Shown here in pieces: positions 1-64,000 of a DNA stretch of 64,000 nucleotides. The notes below the pieces were generated by a model, which was not told where the DNA came from, did no database searches, and saw only the letters and a program-made list of their open reading frames with translations. A program made the translations under genes and the position numbers. The stretch is from Paenibacillus terrigena DSM 21567. Lineage in GTDB: Bacteria > Bacillota > Bacilli > Paenibacillales > Paenibacillaceae. Positions within the stretch are counted from its first letter, which is position 1. Every line of letters starts with the position of its first letter. The stretch spans positions 1 to 64,000 of the forward strand of contig NZ_KB895430.1 of the NCBI RefSeq assembly GCF_000374845.1, in the 5' to 3' direction.

Positions 1-42
1 TGATATGCTCCCCCTACGGTAGACAGGTTAAAAAATAAAACC
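1..42. repeat. Left terminal inverted repeat of IS3-family element
   Basis: It pairs with 1625-1666 when the latter is reverse-complemented. Shared blocks are TGA, TGC, CCCC, GTAGACAG and an A-rich tail. It also carries the promoter-proximal region of the transposase. Confidence 0.8.
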
Positions 43-66
43 TGTTACTGTAAGGGGAGTTTTTTC

Positions 67-744
67 GTGGTCAGGAAAAAATATAATGCACTAGAAAAAC
101 TCAAAATCATTGAAGAAGTTTCAAATGGAGAGATTGGTTTTCTAGCTGCTGCTAAAAAGTATGAGATTAACAAAACAACGTTAATGAAATGGCAACGACG
201 CTACAAATTGTATGGTTATGAAGGGCTGGAGCGCCGTACCCATAACCGAAGTTATAGTGCTGAACTCAAGCTTCAAGCGGTGAGAGAACACCTTCAGGGC
301 GAATTGTCTCAGTACCAGATCATCGATAAATATGAGATCTCCAGTACAAGACAGCTCTCCGACTGGATTAAGAAGTATAATGGTCATAGCAGCTTAAAAG
401 CCTACAGAGGAGAAACAAAAGCTATGACAAAAGGTCGTTCTACAACGTGGCAGGAACGGATAGAGATTGTTCAGTATTGCCTGGTTAATCAGTATGACTA
501 CCAAAAGACGGCGGAACAATTTCAGGTTTCTTACCAGCAAGTATATCAATGGGTGAAGAAGTTCGAGGATCGTGGTCAGGATGCGTTAAAAGATGGCCGA
601 GGCAGAAAGAAAGCACCTGAAGAGTTAATAGAGGCTGATCAACAGAAACTCAAGATGAAGCAAATGGAGTACGAAATTGAGCGCCTTCGGGCTGAGAATG
701 CATTCTTAAAAAAGTTAGAGGAACTCGAAAGAAGGCGACGCTAG
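67..744 (+). CDS. IS3-family transposase OrfA (DNA-binding subunit)
   Basis: This 225-residue protein recognises the IS ends and forms the N-terminal part of the OrfAB transposase. Two helix-turn-helix modules are visible, around residues 10-60 and 125-185 (for example KYEINKTTLMKWQRRY and QFQVSYQQVYQWVKKF). A basic C-terminal leucine-zipper-like coiled coil follows (residues 195-225, ERLRAENAFLKKLEEL). The start is GTG, preceded by AAGGGGAG seven bases upstream. The doubled HTH and the length fit the IS150 branch of IS3. A slippery A6G heptamer at 708-714 near its 3' end would move ribosomes into the -1 frame used by OrfB. Confidence 0.9.
   Translation: MVRKKYNALEKLKIIEEVSNGEIGFLAAAKKYEINKTTLMKWQRRYKLYGYEGLERRTHNRSYSAELKLQAVREHLQGELSQYQIIDKYEISSTRQLSDWIKKYNGHSSLKAYRGETKAMTKGRSTTWQERIEIVQYCLVNQYDYQKTAEQFQVSYQQVYQWVKKFEDRGQDALKDGRGRKKAPEELIEADQQKLKMKQMEYEIERLRAENAFLKKLEELERRRR
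708..714 (+). other. Programmed -1 frameshift site (AAAAAAG)
   Basis: An A6G heptamer sits in the orfA frame 30 bases before the orfA stop. From here the -1 frame stays open without a stop into the orfB ATG at 804. The bridging codons read HETVYLAIEALHKDAS, the usual N-terminal region of IS150-type integrases. IS3 elements make their OrfAB fusion this way. The stimulatory RNA structure was not worked out. Confidence 0.72.
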
Positions 745-803
745 GTCATATACGACATGAAACGGTTTACCTTGCCATTGAAGCTCTTCACAAGGATGCA
801 TCA

Positions 804-1622
804 ATGCGCATTCAGCTTCTCTGTGAAATTGCAGGGATTGCACGCTCTAGCTATTACAAGTGGCTAAATCGTAGACCCAGCTTTCATGAGCTAGAGAATG
901 AGCAGTTGGCGCAGGTGATGCTGAACATCTATGAGAAAGTGGAGCGTACATTTGGATACCGTCAATTAACTCTACATATGCGCAAGCAAACCGGAAAAAC
1001 GATCAACCATAAACGTGTGTACCGGCTGATGAAGCTAAGGGGGATTCAGTCTGTAATCCGCAGGAAAAGAGCGAAATATGTGCATTCCACTCCACAGCAA
1101 GTGGCAGAGAACCTGTTAAACCGTAAATTTGAGGCTTCAGCACCAAATGAGAAGTGGGTCACGGATGTGACCGAATTCAAATATGGACATGGTCAAAAAG
1201 CCTATTTAAGCGCTATTCTAGATCTCCATGATAAATCCGTCGTCTCCTTTGTATTGGGGCATTCCAATAACAATCCGCTGGTATTTCAGACGTTGGAGCA
1301 AGCTTTGCAAGCAGCTCCAGGAAGCAAACCTATGCTTCACAGTGATCGTGGATTTCAATACACATCGTTGGACTTTAAAAAGCTTTTGGACAAAAACGGG
1401 CTGTCTCAGAGCATGTCTCGAGTTGGTCGATGCATCGATAACGGCCCAATGGAATCCTTCTGGGGGACTCTAAAATGTGAGAAGTATTATTTACACACGT
1501 ACGAATTCTTTGAGGATCTCAAGAAGGACGTCGAGACCTACATTCATTTTTACAATAACGAACGATTACAAGCAAAATTAAACGGCCTTAGTCCAATGGA
1601 ATTCAGGAACAAGGCCGCTTAA
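804..1622 (+). CDS. IS3-family transposase OrfB (DDE integrase)
   Basis: This is the catalytic half of the transposase, with an rve-type integrase core. The DDE triad is visible as D121 (KWVTDVTEF), D181 (LHSDRGFQY) and E217 (MESFWGTLK), with the D-to-E spacing of 35 residues typical of IS3. The C-terminal YNNERLQAKLNGLSP motif is also classic. The frame is open upstream from about 714, so the functional product is most likely an OrfAB fusion made by -1 frameshifting. The ATG at 804 is simply the first methionine in the frame and has no convincing ribosome binding site. No damage is seen. Confidence 0.92.
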   Translation: MRIQLLCEIAGIARSSYYKWLNRRPSFHELENEQLAQVMLNIYEKVERTFGYRQLTLHMRKQTGKTINHKRVYRLMKLRGIQSVIRRKRAKYVHSTPQQVAENLLNRKFEASAPNEKWVTDVTEFKYGHGQKAYLSAILDLHDKSVVSFVLGHSNNNPLVFQTLEQALQAAPGSKPMLHSDRGFQYTSLDFKKLLDKNGLSQSMSRVGRCIDNGPMESFWGTLKCEKYYLHTYEFFEDLKKDVETYIHFYNNERLQAKLNGLSPMEFRNKAA

Positions 1623-1624
1623 CT

Positions 1625-1666
1625 GTTTTTATTATTTGTACTGTCTACTTGACGGGGTGCAGTTCA
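1625..1666. repeat. Right terminal inverted repeat of IS3-family element
   Basis: It ends ...GGGGTGCAGTTCA and mirrors 1-42. The bases that follow (ATTA) would be the right copy of the target duplication; its left partner is outside the window. Confidence 0.8.
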
Positions 1667-1682
1667 ATTATTGGATGCTTTC

Positions 1683-1844
1683 TTATGTATGAAATATGTT
1701 TTGTAAATGTCCTACTATTCCTTGCAAACCCCACGTTGTAATATTTGCAATATATTGACTGGATACGATGGGATTTTTTATACACCATACAATTAATAAT
1801 AAGCCTGCAACAGCAAGTACCAACTTATAGTTCCTTTGAATCAT
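1683..1844 (-). CDS. Small single-span membrane protein (53 aa), unrecognised
   Basis: This short frame starts ATG and has AAGGAG eight bases upstream, a good ribosome binding site. The product begins MIQRNYKL and continues into one hydrophobic helix (VLAVAGLLLIVWCI, about residues 8-22). About 30 polar to mixed residues follow. It is the last gene of the AT-rich minus-strand island and its stop lies only 17 bases from the right end of the insertion sequence, so the element landed just past it. No family is recognised. The start signal and codon pattern make it a probable real gene. Confidence 0.6.
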   Translation of the reverse strand: MIQRNYKLVLAVAGLLLIVWCIKNPIVSSQYIANITTWGLQGIVGHLQNIFHT

Positions 1845-1929
1845 AGATTTATCTCCTTGTTTCAGAAATTCACTCTCTTAATGCTCAGTAATAATTTCAA
1901 TTTATTATTCTTCTCATGAAATGCCAATT

Positions 1930-2865
1930 TCAATGACTTTTGTATACAGTTTTATATAATTTTGTTCCTGCAATTTTAAGATGAACTTTTCTAACTTCCT
2001 TTGTATACCAATCAGCATAATGCTGTTTCAATTCAGGTAAATATTTCTCTAACATTCTTAACACTAAATCACTGATAAGATTTATTGTCCATGTAACAAG
2101 CGTTTGTAATCCCTCAATATCACGGAATACCGGAATTACAGATTCATTATCCTCCGCAACCCTTAAAGTTTTTAATGCTGCTCCCCCATGAATGTATGAT
2201 GATAGTGTTTGGTACATTACATCGTAAGTTGGCTCTTCTTTAAAATATTGTGCCAACTCTCTTAAATTATTTGGTCCATTATAAAGAGAATACCATTCAG
2301 GAACTCGATTTCTTTTCTCTTTTTTTGTTCTTATCCATTCTTGGGTCACATCATACATTTCTTCTTTATCTAATAGGGCAAATAAGTGCTTAGCAGATTC
2401 GTTTATTGGTTTCTTTGGATAAGATTCATGATTAGCATCTAAATCGAACATTTCTTTTAGTTGACTACTTAATCTTTTGCCTTTCTCCTCAGATTGATCA
2501 AATAACCTTCTTGTGGAAATTTCCTTTTGCACATGTGAAACGATATATGCCTTACACCCACGTTCAATGTCTTGATCCAATAAATACATCAAAGTTAGTC
2601 TTGATTCAATTAACATCCTTAAGAGAGGTCTCACACCATTAGTTTGACCTTTTTGTGTAAGTAAAGAAATAGAATCAACAGTATTTATTATTTGACCAAA
2701 TAATAAAGGTATTGGTAATTCATATTCCCCAAAAGGAACTTCTTCTATGAGCTTATCATGTATATATCCGCAGTAATCAACATAATTATCGATTACCTTA
2801 CTCATGGAGTTCAATACTTTATATACTTCATGTGGAAATTTTCGATTAACAAAAGTGCTATACAT
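1930..2865 (-). CDS. DUF5677-like protein
   Basis: A 311-residue soluble protein with no signal peptide. The region LLRMLIESRLTLMYLL (about residues 81-97) and the later SSYIHGGAALKTL (about 223-235) resemble the two conserved helices of DUF5677 proteins. These are all-helical proteins of unknown function, common in phage- and defence-rich islands. GGGAGGTGAGTATCG precedes the ATG and supports this start. It lies in a run of same-strand, AT-rich, unrelated small genes. The family assignment is from pattern memory and function is unknown. Confidence 0.6.
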   Translation of the reverse strand: MYSTFVNRKFPHEVYKVLNSMSKVIDNYVDYCGYIHDKLIEEVPFGEYELPIPLLFGQIINTVDSISLLTQKGQTNGVRPLLRMLIESRLTLMYLLDQDIERGCKAYIVSHVQKEISTRRLFDQSEEKGKRLSSQLKEMFDLDANHESYPKKPINESAKHLFALLDKEEMYDVTQEWIRTKKEKRNRVPEWYSLYNGPNNLRELAQYFKEEPTYDVMYQTLSSYIHGGAALKTLRVAEDNESVIPVFRDIEGLQTLVTWTINLISDLVLRMLEKYLPELKQHYADWYTKEVRKVHLKIAGTKLYKTVYKSH

Positions 2866-2994
2866 CGATACTCACCTCCCCATATAAACGATATATTTCA
2901 TTAACAGGAGTGAAAAAGGGATATTCTTTTCAGTACGGATATGAATATGGACTTTTAGTAGGGACTAGTTCTTAAGAATGAAACCTACTTCATT

Positions 2995-3246
2995 TCACTT
3001 ATTTCTTAGTTTATCAGTTGAACAACCGTTAAAATAGAGCTCTACTGCTGCTAAAATCACATTCATATTACCTTTACTACGCTTTACTGAAAAAGCATCT
3101 ACGATTGTAATGAAATCTTCTTTTGTTAAATCAAGAGGAGTTGGCAAGTCAAATTTATGCTTTATCATTCTTCTTGTTTTTTCATCCATTTTAAATGTCT
3201 TAGACTCTGTTAGGTTTCCATCAATAGTGCCACAATTATTACACAC
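2995..3246 (-). CDS. Hypothetical protein (83 aa)
   Basis: A small charged protein starting at a GTG with AAAGGGG upstream. It begins MCNNCG, so two cysteines sit at the N terminus. This is too little to call a zinc site unless it pairs with another subunit. The remainder is helical and lysine-rich (TKEDFITIVDAFSVKRSKGNM). No family is recognised. It is followed in the same direction by other island genes. Base composition is AT-rich like its neighbours. Confidence 0.5.
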   Translation of the reverse strand: MCNNCGTIDGNLTESKTFKMDEKTRRMIKHKFDLPTPLDLTKEDFITIVDAFSVKRSKGNMNVILAAVELYFNGCSTDKLRNK

Positions 3247-3293
3247 TTCAAAACATCCCCTTTGTTTAACTCATGAAAGACTCGTTATATTGC

Positions 3294-3587
3294 TTATCTA
3301 TTTTTAAGAATTAATTTCGACTCAAACTGTGCCAACTTTGGAAATTCTCTTCCATTCATATATAGATAGTACTTTCTTAAAACATTCTGTCTGTTATTAT
3401 GATGATCTCTTAGCTTTAATACTCTCAATAAGCAATATGTTAAAATATCATCTGAAACAACTTCATCCAAACTAAGTTCAAATTGCTGCTCAATCTTTCT
3501 AGCTAAGGACAAACGCGAACTCACAGCAGCCTTCTTGCTCCAAATACTATCCTCATTTATTAGAAAATCTTTATAATCAGTATTCAT
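3294..3587 (-). CDS. Hypothetical protein (97 aa)
   Basis: The start chosen is the ATG at 3587, because AAAGGAG lies eight bases before it. A longer frame from 3611 would begin inside the ribosome binding site. The product (MNTDYKDFLINEDSIW...) is charged and mostly helical, with a basic stretch RVLKLRDHHNNRQNVLRKYY. No membrane segment or known motif is seen. It belongs to the same minus-strand run of accessory genes. Function is unknown. Confidence 0.5.
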   Translation of the reverse strand: MNTDYKDFLINEDSIWSKKAAVSSRLSLARKIEQQFELSLDEVVSDDILTYCLLRVLKLRDHHNNRQNVLRKYYLYMNGREFPKLAQFESKLILKNR

Positions 3588-3736
3588 AAAGTTCAGCTCC
3601 TTTAGGAGCATAATAACAGAAAAACATGTAACAGAACATTGATAAATTATCGGCTAAACGGTGTTACATACCATACCCTATGAAAGAATTGTTTCATTTA
3701 CTAATAGGTATCATCCCCTAATGCAAAATCAGTTTT

Positions 3737-4207
3737 TTATAGCCGTTTGGTATATTGTTTTTCAATTTCTGTAACAAGCTCAATATAGATGTTTGCCATA
3801 TCGTTATACCATTCTTCATGGTTAATGTAGTTCAAATCATCATAAGTGTAACTATCTAACTGTCGAGCTAGCTCAAACACATCTTTTGAAAGCAAATGAA
3901 GATCAGACATTAAAAGCGGTCTCATAACCTGCTTATATCTGTCTCTGTCAAAGTCTTTTAATTTTAAATCGCTACTCTCAGTTTCACGAACATACTGATA
4001 TTCTCCATCCTCTTTCAAAAAAGCGTTATACACTTTAAACATGTCTGCTCGTTGCTTCACATCTCTTTCCTTACTGGTCTTTTCAAGCTCCCACTGTCTA
4101 GTCTTACCTTCCTTTCGGGACAAATAAAAATTATTTATGATGTTTCCGATTAGAGTTATAGTAGATCCACCGAGCACACCTACCACACCAATCCAAGCTG
4201 CATCCAT
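3737..4207 (-). CDS. Membrane-anchored hypothetical protein
   Basis: A 156-residue protein with one N-terminal membrane helix (MDAAWIGVVGVLGGSTITLIGNII, about residues 3-25), followed by a charged helical cytoplasmic domain (SRKEGKTRQWELEKTSKERD...). This short-anchor plus coiled-helix layout is frequent among uncharacterised genes of mobile islands. No enzymatic motif is seen. The spacing upstream of the ATG is long and the ribosome binding site (GGGTGAG) weak. Function is not assigned. Confidence 0.5.
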   Translation of the reverse strand: MDAAWIGVVGVLGGSTITLIGNIINNFYLSRKEGKTRQWELEKTSKERDVKQRADMFKVYNAFLKEDGEYQYVRETESSDLKLKDFDRDRYKQVMRPLLMSDLHLLSKDVFELARQLDSYTYDDLNYINHEEWYNDMANIYIELVTEIEKQYTKRL

Positions 4208-4268
4208 TACAATTACTCACCCAATCTCCATGATTATTTTGAATCAAAGTATTATTTCATCAAACTTT

Positions 4269-4772
4269 TTATATAGTTACTTTCCAGACCTGATGTTCTT
4301 CAAGTAGCACGTCCTTTTCTTTTCTATATATTGTTCTGAAGTAGTTTAATCTTAAATGACCTTCTAATAAATGATATGGTTTACCTAATTCATCTATTGA
4401 ATTATTATCAAGAACAATAATCGGTACTGGCCATGTATAATTAGACAAGAAGAATTTTTGAAGCCACGTCTTGTCATTCCTTTCATAGATCTGATATCCT
4501 AATGAATCAATTAAATGATTGTCATCAAATGAATTTATGTTACTATAAATCTCATCTTTATTCCAAATTTCCTTAGTAAACTTCATTTTTCTAAAATCTA
4601 AATAAGCATAATCATCAATATCAGAATAGTGTCTATAAATCCAGTTTTCGAAAACACACTTCGGAATATTTGGCATATAATGATTAACTCGCTCGTAGTA
4701 TTTTTCAAATATTTCTTTTTCATATGTATTCCCCAATGGTTTAAGCGATTGTAACATTACTTGATAGTCCAC
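4269..4772 (-). CDS. ParB-like fold candidate protein, unrecognised
   Basis: A 167-residue soluble protein starting at GTG with AGGGG upstream. The segment PIIVLDNN followed by PYHLLEGHLRLNYFRT (about residues 116-146) resembles the substrate-binding strand-turn of ParB/sulfiredoxin-fold proteins. In that fold an E/D-G-H-x-R motif follows a beta strand that names the parameter. The very next gene downstream of its promoter side also carries such a motif. No DNA-binding HTH is visible. The fold call is an inference from one motif, and cellular role is unknown. Confidence 0.45.
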   Translation of the reverse strand: MDYQVMLQSLKPLGNTYEKEIFEKYYERVNHYMPNIPKCVFENWIYRHYSDIDDYAYLDFRKMKFTKEIWNKDEIYSNINSFDDNHLIDSLGYQIYERNDKTWLQKFFLSNYTWPVPIIVLDNNSIDELGKPYHLLEGHLRLNYFRTIYRKEKDVLLEEHQVWKVTI

Positions 4773-4803
4773 TTATTCCCCTGCCCTTGATATAATATTC
4801 TGT

Positions 4804-5250
4804 TTATCTTATGAATTCTGTATTTTTACCTAGCAAATCTTTAATACGATAATTCAAACTAGTCTTTTTAAAATAGCATACCCTGCAGTCTGAATCCCAT
4901 GCTCCACCATATAGAGCTGGTATTGAAGTAATGTTAATTGTTTTAGCTATACATGTTCGATGCTGCCCATTAGTAAAAACATAATGACCACAACTACATG
5001 AACTTATTTCAACAGGATAAATGAATCCTTTTTCAAGAAGACTTTTCATTAATAATCGGCAGTATAATACTGAGTTTTCCTTGTGATCCTCATATCTCGT
5101 GTTTATCTCCACGTCAGTATATTGTTTAACTTCCTCCTCAGGTAACAATAATGAACATTTCCCTGTTAATTTTCGAAAACAGTCATACTTGGATAGCATA
5201 TATGCACATTCATGTGAAGTAGGGTCAAAACTGCCCAATTGATCGCTCAC
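4804..5250 (-). CDS. ParB-like fold candidate with cysteine cluster
   Basis: A 148-residue protein with a GTG start preceded by AGAGGAG. A ParB/sulfiredoxin-like motif is visible as HYVFTNGQHRTCIAK (about residues 88-102). It sits between cysteine pairs (SCSCGH just before, and CRVCYF at about 121-126) that could bind zinc. It lies immediately upstream, in transcription order, of the gene at 4269-4772, which has a GHLR version of the same motif. The pair may work together. No catalytic assignment can be made from sequence alone. Confidence 0.45.
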   Translation of the reverse strand: MSDQLGSFDPTSHECAYMLSKYDCFRKLTGKCSLLLPEEEVKQYTDVEINTRYEDHKENSVLYCRLLMKSLLEKGFIYPVEISSCSCGHYVFTNGQHRTCIAKTINITSIPALYGGAWDSDCRVCYFKKTSLNYRIKDLLGKNTEFIR

Positions 5251-5297
5251 ATCTTCACTCCTCTAGCAACTCCATAAAATTACCTTTTCAACGTTAA

Positions 5298-5747
5298 TTA
5301 GACTGTATATTGCTGATACTCTCCCAGATCAACAACCCACTCTTTTTGGGATCGCTGTTTCCATAAAACAAATGCTTCTTTTACGTGTATTTCATAATCC
5401 TGCCTGGTACAATGATTGACTTTTAAAAAATGCTTTATTAACTCTTCTTTATCTAACACGCCTTCTGCAACAAGCATATTTGCGCGACCGTGATGAATGA
5501 TTAAATGACACATTCTACAAACTGCAACAAGACCAGATAGTTTCTGAATGTTTTTCTTATCATCAAACTCCCATAATTCATGACAATCAAGAATCCCTTC
5601 TTTACCACCACATTTACCACAAGAATGATTGTAATCCTTGTAAGTCTGCTTTCTTAACTTGTCCCAAACGCTTTTCTTTACAACTTTTCTTAAGTTATCA
5701 TAGATAGATGTTTCAGGTATGAGTTCAACAGTCACATTAAATTCCAT
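5298..5747 (-). CDS. HNH-type endonuclease-like protein
   Basis: This 149-residue protein carries an HNH-like zinc finger nuclease core. The first pair is CGKCGG (about residues 43-48), followed by the catalytic-type LDCHELWEFDD, then the second pair CRMCHLIIHHGRA (about 77-89). Such domains cut DNA in restriction, homing and phage contexts. A helical tail rich in charged residues follows. AAGGGGTGAATGATAA precedes the ATG. Its position in an accessory island next to ParB-like proteins suggests a defence or mobile-element role, but that is inference. Confidence 0.7.
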   Translation of the reverse strand: MEFNVTVELIPETSIYDNLRKVVKKSVWDKLRKQTYKDYNHSCGKCGGKEGILDCHELWEFDDKKNIQKLSGLVAVCRMCHLIIHHGRANMLVAEGVLDKEELIKHFLKVNHCTRQDYEIHVKEAFVLWKQRSQKEWVVDLGEYQQYTV

Positions 5748-5775
5748 TTATCATTCACCCCTTGAAAGAGTCTTT

Positions 5776-6432
5776 TCATTTCACTAACATCTTCTCTAAT
5801 TTAATAATGTCTCGCTTATATGACTCAATGTATAATTCATACTCATGAAAACTAAACATTGCCCTTGTTCTTGAATCATTAGAATTTCTTAGTTTTTTCA
5901 GTCTTTCAGATCTAGATTCTCCTTCATTAGCATTATCTAAATTTTCATCAACAATGTTTTCTGCGATGCTTTCATAAGAAGATTTTAAAGAGTTTATTGC
6001 TGAGAAAAGATTGTTATATGTAGTAGAAAATTTATCATTATTAGCCCACGAGTCGTGTAATGATTCAACGCTATTTTTTAACTCTATTACTTTTGGTAAT
6101 GCATCTGTAGCAGTACCTACACTTATTATGTCTACATCGAAAGCTTCTCCAAATTTAATGACCTGCTTATAGATTTCATTTGTTGTAATTAAAAACTCAT
6201 TAATGCTATCATTCAATTCTTGTTCTAGTAATTTTTCCTTCGCATTTTCCATAAGAGCTTTTGCAAATTTATCAGTTGGCTTTTCTATAAGTGCTACTTC
6301 CAGTTGATTTATTGCTTCCTCATATTGTTTTTGAAGCATCGCTTCCTTTGCATTTTTCATACTTTCATCATAACGAGATGAGCAGCTTGAAAGTAAAACT
6401 GTAATAAACAACATTAAGAATATTTTCTTCAA
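5776..6432 (-). CDS. Lipoprotein with TPR-like N-terminal region
   Basis: A TTG start with AAGGGG upstream gives a signal peptide MKKIFLMLFITVLLSSC, whose lipobox LSSC predicts lipid attachment at Cys17. Next comes a helical hairpin resembling a TPR (NAKEAMLQKQYEEAINQLEVAL..KPTDKFAKAL). A long helical domain completes the 218 residues. It would sit on the outer face of the membrane. Similar lipoproteins of unknown role are frequent in Firmicutes islands. No partner is identifiable. Confidence 0.6.
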   Translation of the reverse strand: MKKIFLMLFITVLLSSCSSRYDESMKNAKEAMLQKQYEEAINQLEVALIEKPTDKFAKALMENAKEKLLEQELNDSINEFLITTNEIYKQVIKFGEAFDVDIISVGTATDALPKVIELKNSVESLHDSWANNDKFSTTYNNLFSAINSLKSSYESIAENIVDENLDNANEGESRSERLKKLRNSNDSRTRAMFSFHEYELYIESYKRDIIKLEKMLVK

Positions 6433-6468
6433 TATTTAATACCCCTTAACTATGAAACAGTATTTTTA

Positions 6469-6711
6469 TTAAACTTCAATATCATCTTCCCTATACTTCC
6501 TAACCGCAATTTCAAATAAAAATGCTTCAATCATCGTATGTATCGGGAAGATATCTAATCCGTTCTCATCTTTAAACCGTTTCCAAATCGATTTAACAAT
6601 ACTATCAGAAGGCCAATCACCATTTACCTTGTTATGATAAATCTCAAGAAAACACTTCTCTAGCTCTTCATCTGTTAATCTAGAAATGAATTTATACAAT
6701 TTGCTAGACAT
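6469..6711 (-). CDS. Hypothetical protein (80 aa)
   Basis: A small acidic helical protein (MSSKLYKFISRLTDEELEK...). AAAGGAGGAATAGAACT before the ATG is a strong start signal, so translation is likely. There is no membrane helix and no recognised motif. It is the first gene of the minus-strand island run and lies back to back with the plus-strand gene at 6787; their shared 75-base gap probably holds both promoters. Confidence 0.55.
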   Translation of the reverse strand: MSSKLYKFISRLTDEELEKCFLEIYHNKVNGDWPSDSIVKSIWKRFKDENGLDIFPIHTMIEAFLFEIAVRKYREDDIEV

Positions 6712-6786
6712 AGTTCTATTCCTCCTTTGTTAAGAATAAATATTTTAAAAATTGAGAATTATATAATAATCTAAGGAGCGATAAAC

Positions 6787-6996
6787 ATGAACGAATGGGA
6801 TAAGAATAAAGATTATACATTTTTAAATGGAGAAAAATATGAATATTTTGAATACCCAGATGGATCAAAAACATTAAAAACAGAAAAGAATAAAGATGGT
6901 TTTAAAATCACTATTAATGTTTCAGGAGATAAAGAAGAACATGAAAGAGGGATCGATGCAGTAAAAGATTTCTATGTAAAAGGCTTTTCCCTATGA
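6787..6996 (+). CDS. Hypothetical protein (69 aa)
   Basis: This short AT-rich gene starts at ATG with CTAAGGAGCGATAAAC just upstream. The product is very polar (MNEWDKNKDYTFLNGEKYEY...), with likely beta strands and many lysines and glutamates. It is the only plus-strand gene of the island beyond the insertion sequence. No family is recognised. The 189 bases between it and the broken cpaF at 7186 show no gene. Confidence 0.5.
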   Translation: MNEWDKNKDYTFLNGEKYEYFEYPDGSKTLKTEKNKDGFKITINVSGDKEEHERGIDAVKDFYVKGFSL

Positions 6997-7185
6997 TACA
7001 AGCCATTAGCCACCACAATAAGTGTGTAGACTTCATTCTAATCAAAGCACATAAGATAATAATTACCTAATGCATCTTCTCGTCCATTCATTCATACTTC
7101 TCATAAATTGCTATTATTCGACATTTCCCCTTTATTACCTTCTCTTGAAGAGTATTCCTACTGAAATATTCTGAATCCATTCTTA

Positions 7186-8067
7186 TTACCGATTTATATT
7201 CATCGCCTGCAGCATATCTAACGCCTCAGCCCCCCGCACTTCCCCAACAACAATTCGGTTCGGACGCATCCGCAGTGAGGAACGAATCAGATCCCGGATC
7301 GAGATTTCTCCCTTCCCTTCGGTATTCGCATTTCTCGTCTCCAAGGCAACTAGATTCGGCACGGTACGAATTTGCAGCTCCGCGGAATCCTCAATCGTAA
7401 TGACCCGTTCATCGCTAGGAATATATTGAGACAACGCGTTCAAGAACGTCGTCTTCCCAGAACCCGTTCCCCCACTAATAAAAATGTTATATTTGCCGCG
7501 AACGAGCTGCTGGAGAAACTGTGCCGCCTCGGAAGTCAGTGCCCCCTTCGCGACCAGATCATCCATCGTCATTGGCTGATCCGGAAATTTCCGAATCGTC
7601 ATCGTTGGCCCCTTCAGCGCAATCGGCGGCAGAACCACGTTGACACGCGATCCATCCTTGAGCCGTGCATCGACGATTGGCGACGATTCATTCACGACGC
7701 GATTCACTTGCGCAACAATCGACTGAATGATGTCTTCTAGCCGCTCCTGCGATTCAAAGACAACCTTGGCCCGTTGAACTTCCCCATCGACCTCAATAAA
7801 GATCTCCTCATGACTATTAATCATAATCTCTGTAATGCGGCGGTCCTCCACGTAAGGCTGAAGTACGTCCAAACCGCGAAACGTGTAGTACACCCGGCGA
7901 ACAATTCGCTGCTTCTCCGACGCCGTCCAACTTGGAGCAAGTTCATATCTGAACACGGCTTGTTCGATCATCTTGTACAACTCGTCATCACTCGTTGAGC
8001 CGGATAAATTCAAACCCGTTCGGACGGTCTGGCGGATTGATGCTACCCATGCCTCTTGATCATCCAT
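7186..8067 (-). pseudogene. cpaF: 3'-truncated CpaF/TadA secretion ATPase
   Basis: The protein matches the hexameric ATPase that powers tad pilus or competence-like secretion. The N-terminal domain is followed by Walker A GGTGSGKT (residues 199-206) and the Walker B region RIVVGEVRGAEALDML (about 271-286). The frame then ends after QAMNINR. Normal members continue with the NTGHxGS...TTIHAN His box and a further 80-100 residues. The AT-rich island begins at this point, so the 3' end was lost at a junction near 7195. The remaining 293 residues include the P-loop but cannot form a normal active site. The start overlaps the upstream CpaE-like gene by eight bases. The tadB and tadC genes expected next are absent. 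Confidence 0.85.
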
Positions 8068-9205
8068 GCTGCATTATCCCCTCGTCAGCGCATAATTTCA
8101 TGACAGCGGATTGAAAGGAAGCTGCTTGCAGCAAAACATGCGGCTGCTCGATTTGTTTCCATGCGGCGATATAGGGAAGATAGGCCCCCACGCGAATACG
8201 CGGAGAACGAACTGCATTCACCATTTGTCCGACAAATCTATTAACTGTAAAGCAGGTCTTATGCAGCAGAGCCGACACCTCCTGGCTCGATTGATGAAGC
8301 TCCAAATACTGAAGCACTTGCTCCGTCTTCCATAACGCCAAGGCATCATCTTGAATGAGCCAGAAGAGCTGATCAGAACGCTCCAATGCTGCAAGAGTCC
8401 GCTCTTCTAACGCCGAATCCAAATCCATGACAACCGTATCATAGGCACCCGTCTGCAGGATCAGATCAAGCAACTGGCACGTATCCGCCTTATTCAACTG
8501 TTTCATTTCATCCAAATTATGCAGCGGCTCAAAATAATCAAAACTCATCGCCGGTCCCCTCGATTTCATCCCGTTCCATTCAGCGAGCAGTTCTTCCATG
8601 CGGCGCCCCGCCTTCAAATAATACAGAAGCTTCGACAGTCGATTGTCGGAATCAACGGCCTGTGGGCTTCGACTGGACTCCATAATGAGTGCCGAACCAT
8701 TCAGCATCTCCAGACTAAGATAGAACACGCGCTGTCCCTGCAGCGTCAGCTGCTTGCACAGATTAAGCGCAAGTGTCGTCTTGCCCATCCCAGCAGCAGA
8801 GGAGTAAACCGAAATAACTTTCGTGCGCCCTGCATTGCCCCCGTTCGCCGAGCTCGAAATCCGCTCTCCGCCATAGCGTAACAATAAGGAGGAGAGGAGC
8901 ACATGCAACGGCTGGTATTTACCAATCTTCTTTCCAGCCTCCGCAGCCCCCAGTCCCCTGGTATCTTCACTTAAGATCAGAATCGGACAAGCGCAATTCG
9001 CGGTACTATCCCCTGCTAGAAATGCCTCCTCCGCTAAGATGAGATCCACCGAAGGCTCATGCTGCACGTAATATCGGAAGGATTCAAGCTGTGTGAACGA
9101 CTTCATCATCACATCATGCACAAACTCCGAAGACTGCACATAATGCATGAATAGCTCCGCATATTCACGATCCGCAGAGGCCAAAACAAGGTTTAATTTC
9201 TTCAT
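8060..9205 (-). CDS. CpaE/MinD-like ATPase of tad locus
   Basis: A 381-residue protein. The N-terminal 110 residues resemble a degenerate receiver domain (LNLVLASADREYAELF...). A ParA/MinD-type ATPase domain follows, with P-loop SSAAGMGKTT (135-144). The usual signature lysine of the deviant Walker A (KGGxGKT) is replaced by alanine, so ATP-dependent dimer behaviour may differ. CpaE proteins help place or assemble tad pilus machinery at the membrane. It is translationally coupled to the truncated cpaF (eight-base overlap). Its start has a GGAAGGAGGGAGATC ribosome binding site. The locus is probably non-functional downstream. Confidence 0.7.
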   Translation of the reverse strand: MKKLNLVLASADREYAELFMHYVQSSEFVHDVMMKSFTQLESFRYYVQHEPSVDLILAEEAFLAGDSTANCACPILILSEDTRGLGAAEAGKKIGKYQPLHVLLSSLLLRYGGERISSSANGGNAGRTKVISVYSSAAGMGKTTLALNLCKQLTLQGQRVFYLSLEMLNGSALIMESSRSPQAVDSDNRLSKLLYYLKAGRRMEELLAEWNGMKSRGPAMSFDYFEPLHNLDEMKQLNKADTCQLLDLILQTGAYDTVVMDLDSALEERTLAALERSDQLFWLIQDDALALWKTEQVLQYLELHQSSQEVSALLHKTCFTVNRFVGQMVNAVRSPRIRVGAYLPYIAAWKQIEQPHVLLQAASFQSAVMKLCADEGIMQHG

Positions 9206-9236
9206 GTGATCTCCCTCCTTCCGTATCTGTTCGTCA

Positions 9237-9332
9237 TCACATCGCCCCTACCATCTTGAGCACACCGCCAATACAACACACGACACCAATCACAGCCATG
9301 AACACCGCCGTCTGAAGTTCCCATCGTTGCAA
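9237..9332 (-). CDS. Small single-span membrane peptide (31 aa)
   Basis: A TTG start with AAAGGAGGGTTCCGG immediately upstream opens a 31-codon frame. It encodes a charged head (MQRWELQT) and one hydrophobic helix (AVFMAVIGVVCCIGGVLKMVGAM). It precedes the CpaE-like gene by 31 bases on the same strand, so it may lead the residual tad operon. Conserved tiny membrane proteins are common in pilus loci. A longer overlapping reading in another frame was rejected because it runs back through a terminator. Confidence 0.5.
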   Translation of the reverse strand: MQRWELQTAVFMAVIGVVCCIGGVLKMVGAM

Positions 9333-9360
9333 CCGGAACCCTCCTTTCTCGCTGAAACGC

Positions 9361-9404
9361 AAAAAAACCGCCACCAACCGCAGGATACCTGCGATTGATG
9401 ACGG
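9361..9404 (-). terminator. Rho-independent terminator after sugar nucleotidyltransferase
   Basis: On the minus strand a 17-pair stem with several G-U pairs (9404-9388 with 9384-9368, ATA loop) is followed by seven T. It ends transcription of the gene at 9482-10495. Confidence 0.85.
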
Positions 9405-9481
9405 TGCTTCCGTTCATCTGCTCTATATTTAACGCCAGAATAGCACATTTATTTCCAACTGTCAAGAATGTAAGTGTGCTT

Positions 9482-10495
9482 TCAGTCCTTGACGATTGAC
9501 ATGTCTCCCATGATGAATTTGGATGGTTTCGTTTTATTCACGGAACCAGCAAATTTGGTGTTAGAGCCAAATATACTATCCTGCGCGAACACATGAGAGA
9601 TTTGGACGTGATCAGTCAGTATACTGTTCTCAATGCGGCAGTTTTCCACAACACAGTCTGGACCAATATATACATAAGGCCCGACTACACTTTGGGTTAT
9701 TTGGGCTGAGGGATCAATTTGTACAGGAGGGTTAATGACGACATCGGTATTTCCAAATAAATGCTCACTGTTTCTTTCCATCTTATCCTTACTCATTTTG
9801 TAACGATTTGCGCTGAGCCAGCGTTCAGGGCTTCCTATATCAAAGAAAGGTTCTGTTGTTATGCTATAATCTACATGCTGGCCTTGATCAATCAGGCTCT
9901 GCAATGCATCAGACAATTCATACTCCCCCCGCTTAGATGGGATAAGTTGATCAAGGATACTCCATATGCCGCTGCCGAATACATATGCACCCACAATTAC
10001 AAGATCAGATCGGGGGACTTTGGGCTTCTCCTCCAGCCTCACGATCTTGTTATCAGAGACCTCCACTACCCCGAAATCATACGGGTTCTCCACACGAGTA
10101 AGAAGAAGTGCGGCAGCAGATTTTCCATCGCTCATCAAATCGATCAGCGGCTGTAGGTCCCCTTCGATCAAATTATCGCCAAGCATCAGGAAGAAGGACT
10201 CATCCTGTATAAACGAACGGGCACTTTTCACAGCATGAGCAATGCCCAAGGCTTTTTCTTGCAGCAAGTAAGTGAGCGTTGCCCCATAAGCTTCTCCGCT
10301 GCCTAATAGCTCTCGAACACTTTCTTGTGATGTGTTCAGGACGATACCAATATCATGAACGCCTATACTCATCATCTTATTAATAATCGATACAATAATA
10401 GGTTCTCCGTTTACCGGAACCATGCACTTAGGCCTTGCATAGGTGAACGGTTGAAGCCTCTTTCCTTGCCCCGCACATAATATTAGTCCTTTCAT
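9482..10495 (-). CDS. Glucose-1-phosphate thymidylyltransferase-like sugar nucleotidyltransferase
   Basis: This enzyme couples a sugar-1-phosphate to a nucleoside triphosphate, giving an activated sugar for cell-surface glycans. The N-terminal signature LCAGQGKRLQPFTYARPK (residues 6-23) holds the nucleotide-binding G-x-G-x-R motif. The C-terminal third has hexapeptide-like repeats (DPSAQITQSVVGPYVYIGPD) of a left-handed beta-helix. At 337 residues it fits the long RmlA/StrD group, not the 290-residue RmlA form. AGGAGGCTGCT precedes the ATG. It stands alone with its own terminator, so the glycan pathway cannot be named. Confidence 0.82.
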   Translation of the reverse strand: MKGLILCAGQGKRLQPFTYARPKCMVPVNGEPIIVSIINKMMSIGVHDIGIVLNTSQESVRELLGSGEAYGATLTYLLQEKALGIAHAVKSARSFIQDESFFLMLGDNLIEGDLQPLIDLMSDGKSAAALLLTRVENPYDFGVVEVSDNKIVRLEEKPKVPRSDLVIVGAYVFGSGIWSILDQLIPSKRGEYELSDALQSLIDQGQHVDYSITTEPFFDIGSPERWLSANRYKMSKDKMERNSEHLFGNTDVVINPPVQIDPSAQITQSVVGPYVYIGPDCVVENCRIENSILTDHVQISHVFAQDSIFGSNTKFAGSVNKTKPSKFIMGDMSIVKD

Positions 10496-10559
10496 AGCAG
10501 CCTCCTAAAAACCCACGCCCGGCCGTAGTTATGGGCAATTCTTATTCGCAGGAATAGGT

Positions 10560-10870
10560 CTAGCCAGGTTTGATCAGCATCTCACTGTGCATCATAGAGC
10601 TAACTCCTGCTATAGCCTCAAGCATCTCAACTGGCAATGTAATGGGATAAAAATGAATATGGTGATTAAAACTTTTCGTTATTTCATTGATCCGTCGCTC
10701 ATCGTTTGTACCCTCGTGTTCCATTATATTATGTTTGTTGAGAACGATTGGAAAGGCATACCCCCAATCTATTCACCCAATTTTAGGTACTCCTGGTCCA
10801 TTAATTTCTGCCATTGAAGCAGCACTTTTAAGCCTTTGTTCGCTTGCCAATGACGTTATTTCTGCGCCAT
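10560..10870 (-). pseudogene. Degenerate reading frame, possible gene remnant
   Basis: One minus-strand frame reads as protein-like sequence for about 100 codons, interrupted by a single TGA at 10773-10775. The part after the stop can restart at the ATG at 10724 (MEHEGTNDERRINEITKSF...) and ends at TAG 10560. The upstream part reads AEITSLASEQRLKSAASMAE. Amino-acid composition looks genuine but no family is recognised, and the 5' end has no start. It occupies most of the 420-base gap between the nucleotidyltransferase and the nuclease. Confidence 0.3.
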
Positions 10871-10916
10871 ACTTAAGTCTACATACATATGAATGACATA
10901 AGGAGTGCCTATTGCT

Positions 10917-11702
10917 TTGAAAAAAAACTTATCTGCCTCATCTCTTCTCATCTGCATTATACTAACGTTTGTTCTTATTGCTGCTGGTTGCAGTACAAAC
11001 TCTACATCCGCTGACGATACCAATGCGAAAGTCGTGAAGGTCGTGGATGGCGATACGCTGGATGTCGAATTCAACGGCAAAACCGAGCGTATCCGCCTCC
11101 TGCTCGTCGATACACCAGAGACGGTACATCCATCCAAGCCAGTGGAGCCTTTTGGCCCCGAAGCATCGAAGTTCGCCAAAGAAACCCTCTCGAATCAGCG
11201 CGTTAAACTGGAATTCGATGTCTCGGAACGCGATAAGTACGGACGACTGCTCGCCTATGTCTGGATCGATGGCAAGATGTTCAATGAACTGCTACTCGAA
11301 AAAGGTCTTGCCCGGGTCGCTTACGTCTACCCGCCGAATGTGAAATACGTCGATCCATTCCGCGCCATTCAATCCAAAGCGCAGAAAGCAGAGCTCGGCA
11401 TCTGGAGCATCGAAAATTATGCAACGGATCGTGGATTCGATGATTCAGCTGCAAAGAAGAATAGTAAGGCAAGCGAGAATTCGAAGCCTCGGGCCCAAAC
11501 GAAAGACAGCAGCAGCTCGAAGTCAAATCAGCCTTCCATCGGCTCCTGCAAGAAACCGACGATTAAAGGCAATATCAGTAGCAAGGGCGATAAAATCTAT
11601 CATGTTCCTGGCGGTCAATCGTACGAATCGACCAAAGCAGAGGAAATGTTCTGCTCCGAGGCAGACGCCGAAGCAGCTGGCTTCCGTAAAGCGAAGCGTT
11701 AA
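10917..11702 (+). CDS. Secreted thermonuclease lipoprotein with C-terminal sunset-type domain
   Basis: A staphylococcal-nuclease-fold enzyme that would cleave DNA or RNA outside the cell. The start chosen is TTG at 10917, 11 bases after AAGGAG; a GTG at 10905 overlaps that signal. A signal peptide leads to the lipobox IAAGC. The SNase core shows VDGDTLDVEF, RIRLLLVDTPE and DKYGRLLAYVW, which contain the calcium aspartates and the two catalytic arginines plus glutamate. A Ser/Lys-rich linker follows. The last 50 residues (IKGNIS...YHVPGGQSYESTK...FCSEADAEAAGFRKAKR) match the sunset domain often appended to such nucleases. It is monocistronic. Confidence 0.85.
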   Translation: MKKNLSASSLLICIILTFVLIAAGCSTNSTSADDTNAKVVKVVDGDTLDVEFNGKTERIRLLLVDTPETVHPSKPVEPFGPEASKFAKETLSNQRVKLEFDVSERDKYGRLLAYVWIDGKMFNELLLEKGLARVAYVYPPNVKYVDPFRAIQSKAQKAELGIWSIENYATDRGFDDSAAKKNSKASENSKPRAQTKDSSSSKSNQPSIGSCKKPTIKGNISSKGDKIYHVPGGQSYESTKAEEMFCSEADAEAAGFRKAKR

Positions 11703-11709
11703 AACACAA

Positions 11710-11758
11710 AAAAGATCCCCAAGTACAAAGCCGCAATTCGGCCTCTTGGGGATCTTTT
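11710..11758. terminator. Bidirectional terminator between nuclease and aldo/keto reductase
   Basis: AAAAGATCCCCAAG (11710-11723) pairs with CTTGGGGATCTTTT (11745-11758), with a smaller GC hairpin inside. Flanking A and T runs allow it to serve both converging genes. Confidence 0.85.
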
Positions 11759-11768
11759 GGCATTCAAT

Positions 11769-12755
11769 TTATTTCAAAATCGCTTCAATCTCCGCTAACT
11801 CATCGCTGCTAAACTCCAAATGATTGATTGCTGCGACGTTCTCCTCCAGCTGCGGCACACGGCTCGCTCCGATCAGCACCGACGTAACGCGTCCACCGCG
11901 CAATACCCATGCCAGCGCCATTTGCGCTAAGGATTGACCACGTCTAGCCGCAATCTGCTGCAGCTTGCGTGCCTTCTCGATGACCGCTTCCGTCACGTCT
12001 TTCTTATTCAAGAAGCCACCACGGCCCGCACGAGAATCCTGCGGAATGCCATCCAGATAACGATCCGTTAGCAACCCTTGAGCAAGCGGCGAGAACGCAA
12101 TGCTGCCTACGCCATTTTCCTCAAGTACATCTTGCAGACCATTTTCAATCCAACGGTTGAACATCGAATAGGAAGGCTGGTGAATCAAGAGCGGCGTTCC
12201 TAGATCGCGTAGGATTCGAACCGCTTCCGCTGTCTGCTCGGCATTGTAATTCGAGATGCCCACATACAACGCTTTTCCTTGACGAACGATCAAATCGAGC
12301 GCAGCCATCGTCTCCTCCAGCGGTGTATCTGGGTCTGGACGATGATGGTAGAAAATATCGACATAATCCAGGTTCATCCGTTTCAAGCTCTGATCGAGGC
12401 TAGATACGAGGTATTTTTTCGAACCCCATTCCCCATACGGCCCTTCCCACATGTAATACCCAGCTTTCGTCGAAATGACTAATTCATCCCGATACGGTGC
12501 TAGATCCTTCTGCATCATCCGACCGAACATCGACTCCGCTGAACCCGGAGGCGGTCCGTAGTTATTCGCTAGATCAATGTGGGTGATGCCGAGATCAAAA
12601 GCTCTGCGCAGCAGCGCTCTGCCGTTCTCCTCCGTATCCACCCCGCCGAAATTATGCCACATACCTAGCGAGACTGCAGGCAGCTTCAAGCCGGATTTGC
12701 CGCATCGATTGTATTTCATCGTGCTGTAACGCTCATGATTTGCTTGATAAGTCAT
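11769..12755 (-). CDS. Aldo/keto reductase, YghZ/MgrA-like
   Basis: An NADPH-dependent reductase with a TIM barrel. The start at 12755 (MTYQANHERY) is supported by GGGAGG eight bases upstream; a longer reading frame lacks a site. The tetrad is visible: Asp and Tyr in HIDLANNYGPPPG, Lys in ELVISTKAGYYMWEG and His in VDIFYHHRPD. The sequence resembles YghZ-type proteins, which reduce L-glyceraldehyde-3-phosphate and other aldehydes. At 328 residues it is full length. It follows the fad cluster on the same strand, about 86 bases downstream of the thioesterase. Whether it shares that transcript is unclear. Confidence 0.85.
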   Translation of the reverse strand: MTYQANHERYSTMKYNRCGKSGLKLPAVSLGMWHNFGGVDTEENGRALLRRAFDLGITHIDLANNYGPPPGSAESMFGRMMQKDLAPYRDELVISTKAGYYMWEGPYGEWGSKKYLVSSLDQSLKRMNLDYVDIFYHHRPDPDTPLEETMAALDLIVRQGKALYVGISNYNAEQTAEAVRILRDLGTPLLIHQPSYSMFNRWIENGLQDVLEENGVGSIAFSPLAQGLLTDRYLDGIPQDSRAGRGGFLNKKDVTEAVIEKARKLQQIAARRGQSLAQMALAWVLRGGRVTSVLIGASRVPQLEENVAAINHLEFSSDELAEIEAILK

Positions 12756-12841
12756 TGTACTTGCCTCCCATGAATCGTATTGAAGGACATGCTTCTTCAA
12801 CAAAATGGTAAAGTCTTACGGAGGCAAAGTCAAATAATACC

Positions 12842-13267
12842 TTAGTCGCCGGAAATAATCCGGAACGTCCCCGTCCCAATCGAACCAAGATGACCTTCAC
12901 GATCCGTAATTGAGCCGTAGACGGTTAACATTTTACGAGATTGATGCAATAAATCTGCGGTTACGATCAATTTCCCAGCATACATCGGCGCGACAAAATG
13001 AACATTCAGATTCGTCGTTACCGTTTTCGCACCTGGAAGAAGAGTAGCAATTAATACCCCCATCGCGTTATCCAGCAAAGAAGACAGCACACCACCATGC
13101 ACCATACCGATTAAATTCATATGATGCGCTGTTGCCTCTAAACTAATGACGGCTTGTTTTGGAGACAACAACTCCAGCTGGCATCCAAGATACCCCCAGA
13201 ACGTCTCCTCAGCTGCCTCCGCAATCTTCGCAATATAGGCCTCCCTTTCAGCCTCGTTCATATCCAT
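12842..13267 (-). CDS. PaaI-family hotdog thioesterase
   Basis: A small acyl-CoA thioesterase of the hotdog fold. The motif HHMNLIGMVHGGVLSSLLDNAMG carries the conserved H-G-G and the catalytic acidic residue of the PaaI branch. The ATG at 13267 is chosen because GGGAGG lies eight bases before it; an upstream GTG overlaps that signal. It lies at the end of the beta-oxidation cluster, 45 bases after the acyl-CoA ligase. It may release CoA from stalled intermediates, which is an inference from context. Confidence 0.8.
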   Translation of the reverse strand: MDMNEAEREAYIAKIAEAAEETFWGYLGCQLELLSPKQAVISLEATAHHMNLIGMVHGGVLSSLLDNAMGVLIATLLPGAKTVTTNLNVHFVAPMYAGKLIVTADLLHQSRKMLTVYGSITDREGHLGSIGTGTFRIISGD

Positions 13268-13312
13268 CCTACGCACCTCCCTGCAGCCAACCGAGCAAGC
13301 ACTTGTGCCGTG

Positions 13313-15010
13313 CTATTTCCCTTTCGGGGTCTTATTCAATTCTTCCTCCAAGAGCTTGCGGCGCAGCACTTTTCCGATAATGTTCTTCGGTAGTGATTCA
13401 CGGAATTCATACAGCCGCGGCACTTTATAAGCGGCTAGACGCTCGCGGCACCATGCGGTAATCTCTTGCTCTGACGTGAACTCCCCATCCCGCAGCACAA
13501 TGTAGGCTTTGACCGTCTCGCCGCGGTAATCATCCGGGACGCCGACCGCAATCGCTTCTTTAATGCTCGGATGTTCGAAGAGCACTTCGTCGATTTCGCG
13601 CGGATATATTTTGAACCCGCTGGCGATAATGACATCCTTTTTCCGATCCACGATTGCAAAAAAACCATCCTCATCCATCGTGCCCATATCCCCGGTATAG
13701 AGCCATCCGTCCTGCAGCACTTGCGCCGTCTCCTCTGGTCGCCCCCAATACCCCTTCATGACTTGCGGGCCTTTGACGAGCACTTCGCCTACCGTACCTA
13801 TCGGCAATGCCTCTCCAGTTTCGGGATCGACGATTTTAGCATCTGTATCCGGCAGCGGTATGCCGATCGTTCCGATTTTACGTTTCTCCCAGACCGTATT
13901 CGCATGGGTCACAGGCGAGGCTTCCGTCAGGCCGTACCCTTCAACCAATCTGCCTCCGGACAATGCTTCGAACGTCTCCTGCACTTCAATCGGCAGCGGC
14001 GCGGATCCGCTCACGCAGGCTTTGATCGAGGACAGATCATATTTAGCAATATCCTTATGGTGGATGAGTGCAATGTACATCGTCGGCGCCCCAGGAAAAA
14101 TTGTCGGTTTAAGCTTATCGATCGTCTTCAGCACTTGACTGACTTCGAATCGAGGCAGTAGGAGCAGCATGCCTCCTGAATACACACATTGGTTCAAAAT
14201 CACGGTAAGGCCAAATACATGGAAACACGGAAGTGCTCCGAGATAACGTTCCTGGCCAAACTCGGCGCGATAGAACCATCTCGCGATTTGAAGCGTATTG
14301 GCAATGAGGTTCTTATGGGTGAGCATGGCACCTTTGGGAACCCCCGTCGTTCCTCCGGTATATTGCAGAACGGCAAGCTCTTCATCGGCATTCACCTGAA
14401 CCATCTCAAACACGGGAGAGGCCCCCATTAGCAGCTTGCGAAATGAATGTACGGAGCTATTGTAGGTGACCGATAAATTCTGGCCGTCTTTCTTCGCTTT
14501 GATAGGATAGAGCCACTTGACTGGAACAGGCAATACATCTCTCAGCGAGGCTACAATAATATGTTGTATGGATGTCTGCGGCTTTACGGCGAGCACGCGA
14601 TGATGCATGAAGTCGAGGGTAACGATCGCCTTCGCGCCAGAATCCTGCATCTGATGCCGCAGCTCCCCCTCCATATAGAGGGGGTTCGTCTGAACGACAA
14701 TTGCACCAATGGAGAGTATGCCGAAGTAGGCGATCACCATCTGCGGACAATTGGGCAGCATAATCGCAACGCGGTCTCCTGCCTTGATGCTTAACGTGAG
14801 TAGGGCGTTAGCGAAGCGATTCGATTCACATAACAGTTCGCCGTACGTCATTCGTTTGCCCATGAAATCGATGGCGGGACGACTCCTGAACTTCGTTGCG
14901 GAGTCGACCAGAAATTGAGCGATGTTCTGATTCGGATAATCATTCGATGGAGCGACTTCTTGCGGATAATGCCTTAACCAGACCTTGGATGAATGCAAAA
15001 TCGAACACAT
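13313..15010 (-). CDS. fadD: Long-chain fatty acid-CoA ligase
   Basis: It activates fatty acids to acyl-CoA through an acyl-adenylate. ANL-superfamily motifs appear in order: YTGGTTGVPKGAML (P-loop-like), YGLTEASP, YTGDMGTMDEDGFF and DRKKDVI hinge. The catalytic lysine region is PKNIIGKVLRRKL near the C terminus. Length of 565 residues is normal (LcfA/FadD). It is placed 15 bases after the acyl-CoA dehydrogenase, so translation is probably coupled. The ATG sits very close to AAGGAAGGG; a TTG four codons later is an alternative start. Product is cytoplasmic or membrane associated. Confidence 0.9.
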   Translation of the reverse strand: MCSILHSSKVWLRHYPQEVAPSNDYPNQNIAQFLVDSATKFRSRPAIDFMGKRMTYGELLCESNRFANALLTLSIKAGDRVAIMLPNCPQMVIAYFGILSIGAIVVQTNPLYMEGELRHQMQDSGAKAIVTLDFMHHRVLAVKPQTSIQHIIVASLRDVLPVPVKWLYPIKAKKDGQNLSVTYNSSVHSFRKLLMGASPVFEMVQVNADEELAVLQYTGGTTGVPKGAMLTHKNLIANTLQIARWFYRAEFGQERYLGALPCFHVFGLTVILNQCVYSGGMLLLLPRFEVSQVLKTIDKLKPTIFPGAPTMYIALIHHKDIAKYDLSSIKACVSGSAPLPIEVQETFEALSGGRLVEGYGLTEASPVTHANTVWEKRKIGTIGIPLPDTDAKIVDPETGEALPIGTVGEVLVKGPQVMKGYWGRPEETAQVLQDGWLYTGDMGTMDEDGFFAIVDRKKDVIIASGFKIYPREIDEVLFEHPSIKEAIAVGVPDDYRGETVKAYIVLRDGEFTSEQEITAWCRERLAAYKVPRLYEFRESLPKNIIGKVLRRKLLEEELNKTPKGK

Positions 15011-15025
15011 CCCTTCCTTAATGGA

Positions 15026-16807
15026 TTAAGACTGGTATTTCTCCCCATGAATGACCCGAGCCCCGATCGCCCGTTTAAGCTGCGTCGTGTTCACCGGGGT
15101 GTTGCGCGTCAGCTTCTTCAAGATCGACAGCTGTGTCCGAAGGATATCGCCAGACTCCAGCGTCGAGAGTGTAATCTTTGCTTCGGATTCGATCCGTTCG
15201 AATGCTTCTTGCGCGAACACCTGTGTCATTTGAATATAGTTCATCGATTCCGCCTCAGAAGACCGGGCGACCTGCTTCTCGGCGCGCAGCAGCGCACTTT
15301 CTAGTGCATAGATCTGAATCATCATATCAGCGAGACTGCTCAGAATCTCTTGCTCGGCTTCGATCCGCGTTCCCACCTTCTGAATTGCAACGCCACCGGC
15401 AAACAAGAAGATTTTCTTCGCCATACTGAGCAAATGACGTTCTTGTTCAAGCACGCCGTCGAAGGTCTGCCCTGGAATGAGCTGCAGCAGCTCCGATTGT
15501 AAGGCTTCAGCCTTCTGAATAAGCGGCAGCTCACCTTTTAACGCTTTCTTCAGCAAAGTTCCTGGAATGAGGAGCCGATTGATTTCATTCGTTCCTTCGA
15601 AAATCCGATTGATCCGCGAATCCCGATAGATCCGTTCGATTTTGTACTCTTGGATGAAGCCGTATCCGCCATGAATTTGGACGCCTTCATCGGCGACAAA
15701 GTCGAGGGCTTCCGAAGCAAATACTTTATTAATGGAGCATTCGAGTGCGTATTCCGATATCCCTTTGGCCGACTGCTTCCCTGCGTCGGGACTCGTGTGA
15801 TCCAAATCGCTTAGAATATGATCGATGTATCCTGCCGTGCGGTAGACCATGCTCTCCATGACATACGTCGCAATATTCATCTCCGCGAGCTTCTTCCCGA
15901 TCAGTGGGAAGGAAGCAATCGGCTTGCCAAATTGGGTCCGAACATTGGCATATTGGGCCGCGATATGGATCGCTTCCTTCGCCCCGCCGAGACAGCCCGC
16001 ACCAAGCTTGAACCGCCCAATGTTGAGAATGTTGAACGCAATGAGATGCCCTTTGCCTACTTCGCCAAGTAGGTTCTCGACAGGAATATGCGCCTCTTCG
16101 AAAAATAACGGACGTGTCGAGGAGCCCTTGATCCCCATCTTCTTCTCTTCTGGTCCGAGGGTGAAGCCTGGTGTATCCTTCTCCACAATAAAGGCGGAGA
16201 AGTGCTGGCCATCCACCTTCGCATATACGATGAACAAATCCGCAAAACCCGCATTCGTAATAAATACCTTCGAACCGTTCAAGATGTAATGTTGGCCGTC
16301 ATCGGACAGCTTCGCAGTCGTCTTCGCTCCGAGCGCATCCGAACCCGACGTCGGCTCCGTCAAGCAATAAGCCGCGATCTTCACCCCTGTGGCTAGATCA
16401 GGCAGATAACGTTTCTTCTGCTCTGGCGTACCGAAGAATACGATTGGAAGGGTTCCAATCCCGACGTGGGCACCAACAGATAGTGCAAAGGAGGAGGCTC
16501 CCGCGAGCACTTCATTAATAATGGTAGAGCTGACTTTATCCAGCCCAAGTCCCCCATAGATCTCCGGGATATCCGAGCTGAGCAATCCAAGCTCCCCTGC
16601 CTTGCGCATCAGCTTCACCGTCAAGTCATAGTCCAGCTTCTCCAGATGCTCATCCTGCGGCAGAACATCCGTCTGCAGGAATTGCTTGGTCGTCTCCGCG
16701 AACATGCGCTGTTCTTCGGTAAAATCTTCCGGTGTTACAATCCGATCCGGCGAAATATCTTCAATCACGAAGCTGCCGCCGATGATGCGATCGATCACTT
16801 TCCCCAT
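15026..16807 (-). CDS. fadE: Acyl-CoA dehydrogenase, long FadE/YusJ type
   Basis: A flavoenzyme for the first oxidation of beta-oxidation. The signature YCLTEPTSGSDALGAKT and the active-site segment RIFEGTNEINRLLIPG are intact. At 593 residues it is the extended form known from Bacillus YusJ, with about 190 extra C-terminal helical residues beyond the 380-residue core. GGAGGGAGTAAG precedes the ATG. Electrons would pass to EtfAB, encoded divergently at 22879-24677, and then to FadF. It sits in operon order fadF-fadN-fadA-fadE-fadD. Confidence 0.92.
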   Translation of the reverse strand: MGKVIDRIIGGSFVIEDISPDRIVTPEDFTEEQRMFAETTKQFLQTDVLPQDEHLEKLDYDLTVKLMRKAGELGLLSSDIPEIYGGLGLDKVSSTIINEVLAGASSFALSVGAHVGIGTLPIVFFGTPEQKKRYLPDLATGVKIAAYCLTEPTSGSDALGAKTTAKLSDDGQHYILNGSKVFITNAGFADLFIVYAKVDGQHFSAFIVEKDTPGFTLGPEEKKMGIKGSSTRPLFFEEAHIPVENLLGEVGKGHLIAFNILNIGRFKLGAGCLGGAKEAIHIAAQYANVRTQFGKPIASFPLIGKKLAEMNIATYVMESMVYRTAGYIDHILSDLDHTSPDAGKQSAKGISEYALECSINKVFASEALDFVADEGVQIHGGYGFIQEYKIERIYRDSRINRIFEGTNEINRLLIPGTLLKKALKGELPLIQKAEALQSELLQLIPGQTFDGVLEQERHLLSMAKKIFLFAGGVAIQKVGTRIEAEQEILSSLADMMIQIYALESALLRAEKQVARSSEAESMNYIQMTQVFAQEAFERIESEAKITLSTLESGDILRTQLSILKKLTRNTPVNTTQLKRAIGARVIHGEKYQS

Positions 16808-16843
16808 CTTACTCCCTCCATGTATGCAAATTATTGAATCGAT

Positions 16844-18028
16844 CTATTCATGTACTTCAAATACACCCGCAGCCCCCATGCCTCCGCCGATACACATCGA
16901 CACGACACCAATCCCGCCGCCACGTCGTTTCAGTTCATAAATTAGGCTCGCAGACAGCTTCGATCCGGTGCAGCCTAAGGGATGACCTAATGCAATGGCT
17001 CCGCCATTGACGTTGACCTTCGATTCGTCCAAGCCAAGCTCTCGAATAATATGGATGCATTGTGAAGCAAATGCCTCGTTAATCTCGAACAGATCGACTT
17101 GATCGATCTCGATTCCGGCGCGTTTGAGTGCCTTCGGTATCGCCTCGACCGGGCCGATGCCCATCACTTCCGGGGCAACTCCCGCAACCGCGAAGGCACG
17201 GAATGTCGCGAGCGGCTTAAGGCCCAACTGCTCGGCTCTCGTTCTGCTCATGACGACAGCGGCCGCGGCTCCATCGCTGGTCTGTGAAGCATTGCCCGCT
17301 GTGACTGTTCCTCGGGCTGCGAATGCCGGCTTCAGCTTCGCCAGGACCTCTTCGGACGTATCCGGCCGTACTCCTTCATCACGATCGAACACAATCGCGT
17401 GCTCTACGAGCTGCCCGCGTTCATCTACATGACGCAGCTTCGTCTCGAGGGGGACAATCTCATCTTCGAACTTCCCTGACGCTAACGCTGCAGCCGCCTT
17501 CCGGTGACTATTCGCCGCGAAGCGATCCTGGTCCTCACGGCTAATGTTGAACTGCTTCGCCACCTGTTCAGCGGTATGCCCCATGGCCATGTATACGCCC
17601 GGCAGATCCGAGACAATCTGCGGATGCGGAGACGGTCTAAATCCCGCCATCGGCACATGGCTCATACTCTCCACGCCGCCTGCAATCACAACATCCGCTT
17701 CTCCGAGCATGATGCGATCCGCCGCGAACGCGATGGATTGCAGGCCCGATGCACAGAATCGGTTAATCGTGAGTGCAGGAACCGATACGGGAAATCCCGC
17801 ATATTGCGCCATAATCCGGGCGAAATTCAATCCCTGCTCCCCTTCCGGCATCGCACATCCGATGATGATATCCTCGACATCTCCTTTGGATAGCCCCGGC
17901 GCTCGTTCTACGACGGCATTTAATACCGTTTTCCCCAAATCTTCCGCCCGCGTCTGTGCCAGACTTCCTCGCTTCGCCCTTCCGATCGCGGTACGCGCGA
18001 TCGATACAATGACAGCCTCCTGCATCAT
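16844..18028 (-). CDS. fadA: Acetyl-CoA acyltransferase (3-ketoacyl-CoA thiolase)
   Basis: It performs the last step of the beta-oxidation cycle, releasing acetyl-CoA. The nucleophilic cysteine lies in NRFCASGLQS, the histidine in GGAIALGHPLGCTGS and the second cysteine in CIGGGMGAAGVFEV, all standard for thiolases. Length of 394 residues is typical. GAGGTGAACG precedes the start. It lies 42 bases after the multifunctional fadN gene, as in the Bacillus fadNAE operon. Confidence 0.93.
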   Translation of the reverse strand: MMQEAVIVSIARTAIGRAKRGSLAQTRAEDLGKTVLNAVVERAPGLSKGDVEDIIIGCAMPEGEQGLNFARIMAQYAGFPVSVPALTINRFCASGLQSIAFAADRIMLGEADVVIAGGVESMSHVPMAGFRPSPHPQIVSDLPGVYMAMGHTAEQVAKQFNISREDQDRFAANSHRKAAAALASGKFEDEIVPLETKLRHVDERGQLVEHAIVFDRDEGVRPDTSEEVLAKLKPAFAARGTVTAGNASQTSDGAAAAVVMSRTRAEQLGLKPLATFRAFAVAGVAPEVMGIGPVEAIPKALKRAGIEIDQVDLFEINEAFASQCIHIIRELGLDESKVNVNGGAIALGHPLGCTGSKLSASLIYELKRRGGGIGVVSMCIGGGMGAAGVFEVHE

Positions 18029-18070
18029 CGTTCACCTCACTTTCTATCGTCTCATTCCCTCTTCATCCCG

Positions 18071-20476
18071 TTAGTTGCGAAGCGGCTTCCCGCTCGAGAG
18101 TGTGTATTGAATCCGCTGCATCGTCTTCGGTTCGCCTGACAGACTTAAGAAGGCTTCCCGCTCCAGATCGAGCATGTATTGTTCGGATATAAGCGAGCCA
18201 GCCGGTGCATGACCGCCAGCCAGCACATGGGCAAGTTTCTTCGCGATTAAGAGATCGTGATCCGAGATGTATCCGCCTTGATACATTTGCAGCGCACCGA
18301 GCTGCATCACGGCAGAGCCATCTTCACCAAGCACGCGAATCGGCTCTTCCGGTGGAAGTAGATATCCTCTCCGATCCATCGCCAGAACCGCTTGCTTCGC
18401 TTCATAGATGCGATAATCGGCATGTACGATGACACGATCATGCGGCTGAGCGAAATGCAAATTGCGTGCATCATCACCACTTGTCGAGACTTTGGCGAGC
18501 GCGATGGTCTCGAACACTTTATTCATGAACGGCTGCACATCTTCATCACGGTCTTTCGCGGATCGACTGACCCGAAGCGCCATCTCTTTGCAGCCGCCGC
18601 CGGCAGGGATTAGGCCTACACCTGTCTCTACAAGTCCGAAGTACGTCTCCGCCGCGAACAAAATCTGATCCGCTGGCATACAGGCTTCGACACCTCCGCC
18701 AAGCGTCATGCGATGCGGCGCCGCAACGACAGGCTTCTCAAGACGTTTGAGCTTCAACATCGTGTTCTGGAAGGTGCGGATGATGTTATCGACCTCATCC
18801 CATTCGCCGTCCTGTGCTTCCATGAGCAGAAGCATCAAATTAGCCCCGACGCAGAAGTTCTTGCCTTCATTCGCAAGCACAAGCCCTCGCCAATTTTTAC
18901 GAACCTCATCAACACTCTGCTGAATCATCGTGAGGATATCCACGCCAATGGCATTATTCGGCGAATGGAATTCAAGACAAGCGACACCGTCGCCAAGATC
19001 AATCAAGCTGGCCCCCGGATTTCCGCGAATGACCTTCTTCTGCTGCTTCAGCTGTGCGAGGGAGATGCATTCCGGAATCACATCAATCCCTTTCCATGCC
19101 TGCTGATTGGTATAGAACAATCGGTCTTCCTGCTGCTGGTAGAACGTGTCATGCCCTTGCTCCACCCATTCCATCACCCACGCTGGAACCGTCGTCCCTT
19201 CAGCCTCCATCCGGGCAATCGAGGCTTTCACTCCAATCGCATCCCATGTCTCGAACGGCCCGAGATCCCAGTTGAACCCCCACTTCATCGCCTGATCGAT
19301 TTCTAGGATGGAATCTGCAATTTCCCCGACCTTCTCTGCGGCATAGATCAACACAGGCTTCACGATATTCCAAGCGAGCTGCGAATACGTATCATTCGTT
19401 CCGAGCAGCGCACGAATTCGTGCACGGGCGCCCTTTGCATTCTTCGCGGCTTCGAGGGATGCGGAAGTAATCTTGCGTGAAGGTTCATAGGACAACGTCT
19501 CCAGCTGCAGCGCTTCAATGATGGATTTACCATCCGAGCCTTTAACCTTTTTGTAGAACCCTTGCCCTGATTTCTCACCGATCCATCCTCGCTGAACGAG
19601 TTCCGTCAGCACACGCGGCACCTGAAATACCGATTTCTCCACCACGGCATCATCCGGTAAATTCGAATGCACATTATTCGCAACATGCACGAACGTATCG
19701 AGGCCAACCAGGTCCAGCGTTCGGAACGTGGCACTCTTCGGTCGACCTAACGCAGGCCCTGTCACCGCATCCACTTCCTCCACGGAATATCCCCCGCGCT
19801 CCATTTCTTGAAGCGTCACGAGCAGCCCGTACGTCCCAACCCGGTTAGCAATAAAATTCGGTGTATCCTTCGCTTGCACAACACCTTTGCCAAGCCGTTT
19901 CTCTGCAAAACCCTTCATAAACGCAAGAATTTCTGGATCTGTGTCCGGCCCAGGTATGATCTCCAGTAGCTTCATATACCGCGGCGGATTGAAGAAATGC
20001 GTCCCGAGAAAATGCGCACGAAGCGCTTCACCGCAGTCCGCGATCATCTCGCGAATGGAAATACCCGACGTATTCGAGCTCACGATTGTCCCCGGCTTCC
20101 AGACTTGCTCCAGCCGAGCGTAGAGCCCTTTTTTGATCGGCAATGATTCTGTTACGACTTCAATAATCCAATCCACATCCCCAAGCTGGCGCAGGTCGTC
20201 CTCGATATTCCCAATCTGAATCCGTTGCACGAATTCCGGACTATAGAGCGGTGACGGGTTCGTCTTTTTTAGCCTAGCCACCGCATCCGCTGCGAGCCGA
20301 TTGCGAAATGTAGACGAGGCCGGATTCAGGTCCTTTGCCTCCTCTTCCTTCGTTCGTGATTCTGGTACTCTGTCGAGCAATAAGCACGAGATGCCCACAT
20401 TCGCGAGATGCGCAGCAATCGCAGCCCCCATAACGCCGGAGCCTAACACCGCTGCTCTTCGAATCATTCTTGTCAT
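18071..20476 (-). CDS. fadN: 3-hydroxyacyl-CoA dehydrogenase / enoyl-CoA hydratase (FadN type)
   Basis: A bifunctional beta-oxidation enzyme of about 800 residues. The N-terminal Rossmann fold begins RAAVLGSGVMGAAIAAHL, with the dehydrogenase motif HFFNPPRYMKLLEIIPG. The C-terminal third is a crotonase domain (HSPNNAIGVDILTM, LVLANEGKNFCVGAN, MTLGGGVEACMPAD). This dehydrogenase-first order is that of Bacillus FadN (YusL), opposite to E. coli FadB. The start at 20476 (MTRMIRR) sits ten bases after GGAGG; an ATG three codons earlier is too close to it. The gene lies 28 bases after fadF. Confidence 0.92.
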   Translation of the reverse strand: MTRMIRRAAVLGSGVMGAAIAAHLANVGISCLLLDRVPESRTKEEEAKDLNPASSTFRNRLAADAVARLKKTNPSPLYSPEFVQRIQIGNIEDDLRQLGDVDWIIEVVTESLPIKKGLYARLEQVWKPGTIVSSNTSGISIREMIADCGEALRAHFLGTHFFNPPRYMKLLEIIPGPDTDPEILAFMKGFAEKRLGKGVVQAKDTPNFIANRVGTYGLLVTLQEMERGGYSVEEVDAVTGPALGRPKSATFRTLDLVGLDTFVHVANNVHSNLPDDAVVEKSVFQVPRVLTELVQRGWIGEKSGQGFYKKVKGSDGKSIIEALQLETLSYEPSRKITSASLEAAKNAKGARARIRALLGTNDTYSQLAWNIVKPVLIYAAEKVGEIADSILEIDQAMKWGFNWDLGPFETWDAIGVKASIARMEAEGTTVPAWVMEWVEQGHDTFYQQQEDRLFYTNQQAWKGIDVIPECISLAQLKQQKKVIRGNPGASLIDLGDGVACLEFHSPNNAIGVDILTMIQQSVDEVRKNWRGLVLANEGKNFCVGANLMLLLMEAQDGEWDEVDNIIRTFQNTMLKLKRLEKPVVAAPHRMTLGGGVEACMPADQILFAAETYFGLVETGVGLIPAGGGCKEMALRVSRSAKDRDEDVQPFMNKVFETIALAKVSTSGDDARNLHFAQPHDRVIVHADYRIYEAKQAVLAMDRRGYLLPPEEPIRVLGEDGSAVMQLGALQMYQGGYISDHDLLIAKKLAHVLAGGHAPAGSLISEQYMLDLEREAFLSLSGEPKTMQRIQYTLSSGKPLRN

Positions 20477-20504
20477 TTCGTCCATCCCTCCACTTCACTC
20501 ACCA

Positions 20505-22688
20505 CTACACTTCATCACCAAATACCGCGAGCGCCAAAATTTCCGCAATATCCATCGCCCGCACCTGCTCTTCCACGCCTTGCTGCTTCGTCCCATCCGA
20601 TAACATCGTGAGACAATACGGACAGGCAGACCCAATCATCGTCGGCGATACCGCGAGCGCTTGCTCGGTTCGAGCCATATTCACTCGCTTCCCTTCCGTC
20701 TCTTCCATCCACATCCGACCCCCGCCTGCGCCGCAGCACATTCCATTCTCCCGGGACCGCTCCATTTCGAGCAGCGTGACCCCCGAAATTGCTCGCAGAA
20801 TCGCGCGCGGCGGATCATACACCTCGTTGTACCGACCGAGATAGCAAGAATCGTGATATGTGATTCGCTCTTTCAAAGCATGCTGCGGCGAAAGCGCTCC
20901 CGATTCAATTAATCTTGCGAGCAGCTCACTATGATGAATCACCTCGGCCTTCAGGCCAAAATCGGGATACTCATGCTTGAAGGTATTGTAGGTATGAGGG
21001 CACGCCGTTACGATTTTCTGCACGCCGTATTTCTCGAAGATGGCAATATTCTCCTGACATAATTGTTGGAAAAGAAGCTCATTCCCGAGCCGTCTCGGCG
21101 TATCGCCTGAGTTGCGTTCTTCATTGCCAAGGATTGCAAAATTTATATTTGCTTCCTGCATAAGTCGCACAAAGGCTTCCGTAATTCGCCGTGAGCGAAT
21201 ATCATATGAACCCATCGAGCCCACGAAGAAAAGATATTCGAAACCCGGATTTTCCTGTACCGTTCTTACGCGCTGCTTGTTTTCGTGAGCCGAATCCGGA
21301 TCGGCGCTTTTCCTTTTCGCTGCATATTCCTCGGCCCATTTCGCCCGATCCATCCGACTCATACCCCATGGATTACTCTGACGCTCAATGTTCTGCATCG
21401 CTCGTTGGCCATCATGCGGCATACTGCCCTGCATGAGCACGAGATGGCGGCGCAGATCAATAATTTTATCCACGTGCTCGTTATCCACAGGACATTGATC
21501 TTCACAGTTCCGACAGGTGGTACATGCCCAAATCTCTTCCTCCGTCATGACATCGCCGATCAACTGGATCGAATCGGTTGACGCAGTCGGATCTGCATGC
21601 CATGCCTGCTTCTGTGCAGACATCGTCGGTTCGATATTCACAGCGAGATGAGGTTCCGTATGAAAAGAAATCGGTGCATACTCCCCTGTCATCTTGTGCA
21701 CACCGGAGCTATTGAACGCAAAAGCAGGAACCCATGCGGAGCTCGATGTCATGGCGGCGCCTTTTTCGGTTAGATGGTCGCGGAGCTTCGTAATCAGATG
21801 CATCGGTGAGAGCAACTTGCCTGTACTCGCTGCTGGGCACACGTTCGTGCACCGACCACATTCCACACAGGCATACAGATCCAATAGCTGTTTCTGCGTG
21901 AACTGCTCAATCTGATCCACCCCGAACGTCTCGGCGTTTTCGTCCTCCAAATCGAGCCTTACGAGCCGTCCCGGCGGTCCTTTTCTCCGGAGCCAGATGT
22001 TCACAGGTCCAACGATAATATGGAAATGCTTCGACTGCGGAACATATACGAGAAAAGCAAGAATCGTAAGCAGATGCACCCACCAGCTTACTTCCATCCA
22101 CACGCTGACGGCATTCGAAGAAAGGCCTGCGAATAACCAAGCTGCTGCAGAGGATAGCGGGGCGGTAAGCGATCCATCCAGATTGCTGTGAACCCGATCG
22201 AACCCTAAGAACGCTACGACCGACAACATCAAGGTACCGATAAAAAACACAACCAGACTCGGTTTAAAATCCCGTTTCAACCGCGTGAGCTTCTCTATGT
22301 ACCGCCGATAGGCTGCGTAGAGGATAGCGAGCAGCACAAGTCCAACGGTTATTTCTTGCGTTAAGGTGAACCACGCTGCTTCGAACCAAGGAATTCCCCC
22401 TCCCGCCACACCTTTGACCAGAATGTCGAGCGCTCCAAATTGCACAATGATGAAACCATAGAAAATGACAACGTGCATCACCCCACTGCGCCAATCCTTG
22501 AGCAGCTTGGATTGACCGAAGACCTGTGCTGCAAATCCATTACGCGCCGCACCATCGCGGGTCTGGTGTTCCATCCGTTTGCCGAGCCGGATATATTGCC
22601 ATCGCCTGTACACGACCACGCCGAAAAGTGAAGCCGCATAGGCAGCTACTGCTATCGCGATCAGCAGGCGCACAATGGATGGGTTCAT
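20505..22688 (-). CDS. fadF: FadF-type membrane iron-sulfur oxidoreductase
   Basis: This protein most likely returns electrons from EtfAB to the quinone pool during fatty-acid oxidation. The N-terminal 270 residues contain five or so membrane helices of the nitrate-reductase gamma type. Two ferredoxin-like clusters follow (CVECGRCTNVCP and CTTCRNCEDQCP). The C-terminal heterodisulfide-reductase-like CCG domains show ACPHTYNT, YHDSCYLGRYNE and MCCGAGGGRMW. This matches B. subtilis FadF (YwjF) and related (Fe-S) proteins. Length is 727 residues. It is first in the fad operon and divergent from etfBA. GGGAGGGATAGCCT precedes its ATG. Confidence 0.9.
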   Translation of the reverse strand: MNPSIVRLLIAIAVAAYAASLFGVVVYRRWQYIRLGKRMEHQTRDGAARNGFAAQVFGQSKLLKDWRSGVMHVVIFYGFIIVQFGALDILVKGVAGGGIPWFEAAWFTLTQEITVGLVLLAILYAAYRRYIEKLTRLKRDFKPSLVVFFIGTLMLSVVAFLGFDRVHSNLDGSLTAPLSSAAAWLFAGLSSNAVSVWMEVSWWVHLLTILAFLVYVPQSKHFHIIVGPVNIWLRRKGPPGRLVRLDLEDENAETFGVDQIEQFTQKQLLDLYACVECGRCTNVCPAASTGKLLSPMHLITKLRDHLTEKGAAMTSSSAWVPAFAFNSSGVHKMTGEYAPISFHTEPHLAVNIEPTMSAQKQAWHADPTASTDSIQLIGDVMTEEEIWACTTCRNCEDQCPVDNEHVDKIIDLRRHLVLMQGSMPHDGQRAMQNIERQSNPWGMSRMDRAKWAEEYAAKRKSADPDSAHENKQRVRTVQENPGFEYLFFVGSMGSYDIRSRRITEAFVRLMQEANINFAILGNEERNSGDTPRRLGNELLFQQLCQENIAIFEKYGVQKIVTACPHTYNTFKHEYPDFGLKAEVIHHSELLARLIESGALSPQHALKERITYHDSCYLGRYNEVYDPPRAILRAISGVTLLEMERSRENGMCCGAGGGRMWMEETEGKRVNMARTEQALAVSPTMIGSACPYCLTMLSDGTKQQGVEEQVRAMDIAEILALAVFGDEV

Positions 22689-22878
22689 AGGCTATCCCTC
22701 CCTCTTTTTTGTTCCCAAGTGGTCTGTCGTCACGTTTGCGATCCTCAATACTTGTATATGTCCAGTAAGATTGAAAAATGAATTTGGATAAGCGGTATTT
22801 TAGCAGTGTTCAATTAATAAACTTACGAAGAGGATGTTACTCTCGGCTGAGGAAATGAAGGCGAAAGGAGAACATAGG

Positions 22879-23652
22879 ATGAATATTTGGGTATTGCTTA
22901 AACAGACGTTTGATACCGAGGAGAAAATTGTGCTCACGGGCGGCGGGATTTCCGAGGCTGGTGTGAAATGGATCATCAATCCTTATGATGAATATGCCGT
23001 TGAGGAGGCGATTCGCCTCGTCGAGCAACATGGCGGCAAGGTGAACCTGCTGTCGGTGGGACCTGAACGAGCCGGGGAAGCCCTTCGTACAGCGCTAGCG
23101 ATGGGGGCCGATGAAGCTGTATTGATTCATGATTCACGAATCCCACAGGATGAGTGGGCAATCGCCAAAGTGCTCTCTGCGTTCTTAGCCGATCAAGGGG
23201 CAGATCTGATCCTCGGGGGCAATTTTTCCGTTGACAACGGTGCAGGGCAAGTGGCGATTCGGATCGCGGAGCAGCTCGGCTTACCGCATATTGGATCGAT
23301 TACAAAGCTGGATATTTCAGCGGCGGGAGAGGCAATCGTTCACCGCGATGCGGAAGGGGATACGGAGATTATCGATGCTCATCTGCCTGCACTCTTCACG
23401 GCGCAGCAGGGGTTGAACGAGCCGCGCTATCCGACGCTGCCGGGCATTATGAAGGCGAAGAAGAAACCGTTCAGGCTGCTGTCACTGGACGATATTCCAG
23501 GCATTTCGCTGCAGGAACTTGAAGCTCGAACGACGAGGGTATCGTTATCCTTGCCTCCGTCGAGACAGGCAGGGGTTATTCTGCAAGGCGATCTGGCAGC
23601 CCAAGCCGCGGACCTCATCCGTCGATTGCGCCAAGACGCCAAAGTGATCTAG
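22879..23652 (+). CDS. etfB: Electron transfer flavoprotein beta subunit
   Basis: EtfB binds AMP and, with EtfA, accepts electrons from acyl-CoA dehydrogenase. The start at 22879 (MNIWVLLKQTFDTEEK) is supported by AAAGGAGAACATAGG and by the family's usual N terminus; a longer frame adds 15 residues with no site. The signature region ADLILGGNFSVDNGAGQVAIRIAEQLGLPH is intact. Length of 257 residues is normal. It is 11 bases ahead of etfA and divergent from fadF. The 190-base gap to fadF has no recognised FadR operator that could be confirmed by eye. Confidence 0.93.
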   Translation: MNIWVLLKQTFDTEEKIVLTGGGISEAGVKWIINPYDEYAVEEAIRLVEQHGGKVNLLSVGPERAGEALRTALAMGADEAVLIHDSRIPQDEWAIAKVLSAFLADQGADLILGGNFSVDNGAGQVAIRIAEQLGLPHIGSITKLDISAAGEAIVHRDAEGDTEIIDAHLPALFTAQQGLNEPRYPTLPGIMKAKKKPFRLLSLDDIPGISLQELEARTTRVSLSLPPSRQAGVILQGDLAAQAADLIRRLRQDAKVI

Positions 23653-23663
23653 GAGGGAAGAAC

Positions 23664-24677
23664 ATGAGTCGTACAATCCTTACATTCGCAGAAATTCGAA
23701 ATCACGAGCTGCGTCAGGTTGCCTTAGAAGCGGTCAGCGCGGCAGTGAAAATCGCGGGTACAGCTCCTTCGGAAATTGCAAGCTGCCTGCTCGTTCCGGT
23801 TGATACATCGCTAGATGCTCTAGAGCGCTATGCCGAAAGTCTCTTCACGCATGGAGCGAATCGAGTATATGTGTTGAAGCATGCGGACTTTACAGCATAT
23901 CATGCAGAGCTTTATCTGGGCGCAGTGCAGCAGGTCGTGTCCACGGCGAATCCGGAGTTCATCATTTTCGGGCATACTTCGGTCGGTCGTGATCTTGCTC
24001 CACGTCTAGCTTCAATGCTGCAAGCCGGGCAAATCTCAGATGTAACGGCGATTCAGCACGAGGATGGCAATCTGCTCTGCACGCGTCCGCTCTATGCCGG
24101 CAAAGCGGTAGAACAACGTGCCTTTACTGGAACATCGGCAGCCCCTTCGATAATCACGATTCGGCCAAATAATATTCCGCTCAGCGCGCCAGACTCCTCC
24201 CGCTCCGGTGAAGTGATCGAGGTTGCATTCGCCCCGCCATCCTTGCGTACCATCGTTCGCGATGTCGTCCGCAAGACAAGCGGTACGCTCGACCTGTCCG
24301 AAGCGAAGATCATCGTCTCCGGCGGACGTGGCGTGAAGAGCACTAACGGTTTCAAGCCGCTCGAAGAGCTCGCATCCGTCTTGAATGGCGCTGTCGGTGC
24401 TTCGCGTGGCGCCTGTGACGCGGGCTACTGCGACTACGGCCTGCAGATCGGCCAGACCGGCAAGGTCGTAACGCCGGAGATCTACATCGCCTGCGGCATC
24501 AGCGGCGCAATCCAGCATCTTGCGGGGATGAGCGGATCGCGCGTCATTATCGCGGTGAACAAAGACCCCGAAGCGCCGATCTTCAAGGTGGCCGATTACG
24601 GCATCGTCGGGGATCTCTTCGAGGTAGTACCGCTGCTGACTACGGCGTTCCGTGAGTTTCTGGAGCATGAGGCATAG
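23664..24677 (+). CDS. etfA: Electron transfer flavoprotein alpha subunit
   Basis: EtfA carries the redox-active FAD. The C-terminal FAD-binding domain is clear: [49 protein letters not shown] and [21 protein letters not shown]. The N-terminal half resembles EtfB-like folds. At 337 residues it is full length. AGGAGGGAAGAAC precedes the ATG. Together with EtfB and FadF it forms the electron route out of fatty-acid oxidation, which explains the adjacency to the fad genes. Confidence 0.94.
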
Positions 24678-24694
24678 GGCATGATTATTGGATT

Positions 24695-24738
24695 AAAAAT
24701 AGATGCGGCTGAATCTGATTCAGTCGCATCTATTTTTA
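24695..24738. terminator. Terminator after etfA
   Basis: AAAAATAGATGCGGCTGAAT pairs with the mirrored half ending ATCTATTTTTA. The stem is long and nearly perfect and is flanked by A and T runs, so it can work both ways. Confidence 0.88.
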
Positions 24739-25076
24739 TTCACAGTGTGCCTTATCTGCAATTTACAATCAAAGCTCTGACTTTTCTACTTCATGCCATT
24801 GTAAATCCAATAGAATTGGAGGAATATAAATGATTTGCGGACAATCAATCCGTTATTCACCCGTTTTTGATGTGCAAATCTACTTTCACGGACCGTGAAT
24901 CCGTTATTCGTCAAAAACATTGCTTGTTCTGGCACGAATCACCTAAATAACGGCTTTATGGTCCTCGGAAAGCCAAAAATCACGAACAATCCATGGCATA
25001 GCGGATCGTAGGTCCGTACGCCAGTCTGTACACTTAGACAATACAGCATCGCCCTCGCCCACTATGCTATTGCAGT
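24739..25076. other. Gene-free gap with short CCGTTATT repeats
   Basis: No credible gene is seen in these 340 bases. The 12-mer AATCCGTTATTC occurs twice (24847-24858 and 24898-24909), and an inverted AATAACGG follows at 24946-24953. GGAGG with a spaced ATG near 24820-24832 opens only a 22-codon frame (MICGQSIRYSPVFDVQ...), which runs through the repeats and is probably chance. Confidence 0.4.
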
Positions 25077-25109
25077 AAAAAAAGCGTGGCTGATTCCCTC
25101 AGCCACGCT
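25077..25109 (-). terminator. Terminator of the hexuronate operon
   Basis: On the minus strand AGCGTGGCTGA (25109-25099) pairs with TCAGCCACGCT (25093-25083) and is followed by seven T. It lies 25 bases after the SDR stop. Confidence 0.9.
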
Positions 25110-25133
25110 TCTCTATTTTCGACAAACCCTACT

Positions 25134-25916
25134 CTAAATCGTTACCGCGCCAAATCCCCCGTCGACTCGGATCAACGTCCCTGTAACAAAGCTGGATGCC
25201 GCTTCGGAGGCAAGCCATACGACGGCGCCTTGCAGTTCTTTCGGATCGCCAAATCGGTTCATCGGCGTATGGCTCATGATAGAAGCGACACGCTCGGGGG
25301 ACAGAATCGAACGATTCTGCTCCGCAGGGAAAAACCCTGGTACGATCGCATTGACCCGTATCTTGTTAGGAGCGAACTCTCGAGCAAGGTATTGTGTCAT
25401 GCTGTTGAGCGCTGACTTGGATGCGGAATAAGAAAATACGCGCGACAGCGGCGGTCCGGATGAAACGGAGCTGATGTTGATGATGCTGCCCCCCATTCCT
25501 CCATCGATCATCGCCTTACCGAATACCTGACAGGCCAACATCACGCTCTTGGCGTTGACATCCATAATCCGGTCCCATTCTTCTTCGGTAATCTCGAAGA
25601 ACGGTGTTGCACTGTTCACTCCTGCCGTATTCAGCAATATATCGACGCGACCCGTCCACTCCACAATTTCAAGCAACGCCTGCTGTAATTCCGGCTTACT
25701 GACCGCATCCGCTTTGAACATCCTAGCTTTCCCCGTATCAAGCAGCGGCTGAAGGTCTGTTGCAGCTTTGTCCTGATTGCGGACGACAAGCGCCACATGA
25801 GCCCCGTGGGCGACTAACGCTTCAGCCATCACGCGGCCCAAGGTACTGCCTGCTCCGATCACGACCGCCGTCCGTCCAGACAAATCAAATAATGGTGATG
25901 GTGCTTGTAATGGCAT
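25134..25916 (-). CDS. SDR oxidoreductase, probable D-mannonate/fructuronate reductase
   Basis: A 260-residue short-chain dehydrogenase. The start at 25916 (MPLQAPSPLFDL) follows AAAGGAGGAGTTC; the longer frame would overlap the AraC gene. The nucleotide-binding turn is GAGSTLG, the structural motif LLNTAGVN, the catalytic serine lies in NISSVSS and Y-x-x-x-K in YSASKSALN. Bacillus uses an SDR-type UxuB (YjmF) to interconvert fructuronate and mannonate. With uxuA and a UxaC-like gene in the same operon, that role is the best fit. The substrate is inferred from context, not sequence. Confidence 0.72.
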   Translation of the reverse strand: MPLQAPSPLFDLSGRTAVVIGAGSTLGRVMAEALVAHGAHVALVVRNQDKAATDLQPLLDTGKARMFKADAVSKPELQQALLEIVEWTGRVDILLNTAGVNSATPFFEITEEEWDRIMDVNAKSVMLACQVFGKAMIDGGMGGSIINISSVSSGPPLSRVFSYSASKSALNSMTQYLAREFAPNKIRVNAIVPGFFPAEQNRSILSPERVASIMSHTPMNRFGDPKELQGAVVWLASEAASSFVTGTLIRVDGGFGAVTI

Positions 25917-25963
25917 TGGAACGAACTCCTCCTTTACATGGCTCGTCTTCTCGACCGTAAGGT

Positions 25964-26836
25964 TTACTCGCGATGCGACGACGACTCCTGCCATATGCCT
26001 TTGCGGTATGCCTCCGGGCTGCACCCGGCAACCGCCTTGAACAATCGGCTGAAGTGTGCCAGATGGCGGAAACCGACCATTCGACCGATATCCGATACCG
26101 AGTAGCTTGGCTTCAGTCGTAACCAGATTTTCGCCTGATTGATGCGGCGATTGTACAAATATTTAAACACCGTTGTGCCTGTCACTTCCTTGAACAAATT
26201 GGACAAATACGGTTTCGACAAATGGAGCGATGAGGCGATCGCCTCGAGTGTAATCTCTTCCGCATAATGATCCTCAAGAAACGAAATCACACGTTGGACG
26301 TATCGTTCTTTCTCTGAGCGATGCTCACGTTCGTACACATGCTTACTGCATAATCCACCGACAAAGTGCATCAATTCCATGAATCGCAGCGAAAAACGAT
26401 CATAGGCCGCATGAACAACCGGATCTCTCCGATGCCTGTACAAGTCGTTCATCTCGGTGAGTAGTCGGTTGAATTCCTCTTGATCCCGCTCGTTCAAATG
26501 TAAGCGGATGTTGCTCAATTCTTCAAACGGCCGCAGTAGTTCCGCTGCCTTATTCGGCTGAAGAACGGTCGTCAAATACGACGGGTCAAAATGGATGATC
26601 GTTCGCACATAAGGAACATGAGGCACAGGATTCGGACAATGGAGCGTCATGCCATGCATTAAGATAAGATCGCCAGAGGCAAGCGTCATGATCTTGTCCC
26701 CAATCAGATACGTGCATTCCCCGGTATGAAAATAATACACTTCGTAAAAAGCATGAGAATGAAATACCCCGTCAATCGGCAGCGAATTGCGGTACATGAG
26801 CTCGATCGGCTCCTGCAATTGCATGTTTTGCGACAC
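25964..26836 (-). CDS. AraC-family regulator with N-terminal cupin
   Basis: This 290-residue regulator has an N-terminal sugar-sensing cupin (FHSHAFYEVYYFHTGECTYLIG, then ASGDLILMHGMTLHCPNP). Two C-terminal HTH motifs (ITLEAIASSLHLSKPYLSNLFKEVTG and YSVSDIGRMVGFRHLAHFSRLFK) are typical of AraC/XylS. The GTG start is preceded by GGAGGTTGAGTCT. It sits between an oxidoreductase and the SDR in the hexuronate cluster and probably activates it in response to a uronate. The 133-base gap before it may hold its own promoter. Confidence 0.85.
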   Translation of the reverse strand: MSQNMQLQEPIELMYRNSLPIDGVFHSHAFYEVYYFHTGECTYLIGDKIMTLASGDLILMHGMTLHCPNPVPHVPYVRTIIHFDPSYLTTVLQPNKAAELLRPFEELSNIRLHLNERDQEEFNRLLTEMNDLYRHRRDPVVHAAYDRFSLRFMELMHFVGGLCSKHVYEREHRSEKERYVQRVISFLEDHYAEEITLEAIASSLHLSKPYLSNLFKEVTGTTVFKYLYNRRINQAKIWLRLKPSYSVSDIGRMVGFRHLAHFSRLFKAVAGCSPEAYRKGIWQESSSHRE

Positions 26837-26969
26837 AGACTCAACCTCCAGAAGCGCGCTAGGCGTCGGTTTGCAAGTGGTTCACGTTGTTGTAATGATT
26901 CTACCACACGACAGCCTTTTCGGTTAGAGAACGATCACGCTCATGGTGCCATAATGCCGTTCATGAATT

Positions 26970-28073
26970 CTACTTGATCACAACCGCTATATTCTGCGCT
27001 TGGATGCACAGTTCTGCCGCCTTGAACGCATGTTCCTGCGTCATCGCGTTCTCGGTTCGGTTCAGACAATCGAGAATAAGCTCCCCGAAAAAGGGAAAGC
27101 CGACCTGACCAGCAACGGCAAAATGATGCTCTCCTTCATGGTTCACCATGTACACGTGATCCCCTCGCGGATCGCGTGCTACATCGATATATTTACGAAG
27201 CTCGATATAGCCGTCCGTGCCGAGTACGATCGCTCTGCCGTCTCCCCAAGTGCCAAGACCATTTGGCGTAAACCAATCGACGCGAAAATAGTTCGTCGCC
27301 CCGTTGTCGCCGATCAACGTTGCATCGCCGTAATCCTCCAGCTCGGGATAATCCGGGTTATTGTAGTTCGCCACCTTGCTGTGTGCTACGCGAGCATCCT
27401 TACATCCGGCATAATACAAAAATTGCTCTACCTGATGGCTGCCGATATCGCAGAGAATTCCACCGTATTGCGCCTTTCGAAAAAACCAATCCGGACGCGA
27501 AGCGGCATTCAACCGATGCGGACCCGTGCCGATCACCTGTAGCACTTTACCGATTGCACCGTCTTGGATGAGTTGCCCCGCATAAATAGAGCTCTCCGAG
27601 TGAAGCCGCTCACTGTAATAGACCATATATTTGCAGCCCGTCTCGATTACCTTGGCGCGTGCCGACGCGATCTGCTCCAGCGTCGTAAACGGTGTCTTGT
27701 CGGTAAAATAATCTTTGCCGTGGTCCATAACCATCAGCCCGAGTGCGCACCGTTCGGAAGGAATCGCCGCCGCCGCGACGAGCCGAACCTCTTCGTCGTG
27801 CAAAATAACGTCAAGCGATGAAGCCGCTTGAACCCGCGGATACGTGCGGCAAAACGCAGCCACCTTCAATGGGTCAGGATCGTACACCCATTTGAGTGTA
27901 CCTCCCGCTTCGATCAACCCATTGCACTGGCCGTAAATATGGCCGTGATCGAGCCCTACTGCGGCGAATACGAATTCACCAGGGCCGCATACCGGTTCCG
28001 GCTTTGCGGACGTCGGGGCGTAAGTCATGCCGTCTTTGTTCTGAAAACGAGGCGTTCCTATCGTTTCTGTCAT
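26970..28073 (-). CDS. Gfo/Idh/MocA-family oxidoreductase
   Basis: An NAD(P)-dependent sugar or sugar-acid oxidoreductase of about 367 residues. The start at 28073 (MTETIGTPRF) is four bases after the upstream stop and follows a GGGGAGGGG run. The N-terminal Rossmann part reads FVFAAVGLDHGHIYGQCNGL, an unusual GLDHGH instead of the GxGxxG turn. The usual catalytic E-K-P triplet is replaced by DKTP, as in some divergent members. The C-terminal sheet domain contains GGILCDIGSHQVEQFLYYAG. The substrate cannot be read from sequence, but the operon points to uronates or their glycosides. Confidence 0.78.
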   Translation of the reverse strand: MTETIGTPRFQNKDGMTYAPTSAKPEPVCGPGEFVFAAVGLDHGHIYGQCNGLIEAGGTLKWVYDPDPLKVAAFCRTYPRVQAASSLDVILHDEEVRLVAAAAIPSERCALGLMVMDHGKDYFTDKTPFTTLEQIASARAKVIETGCKYMVYYSERLHSESSIYAGQLIQDGAIGKVLQVIGTGPHRLNAASRPDWFFRKAQYGGILCDIGSHQVEQFLYYAGCKDARVAHSKVANYNNPDYPELEDYGDATLIGDNGATNYFRVDWFTPNGLGTWGDGRAIVLGTDGYIELRKYIDVARDPRGDHVYMVNHEGEHHFAVAGQVGFPFFGELILDCLNRTENAMTQEHAFKAAELCIQAQNIAVVIK

Positions 28074-28077
28074 CCCA

Positions 28078-29427
28078 TCATCCCCTCCCCTTCTTGGCAC
28101 GGCTTAACACTTGCTGGAACACGCCGCCGAAATAATGCTCGATATCACGACGAATGTCGTTCTCGCTCACCAACCAGCGGTCTTGATGCAGCCGGGCATA
28201 TTTGTTGTACAACACGCCCGAGATCACGGAACGCGAATGGTCCCATTTATTGACGAGCTGCTCCAACACTCGACAATCAGAATGCTGTGGGATGTAGCTT
28301 GTGCCGAGCAGCTCTGTGCGGAATGACGTCATCTCCCGGATCATCGATTCCGTATGCAGGAACCACCAGCACCCGAAGATCGTCAAGTTGCTGAACTTCC
28401 GCGCCAAGACAGCTAATTCATGCTGGTTCTCCCGAGCAAGCACCGTCACAAGCAGTTGCAGCTCCGGGTAGCGCAAGCACAGCCGTTCTAGCAGGCCAAG
28501 GTCGGCCTGCATACTCATGTCACCGGCAAGGCGCAGCGCTGGATTCACTTGTCGTCGAACGCCGACCATCAGCGCCAGCGGTAGACCAAGCTCGCGGCAG
28601 ACCGGCACGACCGCGCCATCGAGCAGCATCGTTAGCGCTTCACCCGGTGTAGGATACTGTACGTCGCCCGGCAGCGACGCCATAATATACAAGGCACCGA
28701 TGCGTCCGCACCAGTCGCGCAGAAAGCGCCGAACCTCGGCAAGCGTCGCCTCTTGAGACAGCGCCGAAGGATCGTCCGCAGCGACTGTGTAGCCGAGACT
28801 TTGCAGCTCAGTTGCCGCCGATGTCCAATCGAGCAGCAGCTTGTCGATGCGCAGCGCCGCCTGGAAGCGCGCATCCGTGCATCCGCCCTTCAACCATACA
28901 GCTCGCTCAACTGCATCAAACGGGTCGTTCGTCATAACGACTGTTTTCACTTTGGCTGTAACGAGCACATCATTTACTTGTGCAACAGCCGTCTTTTCCG
29001 CCCAGGCAGCGCGGTAAGCGTCCAGGTCGCGACCGTAGACGGATGGCGATAAGCCGAGTCGGCTTATCGCAGTAATGACACCGGACGCCGCTTCGCTTAC
29101 AGGCATGCGATCGACGAATAAAGCCTTCCAGACCCGATCCGCTCTGCCTGCATCGTCCATTGCCCAAAATTCGTCGTACGACAATTCGCCCTGGCGGAAA
29201 TACTCCGCCGTCAAATAATGATAAACAAGCAGCTGATCGATGCCCCACAACAGCCGCTCCTCAAAATCAGCGGAATACAAGTGGGTATGAATATCATAAA
29301 CCGGCGTTTCCAAGACGATATGCCGCACCGTCTGCTCCAGCTCGGCTAACGATTCGATCGGCGCATCCGGCTGGCGCAATAAGTTAACATTCGCGGGATT
29401 AGCATCGCTTGCAGCATGTCGTTCCAT
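28078..29427 (-). CDS. Uronate isomerase-like amidohydrolase
   Basis: A 449-residue amidohydrolase-superfamily protein. It has the metal motif YDIHTHLYS (about residues 44-52), LLWGIDQLLVYHYLTAEYFR, a late SDCRVLEQLVNKWDHSR and a C-terminal VLYNKY region, all as in glucuronate isomerase (UxaC). UxaC opens glucuronate to fructuronate, or galacturonate to tagaturonate, the step before the reductase. It is shorter and more divergent than the 470-residue canonical enzyme, so a related substrate is possible. It is followed four bases later by the next gene, indicating coupling. Confidence 0.75.
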   Translation of the reverse strand: MERHAASDANPANVNLLRQPDAPIESLAELEQTVRHIVLETPVYDIHTHLYSADFEERLLWGIDQLLVYHYLTAEYFRQGELSYDEFWAMDDAGRADRVWKALFVDRMPVSEAASGVITAISRLGLSPSVYGRDLDAYRAAWAEKTAVAQVNDVLVTAKVKTVVMTNDPFDAVERAVWLKGGCTDARFQAALRIDKLLLDWTSAATELQSLGYTVAADDPSALSQEATLAEVRRFLRDWCGRIGALYIMASLPGDVQYPTPGEALTMLLDGAVVPVCRELGLPLALMVGVRRQVNPALRLAGDMSMQADLGLLERLCLRYPELQLLVTVLARENQHELAVLARKFSNLTIFGCWWFLHTESMIREMTSFRTELLGTSYIPQHSDCRVLEQLVNKWDHSRSVISGVLYNKYARLHQDRWLVSENDIRRDIEHYFGGVFQQVLSRAKKGRG

Positions 29428-29496
29428 CCAGCGTTCCCCCTTTGTGCACGTTCCTCGGGGAACGTGCTATGCTCGAATACTCAATTCAGCAGCATT

Positions 29497-30669
29497 CTAA
29501 AAAGTGCCTTTCAAATCAACCGGCCCTGTGCTGCACGATACTGCAGCTTCCGGCTTGCGATATCGTGACGATTTGATTCGTTTGCGCAGCTCTGATTCAT
29601 ATAAGTCCTCATTTAACGGAAGCTCTACCCAGTCATCGAGCCAAGTCGACAAATGCATCGCATTAGAGATGGTCAGACCGTGGATGCCTTCCTCGCCTGG
29701 AGCGATCAGCGCCGTGCCGTTTCGGATGGCGTCGACGAAATTTTGCACAATGCCCGCGTGCTCCGAGCTCGTACCATGAATAGGTACTTCGCATTTCCAA
29801 TGCTCCGGCGATCCGAACGCTGCGCGGTTGCGAGCATTAAAGTCACGTTCCGACTCGCGCAGCCGCCAGAACGTCAGCCTTCCGTCTTCGATGACGATTT
29901 TGCCTCGGTCGCCAGTCACTTCGAATCGGTTCGTCCCCGGCGCTTCGCCCGTCGTCGTAATGAATACACCCGTTCCGCCATTCGCGTATTCCACATAAGC
30001 AGTGACGTCGTCTTCGACTTCAATGTCGCGGTGTTTGCCAAAGTGGCAGAAAGCGCGAATCCGTACTGGCATTAATCCTGTCGTCCATTGCCATAGATCA
30101 AGCTGGTGCGGACATTGATTGATAAGAACCCCGCCGCCTTCACCGCCCCAGGTAGCCCGCCATGAACCGGAATCGTAATAGCTTTGCGATCGATACCAGT
30201 TCGTGATGATCCAGTTCGTGCGGCGGATTTCGCCAAGCTCGCCGTCTGCAATCAGTTCGCGCAGCTTCCGGTACAGCGGATTCATCCGCTGGTTATACAC
30301 GATACTGAACACACGGCCGCTTGCCGCCGCGGCTTCGTTCATCTCCCGCACCTGCTTCGTATAGACACCTGCCGGCTTCTCGATCAAGACGTGCATCCCT
30401 TGGGCCAAAGCACGCTGCGCCTCCACCGGATGATCGTAATGCGGGGTTGCTACAATGACGGCATCCACATCGCCAGATGCCAGCATCGCCTCTGAATCCG
30501 CATATACGGCTACCCCTGAATAAGTTTCCGCCGCCCAAGCGCGTTTTTCGGCATCACCATCGCTAATCGCCGCTAATACAGCACCTTTGATCGTGCCTGA
30601 CTTTAAATGATTCGCATGGCCCGCTCCCATGTTGCCGATGCCGACAATTCCAATTCGAACGTTACTCAT
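29497..30669 (-). CDS. Gfo/Idh/MocA-family oxidoreductase (second copy)
   Basis: A 390-residue protein starting at 30669 (MSNVRIGIVGIGNMG) with AGAGGAG eight bases upstream. The Rossmann GIGNMGAGH turn is canonical. The E-K-P motif is present in HVLIEKPAGVYTKQVREM. The C-terminal domain shows GGGVLINQCPHQLDLWQW, with the catalytic histidine. It is not a close copy of the gene at 26970. Two different family members in one operon suggest paired oxidation and reduction of a sugar carbon, a known way to epimerise or to cleave glycosides. The substrate is unknown. Confidence 0.82.
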   Translation of the reverse strand: MSNVRIGIVGIGNMGAGHANHLKSGTIKGAVLAAISDGDAEKRAWAAETYSGVAVYADSEAMLASGDVDAVIVATPHYDHPVEAQRALAQGMHVLIEKPAGVYTKQVREMNEAAAASGRVFSIVYNQRMNPLYRKLRELIADGELGEIRRTNWIITNWYRSQSYYDSGSWRATWGGEGGGVLINQCPHQLDLWQWTTGLMPVRIRAFCHFGKHRDIEVEDDVTAYVEYANGGTGVFITTTGEAPGTNRFEVTGDRGKIVIEDGRLTFWRLRESERDFNARNRAAFGSPEHWKCEVPIHGTSSEHAGIVQNFVDAIRNGTALIAPGEEGIHGLTISNAMHLSTWLDDWVELPLNEDLYESELRKRIKSSRYRKPEAAVSCSTGPVDLKGTF

Positions 30670-30760
30670 ATCGTTTTCTCCTCTCATTTATGGCTGACCC
30701 AACCTCGTTAGCATTGTCGTTTCGTTTATATCTTCATTTCATATCTATTTCGGCTTCAGC

Positions 30761-31684
30761 TCAATCAAGCTCTTCCCACCAAGCCCTCATTTGCTGGGCG
30801 TATAAGCTTAACATCGTTTTTGAATCGTACGCTTCGCTGAAGTCTTCAACCCCGAACCATCCGTCGTAACCAACGGCCTTCAGATCGGCTAATACCCGCT
30901 TCCACGGTACCATGCCCGATGCGATCGGCCTCCAGGAACCCGACCAAGCAATCGGATTCAATGGCTCTGCCTCCTGACCGCCATGCTCCGCTTGCGGCAA
31001 ATTCGGATGCTCCACGCCGCTGGCATCCTTCGCAACAGGCCTCCAGCCCGCGTTTTTGACATGGACATGAGCTAGATATGGACCCAGCAACTCCATGCCC
31101 ATCCGGTAATTCTCGAAGCCCTCGTACACCATATTGCCTGGATCGTACAGTACACCGACCTTATCGGGGTTAAGTCCTTGTACGAGCCGGTAGGCTGCGC
31201 TTGCGCTTGGCGCAATCGTAAAATGATGCGTCTCCACAAGCGCCTTAATGCCATACTCACCGGCAAGTCCCTCAACCGCCTTCAAATAACTGACCGCGTC
31301 TTGAAGCATCTCGTTGTAATTCCGTGTACCGTTATAGAAAGGAACGCCAACGCGGACCATCGACGCGCCAAGCTGCACAGCAAGCTTGAACACCGCCTCC
31401 GTTCCCTCCAAATCGCCGCATGTGAGGTACGGCGTTAGTGCGATCGATTGCAGCCCGTAACGGTTAGCAGCGCTGCTAAATACGGAGAGCTGTTCGTCGG
31501 TAACACGAGGATCGATCGTGCTCAGATTATTCCCCCAGAATGAAGGGGGGCCTTGAAGTTGGGTATCTTGCGGCTGCTCCTTACAGCGCCATTCCACACC
31601 TTGAATGCCTGCCGCCGATGCGGCTCTGGCAAGTTCCTCCGGCGATAAATCAGGCGTTGCGACAGTAAATACGGATAATTTCAT
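30761..31684 (-). CDS. Sugar phosphate isomerase/epimerase (AP-endonuclease-2 TIM barrel)
   Basis: This 307-residue TIM-barrel protein has the metal-binding pattern of the family: GIQGVEWR near the N terminus, ALVETHHF, GVLYDPGNMVYEGF, AHVHVKNAGW and WFGVEDFSEAYD at the C terminus. Members isomerise or epimerise sugars and keto-sugars. It is 1 base after uxuA and is followed by the second Gfo/Idh/MocA gene, a pairing common in inositol- and uronate-type pathways. The exact reaction is not known. Confidence 0.8.
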   Translation of the reverse strand: MKLSVFTVATPDLSPEELARAASAAGIQGVEWRCKEQPQDTQLQGPPSFWGNNLSTIDPRVTDEQLSVFSSAANRYGLQSIALTPYLTCGDLEGTEAVFKLAVQLGASMVRVGVPFYNGTRNYNEMLQDAVSYLKAVEGLAGEYGIKALVETHHFTIAPSASAAYRLVQGLNPDKVGVLYDPGNMVYEGFENYRMGMELLGPYLAHVHVKNAGWRPVAKDASGVEHPNLPQAEHGGQEAEPLNPIAWSGSWRPIASGMVPWKRVLADLKAVGYDGWFGVEDFSEAYDSKTMLSLYAQQMRAWWEELD

Positions 31685-31685
31685 A

Positions 31686-32741
31686 TTAATAGCCTCCTCG
31701 CTTTATCTTCGCGACCGTCTCCCAGATGCCGTTCAAATACGCAGCCCCCAATGCGCGGTCGTACAAGCCGTAACCAGGGCGTCCTTGCTCCCCCCAGATC
31801 ATCCTGCCGTGATCGGGGCGCAGCGGCCCATCAAATCCGGTATCCCATAGCGCCTCCAGCACCCTCACCATATCGATAGAACCGTCCGCCGAACGGTGAG
31901 ACGATTCCTGAAAGGAACGAGCGCCGGTGCGAAGAATATTGCGCGTATGGGCAAAATGTATCCTTCCCCTGTCCCCGAAATAACGAATAATCTCGATCAG
32001 ATCATTATCGGGATCGGCACCAAGCGAACCAGAGCAGAACGTGATGCCGTTGGCGGGACTGTCGATATGATCCACAAGCCTACGCAGCTGCCGCATATTG
32101 CCGACAATCCGCGGCAACCCGAATATTGGCCACGGCGGATCGTCGGGATGGATTGCCATTTTCACACCAGCCTCTTCGGCTATGGGAATGACCCGCTCCA
32201 GAAAATAGGTCAGATTAGCCCACAATTCGTCTTCGCTCATACCGTGGTACTGCTCCAACAAATGCTGCATTTCCTCCTTCGTGTAGCTGGCATCCCAGCC
32301 AGGCAGCGACAGATCGCCTTGCGCCGGATTCATGCGTTGTATCTTTTCGTCTTCGAACGTGAGCGTCGTTGAGCCATCCGGGAGCGTAAAGGCCAGATCG
32401 GAACGCGTCCAGTCGAACACCGGCATAAAATTGTAGCAAACAACCGGTACGCCCGCCTCGCCTAATCGCCGAATCGTTTGACTGTAATTTTCAATCCATT
32501 GGTCGCGATTGGGCTTCCCAAGCTTAATATCTTCATGAACAGGAACGCTCTCAACGACCGCAAGCTTCATGCCGTGCGACTCGATTTCGGTTATCAATGC
32601 AGCGATCGCCTCATGCGGCCACACTTCACCGACAGGAACATCGTACACAGCCGACACGATGCCGTAGACGCCCGGAATTTGCCGAATTTGCGCCAATTTC
32701 ACAGGATCGTTGCCTCCGAACCAACGAAACGTCATTTCCAT
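31686..32741 (-). CDS. uxuA: Mannonate dehydratase
   Basis: It removes water from D-mannonate to give 2-keto-3-deoxygluconate. The start [24 protein letters not shown] is the classic N terminus of UxuA; the ATG at 32741 follows GAGGGG, and an upstream TTG is less likely. Further family hallmarks include [46 protein letters not shown] and [10 protein letters not shown]. Length of 351 residues is normal. It is first in the operon. The downstream kdgK and kdgA genes needed to finish the pathway are not in this window. Confidence 0.93.
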
Positions 32742-33395
32742 GGACAACCCCTCTTTCTAACCCGTTTTTGTATATCGCTTCGTGTACGTTTTCGTTTGAT
32801 TCCGGTTAATTAAGCCCCATTGTAGCACAGGAAATTTAACGCTTTGACGCTTTTCCCTATGATCTTAACCACAGTCAAATAAACTGGCAAAGTTCAACGT
32901 TTCGGTCAACAAGGAAGCGCAACGTGGCGCATTCAAATTCCATACATTCGCCACAAGCAAAAAAAGAGCAACCCGCCAACGGCAGATTACTCCTTCCTCC
33001 AAACATTTATTCTTATCAGATCATCATAGGCATCATCCATCACACGGTAGCGCATTCACGCTAGTTACGGAAACCACGAGTCGTTATGATGGATTTCTGA
33101 CAACATAGCCCCACTCATATCACCCAATTCTCACTCTATAATGGAAGTATGCACTAACTTTGAAGGAAAAGAGCCAGAGAGGCGGATACATACCACTCTA
33201 TCCTGCAGACATCCACTATAGTCACGATATGGTATCCATTTAGCCCTCCTATCCTGCAGCAATCCAACATAGCAAAAAAGCGCGACTAAACAATGCAGCC
33301 GCGTACCCGATCATCACAAATACTAATTTCTTCTGGATTATTCAAAGATAAAAGCCATCACTTAATCACTTACCCTCTTCCCTGCCTCACCCCAC
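32742..33395. other. Gene-free region upstream of the hexuronate operon
   Basis: No protein gene is supported here. The first 60 bases upstream of uxuA contain the promoter region; CGTGTACGTTTTCG at 32781-32794 loosely resembles a catabolite (cre) or LacI-type operator, but this is weak. The rest is AT- and pyrimidine-rich sequence with a pair of 24-base direct repeats (33198-33272) and no obvious promoter. Confidence 0.35.
33198..33272. repeat. Two imperfect 24-bp direct repeats around CTGCAG
   Basis: CTATCCTGCAGACATCCA...ATAG at 33198-33221 recurs as CTATCCTGCAGCAATCCA...ATAG at 33249-33272. Each unit begins CTAT and ends ATAG, so it is also a small inverted repeat. The period is 51 bases. 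Such short units are often dispersed genome-wide in this group. Confidence 0.6.
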
Positions 33396-33422
33396 AAAAA
33401 AGGCCGTCCTTTAAGGACGGCC
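33396..33422 (-). terminator. Terminator after the structured RNA / response regulator
   Basis: On the minus strand GGCCGTCC pairs with GGACGGCC around a TTAAA loop and is followed by six T. Confidence 0.9.
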
Positions 33423-33425
33423 CAC

Positions 33426-33621
33426 GGGTTGACGATATCTCGCTCAGCGATTAACACCTATAGGTGGAGAGGGGAATCTCCTGGAAGAGTCTACGTCCGG
33501 CATTTGGTAGCCCATTGCATCCATCCAATCTCATCTTAGCAATAGGTGGACAAGAGCCGGCTGAAAGGAGATCCCCTCCCACACTCTTGTGCATAATCGC
33601 CCCCCAAGATATGGTCAACCC
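33426..33621 (-). ncRNA. Candidate structured RNA, about 196 nt rod
   Basis: Five nested, collinear helices are seen in the 220 bases between the response-regulator stop and a strong terminator. P1 pairs 33426-33438 with 33609-33621 (one mismatch). P2 pairs GCGATTA 33447-33453 with 33594-33600. P3 pairs 33464-33482 with 33566-33582 (single-base bulges). P4 pairs CCGGC 33497-33501 with 33556-33560. P5 pairs CCCATTGC 33511-33518 with 33539-33546. The minus strand is chosen because the terminator T run is on that side. It may be an independent small RNA or a structured 3' UTR. The rod with internal bubbles recalls 6S-type shape, but no 6S or other Rfam family is recognised by sequence. Confidence 0.45.
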
Positions 33622-33644
33622 CCACGCCGCCCTTAACAGACAGC

Positions 33645-34340
33645 CTACTCCATATTGAATTTATACCCGTATCCCCTTACCGTCTGAAGCATCTTCGGAT
33701 TGCTAGGATCAAGCTCTATTTTCCTGCGCAAATTGCTCATATGGACCATTACAGTCCGCTCGTCACTGTCATTGCCTTGCCCCCAGATCGTATCGAACAA
33801 ATGAGAGACGCTGTAGACACGGTTCGGATTCTGTAAGAGATACATGAGCAGCTGACGTTCCTTCACGAATAACGACACGCTGCTTCCATTCACCCGCACC
33901 TCTTCGGTGCGCATATCGATCTCCAGATGTCCGTGACGCCATAGACTCGCCTTCTCTTCGACCTCACGCTTCATCGCGGACCGACGCAAGTTCGACTTGA
34001 CCCGTGCGACCATCACCGTCGGATTGAACGGCTTCGTCATATAATCATTGCCCCCCAAGTCGAGCCCATTCACAATGTCCTCATTATCTCGCTTGCAGCT
34101 GATAAAAATGATAGGAACATCCGATATCAGACGCACCTGATTGCATACATCCATTCCACTCATCCCTGGCAGCAAGATATCGAGCAGAATCAGATCCGGC
34201 CGCTCCGAAGTTACCAATTCCAGCCCTTGCTCCCCGCTCATCGAATGAATGACGTGATAGCCTTCCCGCTCCAGGTATAACCCCATCAGTTCTCCAATTT
34301 CTTGATCATCTTCAATGACTAAAATCGTCTGCTCTGCCAT
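33645..34340 (-). CDS. OmpR-family response regulator
   Basis: A 231-residue two-domain regulator. The receiver has the acidic pocket EDD at residues 10-12, the phospho-acceptor D54 in LILLDILLPGM and the conserved lysine in IFISCKRD. The C-terminal winged helix shows the usual RTVMVHMSNLRRKIELDPSNPKMLQTVRGYGYKF. It overlaps the kinase gene by 29 bases, so the pair is translationally coupled. The target genes are not evident; the structured RNA starts 23 bases after its stop. Confidence 0.92.
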   Translation of the reverse strand: MAEQTILVIEDDQEIGELMGLYLEREGYHVIHSMSGEQGLELVTSERPDLILLDILLPGMSGMDVCNQVRLISDVPIIFISCKRDNEDIVNGLDLGGNDYMTKPFNPTVMVARVKSNLRRSAMKREVEEKASLWRHGHLEIDMRTEEVRVNGSSVSLFVKERQLLMYLLQNPNRVYSVSHLFDTIWGQGNDSDERTVMVHMSNLRRKIELDPSNPKMLQTVRGYGYKFNME

Positions 34341-36453
34341 CTGCCTTCCCCTCCAACCTCATCTGCTCTTCCTGGAGCAATGGAATCGTAAAATACACGT
34401 CGCTGCCTTCGCCTAACATACTGCACATCTGGATCGTACCCTCGTGATAAGCGACAATCTCTTTGCAAATAGATAACCCCAGGCCTGCACCCTTCTGACC
34501 CGATCGCTGACTGGCACTCCCCCGATAGAAACGATCAAACAAATGAGGAATCTCCTCTTCCGCCATGCCTCTGCCGGTATCGATAATATGAACCGTAAAT
34601 TCCATCGTATCCACCTGGACAAGGATTTGAATTTTCCCTCCAGGGTCCGTATGATACTTTGCATTGTACAGCAAGTTCGAGACAACTTGTTCGATTCGAA
34701 CAGGATCGAAGAGGGCTGCGGCCTTCTCCTGCTCCGCATGATCCCCCTGAACTTCAAATGTATAGTCATACTCCACCAGATCAAATTTATATTTATCGTA
34801 CAATTTCCGTAGGAAAGGAGTAATCTGCGTTTCTCTGCGATCGAATGTAATCTGTCCCGCCTCAAGCTTCGATAACTCGAACAAATCTGCGATGAGCCGA
34901 TCCAGATATAACGTTTTCTCAAAAATAATCTTCATATATTTCGGCTCGCCGGGCGGCACAACCCCGTCCATCATTGCTTTAACATAGCCTTGGATCGACG
35001 TCAGTGGGGTTCCGAGCTCATGCGAAATATTCGACAACAGATGTCTTCTCGACTGCTCCAATTGACTAAGAGACTTGTTAGCATGCGTCAGCTCGGCATT
35101 GGATTGTTCCAGTTCAAGCGTCCTACGCCGAATATTGGTCGCCAGCGTCTGGTTCCATTCACCAAGTTCCTGCGAGAGCCGCTCGGACTGTTCGAAGGAT
35201 GAAGAAAATTGATGCGCTAGCAGGATCCCCTGCAAAATAAGCCCTAGAAACATCCCCAATGACAATACGTCTGCGAACCCAAACATCGTCTTATAATAGA
35301 GCAGCTCGCTAATCACACACGGTATGATGATGAGAATCGTGGCGAGATGCAGCTTCGCTCCCTGAATACCGTGTCCAACAGCCATCCCGCTTAGATACAA
35401 CCAATATACGGTGACAGCAACGAAGACCATCAGATATAGAGGTAGCGTCTGCGTAAATAGGAGTGCCGGCGTGAAAATGACGATTAAGCTTAGCACTAGA
35501 TGAATCCCGAGGACGATGGATGCAACCCACCGATTCAGGTACTTCTTAAATTGATTCTGTATATAACAAGTAAAGAAAATCACACCACTATAAGCCGTCA
35601 AATATTCAAGCTTAACCGCTATTTCCCACGGCAGTTCTGGAAAGAAAGATATGAGCAGCGACTGCCCCAATAGAAGTGCACGCAAACCGATAACGATACA
35701 AGTCAACCCAAAGTATAGAGGAGACTTGTTCTTGCTGCGCTGTAAATAAAAAAAGATGTGGTACAAACCGAATACCAGCAGCGTACCAGATAGGAACACC
35801 TCATACGCGATGCTTGCCTCACGCTTGCTCGTGATCACTTCAGGATCGCCAAGCTCAATACGCTCCCAGATCCCCGCCTTCCGCTGCACGAAGCTCGATA
35901 CCTGGATGACAACCTCAAGTTCGGATTGATCCGGTTGAAAAGACGCCATCTTCGCATAATTTCTTGGCACCGATGCCTCGGCATTCGGACCAACCGTCCC
36001 GTTCTCCAATACAAGCTCGCCATTCACCCACAGCTTGTACGCCGTAGCAACGCCGTGTACATAGATCGACTTCATCCGTCCGACCTCAGCAGGCGGTAAC
36101 TGTACAACGAGCCGGTAGGTGGCATAGCCTTGGTTAGATAACGCCTGACTTCTGAGCGAATAATTGGTCCAGCTGTCTGGCACTTGTGCCAACGCCGGCT
36201 TAGGCAGTGCTGTCATCTCCTTAAATCGCTGGGGTTCAATCAACGACTGCCAATAGAATAACCATTCTCCGTTCAAAGGCAGCACACGGTCCCTGGCGTG
36301 ACTCCAATTCTGCGCGTCGAGCACACCATTTCTCGCTGTAGGTGCAGTATCTTCAATGGCTGCCGATGACGAATCCGCAGCAAGCACGGTCCCCCCACCC
36401 CATAAGCCAAACACAAATATCCATATCATGAACCAACTTCGTAACGATCGCAT
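34312..36453 (-). CDS. 7TM-DISM sensor histidine kinase
   Basis: A 713-residue membrane kinase. A signal peptide (1-25) precedes an extracellular jelly-roll sensor domain (about 55-200, LNGEWLFYWQSL, GVATAYKLWVNGELV), typical of carbohydrate-binding DISM modules. Seven membrane helices span about 213-415. A coiled segment leads to HisKA with H478 in LSNISHELGTPLTS. The ATPase domain shows NLLYNAKYHT, DTGRGM and GAGLGLSICKEIV. It likely senses an external ligand and phosphorylates the regulator encoded just downstream. The ligand is unknown; the sensor fold suggests a sugar or polymer. Confidence 0.88.
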   Translation of the reverse strand: MRSLRSWFMIWIFVFGLWGGGTVLAADSSSAAIEDTAPTARNGVLDAQNWSHARDRVLPLNGEWLFYWQSLIEPQRFKEMTALPKPALAQVPDSWTNYSLRSQALSNQGYATYRLVVQLPPAEVGRMKSIYVHGVATAYKLWVNGELVLENGTVGPNAEASVPRNYAKMASFQPDQSELEVVIQVSSFVQRKAGIWERIELGDPEVITSKREASIAYEVFLSGTLLVFGLYHIFFYLQRSKNKSPLYFGLTCIVIGLRALLLGQSLLISFFPELPWEIAVKLEYLTAYSGVIFFTCYIQNQFKKYLNRWVASIVLGIHLVLSLIVIFTPALLFTQTLPLYLMVFVAVTVYWLYLSGMAVGHGIQGAKLHLATILIIIPCVISELLYYKTMFGFADVLSLGMFLGLILQGILLAHQFSSSFEQSERLSQELGEWNQTLATNIRRRTLELEQSNAELTHANKSLSQLEQSRRHLLSNISHELGTPLTSIQGYVKAMMDGVVPPGEPKYMKIIFEKTLYLDRLIADLFELSKLEAGQITFDRRETQITPFLRKLYDKYKFDLVEYDYTFEVQGDHAEQEKAAALFDPVRIEQVVSNLLYNAKYHTDPGGKIQILVQVDTMEFTVHIIDTGRGMAEEEIPHLFDRFYRGSASQRSGQKGAGLGLSICKEIVAYHEGTIQMCSMLGEGSDVYFTIPLLQEEQMRLEGKADGRADDFSH

Positions 36454-36545
36454 TCCATCAGATCCTTCATATCAAGTCGTGAACAATTCATTACATAATT
36501 CACCATTTCTTGATAAAATCCTGCATGATCTGACGGGGCCCGAGA

Positions 36546-37049
36546 TTAGCGTGCTCTCCTCCATCTGCGTAAGAGCAGCACGACCCCATATCCACATGCG
36601 ACGAGCAGCACGCCGACCGAGTCCATCCCGACGTCAATCGCATGCCCTGTCCGCCCTACGACAAAAGTTTGATGCCATTCATCGGAAGCTGCATAGAGTA
36701 CAGAAAGCACCGCCCCCAATGGAATCGCCAAACTTCGAAAACGATTGGTGGCTCGTAATGTCTTGATCCATAGCAAAGTAAGCAGGGCATACTCCGCGAT
36801 ATGACCCCCTTTTCGAATAATAAATTCGATGAAGTCATATGGCTCTTTCCACGTCACAAGCCCACCGTCATATGTAAATTCGATATGCGGCATCCATTGA
36901 TCCACGACCGATTGTGGAATCCATTCCGCGAGCATCGGACGAATGTCCTGCTCCTGATACGGTTCGGCCGATTTGTAGAAAATGAACCCCATCCATAACA
37001 CCGTCAAAATAAGCCAAACCATAAAAGATCTACGATTGCGTAGCACCAT
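36546..37049 (-). CDS. VanZ-family membrane protein
   Basis: A 167-residue protein with about four membrane helices. It has the VanZ pattern: an N-terminal helix (MVWLILTVLWMGFIFYKSAEP), RKGGHIAEYALLTLL and YAASDEWHQTFVVGRTGHAIDVGMDSVGVLLG-like C-terminal segment. VanZ homologues confer low-level teicoplanin resistance in some hosts, but most genomic copies have no known role. AAAGGGGTGCAGC precedes the ATG. It is a single gene ahead of the two-component operon. Confidence 0.85.
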   Translation of the reverse strand: MVLRNRRSFMVWLILTVLWMGFIFYKSAEPYQEQDIRPMLAEWIPQSVVDQWMPHIEFTYDGGLVTWKEPYDFIEFIIRKGGHIAEYALLTLLWIKTLRATNRFRSLAIPLGAVLSVLYAASDEWHQTFVVGRTGHAIDVGMDSVGVLLVACGYGVVLLLRRWRRAR

Positions 37050-37220
37050 GCTGCACCCCTTTACAATAAATAAGTCTATATAAGATTACCCCACAAAGTG
37101 GTGTTTTGTCTTCGGAGTGGTTCAAGTAATTTGCGGGGGCCCCGAAACCTAAGAACAAGAAAAAAACATGCCAAGGAAGTTCGTTGACATGTTCGTGAAG
37201 TTCATTTGTATCTTATGCAA

Positions 37221-37502
37221 TTATGCTTGCGATAGCACCGAGGAGATCAATTCGCGCTCTTGAACTTGCGCATGAATTAGATCTACGACATTTCCCATAC
37301 ATTTACAAATGTAATCCTTACGGCAGATCGGGCAAGGTGTCGTGTGCAAGCGGCTGATGTTTTTAACCGTCCATTCCGGGTATCTATTGTAGAACATTCT
37401 GCATTTAATACCATCCTGCAGTTCAACAACAAATTGGTAAAGGCCTTCTTTTTCGTTATAATCGGAAAGTTTGAAATCAATTACTCTAGGAATGTACGCC
37501 AT
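37221..37502 (-). CDS. Small protein with CPxC...CxC cysteine motif
   Basis: A 93-residue protein with a likely zinc-binding element TTPCPICRKDYICKCMGN near residues 55-72. The N-terminal half is strand-rich (YQFVVELQDGIKCRMFYNRYPEW). AAAAAGGTGGTCCT precedes the ATG. It is not a recognised family, and its location just downstream of apbE on the same strand does not by itself tie it to electron transfer. Function is unknown. Confidence 0.55.
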   Translation of the reverse strand: MAYIPRVIDFKLSDYNEKEGLYQFVVELQDGIKCRMFYNRYPEWTVKNISRLHTTPCPICRKDYICKCMGNVVDLIHAQVQERELISSVLSQA

Positions 37503-37586
37503 AGGACCACCTTTTTAAATAAGAAATTTTTAACGAGTTTACCGATACTCTATGATAAAGAAAAATGTGTCACGTGTCAAATACAG

Positions 37587-38648
37587 CTATTTGCCATTTA
37601 CAATGACATAATCTTTATTCGTCATATGAAATTTGTCATTCATCCCTGATGTCATGTACACTTTCTTATCCTTCGTAATAAATATCGCTTCTGTATTCTC
37701 CATATTCTCTACGAATTTCATACCCTCTTCTTTGCCAAGTGCGAACAAGGTGGTGGACAAGGCATCCGCATCAATCGAATGATCCGTTACGATGGAGACG
37801 CTGTTCAGATCATTAACAACCGGATAACCTGTCTTCGTATCGAGGATATGATGGTATTGTACGCCGTTCTCGATAAAATAACGCTCATAGATCCCTGAGG
37901 TAACGACCGTCTGATTCTGAACACGCATGCTTCCAACCTGATTGCCTCGGCTATCGTTCGGATCTTGAATACCAATCGTCCAGTAGTCACTACCCGGCTT
38001 CACGCCAAGCGCAAAAATATTACCGCTCAAATCGATGATCGCATTCGGCATCTTGCGTTCTACGAGATAGTCAGCAATCCTATCCGCAGCATATCCCTTC
38101 GCAATGCCCCCTAGATCAAGCGCCATCCCTTCCTTCGTTAGCTTGATCGTCTTATTCTTCTCATCTAGTATCAAATTCTTGTAATCCACGTGCTTGAGCG
38201 CATCGTCAATTTCGCTCTGAGGCGGAACATGTGCGCCCTCATGATTAATGTTCCATAGGCTGACGAGGGTTCCGATGGCGACATCGAATCGACCTTTGGA
38301 AAGTTCTGAGTATTTTTGAGCCGTTTTCACAACATAAAATGTCTCATCCGATACTTTAATGGCTTTTTTGCCTGCATTGGCATTGACCTGATAGATATCG
38401 CTTGTCTTAATGGTACGGCTCATCTTATTCTCGATATCGTCAAGCATGGCCTTAATCTCTTTAAAGTTCTGATCTGTTACTTTTTTGTCGTATACCTTAA
38501 TGGTTACAACCGTATCAAATACGAAGTAGGTCTGTGATTTGGGGTTTATACTCTCTGTCGTATCCTTGGTTGTTGAGGTTCCGCCACAACCGGCAAGAGT
38601 CAACATACAGAGGACGAGCAGCATGATGATAGCTTTGGAACGAAGCAT
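37587..38648 (-). CDS. apbE: FAD:protein FMN transferase, lipoprotein (ApbE/FmnB)
   Basis: This enzyme attaches FMN covalently to threonine in D-x-x-[ST]-G-A-T-type motifs of exported proteins. A signal peptide ends in lipobox LAGC (Cys21), placing it outside the membrane. Family hallmarks are SKGRFDVAIGTLVSLWN, GMALDLGGIAKGYAADRI, DLSGNIFALG, HHILDTKTGYPV and DADALSTTLFALG. Length of 353 residues is normal. It is divergent from the eetA-like gene and is the expected modifier of PplA (57772-58659). In Listeria the equivalent is FmnB. AAGGGAGGTAACATT precedes the ATG. Confidence 0.93.
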   Translation of the reverse strand: MLRSKAIIMLLVLCMLTLAGCGGTSTTKDTTESINPKSQTYFVFDTVVTIKVYDKKVTDQNFKEIKAMLDDIENKMSRTIKTSDIYQVNANAGKKAIKVSDETFYVVKTAQKYSELSKGRFDVAIGTLVSLWNINHEGAHVPPQSEIDDALKHVDYKNLILDEKNKTIKLTKEGMALDLGGIAKGYAADRIADYLVERKMPNAIIDLSGNIFALGVKPGSDYWTIGIQDPNDSRGNQVGSMRVQNQTVVTSGIYERYFIENGVQYHHILDTKTGYPVVNDLNSVSIVTDHSIDADALSTTLFALGKEEGMKFVENMENTEAIFITKDKKVYMTSGMNDKFHMTNKDYVIVNGK

Positions 38649-38675
38649 AATGTTACCTCCCTTAAATTGTAGCCG

Positions 38676-38687
38676 AATATTATATCA
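38676..38687 (-). promoter_or_regulatory. Extended -10 of apbE promoter
   Basis: The minus strand reads TGATATAAT ending at 38679, an extended -10 box. No good -35 is seen at the expected distance, so an activator may be needed. It lies about 30 bases upstream of the apbE start. Confidence 0.4.
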
Positions 38688-38742
38688 CATATGATGCCAA
38701 CTTACCATTTCATCACGCATAGTTTAATTCAATTTTTAAGTA

Positions 38743-38748
38743 TATAAT
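38743..38748 (+). promoter_or_regulatory. -10 box of the eetA-like operon promoter
   Basis: TATAAT lies 31 bases before the eetA start. The -35 position, 17 bases upstream, is only TAGTTT, again suggesting dependence on an activator. An ATCACA half-site follows directly but the matching half is poor. Confidence 0.4.
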
Positions 38749-38779
38749 CACAACTAACTTACATGAGGAGGACTACACG

Positions 38780-39184
38780 ATGATGAAGCTTAGACGTGGA
38801 GATATTTTGCTCATCGGTATTGTCCTACTGTGTGCGATCATTTTCATCATCATAAGAGCATTTCCGAATGAAGTAAGTGACGAATCGCACAGCAAAATTG
38901 CCACGATTACAGTAGACGGAAAAATATACCGTACCGTTGAGCTTACGGCTGAACCACAAGAAATTAAAGTTCAGACCGAAGACGGCCACTACAACTTACT
39001 CAAGGTTCACGATCACGGCATTGAAATGATCGATGCAGATTGTCCAGACAAAGTCTGCCTCACCTTCGGATTTATTACGAATCCGTCGCAGACCATTGTC
39101 TGTCTCCCACATCGGGTATTAGTCGAGATCGAGAACACAAATCCAAAGGATCAAGGAGATGATCTCGATGCCGTCGTCAATTGA
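38780..39184 (+). CDS. eetA: NusG domain II protein, EetA-like
   Basis: A 134-residue membrane-anchored protein: one N-terminal helix (GDILLIGIVLLCAIIFIIIRA), then an extracytoplasmic NusG_II domain with DADCPDKVCLTFGFI and QTIVCLPHRVLVEI. The C-P-x-x-x-C pattern is usual for this family. Proteins of this type are the EetA component of the flavin-based electron transfer locus in Listeria and relatives, where they help pass electrons to surface flavoproteins. The 3' end overlaps the eetB-like gene. GAGGAGGACTACACG precedes the ATG. The name is by context as well as sequence. Confidence 0.82.
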   Translation: MMKLRRGDILLIGIVLLCAIIFIIIRAFPNEVSDESHSKIATITVDGKIYRTVELTAEPQEIKVQTEDGHYNLLKVHDHGIEMIDADCPDKVCLTFGFITNPSQTIVCLPHRVLVEIENTNPKDQGDDLDAVVN

Positions 39185-39719
39185 TACTTCCACAGCTATG
39201 CTCAAAAAAACGGTGATGATTGCAATCTTCGCCGCCGTCGCTGTCGTCTTAAGCATCATTGAATCCATGATTCCCTTGCCCTTCTCTGTTCCAGGTGCCA
39301 AGCTAGGCCTCGCAAATATTATGGTGCTGACTTGCCTCTATTTCTTAAACGGCAAAGACACGCTGATGCTCATTGTACTGAAGACGATTCTGACCGCATT
39401 TATATTCGGAACCTTCTCCAGCTTCCTGTTCAGCTTCTTCGGCGCCATCGTCAGCTTCGTGCTCATGTATGGCATGATGCGTCTGGGGCGAGATTTCTTC
39501 AGCTTGATCAGTATTAGTATCGTCGGTGGAATAGGTCATAATATTGGTCAACTTACGGCGGCGATGATCATCTTCAAGACATCGAAGATGTTCTACTATT
39601 TGCCGGCGCTGCTGCTCACAGGGGTTGTGACGGGGATCTTCATCGGTCTCGCCGTCAAATATTTGATCTCGGCACTGTCGAAGCTCACATTATTCCAAGG
39701 GTGGGCTGCACATGAGTAA
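39168..39719 (+). CDS. eetB: Gx transporter-family membrane protein, EetB-like
   Basis: A 183-residue integral membrane protein of the family long annotated as heptaprenyl diphosphate synthase component I and now as Gx transporter. It has about five helices and the motif FSVPGAKLGLANIMVL. The ATG at 39168 is chosen because AAGGAG lies nine bases upstream; the ATG at 39159 abuts that signal. In EET loci this is EetB. With the ECF ATPases and EcfT directly downstream it could be an S component, perhaps for a flavin or quinone precursor. That is inference. Confidence 0.8.
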   Translation: MPSSIDTSTAMLKKTVMIAIFAAVAVVLSIIESMIPLPFSVPGAKLGLANIMVLTCLYFLNGKDTLMLIVLKTILTAFIFGTFSSFLFSFFGAIVSFVLMYGMMRLGRDFFSLISISIVGGIGHNIGQLTAAMIIFKTSKMFYYLPALLLTGVVTGIFIGLAVKYLISALSKLTLFQGWAAHE

Positions 39720-40557
39720 CCCAATGATATTAATGGAAGGAGTCCATTTTTTCTATAGAGGAGCTGACAACAACACGCCCATTCTGCAAGATATCTCACT
39801 CTCGATTCATCCAGGAGAATGGGTATCGATTATTGGTGCGAATGGTTCAGGCAAATCCACCCTCGTCAAATTGTTCAATGGACTTTTACGTGCAACGCAA
39901 GGTCAAATCTCCATTGAAGGCACGCCGTTAACCAATGAGAACTTATATGACATTCGGCAGCAGATCGGATATGTGTTCCAGAATCCCGAGAATCAGTTCA
40001 TAGGCACCACGGTCATGGAAGACATGGTCTTCGGACTAGAGAATCTATCGCTCGATCATGCCGAGATGGAGCGCCGTGTGAATCACTATGCAGCAAAGCT
40101 CAATATTGTCTCTCTATTATCAAAGCATCCAGCGGAACTCTCAGGTGGACAGAAGCAGCGTGCTGCGCTAGCCGCAATCCTTGCCATGGAACCTCGCATT
40201 GTTATTTTCGACGAAGCGACTTCCATGCTCGATGAGCAATCCAGGCAAGATGTCATTCAGATCATCCGTGACATGCATCAGAGCGGTTCCTACACGATCA
40301 TTTCAATTACCCATGATGCTGACGAAATCGAGGCATCGGATCGGGTACTGGCACTCGCTGACGGGCAGATCATCGCAGATGCGCCTCCTTCCAGCATCAC
40401 ACGGCAACCTGATGTTATGAGGCGATGTAACTTGATTCCATCATTCTATATTCGATTAACACAGCAATTGAAAATGTCATACGATGTACCCGTCCACCAT
40501 CATGCAGATGAACATGGACTACTGGAGGAATTATGCCAATTGTATTCAATGAAGTAA
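39712..40557 (+). CDS. ecfA1: ECF transporter ATPase A1
   Basis: An ABC ATPase of the energy-coupling factor type. Walker A is GANGSGKST, the signature LSGGQKQR, Walker B RIVIFDEATS with the H-loop in SITHDADE. The Q-loop has the ECF-type FQNPENQFIG. Length of 281 residues is standard. Its ATG overlaps the eetB stop (ATGAGTAA). It forms a heterodimer with the next gene product. This second ECF module sits inside the electron-transfer operon, away from the usual ribosomal-protein ecf operon. Confidence 0.92.
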   Translation: MSNPMILMEGVHFFYRGADNNTPILQDISLSIHPGEWVSIIGANGSGKSTLVKLFNGLLRATQGQISIEGTPLTNENLYDIRQQIGYVFQNPENQFIGTTVMEDMVFGLENLSLDHAEMERRVNHYAAKLNIVSLLSKHPAELSGGQKQRAALAAILAMEPRIVIFDEATSMLDEQSRQDVIQIIRDMHQSGSYTIISITHDADEIEASDRVLALADGQIIADAPPSSITRQPDVMRRCNLIPSFYIRLTQQLKMSYDVPVHHHADEHGLLEELCQLYSMK

Positions 40558-41456
40558 GCCACGCTTACGGCGGCAATCCAGAACATCTGGCACTCGATCA
40601 TGTACGCTTTCATATTCAAGATGGGCAATTCGTTGGGATCATCGGTCCGACCGGCTCAGGGAAATCAACACTGCTACAGCATTTCAACGCCATCCTGCGT
40701 CCGACAGACGGCAAGGCACAGGTGCTGGATTTTCTAATCCTTCCAGGTGAAAAAATTCACGAAGTCAAACGTCTGCGGCAACGCGTCGGACTTGTCTTCC
40801 AGTTCCCGGAGCAGCAGCTTTTCGCCGACACCGTAGAGCATGATCTCTGCTATGGTCCGATGAATTTTGGTGCAACAGAAGCCGAAGCCAAGCTACTGGC
40901 CATCGCTGCACTTGAGCAAATCGGATTAAGTCCAGACCTGCTCTCCCGCAGTCCATTTCAGCTGAGCGGAGGGCAGATGCGCAAGGTAGCTATTGCTTCC
41001 GTGCTCGCGATGAACCCTGATGTACTTGTGCTGGATGAACCAACAGCGACGCTGGATCCAAGAAGCCGTGAAGAATTTATGACCCTGCTGCACACCTTAT
41101 GTAGGACCCAGAACAAGACGGTCATCGTCGTTACGCATCGGCTGGACGAGGTTCTGCCTTTTACGGACCACTTGCTCGTCATGCATGAAGGCAAGCTCGT
41201 CTTCGAAGGATCGAACATAGCGCTCTACGAACATGCCGAGAAGCTGCCAACTTGGCGAATGGCCATTCCCAAGCCGTTCCGAATCCTACAGGCTTGTGAG
41301 CAGATGACGAATAACCCGTTAGCGAACCATGTGCGGCAAGACGGCACAAGGGCGACATTCGCACCCTCATGGGTGGCAGAGCAAATCCATCTACTATTCC
41401 AGACATTGCAACGTGACGATAGCGGAGGTGTTCCATGCAGCAACGATTCATCCTAG
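40533..41456 (+). CDS. ecfA2: ECF transporter ATPase A2
   Basis: The partner ATPase of EcfA1. Walker A is GPTGSGKST, the Q-loop FQFPEQQLFA, the signature LSGGQMRK, Walker B VLVLDEPTATLD and the H-loop VTHRLDE. At 307 residues it is slightly longer than usual, with a C-terminal extension after the ABC domain. It overlaps ecfA1 by 25 bases and ecfT by 22, indicating tight coupling. GGAGGAATT precedes the ATG. Confidence 0.92.
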   Translation: MPIVFNEVSHAYGGNPEHLALDHVRFHIQDGQFVGIIGPTGSGKSTLLQHFNAILRPTDGKAQVLDFLILPGEKIHEVKRLRQRVGLVFQFPEQQLFADTVEHDLCYGPMNFGATEAEAKLLAIAALEQIGLSPDLLSRSPFQLSGGQMRKVAIASVLAMNPDVLVLDEPTATLDPRSREEFMTLLHTLCRTQNKTVIVVTHRLDEVLPFTDHLLVMHEGKLVFEGSNIALYEHAEKLPTWRMAIPKPFRILQACEQMTNNPLANHVRQDGTRATFAPSWVAEQIHLLFQTLQRDDSGGVPCSNDSS

Positions 41457-42226
41457 GCCGCGTCATCGCAACAGACTCATGGGTTCATAAGCTTGACCCG
41501 CGTGCCAAAATGACCTGCATGCTAATCTTTGCGGTCATTACTGTCCTGCTCCATTCTCTTGTTGACTTCGTCGCCGTCACGATCGTCTCCCAGCTGATTC
41601 TTCTCAGTACAAGAATCAAACTGACGATGTTCTGGAAGGCTGTGAGACCGCTTAGATATCTCATGCTATTTATCTTTCTATTCCAACTCTTCCTCGAGAA
41701 GGGTGGACATTTGTTACTCTCTTGGGGACCGATTCAGTTCTATTCCGAAGGGATCATCACCGCCGTGTTCACTGTCTGGCGGATGTCCTTACTCGTCACG
41801 TTCACTGCACTGCTTACATTTACGACAACACCGGCAATGCTGACCCAAGCGTTAGAGGACATGCTGAAGCCGCTCAAAATATTTCGCATTTCACCGCAAG
41901 CCATCGCACTGATGCTCAGCATTGCGCTTCGATTCATTCCGACCATCCTGGAGGAGACCGAGCGGATTGTCAAAGCACAAGCTTCTCGGGGAGCAGACCT
42001 GAAGGATCTCCCCTGGAAAGATAAAGCCAAAGCGATGATTGCACTGCTCGTTCCCGTTACTGTCTGTGCCTTTCGGCGTGCGGAAGAGCTCGTCAATTCA
42101 ATGGAAGCTCGGGGATACAAATTAGGAGAGCCCCGCTCCAAATTTTTCAGATTAACCTGGCATCGTCAAGACACCTATTTTTTACTCATTTTTATACTCA
42201 TCGGATTATTTGTCATTTGGCAATGA
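41435..42226 (+). CDS. ecfT: ECF transporter transmembrane component EcfT
   Basis: The scaffold subunit that links the ATPases to an S component. About five membrane helices and the two coupling motifs QASRGADLKDL and NSMEARGYKLG are visible. Length of 263 residues is normal. GGAGGTGTTCC precedes the ATG. In Listeria, ECF components are required for EET because they export or supply flavin for FMN transfer. Its presence here supports a dedicated module. The substrate-binding partner could be the EetB-like protein or an unlinked RibU. Confidence 0.9.
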   Translation: MQQRFILGRVIATDSWVHKLDPRAKMTCMLIFAVITVLLHSLVDFVAVTIVSQLILLSTRIKLTMFWKAVRPLRYLMLFIFLFQLFLEKGGHLLLSWGPIQFYSEGIITAVFTVWRMSLLVTFTALLTFTTTPAMLTQALEDMLKPLKIFRISPQAIALMLSIALRFIPTILEETERIVKAQASRGADLKDLPWKDKAKAMIALLVPVTVCAFRRAEELVNSMEARGYKLGEPRSKFFRLTWHRQDTYFLLIFILIGLFVIWQ

Positions 42227-42255
42227 TCGAAGAAAGTTTATGGAGGTTTTATCCT

Positions 42256-44214
42256 ATGGCAAGATATTTTCATGGTAAAGAAGTAGAGCTGCTCGCTCCT
42301 GCAGGTACGTTCGAAATATTCCAGACGGTCATTGAGACCAATTGTGATGCTGTTTATTTCGGTGGTCCAAGTCTCAATATGCGTATGATGCGCAAAGGCT
42401 ACAATCTGAATTATGAAGAAATCGAGCAAGCGATCTCTATCGCTCACTCCCTTGGCAAGAAAGTTTATATTACGCTTAACAATCTTATTAATGAACAGGA
42501 TATGGATGATGCAAGGCAGTATCTGCAATTTATTCATCAAGTGAAGCCTGATGCGATTATCGTACAGGATTTCGCGATCCTCTCACTCATCAAGGAGATG
42601 GGATTAGATATTAAGATCCACTCTTCCGTCATGATGAACGTTCACAATCTACCGATGATTGAGTTCCTTGCGGATATGGGTGTTACAAGGGTTGTCGCTT
42701 CTCGCGAGATGGATCTGCAGACGGCAAGGTATCTGCAAGCCAAATCCGGTATGGAATTCGAATACTTCGTACACGGCGATATGTGTACGGTGCATGGCGC
42801 CAACTGTCATATCAGCTCCATGATCTTCGGCATGAGCAGCAACCGCGGTCAATGTATGAAGCCATGCCGTTGGGAATATCGCGTGAAGAAGGACGGCAAC
42901 GTCTATCCGACAGAATACCCGCTTGCTGCAAAAGACATGAATTTATATGAGTATATTCCCGAGCTGATCGAATCCGGTATCACGTCATTCAAGATTGAAG
43001 GGCGTATGCGGGATAAAGAATTCGTAACGATGCTCATTAACAGCTACGGCGACGCCATTGATCGTTATATTGCAGATCCGACCGGGTACAACCGATCCCA
43101 AAACTCAAGTGAATTATTTGAGCATCGGAAGCGTGATTTCTCCACAGCGTATGCATTCGGTAATCCAGGGTTATCTTACATTAATCGACGTTATGAAGGA
43201 ACCGGTAAGTTCTACAGCACGGGCAAAGTCTTCAGTACACCAACACCCGAACGTGACATTCACGAAGATCGCCTGAATGAGATTCGAACATCCTTGTCTA
43301 CGGTACATCGGTCAGAAGCTGCTGTAAGAGAGCTCTCCGTACGTGTCAATAATATCGCGCAAGCGAAGGTCGCAATTGAAGAAGGCGTTCATCATATTTA
43401 CTTGGCTGGTGACGTCTTCGCACCCGATCGTCCATTCACACGTCAGGAGATTAAAGAATTGACGACAATGAAAGGATTATCTCAAATCTATCTCGCCTTG
43501 CCGCGCATGATGTCGGAGCTGCATTTCGAGCAATATGAACATCTATTGAAGTCAGCAGACCTTGGTATCGACGGCATGGTCGTGACGAATATCGGTGCGC
43601 TGCATCGCTTCCAGCAATTCGGTCTTAAGATGATTGGAGATTACAATTTGAACATCTCGAACAATCATGCCGCCATGTTCTATAACGAGCATGGACTGAA
43701 TCGATCCACCGCTTCCATCGAGCTTCCGCTCGAGCATTTCACAGAATTGGTCTCGCATACGACAGTCCCGATGGAGATCGTCGTTCACGGCTCACCTGTT
43801 GTGATGTTCTTGGAACTCGATTTATACGAGAATACAGAAGTCTTCCAATCCATAGCGGAAGAAGACAATAAATTCGTCGATAATCACCATCTTGTCCTCA
43901 TGACGGATAAAGGCGAGAACCCGGTATATCGGGACCAATTCGGACGGAATCATCTAACGACAGCCAAAGAACTCTGCTATCTTCCTATTTTACAAGATCT
44001 TATCCGAGCTGGCGTAGGGTATTTCCGCATCGAAGGCAGCACGTACACACCGGACCAATTGCGCACAATTCTAAAGACGTATCGCAAGGCGCTTGAGGCA
44101 CCTCAGCATTGCGCATCACTCTATGAACAGAGTTCACCGGTCTATGCCGGATATACGCTAGGCACATTATCCTTCGGTAAGGCCGTGCAAGAAGAAGCCG
44201 TGACAACCAAGTAA
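42256..44214 (+). CDS. U32-family protein with four-cysteine (Fe-S type) motif
   Basis: A 652-residue protein, start ATG at 42256 after TGGAGG. The N-terminal half is a U32 TIM barrel (ELLAPAGTFEIFQTVI, DAVYFGG, VMMNVHN, FVHGDMC). Four cysteines, C177, C184, C200 and C204 (CX6C, CX15C, CX3C), match the iron-sulfur ligands of U32 hydroxylases such as UbiU/UbiV. The C-terminal half again looks U32-like (IGDYNLNISNNHAAMF, PMEIVVHGSPVVMF) but lacks the cysteine set. U32 proteins include peptidases, RNA-modifying and oxygen-independent quinone hydroxylases. Lying between ecfT and a prenyltransferase, a quinone role is possible but unproven; RlhA-type RNA modification is the main alternative. Confidence 0.82.
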   Translation: MARYFHGKEVELLAPAGTFEIFQTVIETNCDAVYFGGPSLNMRMMRKGYNLNYEEIEQAISIAHSLGKKVYITLNNLINEQDMDDARQYLQFIHQVKPDAIIVQDFAILSLIKEMGLDIKIHSSVMMNVHNLPMIEFLADMGVTRVVASREMDLQTARYLQAKSGMEFEYFVHGDMCTVHGANCHISSMIFGMSSNRGQCMKPCRWEYRVKKDGNVYPTEYPLAAKDMNLYEYIPELIESGITSFKIEGRMRDKEFVTMLINSYGDAIDRYIADPTGYNRSQNSSELFEHRKRDFSTAYAFGNPGLSYINRRYEGTGKFYSTGKVFSTPTPERDIHEDRLNEIRTSLSTVHRSEAAVRELSVRVNNIAQAKVAIEEGVHHIYLAGDVFAPDRPFTRQEIKELTTMKGLSQIYLALPRMMSELHFEQYEHLLKSADLGIDGMVVTNIGALHRFQQFGLKMIGDYNLNISNNHAAMFYNEHGLNRSTASIELPLEHFTELVSHTTVPMEIVVHGSPVVMFLELDLYENTEVFQSIAEEDNKFVDNHHLVLMTDKGENPVYRDQFGRNHLTTAKELCYLPILQDLIRAGVGYFRIEGSTYTPDQLRTILKTYRKALEAPQHCASLYEQSSPVYAGYTLGTLSFGKAVQEEAVTTK

Positions 44215-44252
44215 GATCATGATCATGACCAATAGAAAGGAGCACGATCCTA

Positions 44253-45557
44253 ATGGACAATATGATCGGCGCAGACCAAATTCTACAGAAACGCAAAACG
44301 TTCATGTTCCCTTGCACAAGCCACTTCTATAAGCAGCCTCCTCAAATGGTACGAGGACATATGCAATATTTGTACGACGAGAAAGATACCCCCTATGTGG
44401 ACTTCTTCGCAGGGGTATCCGTGGTCGCTTGCGGCCATTGCAATGAGCATATTACACGAGAGACGATTAAGCAGGTTGAGACGCTCCAGCATACATCGAC
44501 CATCTATCTCACACAACCAATGGTGGATCTGGCAGAGCGGCTTGCGCGTATTCTGCCTGGGGATTTGAAGCGGACGTTCTTCTGCAACAGTGGTTCCGAG
44601 GCGAATGAAGGCGCCTTGCTCGCCGCTCGACTGCATACGAATAAGCGTGATTTCATTGCGCTAGATTTCGGACTTCATGGACGGACGTCATTAACGATGA
44701 GCGTTACCGGCATCCCGATGTGGCGTACGGATCCGTATCTTGAGAAGAACACGCACTTCATTCCTCGTCCGTTCGATGGGGGCATGACATTGGAAGAAGC
44801 CGCAGAGAAATCTCTTCAGGCTCTGCGCCAAGTTCTTGCTGAGAAGGGCGATTCCATCGCAGCGATGATCGTCGAGCCGATCCAAGGTAATGGCGGCATT
44901 ATCGTACCGGCAAAGCACTATTTCCAAGAGGTGCATGCACTGCTTAAGCAGCACAATGTCTTACTAATCGCAGATGAAATTCAAACCGGCTTTGGACGGA
45001 CGGGTGCTATGTTCGCGATGGAGCATTTCGGTGTCGTCCCTGACATCTTATCCATGGCGAAGGCGCTCGGCAATGGCACCCCGATCGGCTGCTTCTCGAC
45101 GACGGATGCGATCGCGAATTCCTTTAATCGACCTTCGGCTTCAACCTTCGGCGGTAATCCGGTCTCTTCCGTTACGGCAATGGCGGTGCTGGACTATATT
45201 GAACAAGAGAAGCTGGTGCGGCGTTCGCACAAGCTTGGTCAACTGCTGAAGGATGGTCTATTGGAGCTAAAACAAAAGTTCCATTTCATTACGGATGTGC
45301 GCGGCATGGGACTTATGGTTGGCATGGAGATCTTGGGGGATGCACCTCAGCGTGGCGCAGAGGCCGTTGATATGATGATTGAATGCATGAAGAACAGGGG
45401 CTTCATTATCGGAAAAAATGGTGTGAACCGCAACGTGCTGGCTTTCCAGCCGCCGCTCGTCATCCATGAATCCAACATTCGCAGAATGCTCTCAGCGCTC
45501 GAAGATGTCTGTACAGGAGGGCATGCATGGTTATACGAAGCGTCACAAGCAAAATAA
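44253..45557 (+). CDS. Class-III pyridoxal-phosphate aminotransferase
   Basis: A 434-residue aminotransferase. The PLP-binding core shows NSGSEANEGALLAAR, GLHGRTSLT, LLIADEIQTGFGRTG and the Schiff-base lysine in SMAKALGNGTPIG. It resembles AGXT2-like or ornithine-type enzymes. It lies 38 bases after the U32 gene and overlaps the prenyltransferase by 31 bases, so it is part of the electron-transfer operon. No aminotransferase is known in the standard EET gene set. A role in making or modifying a quinone or flavin headgroup is conceivable. The substrate is not readable. AAAGGAGCACG precedes the ATG. Confidence 0.85.
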   Translation: MDNMIGADQILQKRKTFMFPCTSHFYKQPPQMVRGHMQYLYDEKDTPYVDFFAGVSVVACGHCNEHITRETIKQVETLQHTSTIYLTQPMVDLAERLARILPGDLKRTFFCNSGSEANEGALLAARLHTNKRDFIALDFGLHGRTSLTMSVTGIPMWRTDPYLEKNTHFIPRPFDGGMTLEEAAEKSLQALRQVLAEKGDSIAAMIVEPIQGNGGIIVPAKHYFQEVHALLKQHNVLLIADEIQTGFGRTGAMFAMEHFGVVPDILSMAKALGNGTPIGCFSTTDAIANSFNRPSASTFGGNPVSSVTAMAVLDYIEQEKLVRRSHKLGQLLKDGLLELKQKFHFITDVRGMGLMVGMEILGDAPQRGAEAVDMMIECMKNRGFIIGKNGVNRNVLAFQPPLVIHESNIRRMLSALEDVCTGGHAWLYEASQAK

Positions 45558-46396
45558 GACTCTTCGGCGAGCTCGTCATGTTCTCGCATACCTTATTCTC
45601 GCTGCCATTCGCCATCATTTCCTTGCTGTGGGCGTCGAATGGCTGGCCTTCATGGTATGTGATAACCTGGTCGCTTATCGCCCTTGTCGCAGCCCGGAAT
45701 GGGGCGAATGCCTTTAATCGGCTTGCGGATTTGAAGTTCGATACCTTGAACCCCCGGACCGAATCGCGCCATATGCCGAAGAAACAGCTCATGCCAAGGG
45801 AAGTCATCCTGTTCGTTATTCTGAATTACGCGCTGTTCGTATTCGCAGCCGCCATGCTGAATCCACTCTGCTTCGCGTTATCGCCAGTCGCGATATTGCT
45901 AATTACAGCTTATTCGTATACAAAGCGGTTCACTTGGCTCTGCCACCTGTTTCTAGGTTTCACGATTGCGTCCGCGCCCATTGGCGCCTGGTTCGCCGTG
46001 ACAGGACAGTTCGCCTTTACACCCTTTATTCTGGGAACGATCGTCATGCTCTGGATTGCAGGCTTCGATATTATCTATGCGACGCAAGACATCGATTTTG
46101 ATCGCAAAAATGGCCTCTGGTCCGTACCGAGCATATTCGGGTTCGAAGATGCGCTCTACATTTCCCGTGCCCTGCATTTTATCATGGTGCTCTTGCTCTT
46201 CAGCCTTGCCTTCATTCGCGACCTCGGCTGGATCTATTTGCTCGGCATTTTCATTGCAACTCTGCTGCTGCTTACCGAGCATCGTATTATCAAACCGAGC
46301 AATCGTCACCTGATGAAGATTGCTTCCTATAAACTGAATCAGGTCATTAGTATGGTGATCTTATTCTGTACACTGCTAGATTTTATTCTGCTGTAG
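45527..46396 (+). CDS. dmkA: UbiA-family prenyltransferase, DmkA-like
   Basis: An integral membrane prenyltransferase of 289 residues and about eight helices. The two Mg-diphosphate motifs are NAFNRLADLKFD and YATQDIDFDRKN. The following SRHMPKKQL segment fits the 4-hydroxybenzoate polyprenyltransferase (UbiA) branch better than the MenA branch. In Listeria the EET locus has DmkA, a MenA-like enzyme making demethylmenaquinone. Here the same slot is filled by a UbiA-type enzyme, so the aromatic acceptor may differ; MqnP-like activity is another option. AGGAGGGCATGC precedes the ATG. It is the last gene of the operon. Confidence 0.82.
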   Translation: MVIRSVTSKIRLFGELVMFSHTLFSLPFAIISLLWASNGWPSWYVITWSLIALVAARNGANAFNRLADLKFDTLNPRTESRHMPKKQLMPREVILFVILNYALFVFAAAMLNPLCFALSPVAILLITAYSYTKRFTWLCHLFLGFTIASAPIGAWFAVTGQFAFTPFILGTIVMLWIAGFDIIYATQDIDFDRKNGLWSVPSIFGFEDALYISRALHFIMVLLLFSLAFIRDLGWIYLLGIFIATLLLLTEHRIIKPSNRHLMKIASYKLNQVISMVILFCTLLDFILL

Positions 46397-46400
46397 CATA

Positions 46401-46441
46401 AAAGGCTTCGATAGACCTTACTAGGGTCCATCGAAGCCTTT
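46401..46441. terminator. Bidirectional terminator after dmkA-like gene
   Basis: AAAGGCTTCGATAGACC pairs with GGTCCATCGAAGCCTTT around a short loop. It separates the plus-strand operon from the converging minus-strand solute-binding gene. Confidence 0.85.
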
Positions 46442-46447
46442 GAACAT

Positions 46448-47825
46448 TTACTTTTTATTCGCCTTCTCCTTCAATATCGCCGCATACTCATCCGTCATTT
46501 TACGCAAGAACGTATTCACATCTTCTTTGCCTTTGTTCTTGATCATTTCTGCGGTCTTATCACTGATAATATTGGATTCATAGTAGAAAATATCCGGGCC
46601 GTACGGGGAGAATACCGGCGCTGCTGCCGTCCCCTTGTATGCGACGTCGATATTATAGACGCCTACTTTATCTTCGCCTGCTAGATATTTGCGAATCTCT
46701 GGATCCTTCACCACCGGCGGAGCCCCACCAATCGCGATATTCTTCTGATTCTCTTCAGACGCAGCGAATTCTAACACTTTGAACGCCTCTTCAATATGTT
46801 TGCTTGCTGGGTTAATGGCAAGCGTAAGCGGAATATTGTTCGGCAATACACCTGGGAGATCGCTCCAGCTTGGGTAAGCGGACATGCCGAAGTTCAAGCC
46901 TTCCGTATGCGCATAGAGCTTCGCACTATTCACGAAGGATAGAATCATACCGACATTGCCCTTCTCAAAGCCGAAATTATCTTTCTGCGCTTCATCAGGC
47001 ACATTGCCCGGAATACTAACCACCCGTTGAATCAAATTGAAATACTTTGCAAATTTCGGATCCTTCTCGAATAGGATTTCTCCTGTTTCGGGATTCGTAC
47101 CGGAAGCGGATAGCTGGAGCATCGCTTGGGATAAGCCGCGTGCGGCAAGTCCAACATACTCGCCATCTCCATGCTTCCCTGCGATTTTCGTTGCCATATC
47201 CAACACTTCATCCCAGGTAGGCGTCTCGCTCGGATACTCAATGCCTAGCTTATCGAAGATATCCTTGTTATAGAATAGATTCACAACAACATCTTCCAGC
47301 GGCATGCCGAGCAATCGATTCTTCTGCTCCGGGTCACGCTGACGAATGGCTTCGATCGCGCCATCACGGAACTTGGTGAGGTCCACATTACTTGGCAATC
47401 AGATCATCTAATGGATAAGTCATTTCGAGATCGTGCAATGTTACGAATGGATCTGTAATCAACATAATATCTGGGGAGTTATTCGCAGCATTCGCTTCTT
47501 GTATTTTCTCAGCTGAAGCAAATGCACTGATATGTTCAATTTTGATATGAGGATACTTCTTCTCTAATGCATCCGCAAGACGGATTCTAACTTCTTCGCC
47601 GCCCCACGGCGTCATAAATTTTATCGTGACAGGTTCGTTCGATCCGGTCGTGGCCTCAGCATTGTTATCCGTTGCTGGCTCTGTCTTATTGTCATCTACT
47701 GCTGCCTCAGTAGTAGGTTTTGGTTCCTCTGTCGTCTTGGTTGAGTTGCCGCACGCCGATAGTAGAATGGACATGATGCACGTTGTGATTAGGAATAATG
47801 TCATCAATTTTCTAGTCTTCTTCAA
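46448..47825 (-). pseudogene. Frameshifted extracellular sugar-binding lipoprotein
   Basis: Two adjoining frames together make one full solute-binding protein of about 460 residues. The first (TTG start at 47825 after GGGAGG) has a lipobox LLSAC and ends ...YPLDDLIAK with a stop at 47388-47390. The second continues ...NVDLTKFRDGAIEAIRQRDPEQKN through GMPLEDVVVNLFYNKDIFDKLG to the end. At the junction the bases read AAGTAATGTGG. One added base (AAGTAxAATG) would restore K-Y-N-V-D-L. A single-base deletion or a sequence error explains this. No permease genes are adjacent besides the separate cluster upstream. Family 1 sugar ABC importers use such lipoproteins. Confidence 0.85.
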
Positions 47826-48013
47826 TCGATTCCCTCCCTTTTTTGTAAACCCTTTCATAAGTTATTACTCAAAAAAGCAAGAAATTGGGCCGCTAATCCC
47901 GTACATCTCCCCCTCCAACTATTACCTTTATTCGAAATTACTATATCAAAAACGGTGTGTACGTCGTGTGATTTTTATGTGTTTTTCCTGTGAATCTCAT
48001 CATGTCCGCAGCC

Positions 48014-48056
48014 AAAAAAAGACCGCCCATACAAGGGATTCCCTTGCAGGACAGCC
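48014..48056 (-). terminator. Terminator of the lpl-type ABC operon
   Basis: On the minus strand a long stem with G-U pairs (GGCTGTCCTGCAAGGG with CCCTTGTATGGGCGGTC) is followed by seven T. Confidence 0.85.
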
Positions 48057-48065
48057 TTTTCTCGC

Positions 48066-49772
48066 TTATTTAGATGCGAGCGCCTTCTGGTAGATTTCGA
48101 GGTACTGTGCTAATTGCAGACCATCCAAGCCTTTCACATAAGCGTCCCATTCCTTGTTGATATCCTTCGAGCCTGTAATGAATTGCGCCATATTCGACTT
48201 CACGTAGTCGACCAAAGTGGTCTTAATCTGTGCGCTAAGCTCCGCATCCTCGAGGGCGATGAACAGACCGTTCGGGTATTGCTCTTTAGAATGATATGGC
48301 TCGTATTCCTTGGATACGTTATTGAGTCGTGTACCATAGCCATTATCTGCGAGCGGATCCTGTGGAGCTGTCCAAGAAGCACGGTACGCATACGTTCTGA
48401 GCGATGGACCAATTTGTTCCCAGCCATCGTTGTGGGTCGGTTTCTTATCGGTTTTTACGATGTTCGTATATTTGGCTGGCTTGCCGTCCATACCAAGTTC
48501 ACCATCTGTAGCTTTGCGCCAGCCACCGCCTTCAGGCCCATTCTCTTGCAATACAATCGATTCCTCGGTGTATAGATAGTCTGCGAACCGGATCGCGGCG
48601 ATTTGCTGCTCTGGCGTAGCTTTATTGGTAATGGCGAATTGCGAGCTATTGATCCCTGCGAAGAACAACGTCTGCTGTACGCCATTCGGTCCTTTGAGCG
48701 GCGGAACGACGACATAATCTTTATGACGCGGCGCCTTGCTGTCCATGCTGTATGCATAGCTGATTAATGCTGTCGACAACGCACCCATCACGTTATCCTT
48801 CTCTCGATTCGCAAGCTGTTGGATCGCGTCTGCATTTTGCGTGAAGGAAGCTGGATCAATCAAGCCTTCTTTGTATAACTGATTTAAGTATAAGAGCCCT
48901 TGCTTCCATTCCTCTTTATTCGCGACGAAGTCGACCTTGCCGTCCACGACACGTAGGAATGTACCCGCATTCTTCTCGGTATAATCATCGACGATGAAGG
49001 AGTTCATTAAGAAGGCCGAGACATTTCCCGTCCACATCTCATCGGAGCCCGTTAGTGGAATTTCATCCGCTTTGCCGTTGCCATTGGGATCCTTTTCCTT
49101 GAAAGCTTTCAATACGTTATGGAATTCTTCCGTCGTGGTTGGAACCTGAAGCCCTAATTTATCAAGCCAAGCTTTGTTGATCCACATTTTGAGCGCATTA
49201 TCACAGTGGTAGCACTCATTCACTTGCGGCAGCGCATAGATGTTGCCGTCCGGCGCTGTAATCGATGCTTTCATATATGGAATGTCTGCCATCGCTTTCT
49301 TAATGTTCGGCGCATATTTATCGATCAATTCATTGAGCGGAATGAACACGCCTTGCTTGCCATATTTCATTTGCTCCTCTTTCGTAAGCGCTCCATGCAA
49401 GATGACTTCCGGGTAATCGCCGCTCGCGAGCATCAACTGTTTGCGATCATTCAACGCGTTATCCGGTACCAAATCCCAGTCAATCTTAATATTCGTCTTC
49501 TCTTCGAGGAACTTCGTGTAAGTATTCGTCTCCATGTTCTCAATTGTCGATAGCTGAGGTGCGAACATCTTAATCGTCATCGGCTTCTTCACAATGGGAT
49601 ACGTGCCCACTTCCGTGAACAAATCCTCCTGAGCAGCAGGCTTCTCGCCTGACGAGTCAGCTGGCGTCTCTGACTGCTGCGTGCTATTGCCGCTGCAAGC
49701 GCTGAGCATGAGTGCCAAGGTGAATACCAAACTTAATGTCCCTGCAAACGTCTTCGTCCATTTTTTTCTCAT
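48066..49772 (-). CDS. Extracellular solute-binding lipoprotein (LipO/LplA type)
   Basis: A 568-residue lipoprotein with signal peptide and lipobox MLSAC, binding a sugar or oligosaccharide outside the cell. Sequence features such as TKFLEEKTNIKIDWDLVPDN, LASGDYPEVILHG and FLNSFIVDDY are usual for the large Lpl-type family. It follows the two permease genes, completing the importer. The ATP-binding subunit is not present and is probably a shared MsmX-type ATPase. GGAGGCGTAGTCTTT precedes the ATG. The substrate is unknown. Confidence 0.85.
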   Translation of the reverse strand: MRKKWTKTFAGTLSLVFTLALMLSACSGNSTQQSETPADSSGEKPAAQEDLFTEVGTYPIVKKPMTIKMFAPQLSTIENMETNTYTKFLEEKTNIKIDWDLVPDNALNDRKQLMLASGDYPEVILHGALTKEEQMKYGKQGVFIPLNELIDKYAPNIKKAMADIPYMKASITAPDGNIYALPQVNECYHCDNALKMWINKAWLDKLGLQVPTTTEEFHNVLKAFKEKDPNGNGKADEIPLTGSDEMWTGNVSAFLMNSFIVDDYTEKNAGTFLRVVDGKVDFVANKEEWKQGLLYLNQLYKEGLIDPASFTQNADAIQQLANREKDNVMGALSTALISYAYSMDSKAPRHKDYVVVPPLKGPNGVQQTLFFAGINSSQFAITNKATPEQQIAAIRFADYLYTEESIVLQENGPEGGGWRKATDGELGMDGKPAKYTNIVKTDKKPTHNDGWEQIGPSLRTYAYRASWTAPQDPLADNGYGTRLNNVSKEYEPYHSKEQYPNGLFIALEDAELSAQIKTTLVDYVKSNMAQFITGSKDINKEWDAYVKGLDGLQLAQYLEIYQKALASK

Positions 49773-49892
49773 AAAGACTACGCCTCCATTATCATCTTAA
49801 TGGTAAATCATGACCCTGTCATCCTTGTGCTAATGCCAACGTGCGAATTCATTTGCGGCTGCCGCATCCCCCCTCTCAAGTCTGTAGCTGAC

Positions 49893-50792
49893 TTATCCTT
49901 TGAGTGAACCGATCATAACCCCTTTGACGAAATGCTTCTGTACGAACGGGTAGATGATGAGCACCGGAGCGCTTGCGACGACGATCAAGGAATACTTGAG
50001 CAAATCTCTCAGCCCTTGCTGTGCCTGCATCTGATCGACATTCGCCATCATCGAAGGATCGACGGAATTCAGGATGAGAATATTCCGCAGAATAATCTGT
50101 AGTGGAAATAAATCTGGCGATCTAAGGAAAATCAATGCATCGAAATAGGCGTTCCAATGGCCTACCGCATACATGAGCGTCATAACCGCAATAATCGGCT
50201 TCGACAACGGCAATACAATGCTCCAAATGAACCGAATATCGCTGCACCCATCCAGCTCTGCCGCTTCGGATAGTTCATCCGGAATCGATGTCTGAAAGAA
50301 GGTTCGTGCAACAATGACCTGGAATACCGCCAGTGCGCCTGGCAAGATCAACGCCCAACGTGTATCTAATAGATGCAAATTTTTGACGACCATATAAAAA
50401 GGAATCAATCCTCCATCGAACATCATCGTAATCACGAGGAGCACCATGACAAAATTGCGTCCATAGAAGGTCTTCTTTGCCAGTGGATATGCGATCATGA
50501 TTGTCAGTAAGACATTGATAACGGTTCCAACAATCGTATAGAAAAGTGAATTCATATAACCGACGCCGATTTGTGCATTATTGAAGACCGCCTTGTAGCC
50601 GGCTAACGTAAAATCGACGGGGAACAACCAGACTTTACCCGATACGACGGCCTGAGGCGAACTAACGGAAGAGCTAAGAATATAGAGCAGCGGGAGCGCC
50701 ACGATCAATAAGATAACCGTCAAGAACAGATAGACGATACCTAAGAACAGACGGTCACCCTTGGATTCTTGAATACGAGATGCTGTTATCAT
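49893..50792 (-). CDS. Sugar ABC transporter permease, LplC type
   Basis: A 299-residue permease with six membrane helices. The start at 50792 (MITASRIQESKGD) follows AGAGGAG; a longer frame begins inside the upstream gene. The EAA coupling loop is SIPDELSEAAELDGCSDIRFIWSIVLPLSKPIIAV. The C terminus ends FVKGVMIGSLKG, typical of LplC/YtcP proteins. It pairs with the LplB-type permease 26 bases upstream and serves the lipoprotein encoded at 48066. Confidence 0.9.
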   Translation of the reverse strand: MITASRIQESKGDRLFLGIVYLFLTVILLIVALPLLYILSSSVSSPQAVVSGKVWLFPVDFTLAGYKAVFNNAQIGVGYMNSLFYTIVGTVINVLLTIMIAYPLAKKTFYGRNFVMVLLVITMMFDGGLIPFYMVVKNLHLLDTRWALILPGALAVFQVIVARTFFQTSIPDELSEAAELDGCSDIRFIWSIVLPLSKPIIAVMTLMYAVGHWNAYFDALIFLRSPDLFPLQIILRNILILNSVDPSMMANVDQMQAQQGLRDLLKYSLIVVASAPVLIIYPFVQKHFVKGVMIGSLKG

Positions 50793-50818
50793 AAGGACTC
50801 CTCTCTCCTTCTTCGAGA

Positions 50819-51757
50819 TTACCACAGGCTATTATTAGATAATTTCTTAGCAATGTAATTGACGGATACGAGCAGAATCAAGTTAATGACCGAGTTGAAC
50901 AATCCAATCGCAGCCGAGAAGCTGAAGCTAGAGCCCAGCAAGCCCACTTTGTACACGTAAGTAGAGATGACTTCAGACGTGCTCAGATTGAGCGGATTTT
51001 GCATGAGATAAATTTTCTCGAATCCGAGTTTCATAATATTCCCTAAGTTCAATATCAACAAGATGACCGATACCGGGATTAGACTCGGAATATCGATATT
51101 AATAATCTTCTGGATGCGCGAAGCCCCGTCTACCTTGGCCGATTCATAGAGCTCAGGGTTGACCCCTGCAAGCGCAGCAATATAGATGATCGCGCCATAA
51201 CCTGTGAACTGCCATACATCGGACCAGACATAGATCGATTTGAACAATCCGGGAATGCCCATAAAGTTCGTATTCTCGACGCCCAGCATCGCGAAAAACT
51301 TACTAATCATTCCTACATTCGGCGTCAAGTTCACGATAATAATCGAGACCATGATAACCGTGGAGATGAAGTACGGCGCGTAGGTGACGAGCTGTACACT
51401 TTTCTTAAATAGTCCGTTGCGTATTTCATTCAGTGCCAGCGCCAGAATAATAGGAGCCGGGAACCCGATCAACAGCCCGTAGAGACTAATGCCGAGCGTA
51501 TTCTTAATATAGAGCCAGAAATTCGGTGAATTGAAGAATTGCTCGAAATACTTCAGTCCCACCCAGGTGCTGCCCCAGATGCCTTTGATCACGTTATAAT
51601 CTTTGAATGCAATGACGATCCCTGCCATGGGCACATATTTGAAGATTACTAAATAGAGCAGTGGCAGCAAAATCACCAAGTACAATTGCCAGTGACGCTT
51701 CATTCGTCTCCACGCTGGCGTTCTTACGACTCCTGTTTCATTCACTAGATTTGGCAT
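50819..51757 (-). CDS. Sugar ABC transporter permease, LplB type
   Basis: A 312-residue permease, start ATG at 51757 after AAGGAGCTGCGTG; the longer frame reads through the intergenic region. About six helices are seen, with the coupling loop NPELYESAKVDGASRIQKIINIDIPSLIPV. The motif FKDYNVIKGIWGSTWVGLKYF is characteristic of LplB/YteP. It is first of the transport genes and follows the AraC-type regulator. Confidence 0.9.
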   Translation of the reverse strand: MPNLVNETGVVRTPAWRRMKRHWQLYLVILLPLLYLVIFKYVPMAGIVIAFKDYNVIKGIWGSTWVGLKYFEQFFNSPNFWLYIKNTLGISLYGLLIGFPAPIILALALNEIRNGLFKKSVQLVTYAPYFISTVIMVSIIIVNLTPNVGMISKFFAMLGVENTNFMGIPGLFKSIYVWSDVWQFTGYGAIIYIAALAGVNPELYESAKVDGASRIQKIINIDIPSLIPVSVILLILNLGNIMKLGFEKIYLMQNPLNLSTSEVISTYVYKVGLLGSSFSFSAAIGLFNSVINLILLVSVNYIAKKLSNNSLW

Positions 51758-51888
51758 CACGCAGCTCCTTCCGTCTAGACCTTGGTTTGCGGCTTTCGAA
51801 TATGACCCCATTGTAGAGGGCATTTCATGCATCAACAAGAAACAAGAATAAACCGATCTAACTTTTTTCACTTTGGCGTCAGCATGCG

Positions 51889-51914
51889 AAAAAAGCAGCG
51901 ATTCGCATCGCTGC
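51889..51914 (-). terminator. Terminator after the AraC-type regulator
   Basis: On the minus strand GCAGCGAT pairs with ATCGCTGC (loop GCGA) and is followed by six T, so the regulator and the permease operon are probably separate transcripts. Confidence 0.85.
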
Positions 51915-51943
51915 CCGCACTATTTTCTACGAATAAACCGTTT

Positions 51944-54181
51944 TCAACCATTCGCTCTTCGCAAGTGATCCGTACGATATTCACCGGGTGAGTAACCAAC
52001 AACTTTCTTGAATACGCGACTGAACGAGATCGCACTCGTATAGCCAACCCGCTCTGCAACTTCCTGCACCGAATATGTCGTCTCGATCAACAGACGCTGC
52101 GCCTCTTGCATGCGCATTTCGATAAGGAAATCGACGAACTTCTGCCCGGTGTTCTCTTTGAACAGCTTACTCACATATTTCGCATTCATCTTGAAATGCT
52201 CGCCCAGAAATTCCAGCGACATATTCGGATTCGCATAATCCAGTTCAATGAATTTCCGCATCTCACGAATCATCGCCGTATGCTGACGCGTATCTCGCAT
52301 CTGCTGGATCGTATCATACAATTCAATCAGTACCGGCTTGATGCCTTCGCGCAGTTGATCAAGAGAATACCCGTTATCGACCTGCTCACTCAACTTCGGC
52401 AGACTCTCCTGAACCCACATCTGCTGGATTTCTTTACTCCATCCGGACACTTCTCGGCCGAAGAAATAGATCAAATAATTCATGACATTCATAATTTCAT
52501 CATTTGTGAGCAGCCCTTGCTTCAATTGCATGAACCAAGCATCGTATTCCTCGATCCAATGGTCTTCGCCCGTACGGAAAGACTGCACTAGCCATCGAAT
52601 CGCTCCAAGATGCGAATAGACCTCCGCTTGGCCTTGGCTTGCAATATCCTCGCTCGAGATCAACCGATTCTCGCCCAGAACGGTCTTATACTTCAGTGCT
52701 TCCATGCAAGCTTTATAGGACATCGGAATCTCGCTTACAATCTCTGCGAGCGGGCCTAGACCAATCGTAATTGTAAATTTCAAATTCTGCTCGGTCCAGC
52801 CTCTAACCTGATCCGCAAGCTGAGGCAGCGAGGTCGGTTCATCGAGATTCGCTTCAGGCGTCTCGAACAACATCACCGACAAATGGGAAGCCGAGGTCCA
52901 TTCAGACCACAACCTACAATCTAATTTGGACGCGATTTCTTCAATGACCGTACGCAAGGTGAACTTCAACAGATGCTGGTCACCCTTGGAATAGTTGTTA
53001 CAGAAATCCCCGTACTTATCAATTTCGACGACGAACATCTGACATCGTCCTGTCGGTGTCGGAAGCTTCAATGGCTTCGCTTCGAGCTCCCATTCCACCA
53101 AGGTTAGATTTGCCCCGCCATCAATTAATTGATGAAATAAATCTCGCGTCCGAAGATGCAGATCCTCTTGGTATTTCTGCTGATATTGCCTCGCCTGCTC
53201 CAGAATATTGTCCAGCGCAGACTCGATAAAGGCAAATTCGTCCGTCTTGCCACGTCTTGCTCCCCCGCCTGCAATGGGTAAGGAATAGCTGCTGAACTTC
53301 GCAGCAATCTGCTCGATCGGCTTGGAATGGCGACGCGTCACATAAACCATCCAGAGCAGGCCCATAGCGATCATCAGAAGACCGATGACGAACCATACGT
53401 TATAGAGCGATGAAATAAACCGAACCAATCCGCCATGTACCAGCCCGCTTCCATATTTCCAGCTGGTGTAGCTCGAGATATATTGCGAATTCAATTCCGT
53501 CCCATCCTGATTCAGCGGGCTGCCGAACAACGGGTTGCCGGACGTATCCCGTGTCTGAATAAAACTGTTCTTTGTGTCGTACAGATCTTTCGTTAGCTTA
53601 TGAAGGGATTCTGTCGCTACATTGATCACGATCATACCGAGATCATTCTTCATGTACGGCGCGCCTCGAACGAGACTGACAACTTGTTTACCACCGATCA
53701 TTTTAAATTGTTCGAAATTGCGACCATCCGTCCACTTCGGCGTTTTGGAGATTTGGTATTTGTGTATGAAATTCTGGTCTGCATAATCTTTGACGAACGA
53801 ATTCGTCGCATCGCTGAGGACGAACCCGTCCGCATACCGCACCATATAGATCGAATCGATTAAGGGGTAATATGTAATCATTTCTTTCAGCTTCTGCACG
53901 GCAGCAATAGTAATATACGGATCGCTGTTCGTATTCGATTTGAAGAAGTCTTTGAGCGGCTTGCTGTTAATGGTCTCCAGCACCACCATATTATCAATCA
54001 CCTTCAGCGACGTATCGACAAGACGCATCGCCTGCAATGACAACATCTTATTCGCATTGGACGCTTCCTTACGACTCTGCTCACTGAACAGTTGGAAGAA
54101 CACGAAGAATGTAAACGTAATGACAATAATAAAAATCGGCAAATAAGACAGCAAAAGCCGTTTAAACCAAGAACTCCTCAC
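51944..54181 (-). CDS. Membrane-bound AraC-family regulator (YesS-like)
   Basis: A protein of about 745 residues with two membrane helices (about 9-30 and 265-288) flanking a Cache-like extracellular sensor. A cytoplasmic linker with a GGDEF-like region follows, then a C-terminal AraC DNA-binding domain (LEFLGEHFKMNAKYVSKLFKENTG; SVQEVAERVGYTSAISFSRVFKKVVGYSPGEYR). Such regulators control adjacent Lpl/YesOPQ importers in response to extracellular saccharides. A GTG at 54181 lies seven bases after GGGG; a TTG two codons earlier is an alternative. It precedes the permease genes on the same strand. Confidence 0.87.
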   Translation of the reverse strand: MRSSWFKRLLLSYLPIFIIVITFTFFVFFQLFSEQSRKEASNANKMLSLQAMRLVDTSLKVIDNMVVLETINSKPLKDFFKSNTNSDPYITIAAVQKLKEMITYYPLIDSIYMVRYADGFVLSDATNSFVKDYADQNFIHKYQISKTPKWTDGRNFEQFKMIGGKQVVSLVRGAPYMKNDLGMIVINVATESLHKLTKDLYDTKNSFIQTRDTSGNPLFGSPLNQDGTELNSQYISSYTSWKYGSGLVHGGLVRFISSLYNVWFVIGLLMIAMGLLWMVYVTRRHSKPIEQIAAKFSSYSLPIAGGGARRGKTDEFAFIESALDNILEQARQYQQKYQEDLHLRTRDLFHQLIDGGANLTLVEWELEAKPLKLPTPTGRCQMFVVEIDKYGDFCNNYSKGDQHLLKFTLRTVIEEIASKLDCRLWSEWTSASHLSVMLFETPEANLDEPTSLPQLADQVRGWTEQNLKFTITIGLGPLAEIVSEIPMSYKACMEALKYKTVLGENRLISSEDIASQGQAEVYSHLGAIRWLVQSFRTGEDHWIEEYDAWFMQLKQGLLTNDEIMNVMNYLIYFFGREVSGWSKEIQQMWVQESLPKLSEQVDNGYSLDQLREGIKPVLIELYDTIQQMRDTRQHTAMIREMRKFIELDYANPNMSLEFLGEHFKMNAKYVSKLFKENTGQKFVDFLIEMRMQEAQRLLIETTYSVQEVAERVGYTSAISFSRVFKKVVGYSPGEYRTDHLRRANG

Positions 54182-54262
54182 GTTCAAACCCCGCTTCGCA
54201 GTTTTTTAAGTTATTATATCGGATTGAATCTCACTTGTAACCCCTTTCATTTAGAAGCATGC

Positions 54263-54295
54263 AAAAAAGAGCTACCCATGAAAATGGATAACTCT
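54263..54295 (-). terminator. Terminator of the pplA-ndh2-hepS-dmkB operon
   Basis: On the minus strand AGAGTTATCCAT pairs with ATGGGTAGCTCT (loop TTTC) and runs into six T. It lies just after the dmkB stop. Confidence 0.88.
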
Positions 54296-54303
54296 CTCTA
54301 AGT

Positions 54304-55293
54304 TTAAAAATCCCGATCATTAAAATAATGCCAAATGGTCTCTAAATCCTGTGAAGCCTTAAATTCTCGCAGGTCTTCAATCAGCTTCCACGCTTCATGC
54401 ATATATCGATGGCTCAGTTCCTTCGCTTGATCCATGGCAGGACTGCTTCGAATCTGGTCGATCACGAATTGGAACTCTTCCACTGATGAGCCTTCATGCA
54501 ACGCTCGAATTTGATCCCCGAGCTGCTCTTCACGAAGTGCATAGATGACAGGAAGCGTCACTTGTCCGTTCATTAGATCCGCTCCTGCCGGCTTACCCAG
54601 CTTGCCTTCTGATTGCTCGAAATCGAGCAAATCATCCTTAATTTGAAAGGACATGCCTACCGCTCTGCCAAATGCGTATAACTTATTGGATACCGACTCG
54701 TCTGCTTCTGCCGTCCGTGCGCCAATCTGCAGGCAAGTTGCCATGAGAAGCGCTGTCTTATTCATCGTTTTCTCCAAATACGTATCTAGCCTAATATCAT
54801 AATCAAACCGCGTGTTCAGCTGTTGATACTCTCCTAGACAAAGCCTTGATGGTGCTGCCGAAATCAGATCCTGGAGAGCACTTCCTTGTTCTTCTGTATC
54901 CGAATACTCGAAGAGTGCTTCCACAATTCTAGCCATCATGTAGTTCGCAACATGGGTTGCTGTATAGTTATTCGTCTTCGTGTGGAGCGTCGGCTGCTGT
55001 CTTCTCCGTTCTGCACCGTCAATAATATCATCATGAATCAAGGATGCCGCATGCACGAATTCAGCTGCCGCAGCAAGACGAACCAGTCGCTTCGCTTCCG
55101 GTTCTCGCGTCCCGAATCGGCTTCCGACGATAACGAGCATGGGACGAAGACGCTTTCCCCCCGCTTGAATCAAATCGAGCACGCTGCGCTTTACAACCGA
55201 GAATACCGGCAAATCTCGATCGTAGCGAACCAGGTCAATCATCTCTTTATCAATGCGGTCCACATCGATGTGAAGGGCATCAGATAACTTCAT
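54304..55293 (-). CDS. dmkB: Polyprenyl diphosphate synthase (HepT/DmkB-like)
   Basis: A 329-residue trans-prenyltransferase that builds the isoprenoid tail of a quinone. The first aspartate-rich motif is LIHDDIIDGAERRR and the second FQIKDDLLDFE. GGKRLRPML near the N terminus binds diphosphate. The residue after the double arginine is Arg/Gln, not the usual Gly. It overlaps by 14 bases the HepS-like gene, so the two probably form a two-subunit synthase. In Listeria DmkB in the EET locus has this role. A housekeeping HepST pair is presumably elsewhere. Confidence 0.88.
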   Translation of the reverse strand: MKLSDALHIDVDRIDKEMIDLVRYDRDLPVFSVVKRSVLDLIQAGGKRLRPMLVIVGSRFGTREPEAKRLVRLAAAAEFVHAASLIHDDIIDGAERRRQQPTLHTKTNNYTATHVANYMMARIVEALFEYSDTEEQGSALQDLISAAPSRLCLGEYQQLNTRFDYDIRLDTYLEKTMNKTALLMATCLQIGARTAEADESVSNKLYAFGRAVGMSFQIKDDLLDFEQSEGKLGKPAGADLMNGQVTLPVIYALREEQLGDQIRALHEGSSVEEFQFVIDQIRSSPAMDQAKELSHRYMHEAWKLIEDLREFKASQDLETIWHYFNDRDF

Positions 55294-55726
55294 AAGCTGC
55301 CTTCGAGTACCGATACGTCACAAACTGATGTATTGCGGTAGGGAGTATAAATTCAGCCGGTTTTCCTTCGATTCTACGAATGTGTATCGTTTTGATAACA
55401 GGTGCGAGTGCATTGAGCAAATCCATAGCATGGTTCGCTAAGGCATATTCATAATAAATGCTCTGTAAATAATCGCCGTCAAGAATTTTACGTGTTAGTT
55501 CTAGTTTTTCTTCCTGTACATCACCATGGGACTGCAGGGACAATCGAAGTAATACATAGCATCCCAAAATACATTGCCGCCGCGCATCATCCATATCATA
55601 TTCATTCAGAAAATGAGCCATTTCTTTCACCCAGCGGGTGTTCACTTCAATCGCAATGCCAGCATCGGGTGCTAATTGCTGCATTAATTGTTCGAACGTC
55701 TGTGTCATTAATTGGCTTGTACTCAT
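55280..55726 (-). CDS. HepS-like heptaprenyl diphosphate synthase component 1 (short)
   Basis: A 148-residue helical protein. The segment RKILDGDYLQSIYYEYALANHAMDLLNAL resembles the conserved GDY...YY motif of HepS, the non-catalytic subunit of two-part heptaprenyl synthases. Classical HepS is about 250 residues, so this is a reduced form. Position directly before, and overlapping, a DmkB/HepT-like gene supports the assignment. AGGTGATGAATC precedes the ATG. If right, the EET quinone tail would be made by a dedicated heterodimer. The identity is moderately sure. Confidence 0.65.
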   Translation of the reverse strand: MSTSQLMTQTFEQLMQQLAPDAGIAIEVNTRWVKEMAHFLNEYDMDDARRQCILGCYVLLRLSLQSHGDVQEEKLELTRKILDGDYLQSIYYEYALANHAMDLLNALAPVIKTIHIRRIEGKPAEFILPTAIHQFVTYRYSKAAYEVI

Positions 55727-55757
55727 GATTCATCACCTGCTTTTCCTCTGAAAATAA

Positions 55758-55801
55758 GGAGGGCGTAATGCAGCAAGACCCGCAATACGCTCCTTTTTTT
55801 A
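55758..55801. terminator. Hairpin between ndh2 and hepS-like gene
   Basis: GGAGGGCGTAATGC and GCAATACGCTCC form an imperfect stem. The T run (seven) is on the plus strand; on the minus strand, in the ndh2 direction, only TTATTTTC follows, so termination there is likely partial and allows read-through to hepS-dmkB. Confidence 0.55.
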
Positions 55802-55841
55802 TGGCTGACAGGTACCCAGACCTATAACCTTAACCTCTAGT

Positions 55842-57689
55842 TTAATCTGCGTATAAATACCATTTCTTGACGAACGGAATTTTGCGCCAGATGCGTTTCA
55901 AATGCGGGTACAGGTAGTAGTCCATACCAAGCGTACTGCCGGAACCTCCGATTAACGCGACACCTGCGAACAAGTACCAGAGCATTTCGTAAGGAGCCAT
56001 ACCAGATGTCCAGATCATCAACCCCATTGCAACCGTACCAATGGATGCTACCGATGTGAACAGGCCTACGATGAGCATGAGACCGAAGATGATCTCTCCG
56101 CATACCATAGCAGCTTGGAATATCGATGCTAGTGCAGTATACCCGCCATCGCTCGTGTAGAAGAACATATCCATCGTTCCCTTGACCATGCTGCTAATAA
56201 AGTCAGGAACCGGCAGTGCCTCGACAGCCGTTTTTACGGCTTCCCCTGCTGCTGCTACAGCTTCAGTCGCACCCGAAGTACCGTCAACAGCTTTAGCTGG
56301 GATCAAGAAAATATTGCCCGGATCTTCCAAAATTTTCGGTAACTTCGCAAGACCTTCTTTTAACCACATCGCACCAACGAATATCCGAAGAGGTACGAGC
56401 CAGAAGTTCGGGGAACGCTTGGACAAGTGTCCGCCCACGAAGCTCCGACGATTTGGTACATGGAAGAACTCATGAAGCATATAGGAATAACATTTATTAA
56501 ATCCACACACTTGGAATAAATAGAACAAGTTAATGAAATGCTTGAAGAACATAGCCATGAAGCCTGTGAACATGAACATTTTCTTCGGTGTACCGATATT
56601 CGCTACCCCGTAGCGTCCACCGATACATACCATCGTCCCGTGGAATACCGGCTTGTATGGCTTCTGCTGAGCTTGTCCCGTAATCACAGCGTGAATGTTA
56701 TTCGCAATGAGTGGCGCTGCGTTCTCCGCATTCTCAACCATCTGTGGAACAGGACGTTCTTCGCCTTCTGGGATGTAGAAGATGTTATCGCCGACGACGT
56801 ATACGTTTTTGTGATCAATACTTTGCAAATGCTCGTTCGTTACGATCCGTTTTCTACCCTTTTGTTCTAGATCCAATTCGCCTACCAAATCCGAACCTTC
56901 GACACCCGCCGTCCAGATAACGGTGTTCGCTTCGAGGTCCCCGGATTCTCCGAGACTTACGGACGTTGGCGATACGCCTGTAATTTGCGTACCTGTGATG
57001 ACTTCGATGCCCAGTTTATCAAGACGCTGCTTTGCTTTCTGGATCAGCTTGTCTGGTAGAATCGGCAAGATTTTTGGTGCCATATCGGCAACAACAAGAC
57101 GTACTTCCGATTTATCCAGGTAGAACTCTTTGCACAATTGCTCCTTGTATTCACCAAGCTCACCGATCATCTCAATCCCCGTGAAGCCTGCACCTACAAC
57201 AACGAACGTCAACATACGTTTACGGACTGCTGGATCGGTTTCTTTCACAGCTCTGATGAACATATTTCGGATTTGTTCTCTTAGTGCAACAGCATCTTCA
57301 TAAGACCATAACGAGAATGCATGCTCCTCTGCACCTGGAATACCGAAGTACGACGGCTTACAGCCTGTACCGATAACTAAGTAATCGTAGTTATAGCTTT
57401 TGTTATGTTTCGAATGAAGTGTATTGGCATTAAAATCAATGTTGGCAATATCGTCGAGCACCACATCGACATTACGTCCGGCAAAAATCTTCTTCAGATC
57501 GACTTTGATCGAATCTTCCTCAACGCGTGCTGCTGCAACTTCGTGTAATTCGGTTAGGAGTGTATGGTATGGCTTGCGATCGATGAGTGTGATTTCAACG
57601 CCGGATCCCTTTTTGAACTTCTTCGCTAATTTCTTAGCCGTTAGTACGCCTCCGTAACCTCCACCAAGAACGATAATTTTCTTATTCAT
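55842..57689 (-). CDS. ndh2: Type II NADH dehydrogenase with DoxX-like membrane extension (EET Ndh2)
   Basis: A 615-residue protein; the ATG at 57689 follows GAGGTG. The N-terminal 400 residues are an NDH-2 flavoprotein: KIIVLGGGYGGVLTA (FAD), TFVVVGAGFTGIEMIGEL (NADH) and NVYVVGDN. The remaining 200 residues form a four-helix DoxX-like domain, an extension also found in the EET-specific Ndh2 of Listeria. Positive-inside reasoning puts the loop after the first helix outside. That loop contains DGTSGAT (D469-T475), which matches the target motif of ApbE FMN transferases. It would pass electrons from NADH to the dedicated quinone. It follows pplA in the same operon. Confidence 0.9.
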   Translation of the reverse strand: MNKKIIVLGGGYGGVLTAKKLAKKFKKGSGVEITLIDRKPYHTLLTELHEVAAARVEEDSIKVDLKKIFAGRNVDVVLDDIANIDFNANTLHSKHNKSYNYDYLVIGTGCKPSYFGIPGAEEHAFSLWSYEDAVALREQIRNMFIRAVKETDPAVRKRMLTFVVVGAGFTGIEMIGELGEYKEQLCKEFYLDKSEVRLVVADMAPKILPILPDKLIQKAKQRLDKLGIEVITGTQITGVSPTSVSLGESGDLEANTVIWTAGVEGSDLVGELDLEQKGRKRIVTNEHLQSIDHKNVYVVGDNIFYIPEGEERPVPQMVENAENAAPLIANNIHAVITGQAQQKPYKPVFHGTMVCIGGRYGVANIGTPKKMFMFTGFMAMFFKHFINLFYLFQVCGFNKCYSYMLHEFFHVPNRRSFVGGHLSKRSPNFWLVPLRIFVGAMWLKEGLAKLPKILEDPGNIFLIPAKAVDGTSGATEAVAAAGEAVKTAVEALPVPDFISSMVKGTMDMFFYTSDGGYTALASIFQAAMVCGEIIFGLMLIVGLFTSVASIGTVAMGLMIWTSGMAPYEMLWYLFAGVALIGGSGSTLGMDYYLYPHLKRIWRKIPFVKKWYLYAD

Positions 57690-57717
57690 GGGAGTCACCT
57701 CTTTATCCGTATTTTAC

Positions 57718-57747
57718 GAAGAAACCCCCGCTGTATACGCAGCAGGG
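57718..57747 (-). terminator. Weak terminator between pplA and ndh2
   Basis: On the minus strand CCCTGCTG pairs with CAGCGGGG around CGTATA, but the tail is only TTTCTTC. It probably reduces transcription past pplA, giving more PplA than Ndh2. Confidence 0.6.
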
Positions 57748-57771
57748 ATATCCTTCTGTGAACTTCGTTTA

Positions 57772-58659
57772 TTACTTTTTCGCACCTTCAAGTGCTTTAG
57801 TAACCAAATCAACAAATGGGCTCACAGTGATAGTTACACCTGATACTGCATCCGATTTACCTTCTCCATTTAGAGAAAATGCTGCTGGATCTTGCTTCTC
57901 GATCAAGAATTGCTCCGCTTTTTGAGCTTCTTCGTGCCATTCCCCAGCTGCGTTGCCTTTTTCTTTCATACCGTACTTACCATCTTTGGACAATTTCTTC
58001 TTCGTGTCGCCGCCGTCTTTCGCTTGTGCATCCCAGTTCGCTGCAACGATGTTACCGTTCAATACAGTAAGATCAACAGTATATTTAAAGCCGCCATCGT
58101 CAAAATTAGCTTCTTCTGCGTGATAAGCTCCGTCTTTATAAGGGCCTGGCTCAACAACGCCTGCTGCTAGTGCTTTTTCAGCAAGCTCTGCGAATGGGCT
58201 AACGGTGATCGTAACGCCAGTGATCGCATCCGTCTTACCTTCTGCATTGGTTGTAATTGCCTTAGGATCTTGCTTCTCGATCAAGAATTGCTCTGCTTTT
58301 TCAGCTTCTTCGTGCCATTCTCCTAATGCTTTACCTTTATCTTTCATGCCGTACTTGCCTTCTTTGGATAGAGCTTTCTTATCCGGGCCGCCAGCCTCGT
58401 TAATGCCTGTCCAGTTCGCGGACGTAATTTTGCCGCCTTCCACTTGCAATGTTACAGCGTATTTCCAGCCATCTGTGAACTCAGGTTGTTCAGCATAATA
58501 TGTTCCATCTGCGTAAGTGCCTTGCTCTGCAGTTGTTTTGTCAGTTGTAGTGGACTCTGTTGTTGTTTCTGGCTTCGTAGTTTCTGTTTTGCCACCGCAT
58601 CCTGCAAGAAGACCAGCGACAAGCATAGTTGTCAGAAATAATAGAGATATTTTTTTCAT
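57772..58659 (-). CDS. pplA: FMN-binding surface lipoprotein PplA
   Basis: A 295-residue lipoprotein, lipobox LLAGC with Cys21, then a Thr-rich spacer. Two tandem FMN-binding domains follow (about 50-165 and 172-292). Each has an YADGTYYAE/YKDGAYHAE start, an EWHEEAxKAEQFLIEKQDP helix and a flavinylation motif: DAITGVT (T150) and DAVSGVT (T276). The consensus for ApbE targets is D-x-x-[ST]-G-A-T; both sites here have Val for Ala. PplA is the terminal electron carrier of flavin-based EET in Listeria. It is first in the pplA-ndh2-hepS-dmkB operon. TAGGAGGGTCTATACC precedes the ATG. Confidence 0.92.
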   Translation of the reverse strand: MKKISLLFLTTMLVAGLLAGCGGKTETTKPETTTESTTTDKTTAEQGTYADGTYYAEQPEFTDGWKYAVTLQVEGGKITSANWTGINEAGGPDKKALSKEGKYGMKDKGKALGEWHEEAEKAEQFLIEKQDPKAITTNAEGKTDAITGVTITVSPFAELAEKALAAGVVEPGPYKDGAYHAEEANFDDGGFKYTVDLTVLNGNIVAANWDAQAKDGGDTKKKLSKDGKYGMKEKGNAAGEWHEEAQKAEQFLIEKQDPAAFSLNGEGKSDAVSGVTITVSPFVDLVTKALEGAKK

Positions 58660-58721
58660 GGTATAGACCCTCCTAGTATGGTTTCACATAATCAATTGTT
58701 TGTGAATTTTATCTCAAAGTA

Positions 58722-58730
58722 ATTCTATCA
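58722..58730 (-). promoter_or_regulatory. Extended -10 of pplA promoter
   Basis: The minus strand reads TGATAGAAT, an extended -10. It predicts transcription start near 58715, 56 bases before the pplA ATG. The -35 zone is occupied by an FNR/CRP-type box centred at -41.5. Confidence 0.6.
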
Positions 58731-58748
58731 GAATTTTAATCAGATTCA

Positions 58749-58764
58749 TGTGACTTAAATCACA
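58749..58764. promoter_or_regulatory. FNR/CRP-family operator 1 of pplA
   Basis: TGTGACTTAAATCACA fits the TGTGA-N6-TCACA consensus with no mismatch. Its centre is 41.5 bases upstream of the predicted start, the geometry of a class II activator site. Confidence 0.78.
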
Positions 58765-58768
58765 TTCA

Positions 58769-58784
58769 TGTGATCCAAATCACA
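58769..58784. promoter_or_regulatory. FNR/CRP-family operator 2 of pplA
   Basis: TGTGATCCAAATCACA also fits the consensus fully. It lies exactly 20 bases (about two helical turns) further upstream, centred at -61.5, so two dimers could bind on one face. Confidence 0.76.
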
Positions 58785-58826
58785 TTCCTTTTTTCTGGTT
58801 ACATGACTCCTGCCAGTTATTAGAAT

Positions 58827-58857
58827 AAAAAGAGAGGCCAGCGTTTGCTGCCTCCCT
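58827..58857 (-). terminator. Terminator after the glucosaminidase gene
   Basis: On the minus strand GGGAGGCAGC and GCTGGCCTCTC form an imperfect stem (one bulge), followed by TTTTTATTC. Confidence 0.65.
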
Positions 58858-58864
58858 ATTTGAT

Positions 58865-59506
58865 CTATTTTAACCGCGTCAGTACGATTGTGTTTAACCA
58901 AGTCAGCTCGGATAGTGTTAGTTCACTTTTCTTCACCTTGTCAAGCCAGCTTGGATCGGTAATATATCCTTTTTGGATGAGATCATCAATGGCTGTCACG
59001 AGCATTGTCTGTTGATTTGCAGTCAGGTTCAATGTATTCTCCTCCTCTGTCGATGTGGCATCATATACGTAGAGATGGTACTGATCGATCAATTGAATCA
59101 GCAGCTTCGGATAATTGGGATCTGTCGCATATCCGCCTTGATATACCGCCTGTGATGCCGTTTTATAATCCGCCCCAATAACTTTGCGATACCGCATTGG
59201 ATTACCTTTGGTCCCGTTTAGCAGCAGATTAGCATGGTCATCAATAGAATCTTGCCAGCTGGGGTAGGCTCGGAAAGAAGCTATAATGGTATACGGCTTG
59301 CCATCAGGCCCATATTCTGTCGTGGTCCAGGAGCTGTTCCCGCCTTTAATCCCGAATAGATTATTCTGCTTCACGGTTAATGATGAACTACCCCAGGAGC
59401 TTTCCAGCGCTGCTTGTGCAATGGTTAATGATGCAGGGATGCCGGTCTGATGCATACTGCGAATCGCCATGGGTGCTATTCTAGCGATAAACTGATGTGG
59501 ATCCAT
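58865..59506 (-). CDS. Glucosaminidase-domain cell-wall hydrolase (GH73 type)
   Basis: A peptidoglycan N-acetylglucosaminidase of about 213 residues. The start at 59506 (MDPHQFIARIAPMA) follows AAAGGGGG; a longer frame adds an implausible leader. The core shows PASLTIAQAALESSWGSS (catalytic glutamate), NNLFGIKG, SFRAYPSWQDSIDDHANLL and QGGYATDPNYPKLLIQLI, as in FlgJ/LytG enzymes. No signal peptide is seen with this start, so it may be exported by another route or with phage-like release. A helical tail of 60 residues follows. Confidence 0.87.
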   Translation of the reverse strand: MDPHQFIARIAPMAIRSMHQTGIPASLTIAQAALESSWGSSSLTVKQNNLFGIKGGNSSWTTTEYGPDGKPYTIIASFRAYPSWQDSIDDHANLLLNGTKGNPMRYRKVIGADYKTASQAVYQGGYATDPNYPKLLIQLIDQYHLYVYDATSTEEENTLNLTANQQTMLVTAIDDLIQKGYITDPSWLDKVKKSELTLSELTWLNTIVLTRLK

Positions 59507-59607
59507 GTCACATTCCCCCTTTCTACGATTCGGATTGCTTTCTTGTACGATATGATATAGTATGCACGCACTTGCTAGAGGGACAAGGCGTATTGCGGAC
59601 GAACGAC

Positions 59608-59642
59608 AAAAAAACCTGCACAGCACAAGGCCGTACAGGTTC
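59608..59642 (-). terminator. Terminator of the sugar-acid operon
   Basis: On the minus strand ACCTGTACGGC and GCTGTGCAGGT form a stem with G-U pairs and are followed by seven T. It lies 34 bases after the FAH-family stop. Confidence 0.85.
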
Positions 59643-59675
59643 CATGTATATGAGTTTATGATAATAATAATAGGA

Positions 59676-60560
59676 TTACACTTCCGCGATGAACCGATTC
59701 GTTAATGATCCTAGCTTCTCAATCTCTATCGTTACGACATCACCCGGCTGCAGGTAGACACGTTGTTCTGGCGGTAATCCAAGAACGACGCCTTCTGGTG
59801 TACCTGTCAAGATGATATCTCCAGGCACCAATGTCATATGCTTCGAGATGTAACTGACAATCTCGTCACATGGGAAAATCATGTCGGATGTGTTCGAGTT
59901 CTGACGCACCTCACCATTGACAATCGCTCGAATGAATAGTTGGTTCGGATCGCCAACTTCATCAGCCGACACCAAGTAAGGTCCAAGCGGACTGAAATCA
60001 TCGCATGTTTTGCCTAACAACCATTGATGGGTACGCATTTGCAAATCACGTGCGGATAGGTCATTGACTGCACAATAGCCAAATACATGATCCAATGCTT
60101 CCTCACGGGATACATTCTTCGTATTCTTCCCGATCACGATGACGAGCTCTGCTTCATAGTCAAGTTCCTTCGTCACGTTCGGTACGACGATCTCCGCTTG
60201 ATGTGATGTTAATGTATTATTGAATTTGTTGAACAGAATCGGATACGCCGGAATAGGGGCATTCGTCTCTTCTGCATGCTTCTTGTAGTTGAGACCAACA
60301 CAAATGATTTTGTTCGGTGCCGTGACGCAAGGCCCGTAAGTGATTGTCGACTCATCCAGCAATGCATCCCCCGATGTTCCGCATTGATCGACAATCGATT
60401 GGAGTTTATCTACTACTGCCTGTCCGCCTTGGATGACATCCATCACGTTCTGCGGCACGTGGTTGTCTCCTGCAGCTGCACGAGCCACATCCAATACCCC
60501 ATATGCTGTCTGAACACCAAGACGCTGCTGACCCTCTTCAATAAATGTTAACAGTTTCAC
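59676..60560 (-). CDS. Fumarylacetoacetate hydrolase-family protein
   Basis: A 294-residue FAH-fold enzyme. Hallmarks are KIICVGLNYKKHAEETN, PILFNKFNNTL, ELDYEAELVIVIGK (metal glutamates), FGYCAVNDLSARDLQ and DIILTGTPEGVVLGL. Such enzymes cleave or hydrolyse 2,4-diketo acids. In the non-phosphorylative L-fucose and L-rhamnose routes an FAH-family hydrolase splits the 2,4-diketo-3-deoxy acid to pyruvate and a hydroxy acid, and here it ends an operon with two SDRs and a split dehydratase. That pathway assignment is an inference. GTG start with AAGGAGG. Confidence 0.85.
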   Translation of the reverse strand: MKLLTFIEEGQQRLGVQTAYGVLDVARAAAGDNHVPQNVMDVIQGGQAVVDKLQSIVDQCGTSGDALLDESTITYGPCVTAPNKIICVGLNYKKHAEETNAPIPAYPILFNKFNNTLTSHQAEIVVPNVTKELDYEAELVIVIGKNTKNVSREEALDHVFGYCAVNDLSARDLQMRTHQWLLGKTCDDFSPLGPYLVSADEVGDPNQLFIRAIVNGEVRQNSNTSDMIFPCDEIVSYISKHMTLVPGDIILTGTPEGVVLGLPPEQRVYLQPGDVVTIEIEKLGSLTNRFIAEV

Positions 60561-60581
60561 GCTCGTGAACCTCCTTGTGTT

Positions 60582-61358
60582 TTAAGCATTCTTGCCGAAT
60601 ACAACGCCGCCGTCAATATAGAGCGGTGACCCCATCATAAATTTCGATTCGTCCGAAGCGAGGAATAGCGCAGCTTGCGCCACATCTTCAGGACGTCCTA
60701 GATCTCCGCTTAATTGGCGGGTCTTGAGGGAAGCATACGCCGCCTCTTGATTGTCACCATAGGATTTCTTCAAATAATCTTCAACGAATGGCGTGAGAAT
60801 CGTCCCTGGCAAGAGGGCGTTCACACGAATGTTATATGGTGCATAGTCCACTTGCATCGACTTGGTCAACGATAGTACCGCACCTTTGGTTGTCGCATAT
60901 GAACCGCGCTGTGCAAGCCCGATTTCAGCAATACAGGAAGACATATTAATGATCGATCCTGACTTTGCCTCCATCATATGGGGGAGAACATATTTGCTAG
61001 GCAAGAACACACCTTTGATGTTGATATTAATGACACGATCCCATGCCTCTTCTTCAATTTCATGCAGACGACCGACACCGCTTACGCCAGCATTGTTGAA
61101 GAGAACATCGATACGACCAAAACGCTCGATGATTTCTGCTACCATTGCCTGCACTTGGTCCGCTTTGGTTACATCGGCACGAATGAAGTGGGCGCGTCCG
61201 CCGGCACTTTCGATTTCTACTGCTGTTGCCTTGCCATGCTCCTCGTTCAGATCGTTAATAATGACAATAGCGCCTTCTTCCGCAAAACGTATCGCGGAAC
61301 TTTTCCCGATTCCCGAGCCTGATCCAGTAATTAACGTTACTTTATCCTTTAATCGCAT
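60582..61358 (-). CDS. SDR dehydrogenase (sugar or sugar-acid)
   Basis: A 258-residue classical short-chain dehydrogenase. Motifs are TGSGSGIGKSSA (cofactor), NNAGVSG, NMSSCIAEIG (serine) and YATTKGA (Tyr, Lys). The acidic residue after the second strand (INDLNEEHG) favours NAD over NADP. It is 21 bases ahead of the FAH-family gene. It may oxidise a 2-keto-3-deoxy sugar acid at C4, which would feed that hydrolase. AAAGGAGGAGCTCGT precedes the ATG. Confidence 0.86.
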   Translation of the reverse strand: MRLKDKVTLITGSGSGIGKSSAIRFAEEGAIVIINDLNEEHGKATAVEIESAGGRAHFIRADVTKADQVQAMVAEIIERFGRIDVLFNNAGVSGVGRLHEIEEEAWDRVININIKGVFLPSKYVLPHMMEAKSGSIINMSSCIAEIGLAQRGSYATTKGAVLSLTKSMQVDYAPYNIRVNALLPGTILTPFVEDYLKKSYGDNQEAAYASLKTRQLSGDLGRPEDVAQAALFLASDESKFMMGSPLYIDGGVVFGKNA

Positions 61359-61388
61359 ACGAGCTCCTCCTTTAGGTTCCTCGATGAA

Positions 61389-62183
61389 TTAGCGTTCCAT
61401 ATGATCGTCTGGCTGTGCAGCCTTCACCGTCAGACCGCCATCCACCATAAGCAAATGGCCGTTTACTTGCATCGCTTCTTCGGATGCTAAGAATACAACT
61501 GCATCGCCGATTTGACGTGCTGTACCGAGGCGTTTCATCGGATTCGCTTCAATCTCTTGTTGGCGGATCACTGGGCTTGCCAAGTAATCTGTGCACATAT
61601 CCGTATCCACGGTGCTTGGTCCCACGGCGTTTACGTTAATATTGAACTTCCCGAGCTCAATGGCCATTCCTTTTGTCAGCATGTTCGCTGCGGCCTTGGA
61701 GGATTGGTAATGCGGGATCACCGGACTTGTCACGACAAGGCTTGCTGTCGAGAGAACGTTGACAATTTTGCCGTAACGACGCTCGATCATGCCTTTCGCT
61801 GCGATCTGCGATGCTAAGAAAATTGCCTTTACGTTCGTGTTATACGTACGATCCCAAGTCTCTTCGGAGACATTCAAGAAGGATTCGAACGGAGCGATCC
61901 CAGCATTGTTCACGAGAATATCAACGGGTCCAAGCTCAGCTTCAACCTGTGCGAACATCGCCTCAACCTCGGATTTCTTCCCTACATCTGCACGTACGAC
62001 GATAGCACGTTGTCCAAGCGCCTCGACTTGTGCTTTGACCTTCTCGGCTAAATCCAAACTTTTTTCTGATGCGTAGTTAATCGCTACATCCGCACCTTCT
62101 TCAGCGAGACGAATGACAATCGCCTCACCAATCCCGCGGCTTCCTCCAGTTACTAACGCGACTCTCGATTTCAAACGGTTCAT
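61389..62183 (-). CDS. SDR dehydrogenase (second, sugar or sugar-acid)
   Basis: A 264-residue short-chain dehydrogenase with TGGSRGIGEAI, NNAGIAP and YQSSKAAAN. The start at 62183 (MNRLKSRVALVTGG) follows GGAAGGAG; the longer frame overlaps the dehydratase. The residue after strand two (NYASEKSLD) lacks the acidic NAD determinant, so cofactor use may differ from its neighbour. One SDR may oxidise the free sugar and the other the keto-deoxy acid. The order is not fixed by sequence. Confidence 0.86.
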   Translation of the reverse strand: MNRLKSRVALVTGGSRGIGEAIVIRLAEEGADVAINYASEKSLDLAEKVKAQVEALGQRAIVVRADVGKKSEVEAMFAQVEAELGPVDILVNNAGIAPFESFLNVSEETWDRTYNTNVKAIFLASQIAAKGMIERRYGKIVNVLSTASLVVTSPVIPHYQSSKAAANMLTKGMAIELGKFNINVNAVGPSTVDTDMCTDYLASPVIRQQEIEANPMKRLGTARQIGDAVVFLASEEAMQVNGHLLMVDGGLTVKAAQPDDHMER

Positions 62184-62202
62184 GTATGTTAATCTCCTTC
62201 CA

Positions 62203-63363
62203 TTACAATGTTGGTCCAATGCGGTTAATACTAAATTCTTGGTGACCTAGAATTTCAGCCTTGGTCTCTTTGCCGTCAGCTACTTCGACAATTTCTTGCC
62301 AGATCGATTCACCAGCTTCGTTCAGTCCGAGCGTACCTGCGAGCATCGCGCTCACGTCGACATCAAGGTTATCATTCATGGACTTGAAGACACGTTCGTT
62401 CCCTGTGATTTTAATGACCGGAATAACCGCTGCACCCGTTGGTGTTCCACGTCCCGTTGTGAAGCAGACAAGGTGTACACCACTCGCTGCCATACCCGAT
62501 ACGCACTCAATGTCATTTCCCGGGGAATCCATGAAATAGAGGCCTTTGCCAGGAATCGCTTCTGCATATTCAAAAGCACCGACAAGCGGCGAAGTTCCGC
62601 ATTTGCTAATGCAGCCTAGAGACTTCTCTTCAATCGTAGATAATCCCCCCGCAATATTCCCAGGGCTTGGGTTGCCGCCGCGCATATCTGCGCCCATTCG
62701 ATTGATCTCGACTTCGAACCGCTCAATATAATGATAGAGTTTGTCGGCGACTTCCTTCGAGCTGCAACGTGCAGCCATGACATGTTCTGCGCCGATAATC
62801 TCGGTTGTTTCACTAATAACGACCGTGCCGCCCTTCTCGATCAAGATGTCAGAAGCTACCCCCAGTGCTGGGTTGGATGCCATGCCTGACGTTGCATCGG
62901 ATCCGCCGCATTTAACCCCAATACGAAGCTCACTGATTGGCATATTTACGATAGGTAGTTGATCCAGCTCAGCACGTAGACGTTTCGCGATTTCGATCCC
63001 TTTCTGAATCGCCTTCACCGATCCGCCCACTTCTTGGATATCAATCACTTCAACCGGTTTGCCAGTCGCTCCAATGTCCTTCGCAAGCTCGTGCGGGTCA
63101 ATAACCTCGCACCCAAGGCTTACAATAATTACTGCTCCGACATTTGGATTTTTCCCTGTACCCGCGAGTGTCTCGAATGTACGTACTTTATCTGCGCCAA
63201 TCTGACTGCAGCCATGTTGATGCGGGATGGAAACGGTTCCAGGAACAGTCTGACTAATTCGATTGCATACTTGATTCGCACAAATGACCGTAGGAATAAC
63301 TAACAAATGATTTCGAATACCGTACTCGCCATTGGCGCGTTGATAACCTTTAATAAAGTCCAT
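62203..63363 (-). CDS. UxaA-family dehydratase, large subunit
   Basis: A 386-residue protein equal to the C-terminal domain of altronate/galactarate dehydratases. The metal and substrate motifs include RNHLLVIPTVICANQVCNR, PHQHGCSQIG, VSLGCEVID, KCGGSDATSG and MDSPGNDIECVSGMAASG. The small SAF-domain subunit is encoded 22 bases upstream, so the enzyme is split in two. Split UxaA pairs serve as fuconate-type dehydratase in the Campylobacter fucose locus and as sulfolactate sulfo-lyase (SuyAB). The substrate cannot be decided from sequence alone. Confidence 0.86.
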   Translation of the reverse strand: MDFIKGYQRANGEYGIRNHLLVIPTVICANQVCNRISQTVPGTVSIPHQHGCSQIGADKVRTFETLAGTGKNPNVGAVIIVSLGCEVIDPHELAKDIGATGKPVEVIDIQEVGGSVKAIQKGIEIAKRLRAELDQLPIVNMPISELRIGVKCGGSDATSGMASNPALGVASDILIEKGGTVVISETTEIIGAEHVMAARCSSKEVADKLYHYIERFEVEINRMGADMRGGNPSPGNIAGGLSTIEEKSLGCISKCGTSPLVGAFEYAEAIPGKGLYFMDSPGNDIECVSGMAASGVHLVCFTTGRGTPTGAAVIPVIKITGNERVFKSMNDNLDVDVSAMLAGTLGLNEAGESIWQEIVEVADGKETKAEILGHQEFSINRIGPTL

Positions 63364-63385
63364 GATCCATTTTCCCCCTCAGGCG

Positions 63386-63703
63386 CTACGCCCCTTGACT
63401 TTGATCTCCTCTGCCGCGAATCCCTTCCACATTATGCACATGAACATGACGCCCGCGTTCGATCAAGACCGTTGCGCGTCCAATGACTTCACCATATTTC
63501 ATAACATGCGTTCCTTCTTCCATGTCAACAAGTGCGACTTTATGTCCGAATGGTATCGGATCCAACGCTACAACCGTCACAAACTGATCTTTACTTCTGT
63601 AATGAATCGTATCACCTGCTTGGATGTCCTTCAGTGCAGTCGCAACATGATCTTTCTCATCCACGACGAGTGCATCAGCGCCAGCTACTACTTCTCCTGC
63701 CAT
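63386..63703 (-). CDS. UxaA-family dehydratase, small SAF-domain subunit
   Basis: A 105-residue protein equal to the N-terminal SAF domain of UxaA enzymes. HVATALKDIQAGDTI, PIPFGHKVALVDM and YGEVIGRATVLIERGRHVHVHNVEG are typical. It forms the lid of the active site in the dehydratase. It is the first gene of the operon, with a clear promoter and LacI-type operator upstream. TTGAGGTGATGAGAAA precedes the ATG. Confidence 0.86.
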   Translation of the reverse strand: MAGEVVAGADALVVDEKDHVATALKDIQAGDTIHYRSKDQFVTVVALDPIPFGHKVALVDMEEGTHVMKYGEVIGRATVLIERGRHVHVHNVEGIRGRGDQSQGA

Positions 63704-63721
63704 TTTCTCATCACCTCAATA

Positions 63722-63737
63722 GAGTTATCGGTAACTC
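63722..63737. promoter_or_regulatory. LacI-type operator
   Basis: GAGTTATCGGTAACTC is a 16-base near-perfect palindrome with a central CG, the form bound by LacI-family repressors. It lies directly after the -10 of the minus-strand operon promoter, so a bound repressor would block initiation. The likely binder is the LacI gene starting at 63856. Confidence 0.75.
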
Positions 63738-63738
63738 A

Positions 63739-63767
63739 AAAGTATCAACTTTACCCGGTAGTGTCAA
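63739..63767 (-). promoter_or_regulatory. Promoter of the sugar-acid operon
   Basis: On the minus strand -35 TTGACA (63767-63762), a 17-base spacer and -10 TACTTT (63744-63739) precede the dehydratase genes. Confidence 0.7.
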
Positions 63768-63792
63768 GGATAATTTTCCTCGTTTCTGTATC

Positions 63793-63821
63793 TTGACTTT
63801 CGCACCTGATTCCTTCAATAT
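63793..63821 (+). promoter_or_regulatory. Promoter of the LacI-family gene
   Basis: -35 TTGACT (63793-63798), a 17-base spacer and -10 CAATAT (63816-63821) precede the start at 63856. Confidence 0.5.
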
Positions 63822-63855
63822 TGACGATATCACTTGATATAGAAAGGATACTACC

Positions 63856-64000
63856 ATGGTTTCAATCTATGACATCGCCAAAAGAGCACAATGCTCTACC
63901 ATGACGGTCTCCAGAGTTATCAATAACACTGGCCGTATCAGCGAGAAGACAAGACAGCGTGTCAAAGCCATCATGAAGGAAATGAACTACGTTCCCAACC
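63856..64000 (+). CDS. LacI-family regulator (partial, runs off window)
   Basis: The first 48 residues are present (MVSIYDIAKRAQCSTMTVSRVINN...). They form a complete LacI helix-turn-helix: D-I-A, the recognition helix STMTVSRVIN and the hinge start LKAIMKEMNYVPN-like. GAAAGGA lies nine bases before the ATG. It is divergent from the sugar-acid operon, with the operator GAGTTATCGGTAACTC between them, so it is the likely repressor. The effector-binding domain is outside the window. Confidence 0.9.
   Translation, partial: MVSIYDIAKRAQCSTMTVSRVINNTGRISEKTRQRVKAIMKEMNYVPN

Follow-up and report, generated by a model that had tools for sequence, protein, structure and literature searches.

A U32–aminotransferase–UbiA cassette in place of dmkA in the flavin-based extracellular electron transfer locus of Paenibacillus terrigena

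Introduction

How does a flavin-based extracellular electron transfer (EET) locus obtain its quinone when the prenyltransferase gene dmkA is absent from it? The question is raised by a locus of Paenibacillus terrigena DSM 21567 (assembly GCF_000374845.1), found in the first 64,000 nucleotides of contig NZ_KB895430.1; we refer to this whole stretch as the window. Of the steps of Gram-positive EET, the one that involves the quinone is poorly understood. The presence of EET genes in Paenibacillus, in an operon that includes ecfA1-ecfA2-ecfT and excludes dmkA, has already been published: the operon of Paenibacillus sp. Cedars is described as holding seven of the eight Listeria genes together with the three ecf genes, dmkA is assigned by the authors to another place in the genome, and reduction of iron and magnetite was observed (PMC10373932). 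A first-pass annotation of the window had read the locus as a Listeria-type set split into two blocks by a saccharide importer, with a UbiA prenyltransferase as its dmkA. Here we describe the locus, the cassette found where dmkA would be and the quinone that this cassette may make; among the papers listed in searches of an open-access library, none stood out as a prior report of a U32–aminotransferase–UbiA cassette.

The EET locus and its layout

The gene apbE/fmnB (37587..38648, minus strand) encodes a FAD:protein FMN transferase (PF02424, 310 bits) predicted to be a lipoprotein, with the lipobox LAGC, and its top PDB match is the Listeria FmnB structure 7esa, at 298 bits against 190 bits for the runner-up; lipobox and FmnB match together mark it as an extracytosolic FMN transferase. 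On the plus strand, eetA (38780..39184) codes for a membrane-anchored NusG_II protein (PF07009, 106 bits) with a single N-terminal hydrophobic segment, eetB (39159..39719) for an ECF S-type subunit (PF07456, 161 bits) whose Listeria counterpart has been published as a FAD exporter (PMC9973259), ecfA1 (39712..40557; TIGR04520, 308 bits, cut-off 315) and ecfA2 (40533..41456; TIGR04521, 319 bits, cut-off 330) for ATPases, and ecfT (41435..42226; PF02361 (CbiQ/EcfT), 141 bits) for an FmnA-like transmembrane subunit, so that EetA, EetB and an ECF-T subunit are all present at the locus. The genes of this first operon mostly overlap, by 8 to 31 bases, and the two that follow ecfT, for a U32-family protein and an aminotransferase, come after gaps of 29 and 38 bases.

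The second block lies on the minus strand. The gene hepT/dmkB (54304..55293) codes for a long-chain polyprenyl diphosphate synthase (PF00348, 204 bits; TIGR02748, 266 bits, cut-off 457) and is the second copy in the genome, the other lying in the mqn cluster (C2:374518). A HepS-like small subunit (55280..55726) matches Pfam only weakly, at 21.7 of 30 bits; a Foldseek search with its AlphaFold2 model (pLDDT 87.9) gave as top PDB match the Bacillus subtilis heptaprenyl diphosphate synthase heterodimer (9kp1_A, TM 0.65 on the query, E 3.5e-3) and as second the Micrococcus luteus hexaprenyl synthase (3aqb_A), no match falling below 0.001. The ndh2 product (55842..57698) is a type II NADH dehydrogenase of 618 aa (PF07992, Pyr_redox_2) in which residues 4 to 400 match NDH-2 structures and the C-terminal extension, some 220 aa long, contains only one hydrophobic segment above threshold (529-547); it was scored as an Ndh2 with a membrane extension. 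A possible flavinylation motif in this extension, [ST]GA[ST] (residue 475 here), was rejected, as only 16 of 80 rows have the motif. Finally, pplA (57772..58659) encodes a lipoprotein with a lipobox, two FMN-binding repeats and two [ST]DA[IV][ST]GVTIT motifs; PF04205 (FMN_bind) covers it in one stretch at 39 bits, and the top-scoring model, NF041941, gives 68 bits, far short of its cut-off of 325.

The open reading frames named in the first-pass annotation are thus present at the positions it gave, and their families were borne out in Pfam and model searches, or through the predicted fold for the HepS-like gene. The set (ApbE, EetA, EetB, ECF A1/A2/T, HepT, HepS, extended Ndh2 and two-repeat PplA), together with the match of ApbE to FmnB, confirms a flavin-based EET locus of the Listeria type in the window. 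The outputs of ApbE systems are numerous (PMC8238504, PMC9973259), and the flavinylated protein could serve some extracytosolic reduction other than that of minerals or electrodes; we consider this improbable, given that the EET set is present and that ferrihydrite and magnetite are reduced by a Paenibacillus whose operon is homologous (PMC10373932).

To place the locus in its family, we used a sample of 118 family genomes drawn evenly from a larger group, and fetched stretches from 34 relatives with eetB, as well as the second contig of G051 and the contig of G010. EetB scores over the cut-off in 44 of the 118 genomes, all of which have this Ndh2, which aligns near full length, at 61 to 97%, in 43 of the 44 other carriers. 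The Ndh2 of this type occurs in 45 genomes, the extra one being G010, where a short contig ends inside ndh2 and truncates it; G040, with a broken sub-threshold match, was counted as EetB-negative.

In 32 of the 34 fetched relatives the hepT-hepS-ndh2 and eetB blocks share a contig and converge, the exceptions being G051, in which the blocks lie on two contigs, and G016, in which pplA-ndh2 runs in the same direction. ecfA1, ecfA2 and ecfT adjoin eetB in all 34, eetA was found in 32, and the stretches fetched from 18 include apbE. The two operons are separated by less than 0.4 kb in some genomes and by up to 8.6 kb in others, and the contents of this gap differ between species; the window's sugar importer sits in it in only two of the 34 relatives, both of the window's genus. 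Since the gap contents vary and the importer is confined to the genus, this is not a single locus cut by an importer: it consists of two convergent operons, the usual arrangement in the family, and the space between them accumulates insertions, of which the importer is one. Of the first-pass description, the placement of an importer between two blocks stands; among these 34 relatives the importer is not shared beyond the genus, and we rejected it as part of the EET system. The ECF set, which had been called unusually complete, is the rule in these relatives and has been published for Paenibacillus (PMC10373932).

As a counterpoint to that rejection, P. faecalis (L136) has a related importer, with permeases at 49 to 53%, upstream of its own U32–aminotransferase–UbiA trio. 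In the window, one of the importer's two binding-protein genes is split into two open reading frames (46448-47858); it is a single one in relative G026. The window's genome is related to Paenibacillus selenitireducens, and its U32 protein is 81% identical in locus L129.

Upstream of pplA, a putative operator region (58701..58784) holds two exact copies of TGTGA-N6-TCACA (58749-58764 and 58769-58784), the only exact ones in the window, 90 to 125 bp before the gene, and one copy with a single mismatch (58701-58716). Sites with at most one mismatch number five in the window, against a mean of 2.2 in shuffles, and six of 100 shuffles reach five, so the count alone is not beyond chance. Of 34 stretches, however, 30 have such a site in the 350 bp upstream of pplA, compared with 0 to 9 of 18 to 35 for eight other genes of the locus. 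The motif matches the CRP/FNR-type consensus, which suggests that pplA is likely under anaerobic control by an FNR-type protein.

A cassette in place of dmkA

In the position of dmkA, after ecfT on the plus strand, the window has three genes, for a U32-family protein of 652 aa (42256..44214; PF01136 in two stretches), a class III PLP aminotransferase (44253..45557; PF00202, 343 bits) and a UbiA-superfamily prenyltransferase (45527..46396; PF01040, 184 bits). The first two were missing from the first-pass gene list. The DmkB-like HepT is present and a MenA-type DmkA is absent, and with the cassette in its place the locus is best filed as a variant, not a plain member, of the Listeria-type EET loci.

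Across the family, DmkA orthologues (at least 60% identity) occur only in G016, G017, G051 and G071, and distant homologues at 21 to 31% in 33 further genomes; the best match in the window's genome, at 28%, is located outside the locus. Orthologues of the U32 protein (E up to 1e-60) are found in 40 of the 118 genomes, and these are exactly the EetB carriers without a DmkA orthologue. The 44 EetB carriers thus divide into 40 with the cassette U32 and four with DmkA, none having both and none having neither. U32 and DmkA were likewise found in none of the 73 family genomes with neither EetB over the cut-off nor this Ndh2, and G010 yielded no orthologue of either. Directly after ecfT, the trio is found in 29 of the 34 fetched relatives and a true DmkA in G016, G017, G051 and G071; in G081 no prenyltransferase open reading frame follows ecfT and the trio is on another contig. 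This is strong comparative evidence that the cassette replaces DmkA, and so clean a swap suggests that the two are equivalents. It also names three testable genes for the quinone step.

The cassette proteins

The N-terminal U32 domain of the first protein carries the motif CX6CX15CX3C (C177, C184, C200 and C204), which is invariant in 22 aligned sequences. This motif is essential in U32 oxidases, for which O2-independent hydroxylation, with prephenate as the likely oxygen source, has been described (PMC11574389), and the protein is a candidate O2-independent hydroxylase. Its second half is U32-like, lacks the cysteines and has weak similarity to the U32 domains found in RlhA and UbiU. Among the Escherichia coli paralogues the closest is the rRNA hydroxylase RlhA (160 bits), followed by TrhP (131 bits) and UbiU (112 bits), so RlhA and TrhP rank ahead of the quinone hydroxylases UbiU/UbiV and it is genomic context that points to a quinone substrate. 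The gene has a GGAGG before its ATG. The predicted model has a mean pLDDT of 74.5 and is poor at residues 174 to 227, around the motif; other barrels dominate its structure search, in which the U32 structure 5D88 is match 9, and a PDB sequence search with the U32 profile gave no match.

In GABA aminotransferase, the arginine of the NVLR stretch is the usual substrate-binding arginine. The cassette aminotransferase keeps the PLP lysine (Lys270) and, in the alignment with 1sf2, has Ala397 at the position of that arginine; both residues are invariant across all 112 rows, a set in which many species are represented twice. A role as prephenate aminotransferase was considered for this class III enzyme and dropped, the portion of PMC9309667 that was available giving it no support.

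The UbiA protein scores 279 bits on TIGR01475 (cut-off 181) and 285 of the required 430 bits on the model MqnP_DT. The copy in the genome's own mqn cluster also falls below that cut-off, at 344 bits, which makes the MqnP model a weak test. In pairwise comparison, the window's UbiA reaches 425 to 614 bits with other Bacilli cassette copies, 297 to 311 bits with five clostridial copies, 230 to 249 bits with MqnPs and 63 bits with E. coli UbiA. Three sampled MqnPs form a separate group with full support in a tree that has little resolution elsewhere, none of it inside the cassette group, and a very long E. coli outgroup branch. By these sequence comparisons, the window's UbiA, our putative stand-in for DmkA, is a sister of MqnP and not a DmkA orthologue.

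Host pathways and carriers outside the family

Host menaquinone pathways were scored by single marker families (PF02621 for the futalosine pathway, and MenD). The futalosine marker is present in 117 of the 118 family genomes, and G017 alone has MenD above the cut-off (508 bits); it is a DmkA carrier and the sole genome without PF02621. In the window's genome MenD stays at 59.8 of 244.2 bits, so there is no sign of a DHNA route; futalosine-pathway genes are present, and the MqnP-like gene of 344 bits and a PF00348 gene lie beside one PF02621 gene. The genes hepS, menG and ubiX in this mqn cluster were named by eye.

The first-pass assignment of the window's UbiA as dmkA does not survive these results. 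Its membership of the UbiA superfamily and its place in an EET operon are what one would expect of an enzyme making demethylmenaquinone from DHNA, as in Listeria; yet it is not orthologous to DmkA, whose best match in the genome lies elsewhere, the host has no MenD over the cut-off and the closest named models are of the MqnP type, and we regard this assignment as very improbable. Replacing DmkA with an MqnP-like enzyme makes sense in a futalosine host, although the fit is incomplete, since G016, G051 and G071 combine DmkA with the futalosine marker. As three of the four DmkA carriers have the futalosine marker, we rejected the idea that the swap is a mere consequence of the host's menaquinone route.

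Named genomes were also scanned for relatives of the U32 protein; 110 came up, of which the best 80 were kept. Among these 80, 72 come from Paenibacillus, Brevibacillus, Saccharibacillus, Fontibacillus and relatives, and 68 of the 72 have eetB in the fetched flanks; the others are L136, L155, L159 and L188, the last a 3.5-kb stretch. The three Paenibacillus loci L136, L155 and L159 have the trio without an EET gene in the fetched flanks.

The remaining eight of the best 80 are clostridial-type carriers, namely five Clostridium, Vallitalea, Mobilisporobacter and a 'Calditrichales' bin with a clostridial-looking locus. All eight have the U32 protein, the aminotransferase and one such UbiA each, the UbiA lying outside the fetched U32-aminotransferase locus in three of them. 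None of the eight has MenD over the cut-off, and PF02621 exceeds its cut-off of 26 in only one (Clostridium sp. CS001, G123, 40.9 bits) and reaches 23.2 bits in another, compared with 224 to 247 bits in the Bacilli of the same search. The clostridial UbiA runs include genes for a substrate-binding protein, an ATPase and a permease in all eight genomes, for MqnL in seven and for UbiX in five. In Vallitalea, the only one of the eight with EET genes in its fetched stretches, the run comprises the substrate-binding protein (divergent and about 5 kb off), Ndh2, EetA, EetB, MqnL, UbiA, UbiX, the ATPase, the permease and an FMN-binding protein; its place inside an EET locus ties the module to EET and suggests that an aromatic precursor is imported where it is not made. 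Six clostridial decarboxylases that were tested score 612 to 657 bits on the menaquinone-decarboxylase model (cut-off 496). A naphthoate substrate is therefore preferred, and a 4-hydroxybenzoate or ubiquinone-like route was rejected.

A proposed quinone route

From the gene content, the mutual exclusion of DmkA and cassette, the co-occurrence of cassette and EET genes, the motifs and the clostridial gene runs, we infer the reactions, their order, the substrates and product, and an Fe-S cluster in the U32 protein. The cassette is probably a DmkA-replacing module that serves a separate EET quinone, with the MqnP-like UbiA prenylating an acid of the futalosine pathway. Ndh2 would oxidize NADH and reduce a quinone produced for the EET system; the reduced quinone would in turn deliver the electrons to the covalently bound FMNs of PplA, a lipoprotein, and so to acceptors outside. 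EetB with ECF A1/A2/T would export FAD and the lipoprotein ApbE would attach FMN, judging from their families and from work in Listeria. HepT and HepS may make the prenyl chain of the quinone, which the UbiA would attach, most likely, to 1,4-dihydroxy-6-naphthoate or a close relative, and the presumed housekeeping MqnL and UbiX would then decarboxylate the prenylated acid. The U32 protein and the aminotransferase may modify the ring, or provide what its modification requires, and the quinone would then form a pool of its own, distinct from respiratory menaquinone. A quinone dedicated to EET, as first-pass annotation had it, is thus likely, by a route other than the DmkA reaction assumed there.

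A simpler product is conceivable. The UbiA could be a second MqnP that, without methylation, makes ordinary demethylmenaquinone through the futalosine branch, leaving the U32 protein and the aminotransferase to some other anaerobic need such as RNA hydroxylation as in RlhA or TrhP. The sister relation of the UbiA to MqnP, the scores of the six decarboxylases and the closeness of the U32 protein to RlhA and TrhP all agree with this; however, both enzymes accompany the UbiA in all eight clostridial-type genomes, even in the three where they are unlinked to it, and an RNA-modifying enzyme is not expected to track EET as the U32 protein does, being found in 0 of the 73 family genomes without EET markers. 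We think this possible and rather unlikely. The likelihoods given here for the several readings are each their own and need not sum to one, and the readings are not all mutually exclusive.

Returning to a separate EET quinone made by the cassette, a more specific version can be offered only tentatively. The cassette might make an undescribed hydroxylated or aminated naphthoquinone for EET, formed free of O2 by a U32 protein with an Fe-S cluster and an unusual PLP enzyme, the marker-poor clostridia importing an aromatic precursor by a dedicated ABC transporter. If so, part of the supposedly quinone-free Bacillota would have a scavenged quinone. A 2026 survey places the lineages without quinone pathways mostly in Bacillota and Chloroflexota and remarks, in the part available, that other quinones may await discovery (PMC13386864), a remark on which a new quinone from the cassette would bear. 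The cassette points to a new way of making the EET electron carrier, perhaps to a new kind of carrier.

Comparison with known systems

The EET locus of Listeria monocytogenes (fmnA, fmnB, pplA, ndh2, eetA, eetB, dmkA and dmkB), here taken by description, shares with the window ApbE/FmnB, EetA, EetB, the ECF-T subunit, Ndh2, PplA and a second polyprenyl synthase. The window differs in lacking dmkA and having the U32–aminotransferase–UbiA genes, in carrying ecfA1 and ecfA2 inside the locus, in its two convergent operons and in hepS; its host also has futalosine genes, in contrast to Listeria's own menaquinone route. The operon of Paenibacillus sp. Cedars was also compared by description, and the available portion of that report names no replacement cassette (PMC10373932).

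With the MqnP/MqnL/MqnM end of the futalosine pathway the cassette has in common an MqnP-related UbiA, to which the clostridial runs add MqnL and often UbiX. The cassette UbiA nonetheless stands apart from the three sampled MqnPs, and the clostridia have importer genes and no full-strength matches to MqnA/D were found in them. The U32 protein shares with the UbiU/TrhP/RlhA oxidases the U32 domain with CX6CX15CX3C, a motif found in RlhA and TrhP, and is of nearly the same length as RlhA (652 versus 653 aa); it differs from them in its cysteine-free, U32-like second half, in adjoining an aminotransferase gene and in its link to a prenyltransferase.

Features in and around the EET locus

Residue 475 of Ndh2 (55842-57698) lies within the extension in an SGAT sequence that resembles a flavinylation motif, and a motif of this kind occupies the same extension position in 16 of the 80 aligned rows. 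One of the two sugar-binding-protein genes of the importer (46448-47858) is broken into two ORFs in differing frames, and its counterpart in the relative G026 is a single ORF of 491 aa; the split could be either a true lesion or an assembly error. Close to the EET locus, a sensor kinase with a 7TMR-DISM region (34312-36453) shows a sub-threshold sugar-binding-like match at its N-terminus. Outside the locus, the only FMN-binding-domain match in this genome is at C2:495194-496545 (L116 5195-6546), a 141-aa ORF adjoining an ORF that we judged by eye to be ApbE-like, and this pair is perhaps a second and unrelated system of flavinylation.

Arrangements in other genomes

Clostridium sp. CS001 (L204 7734-9563 and 13284-14732) carries an additional UbiD-family gene, divergent from the cassette, and this second gene falls under the MqnL cut-off, at 347 of 496. 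The Vallitalea EET locus (L251 2795-11846) includes MqnL, UbiA, UbiX, and ABC-importer genes, and a marker profile search of that genome returned neither MenD nor PF02621 above cut-off. Among the family relatives, G081 has the cassette on contig C88 (74481-76397), unlinked from its EET block, and that block has no prenyltransferase ORF after ecfT. This natural arrangement hints that the module acts in trans.
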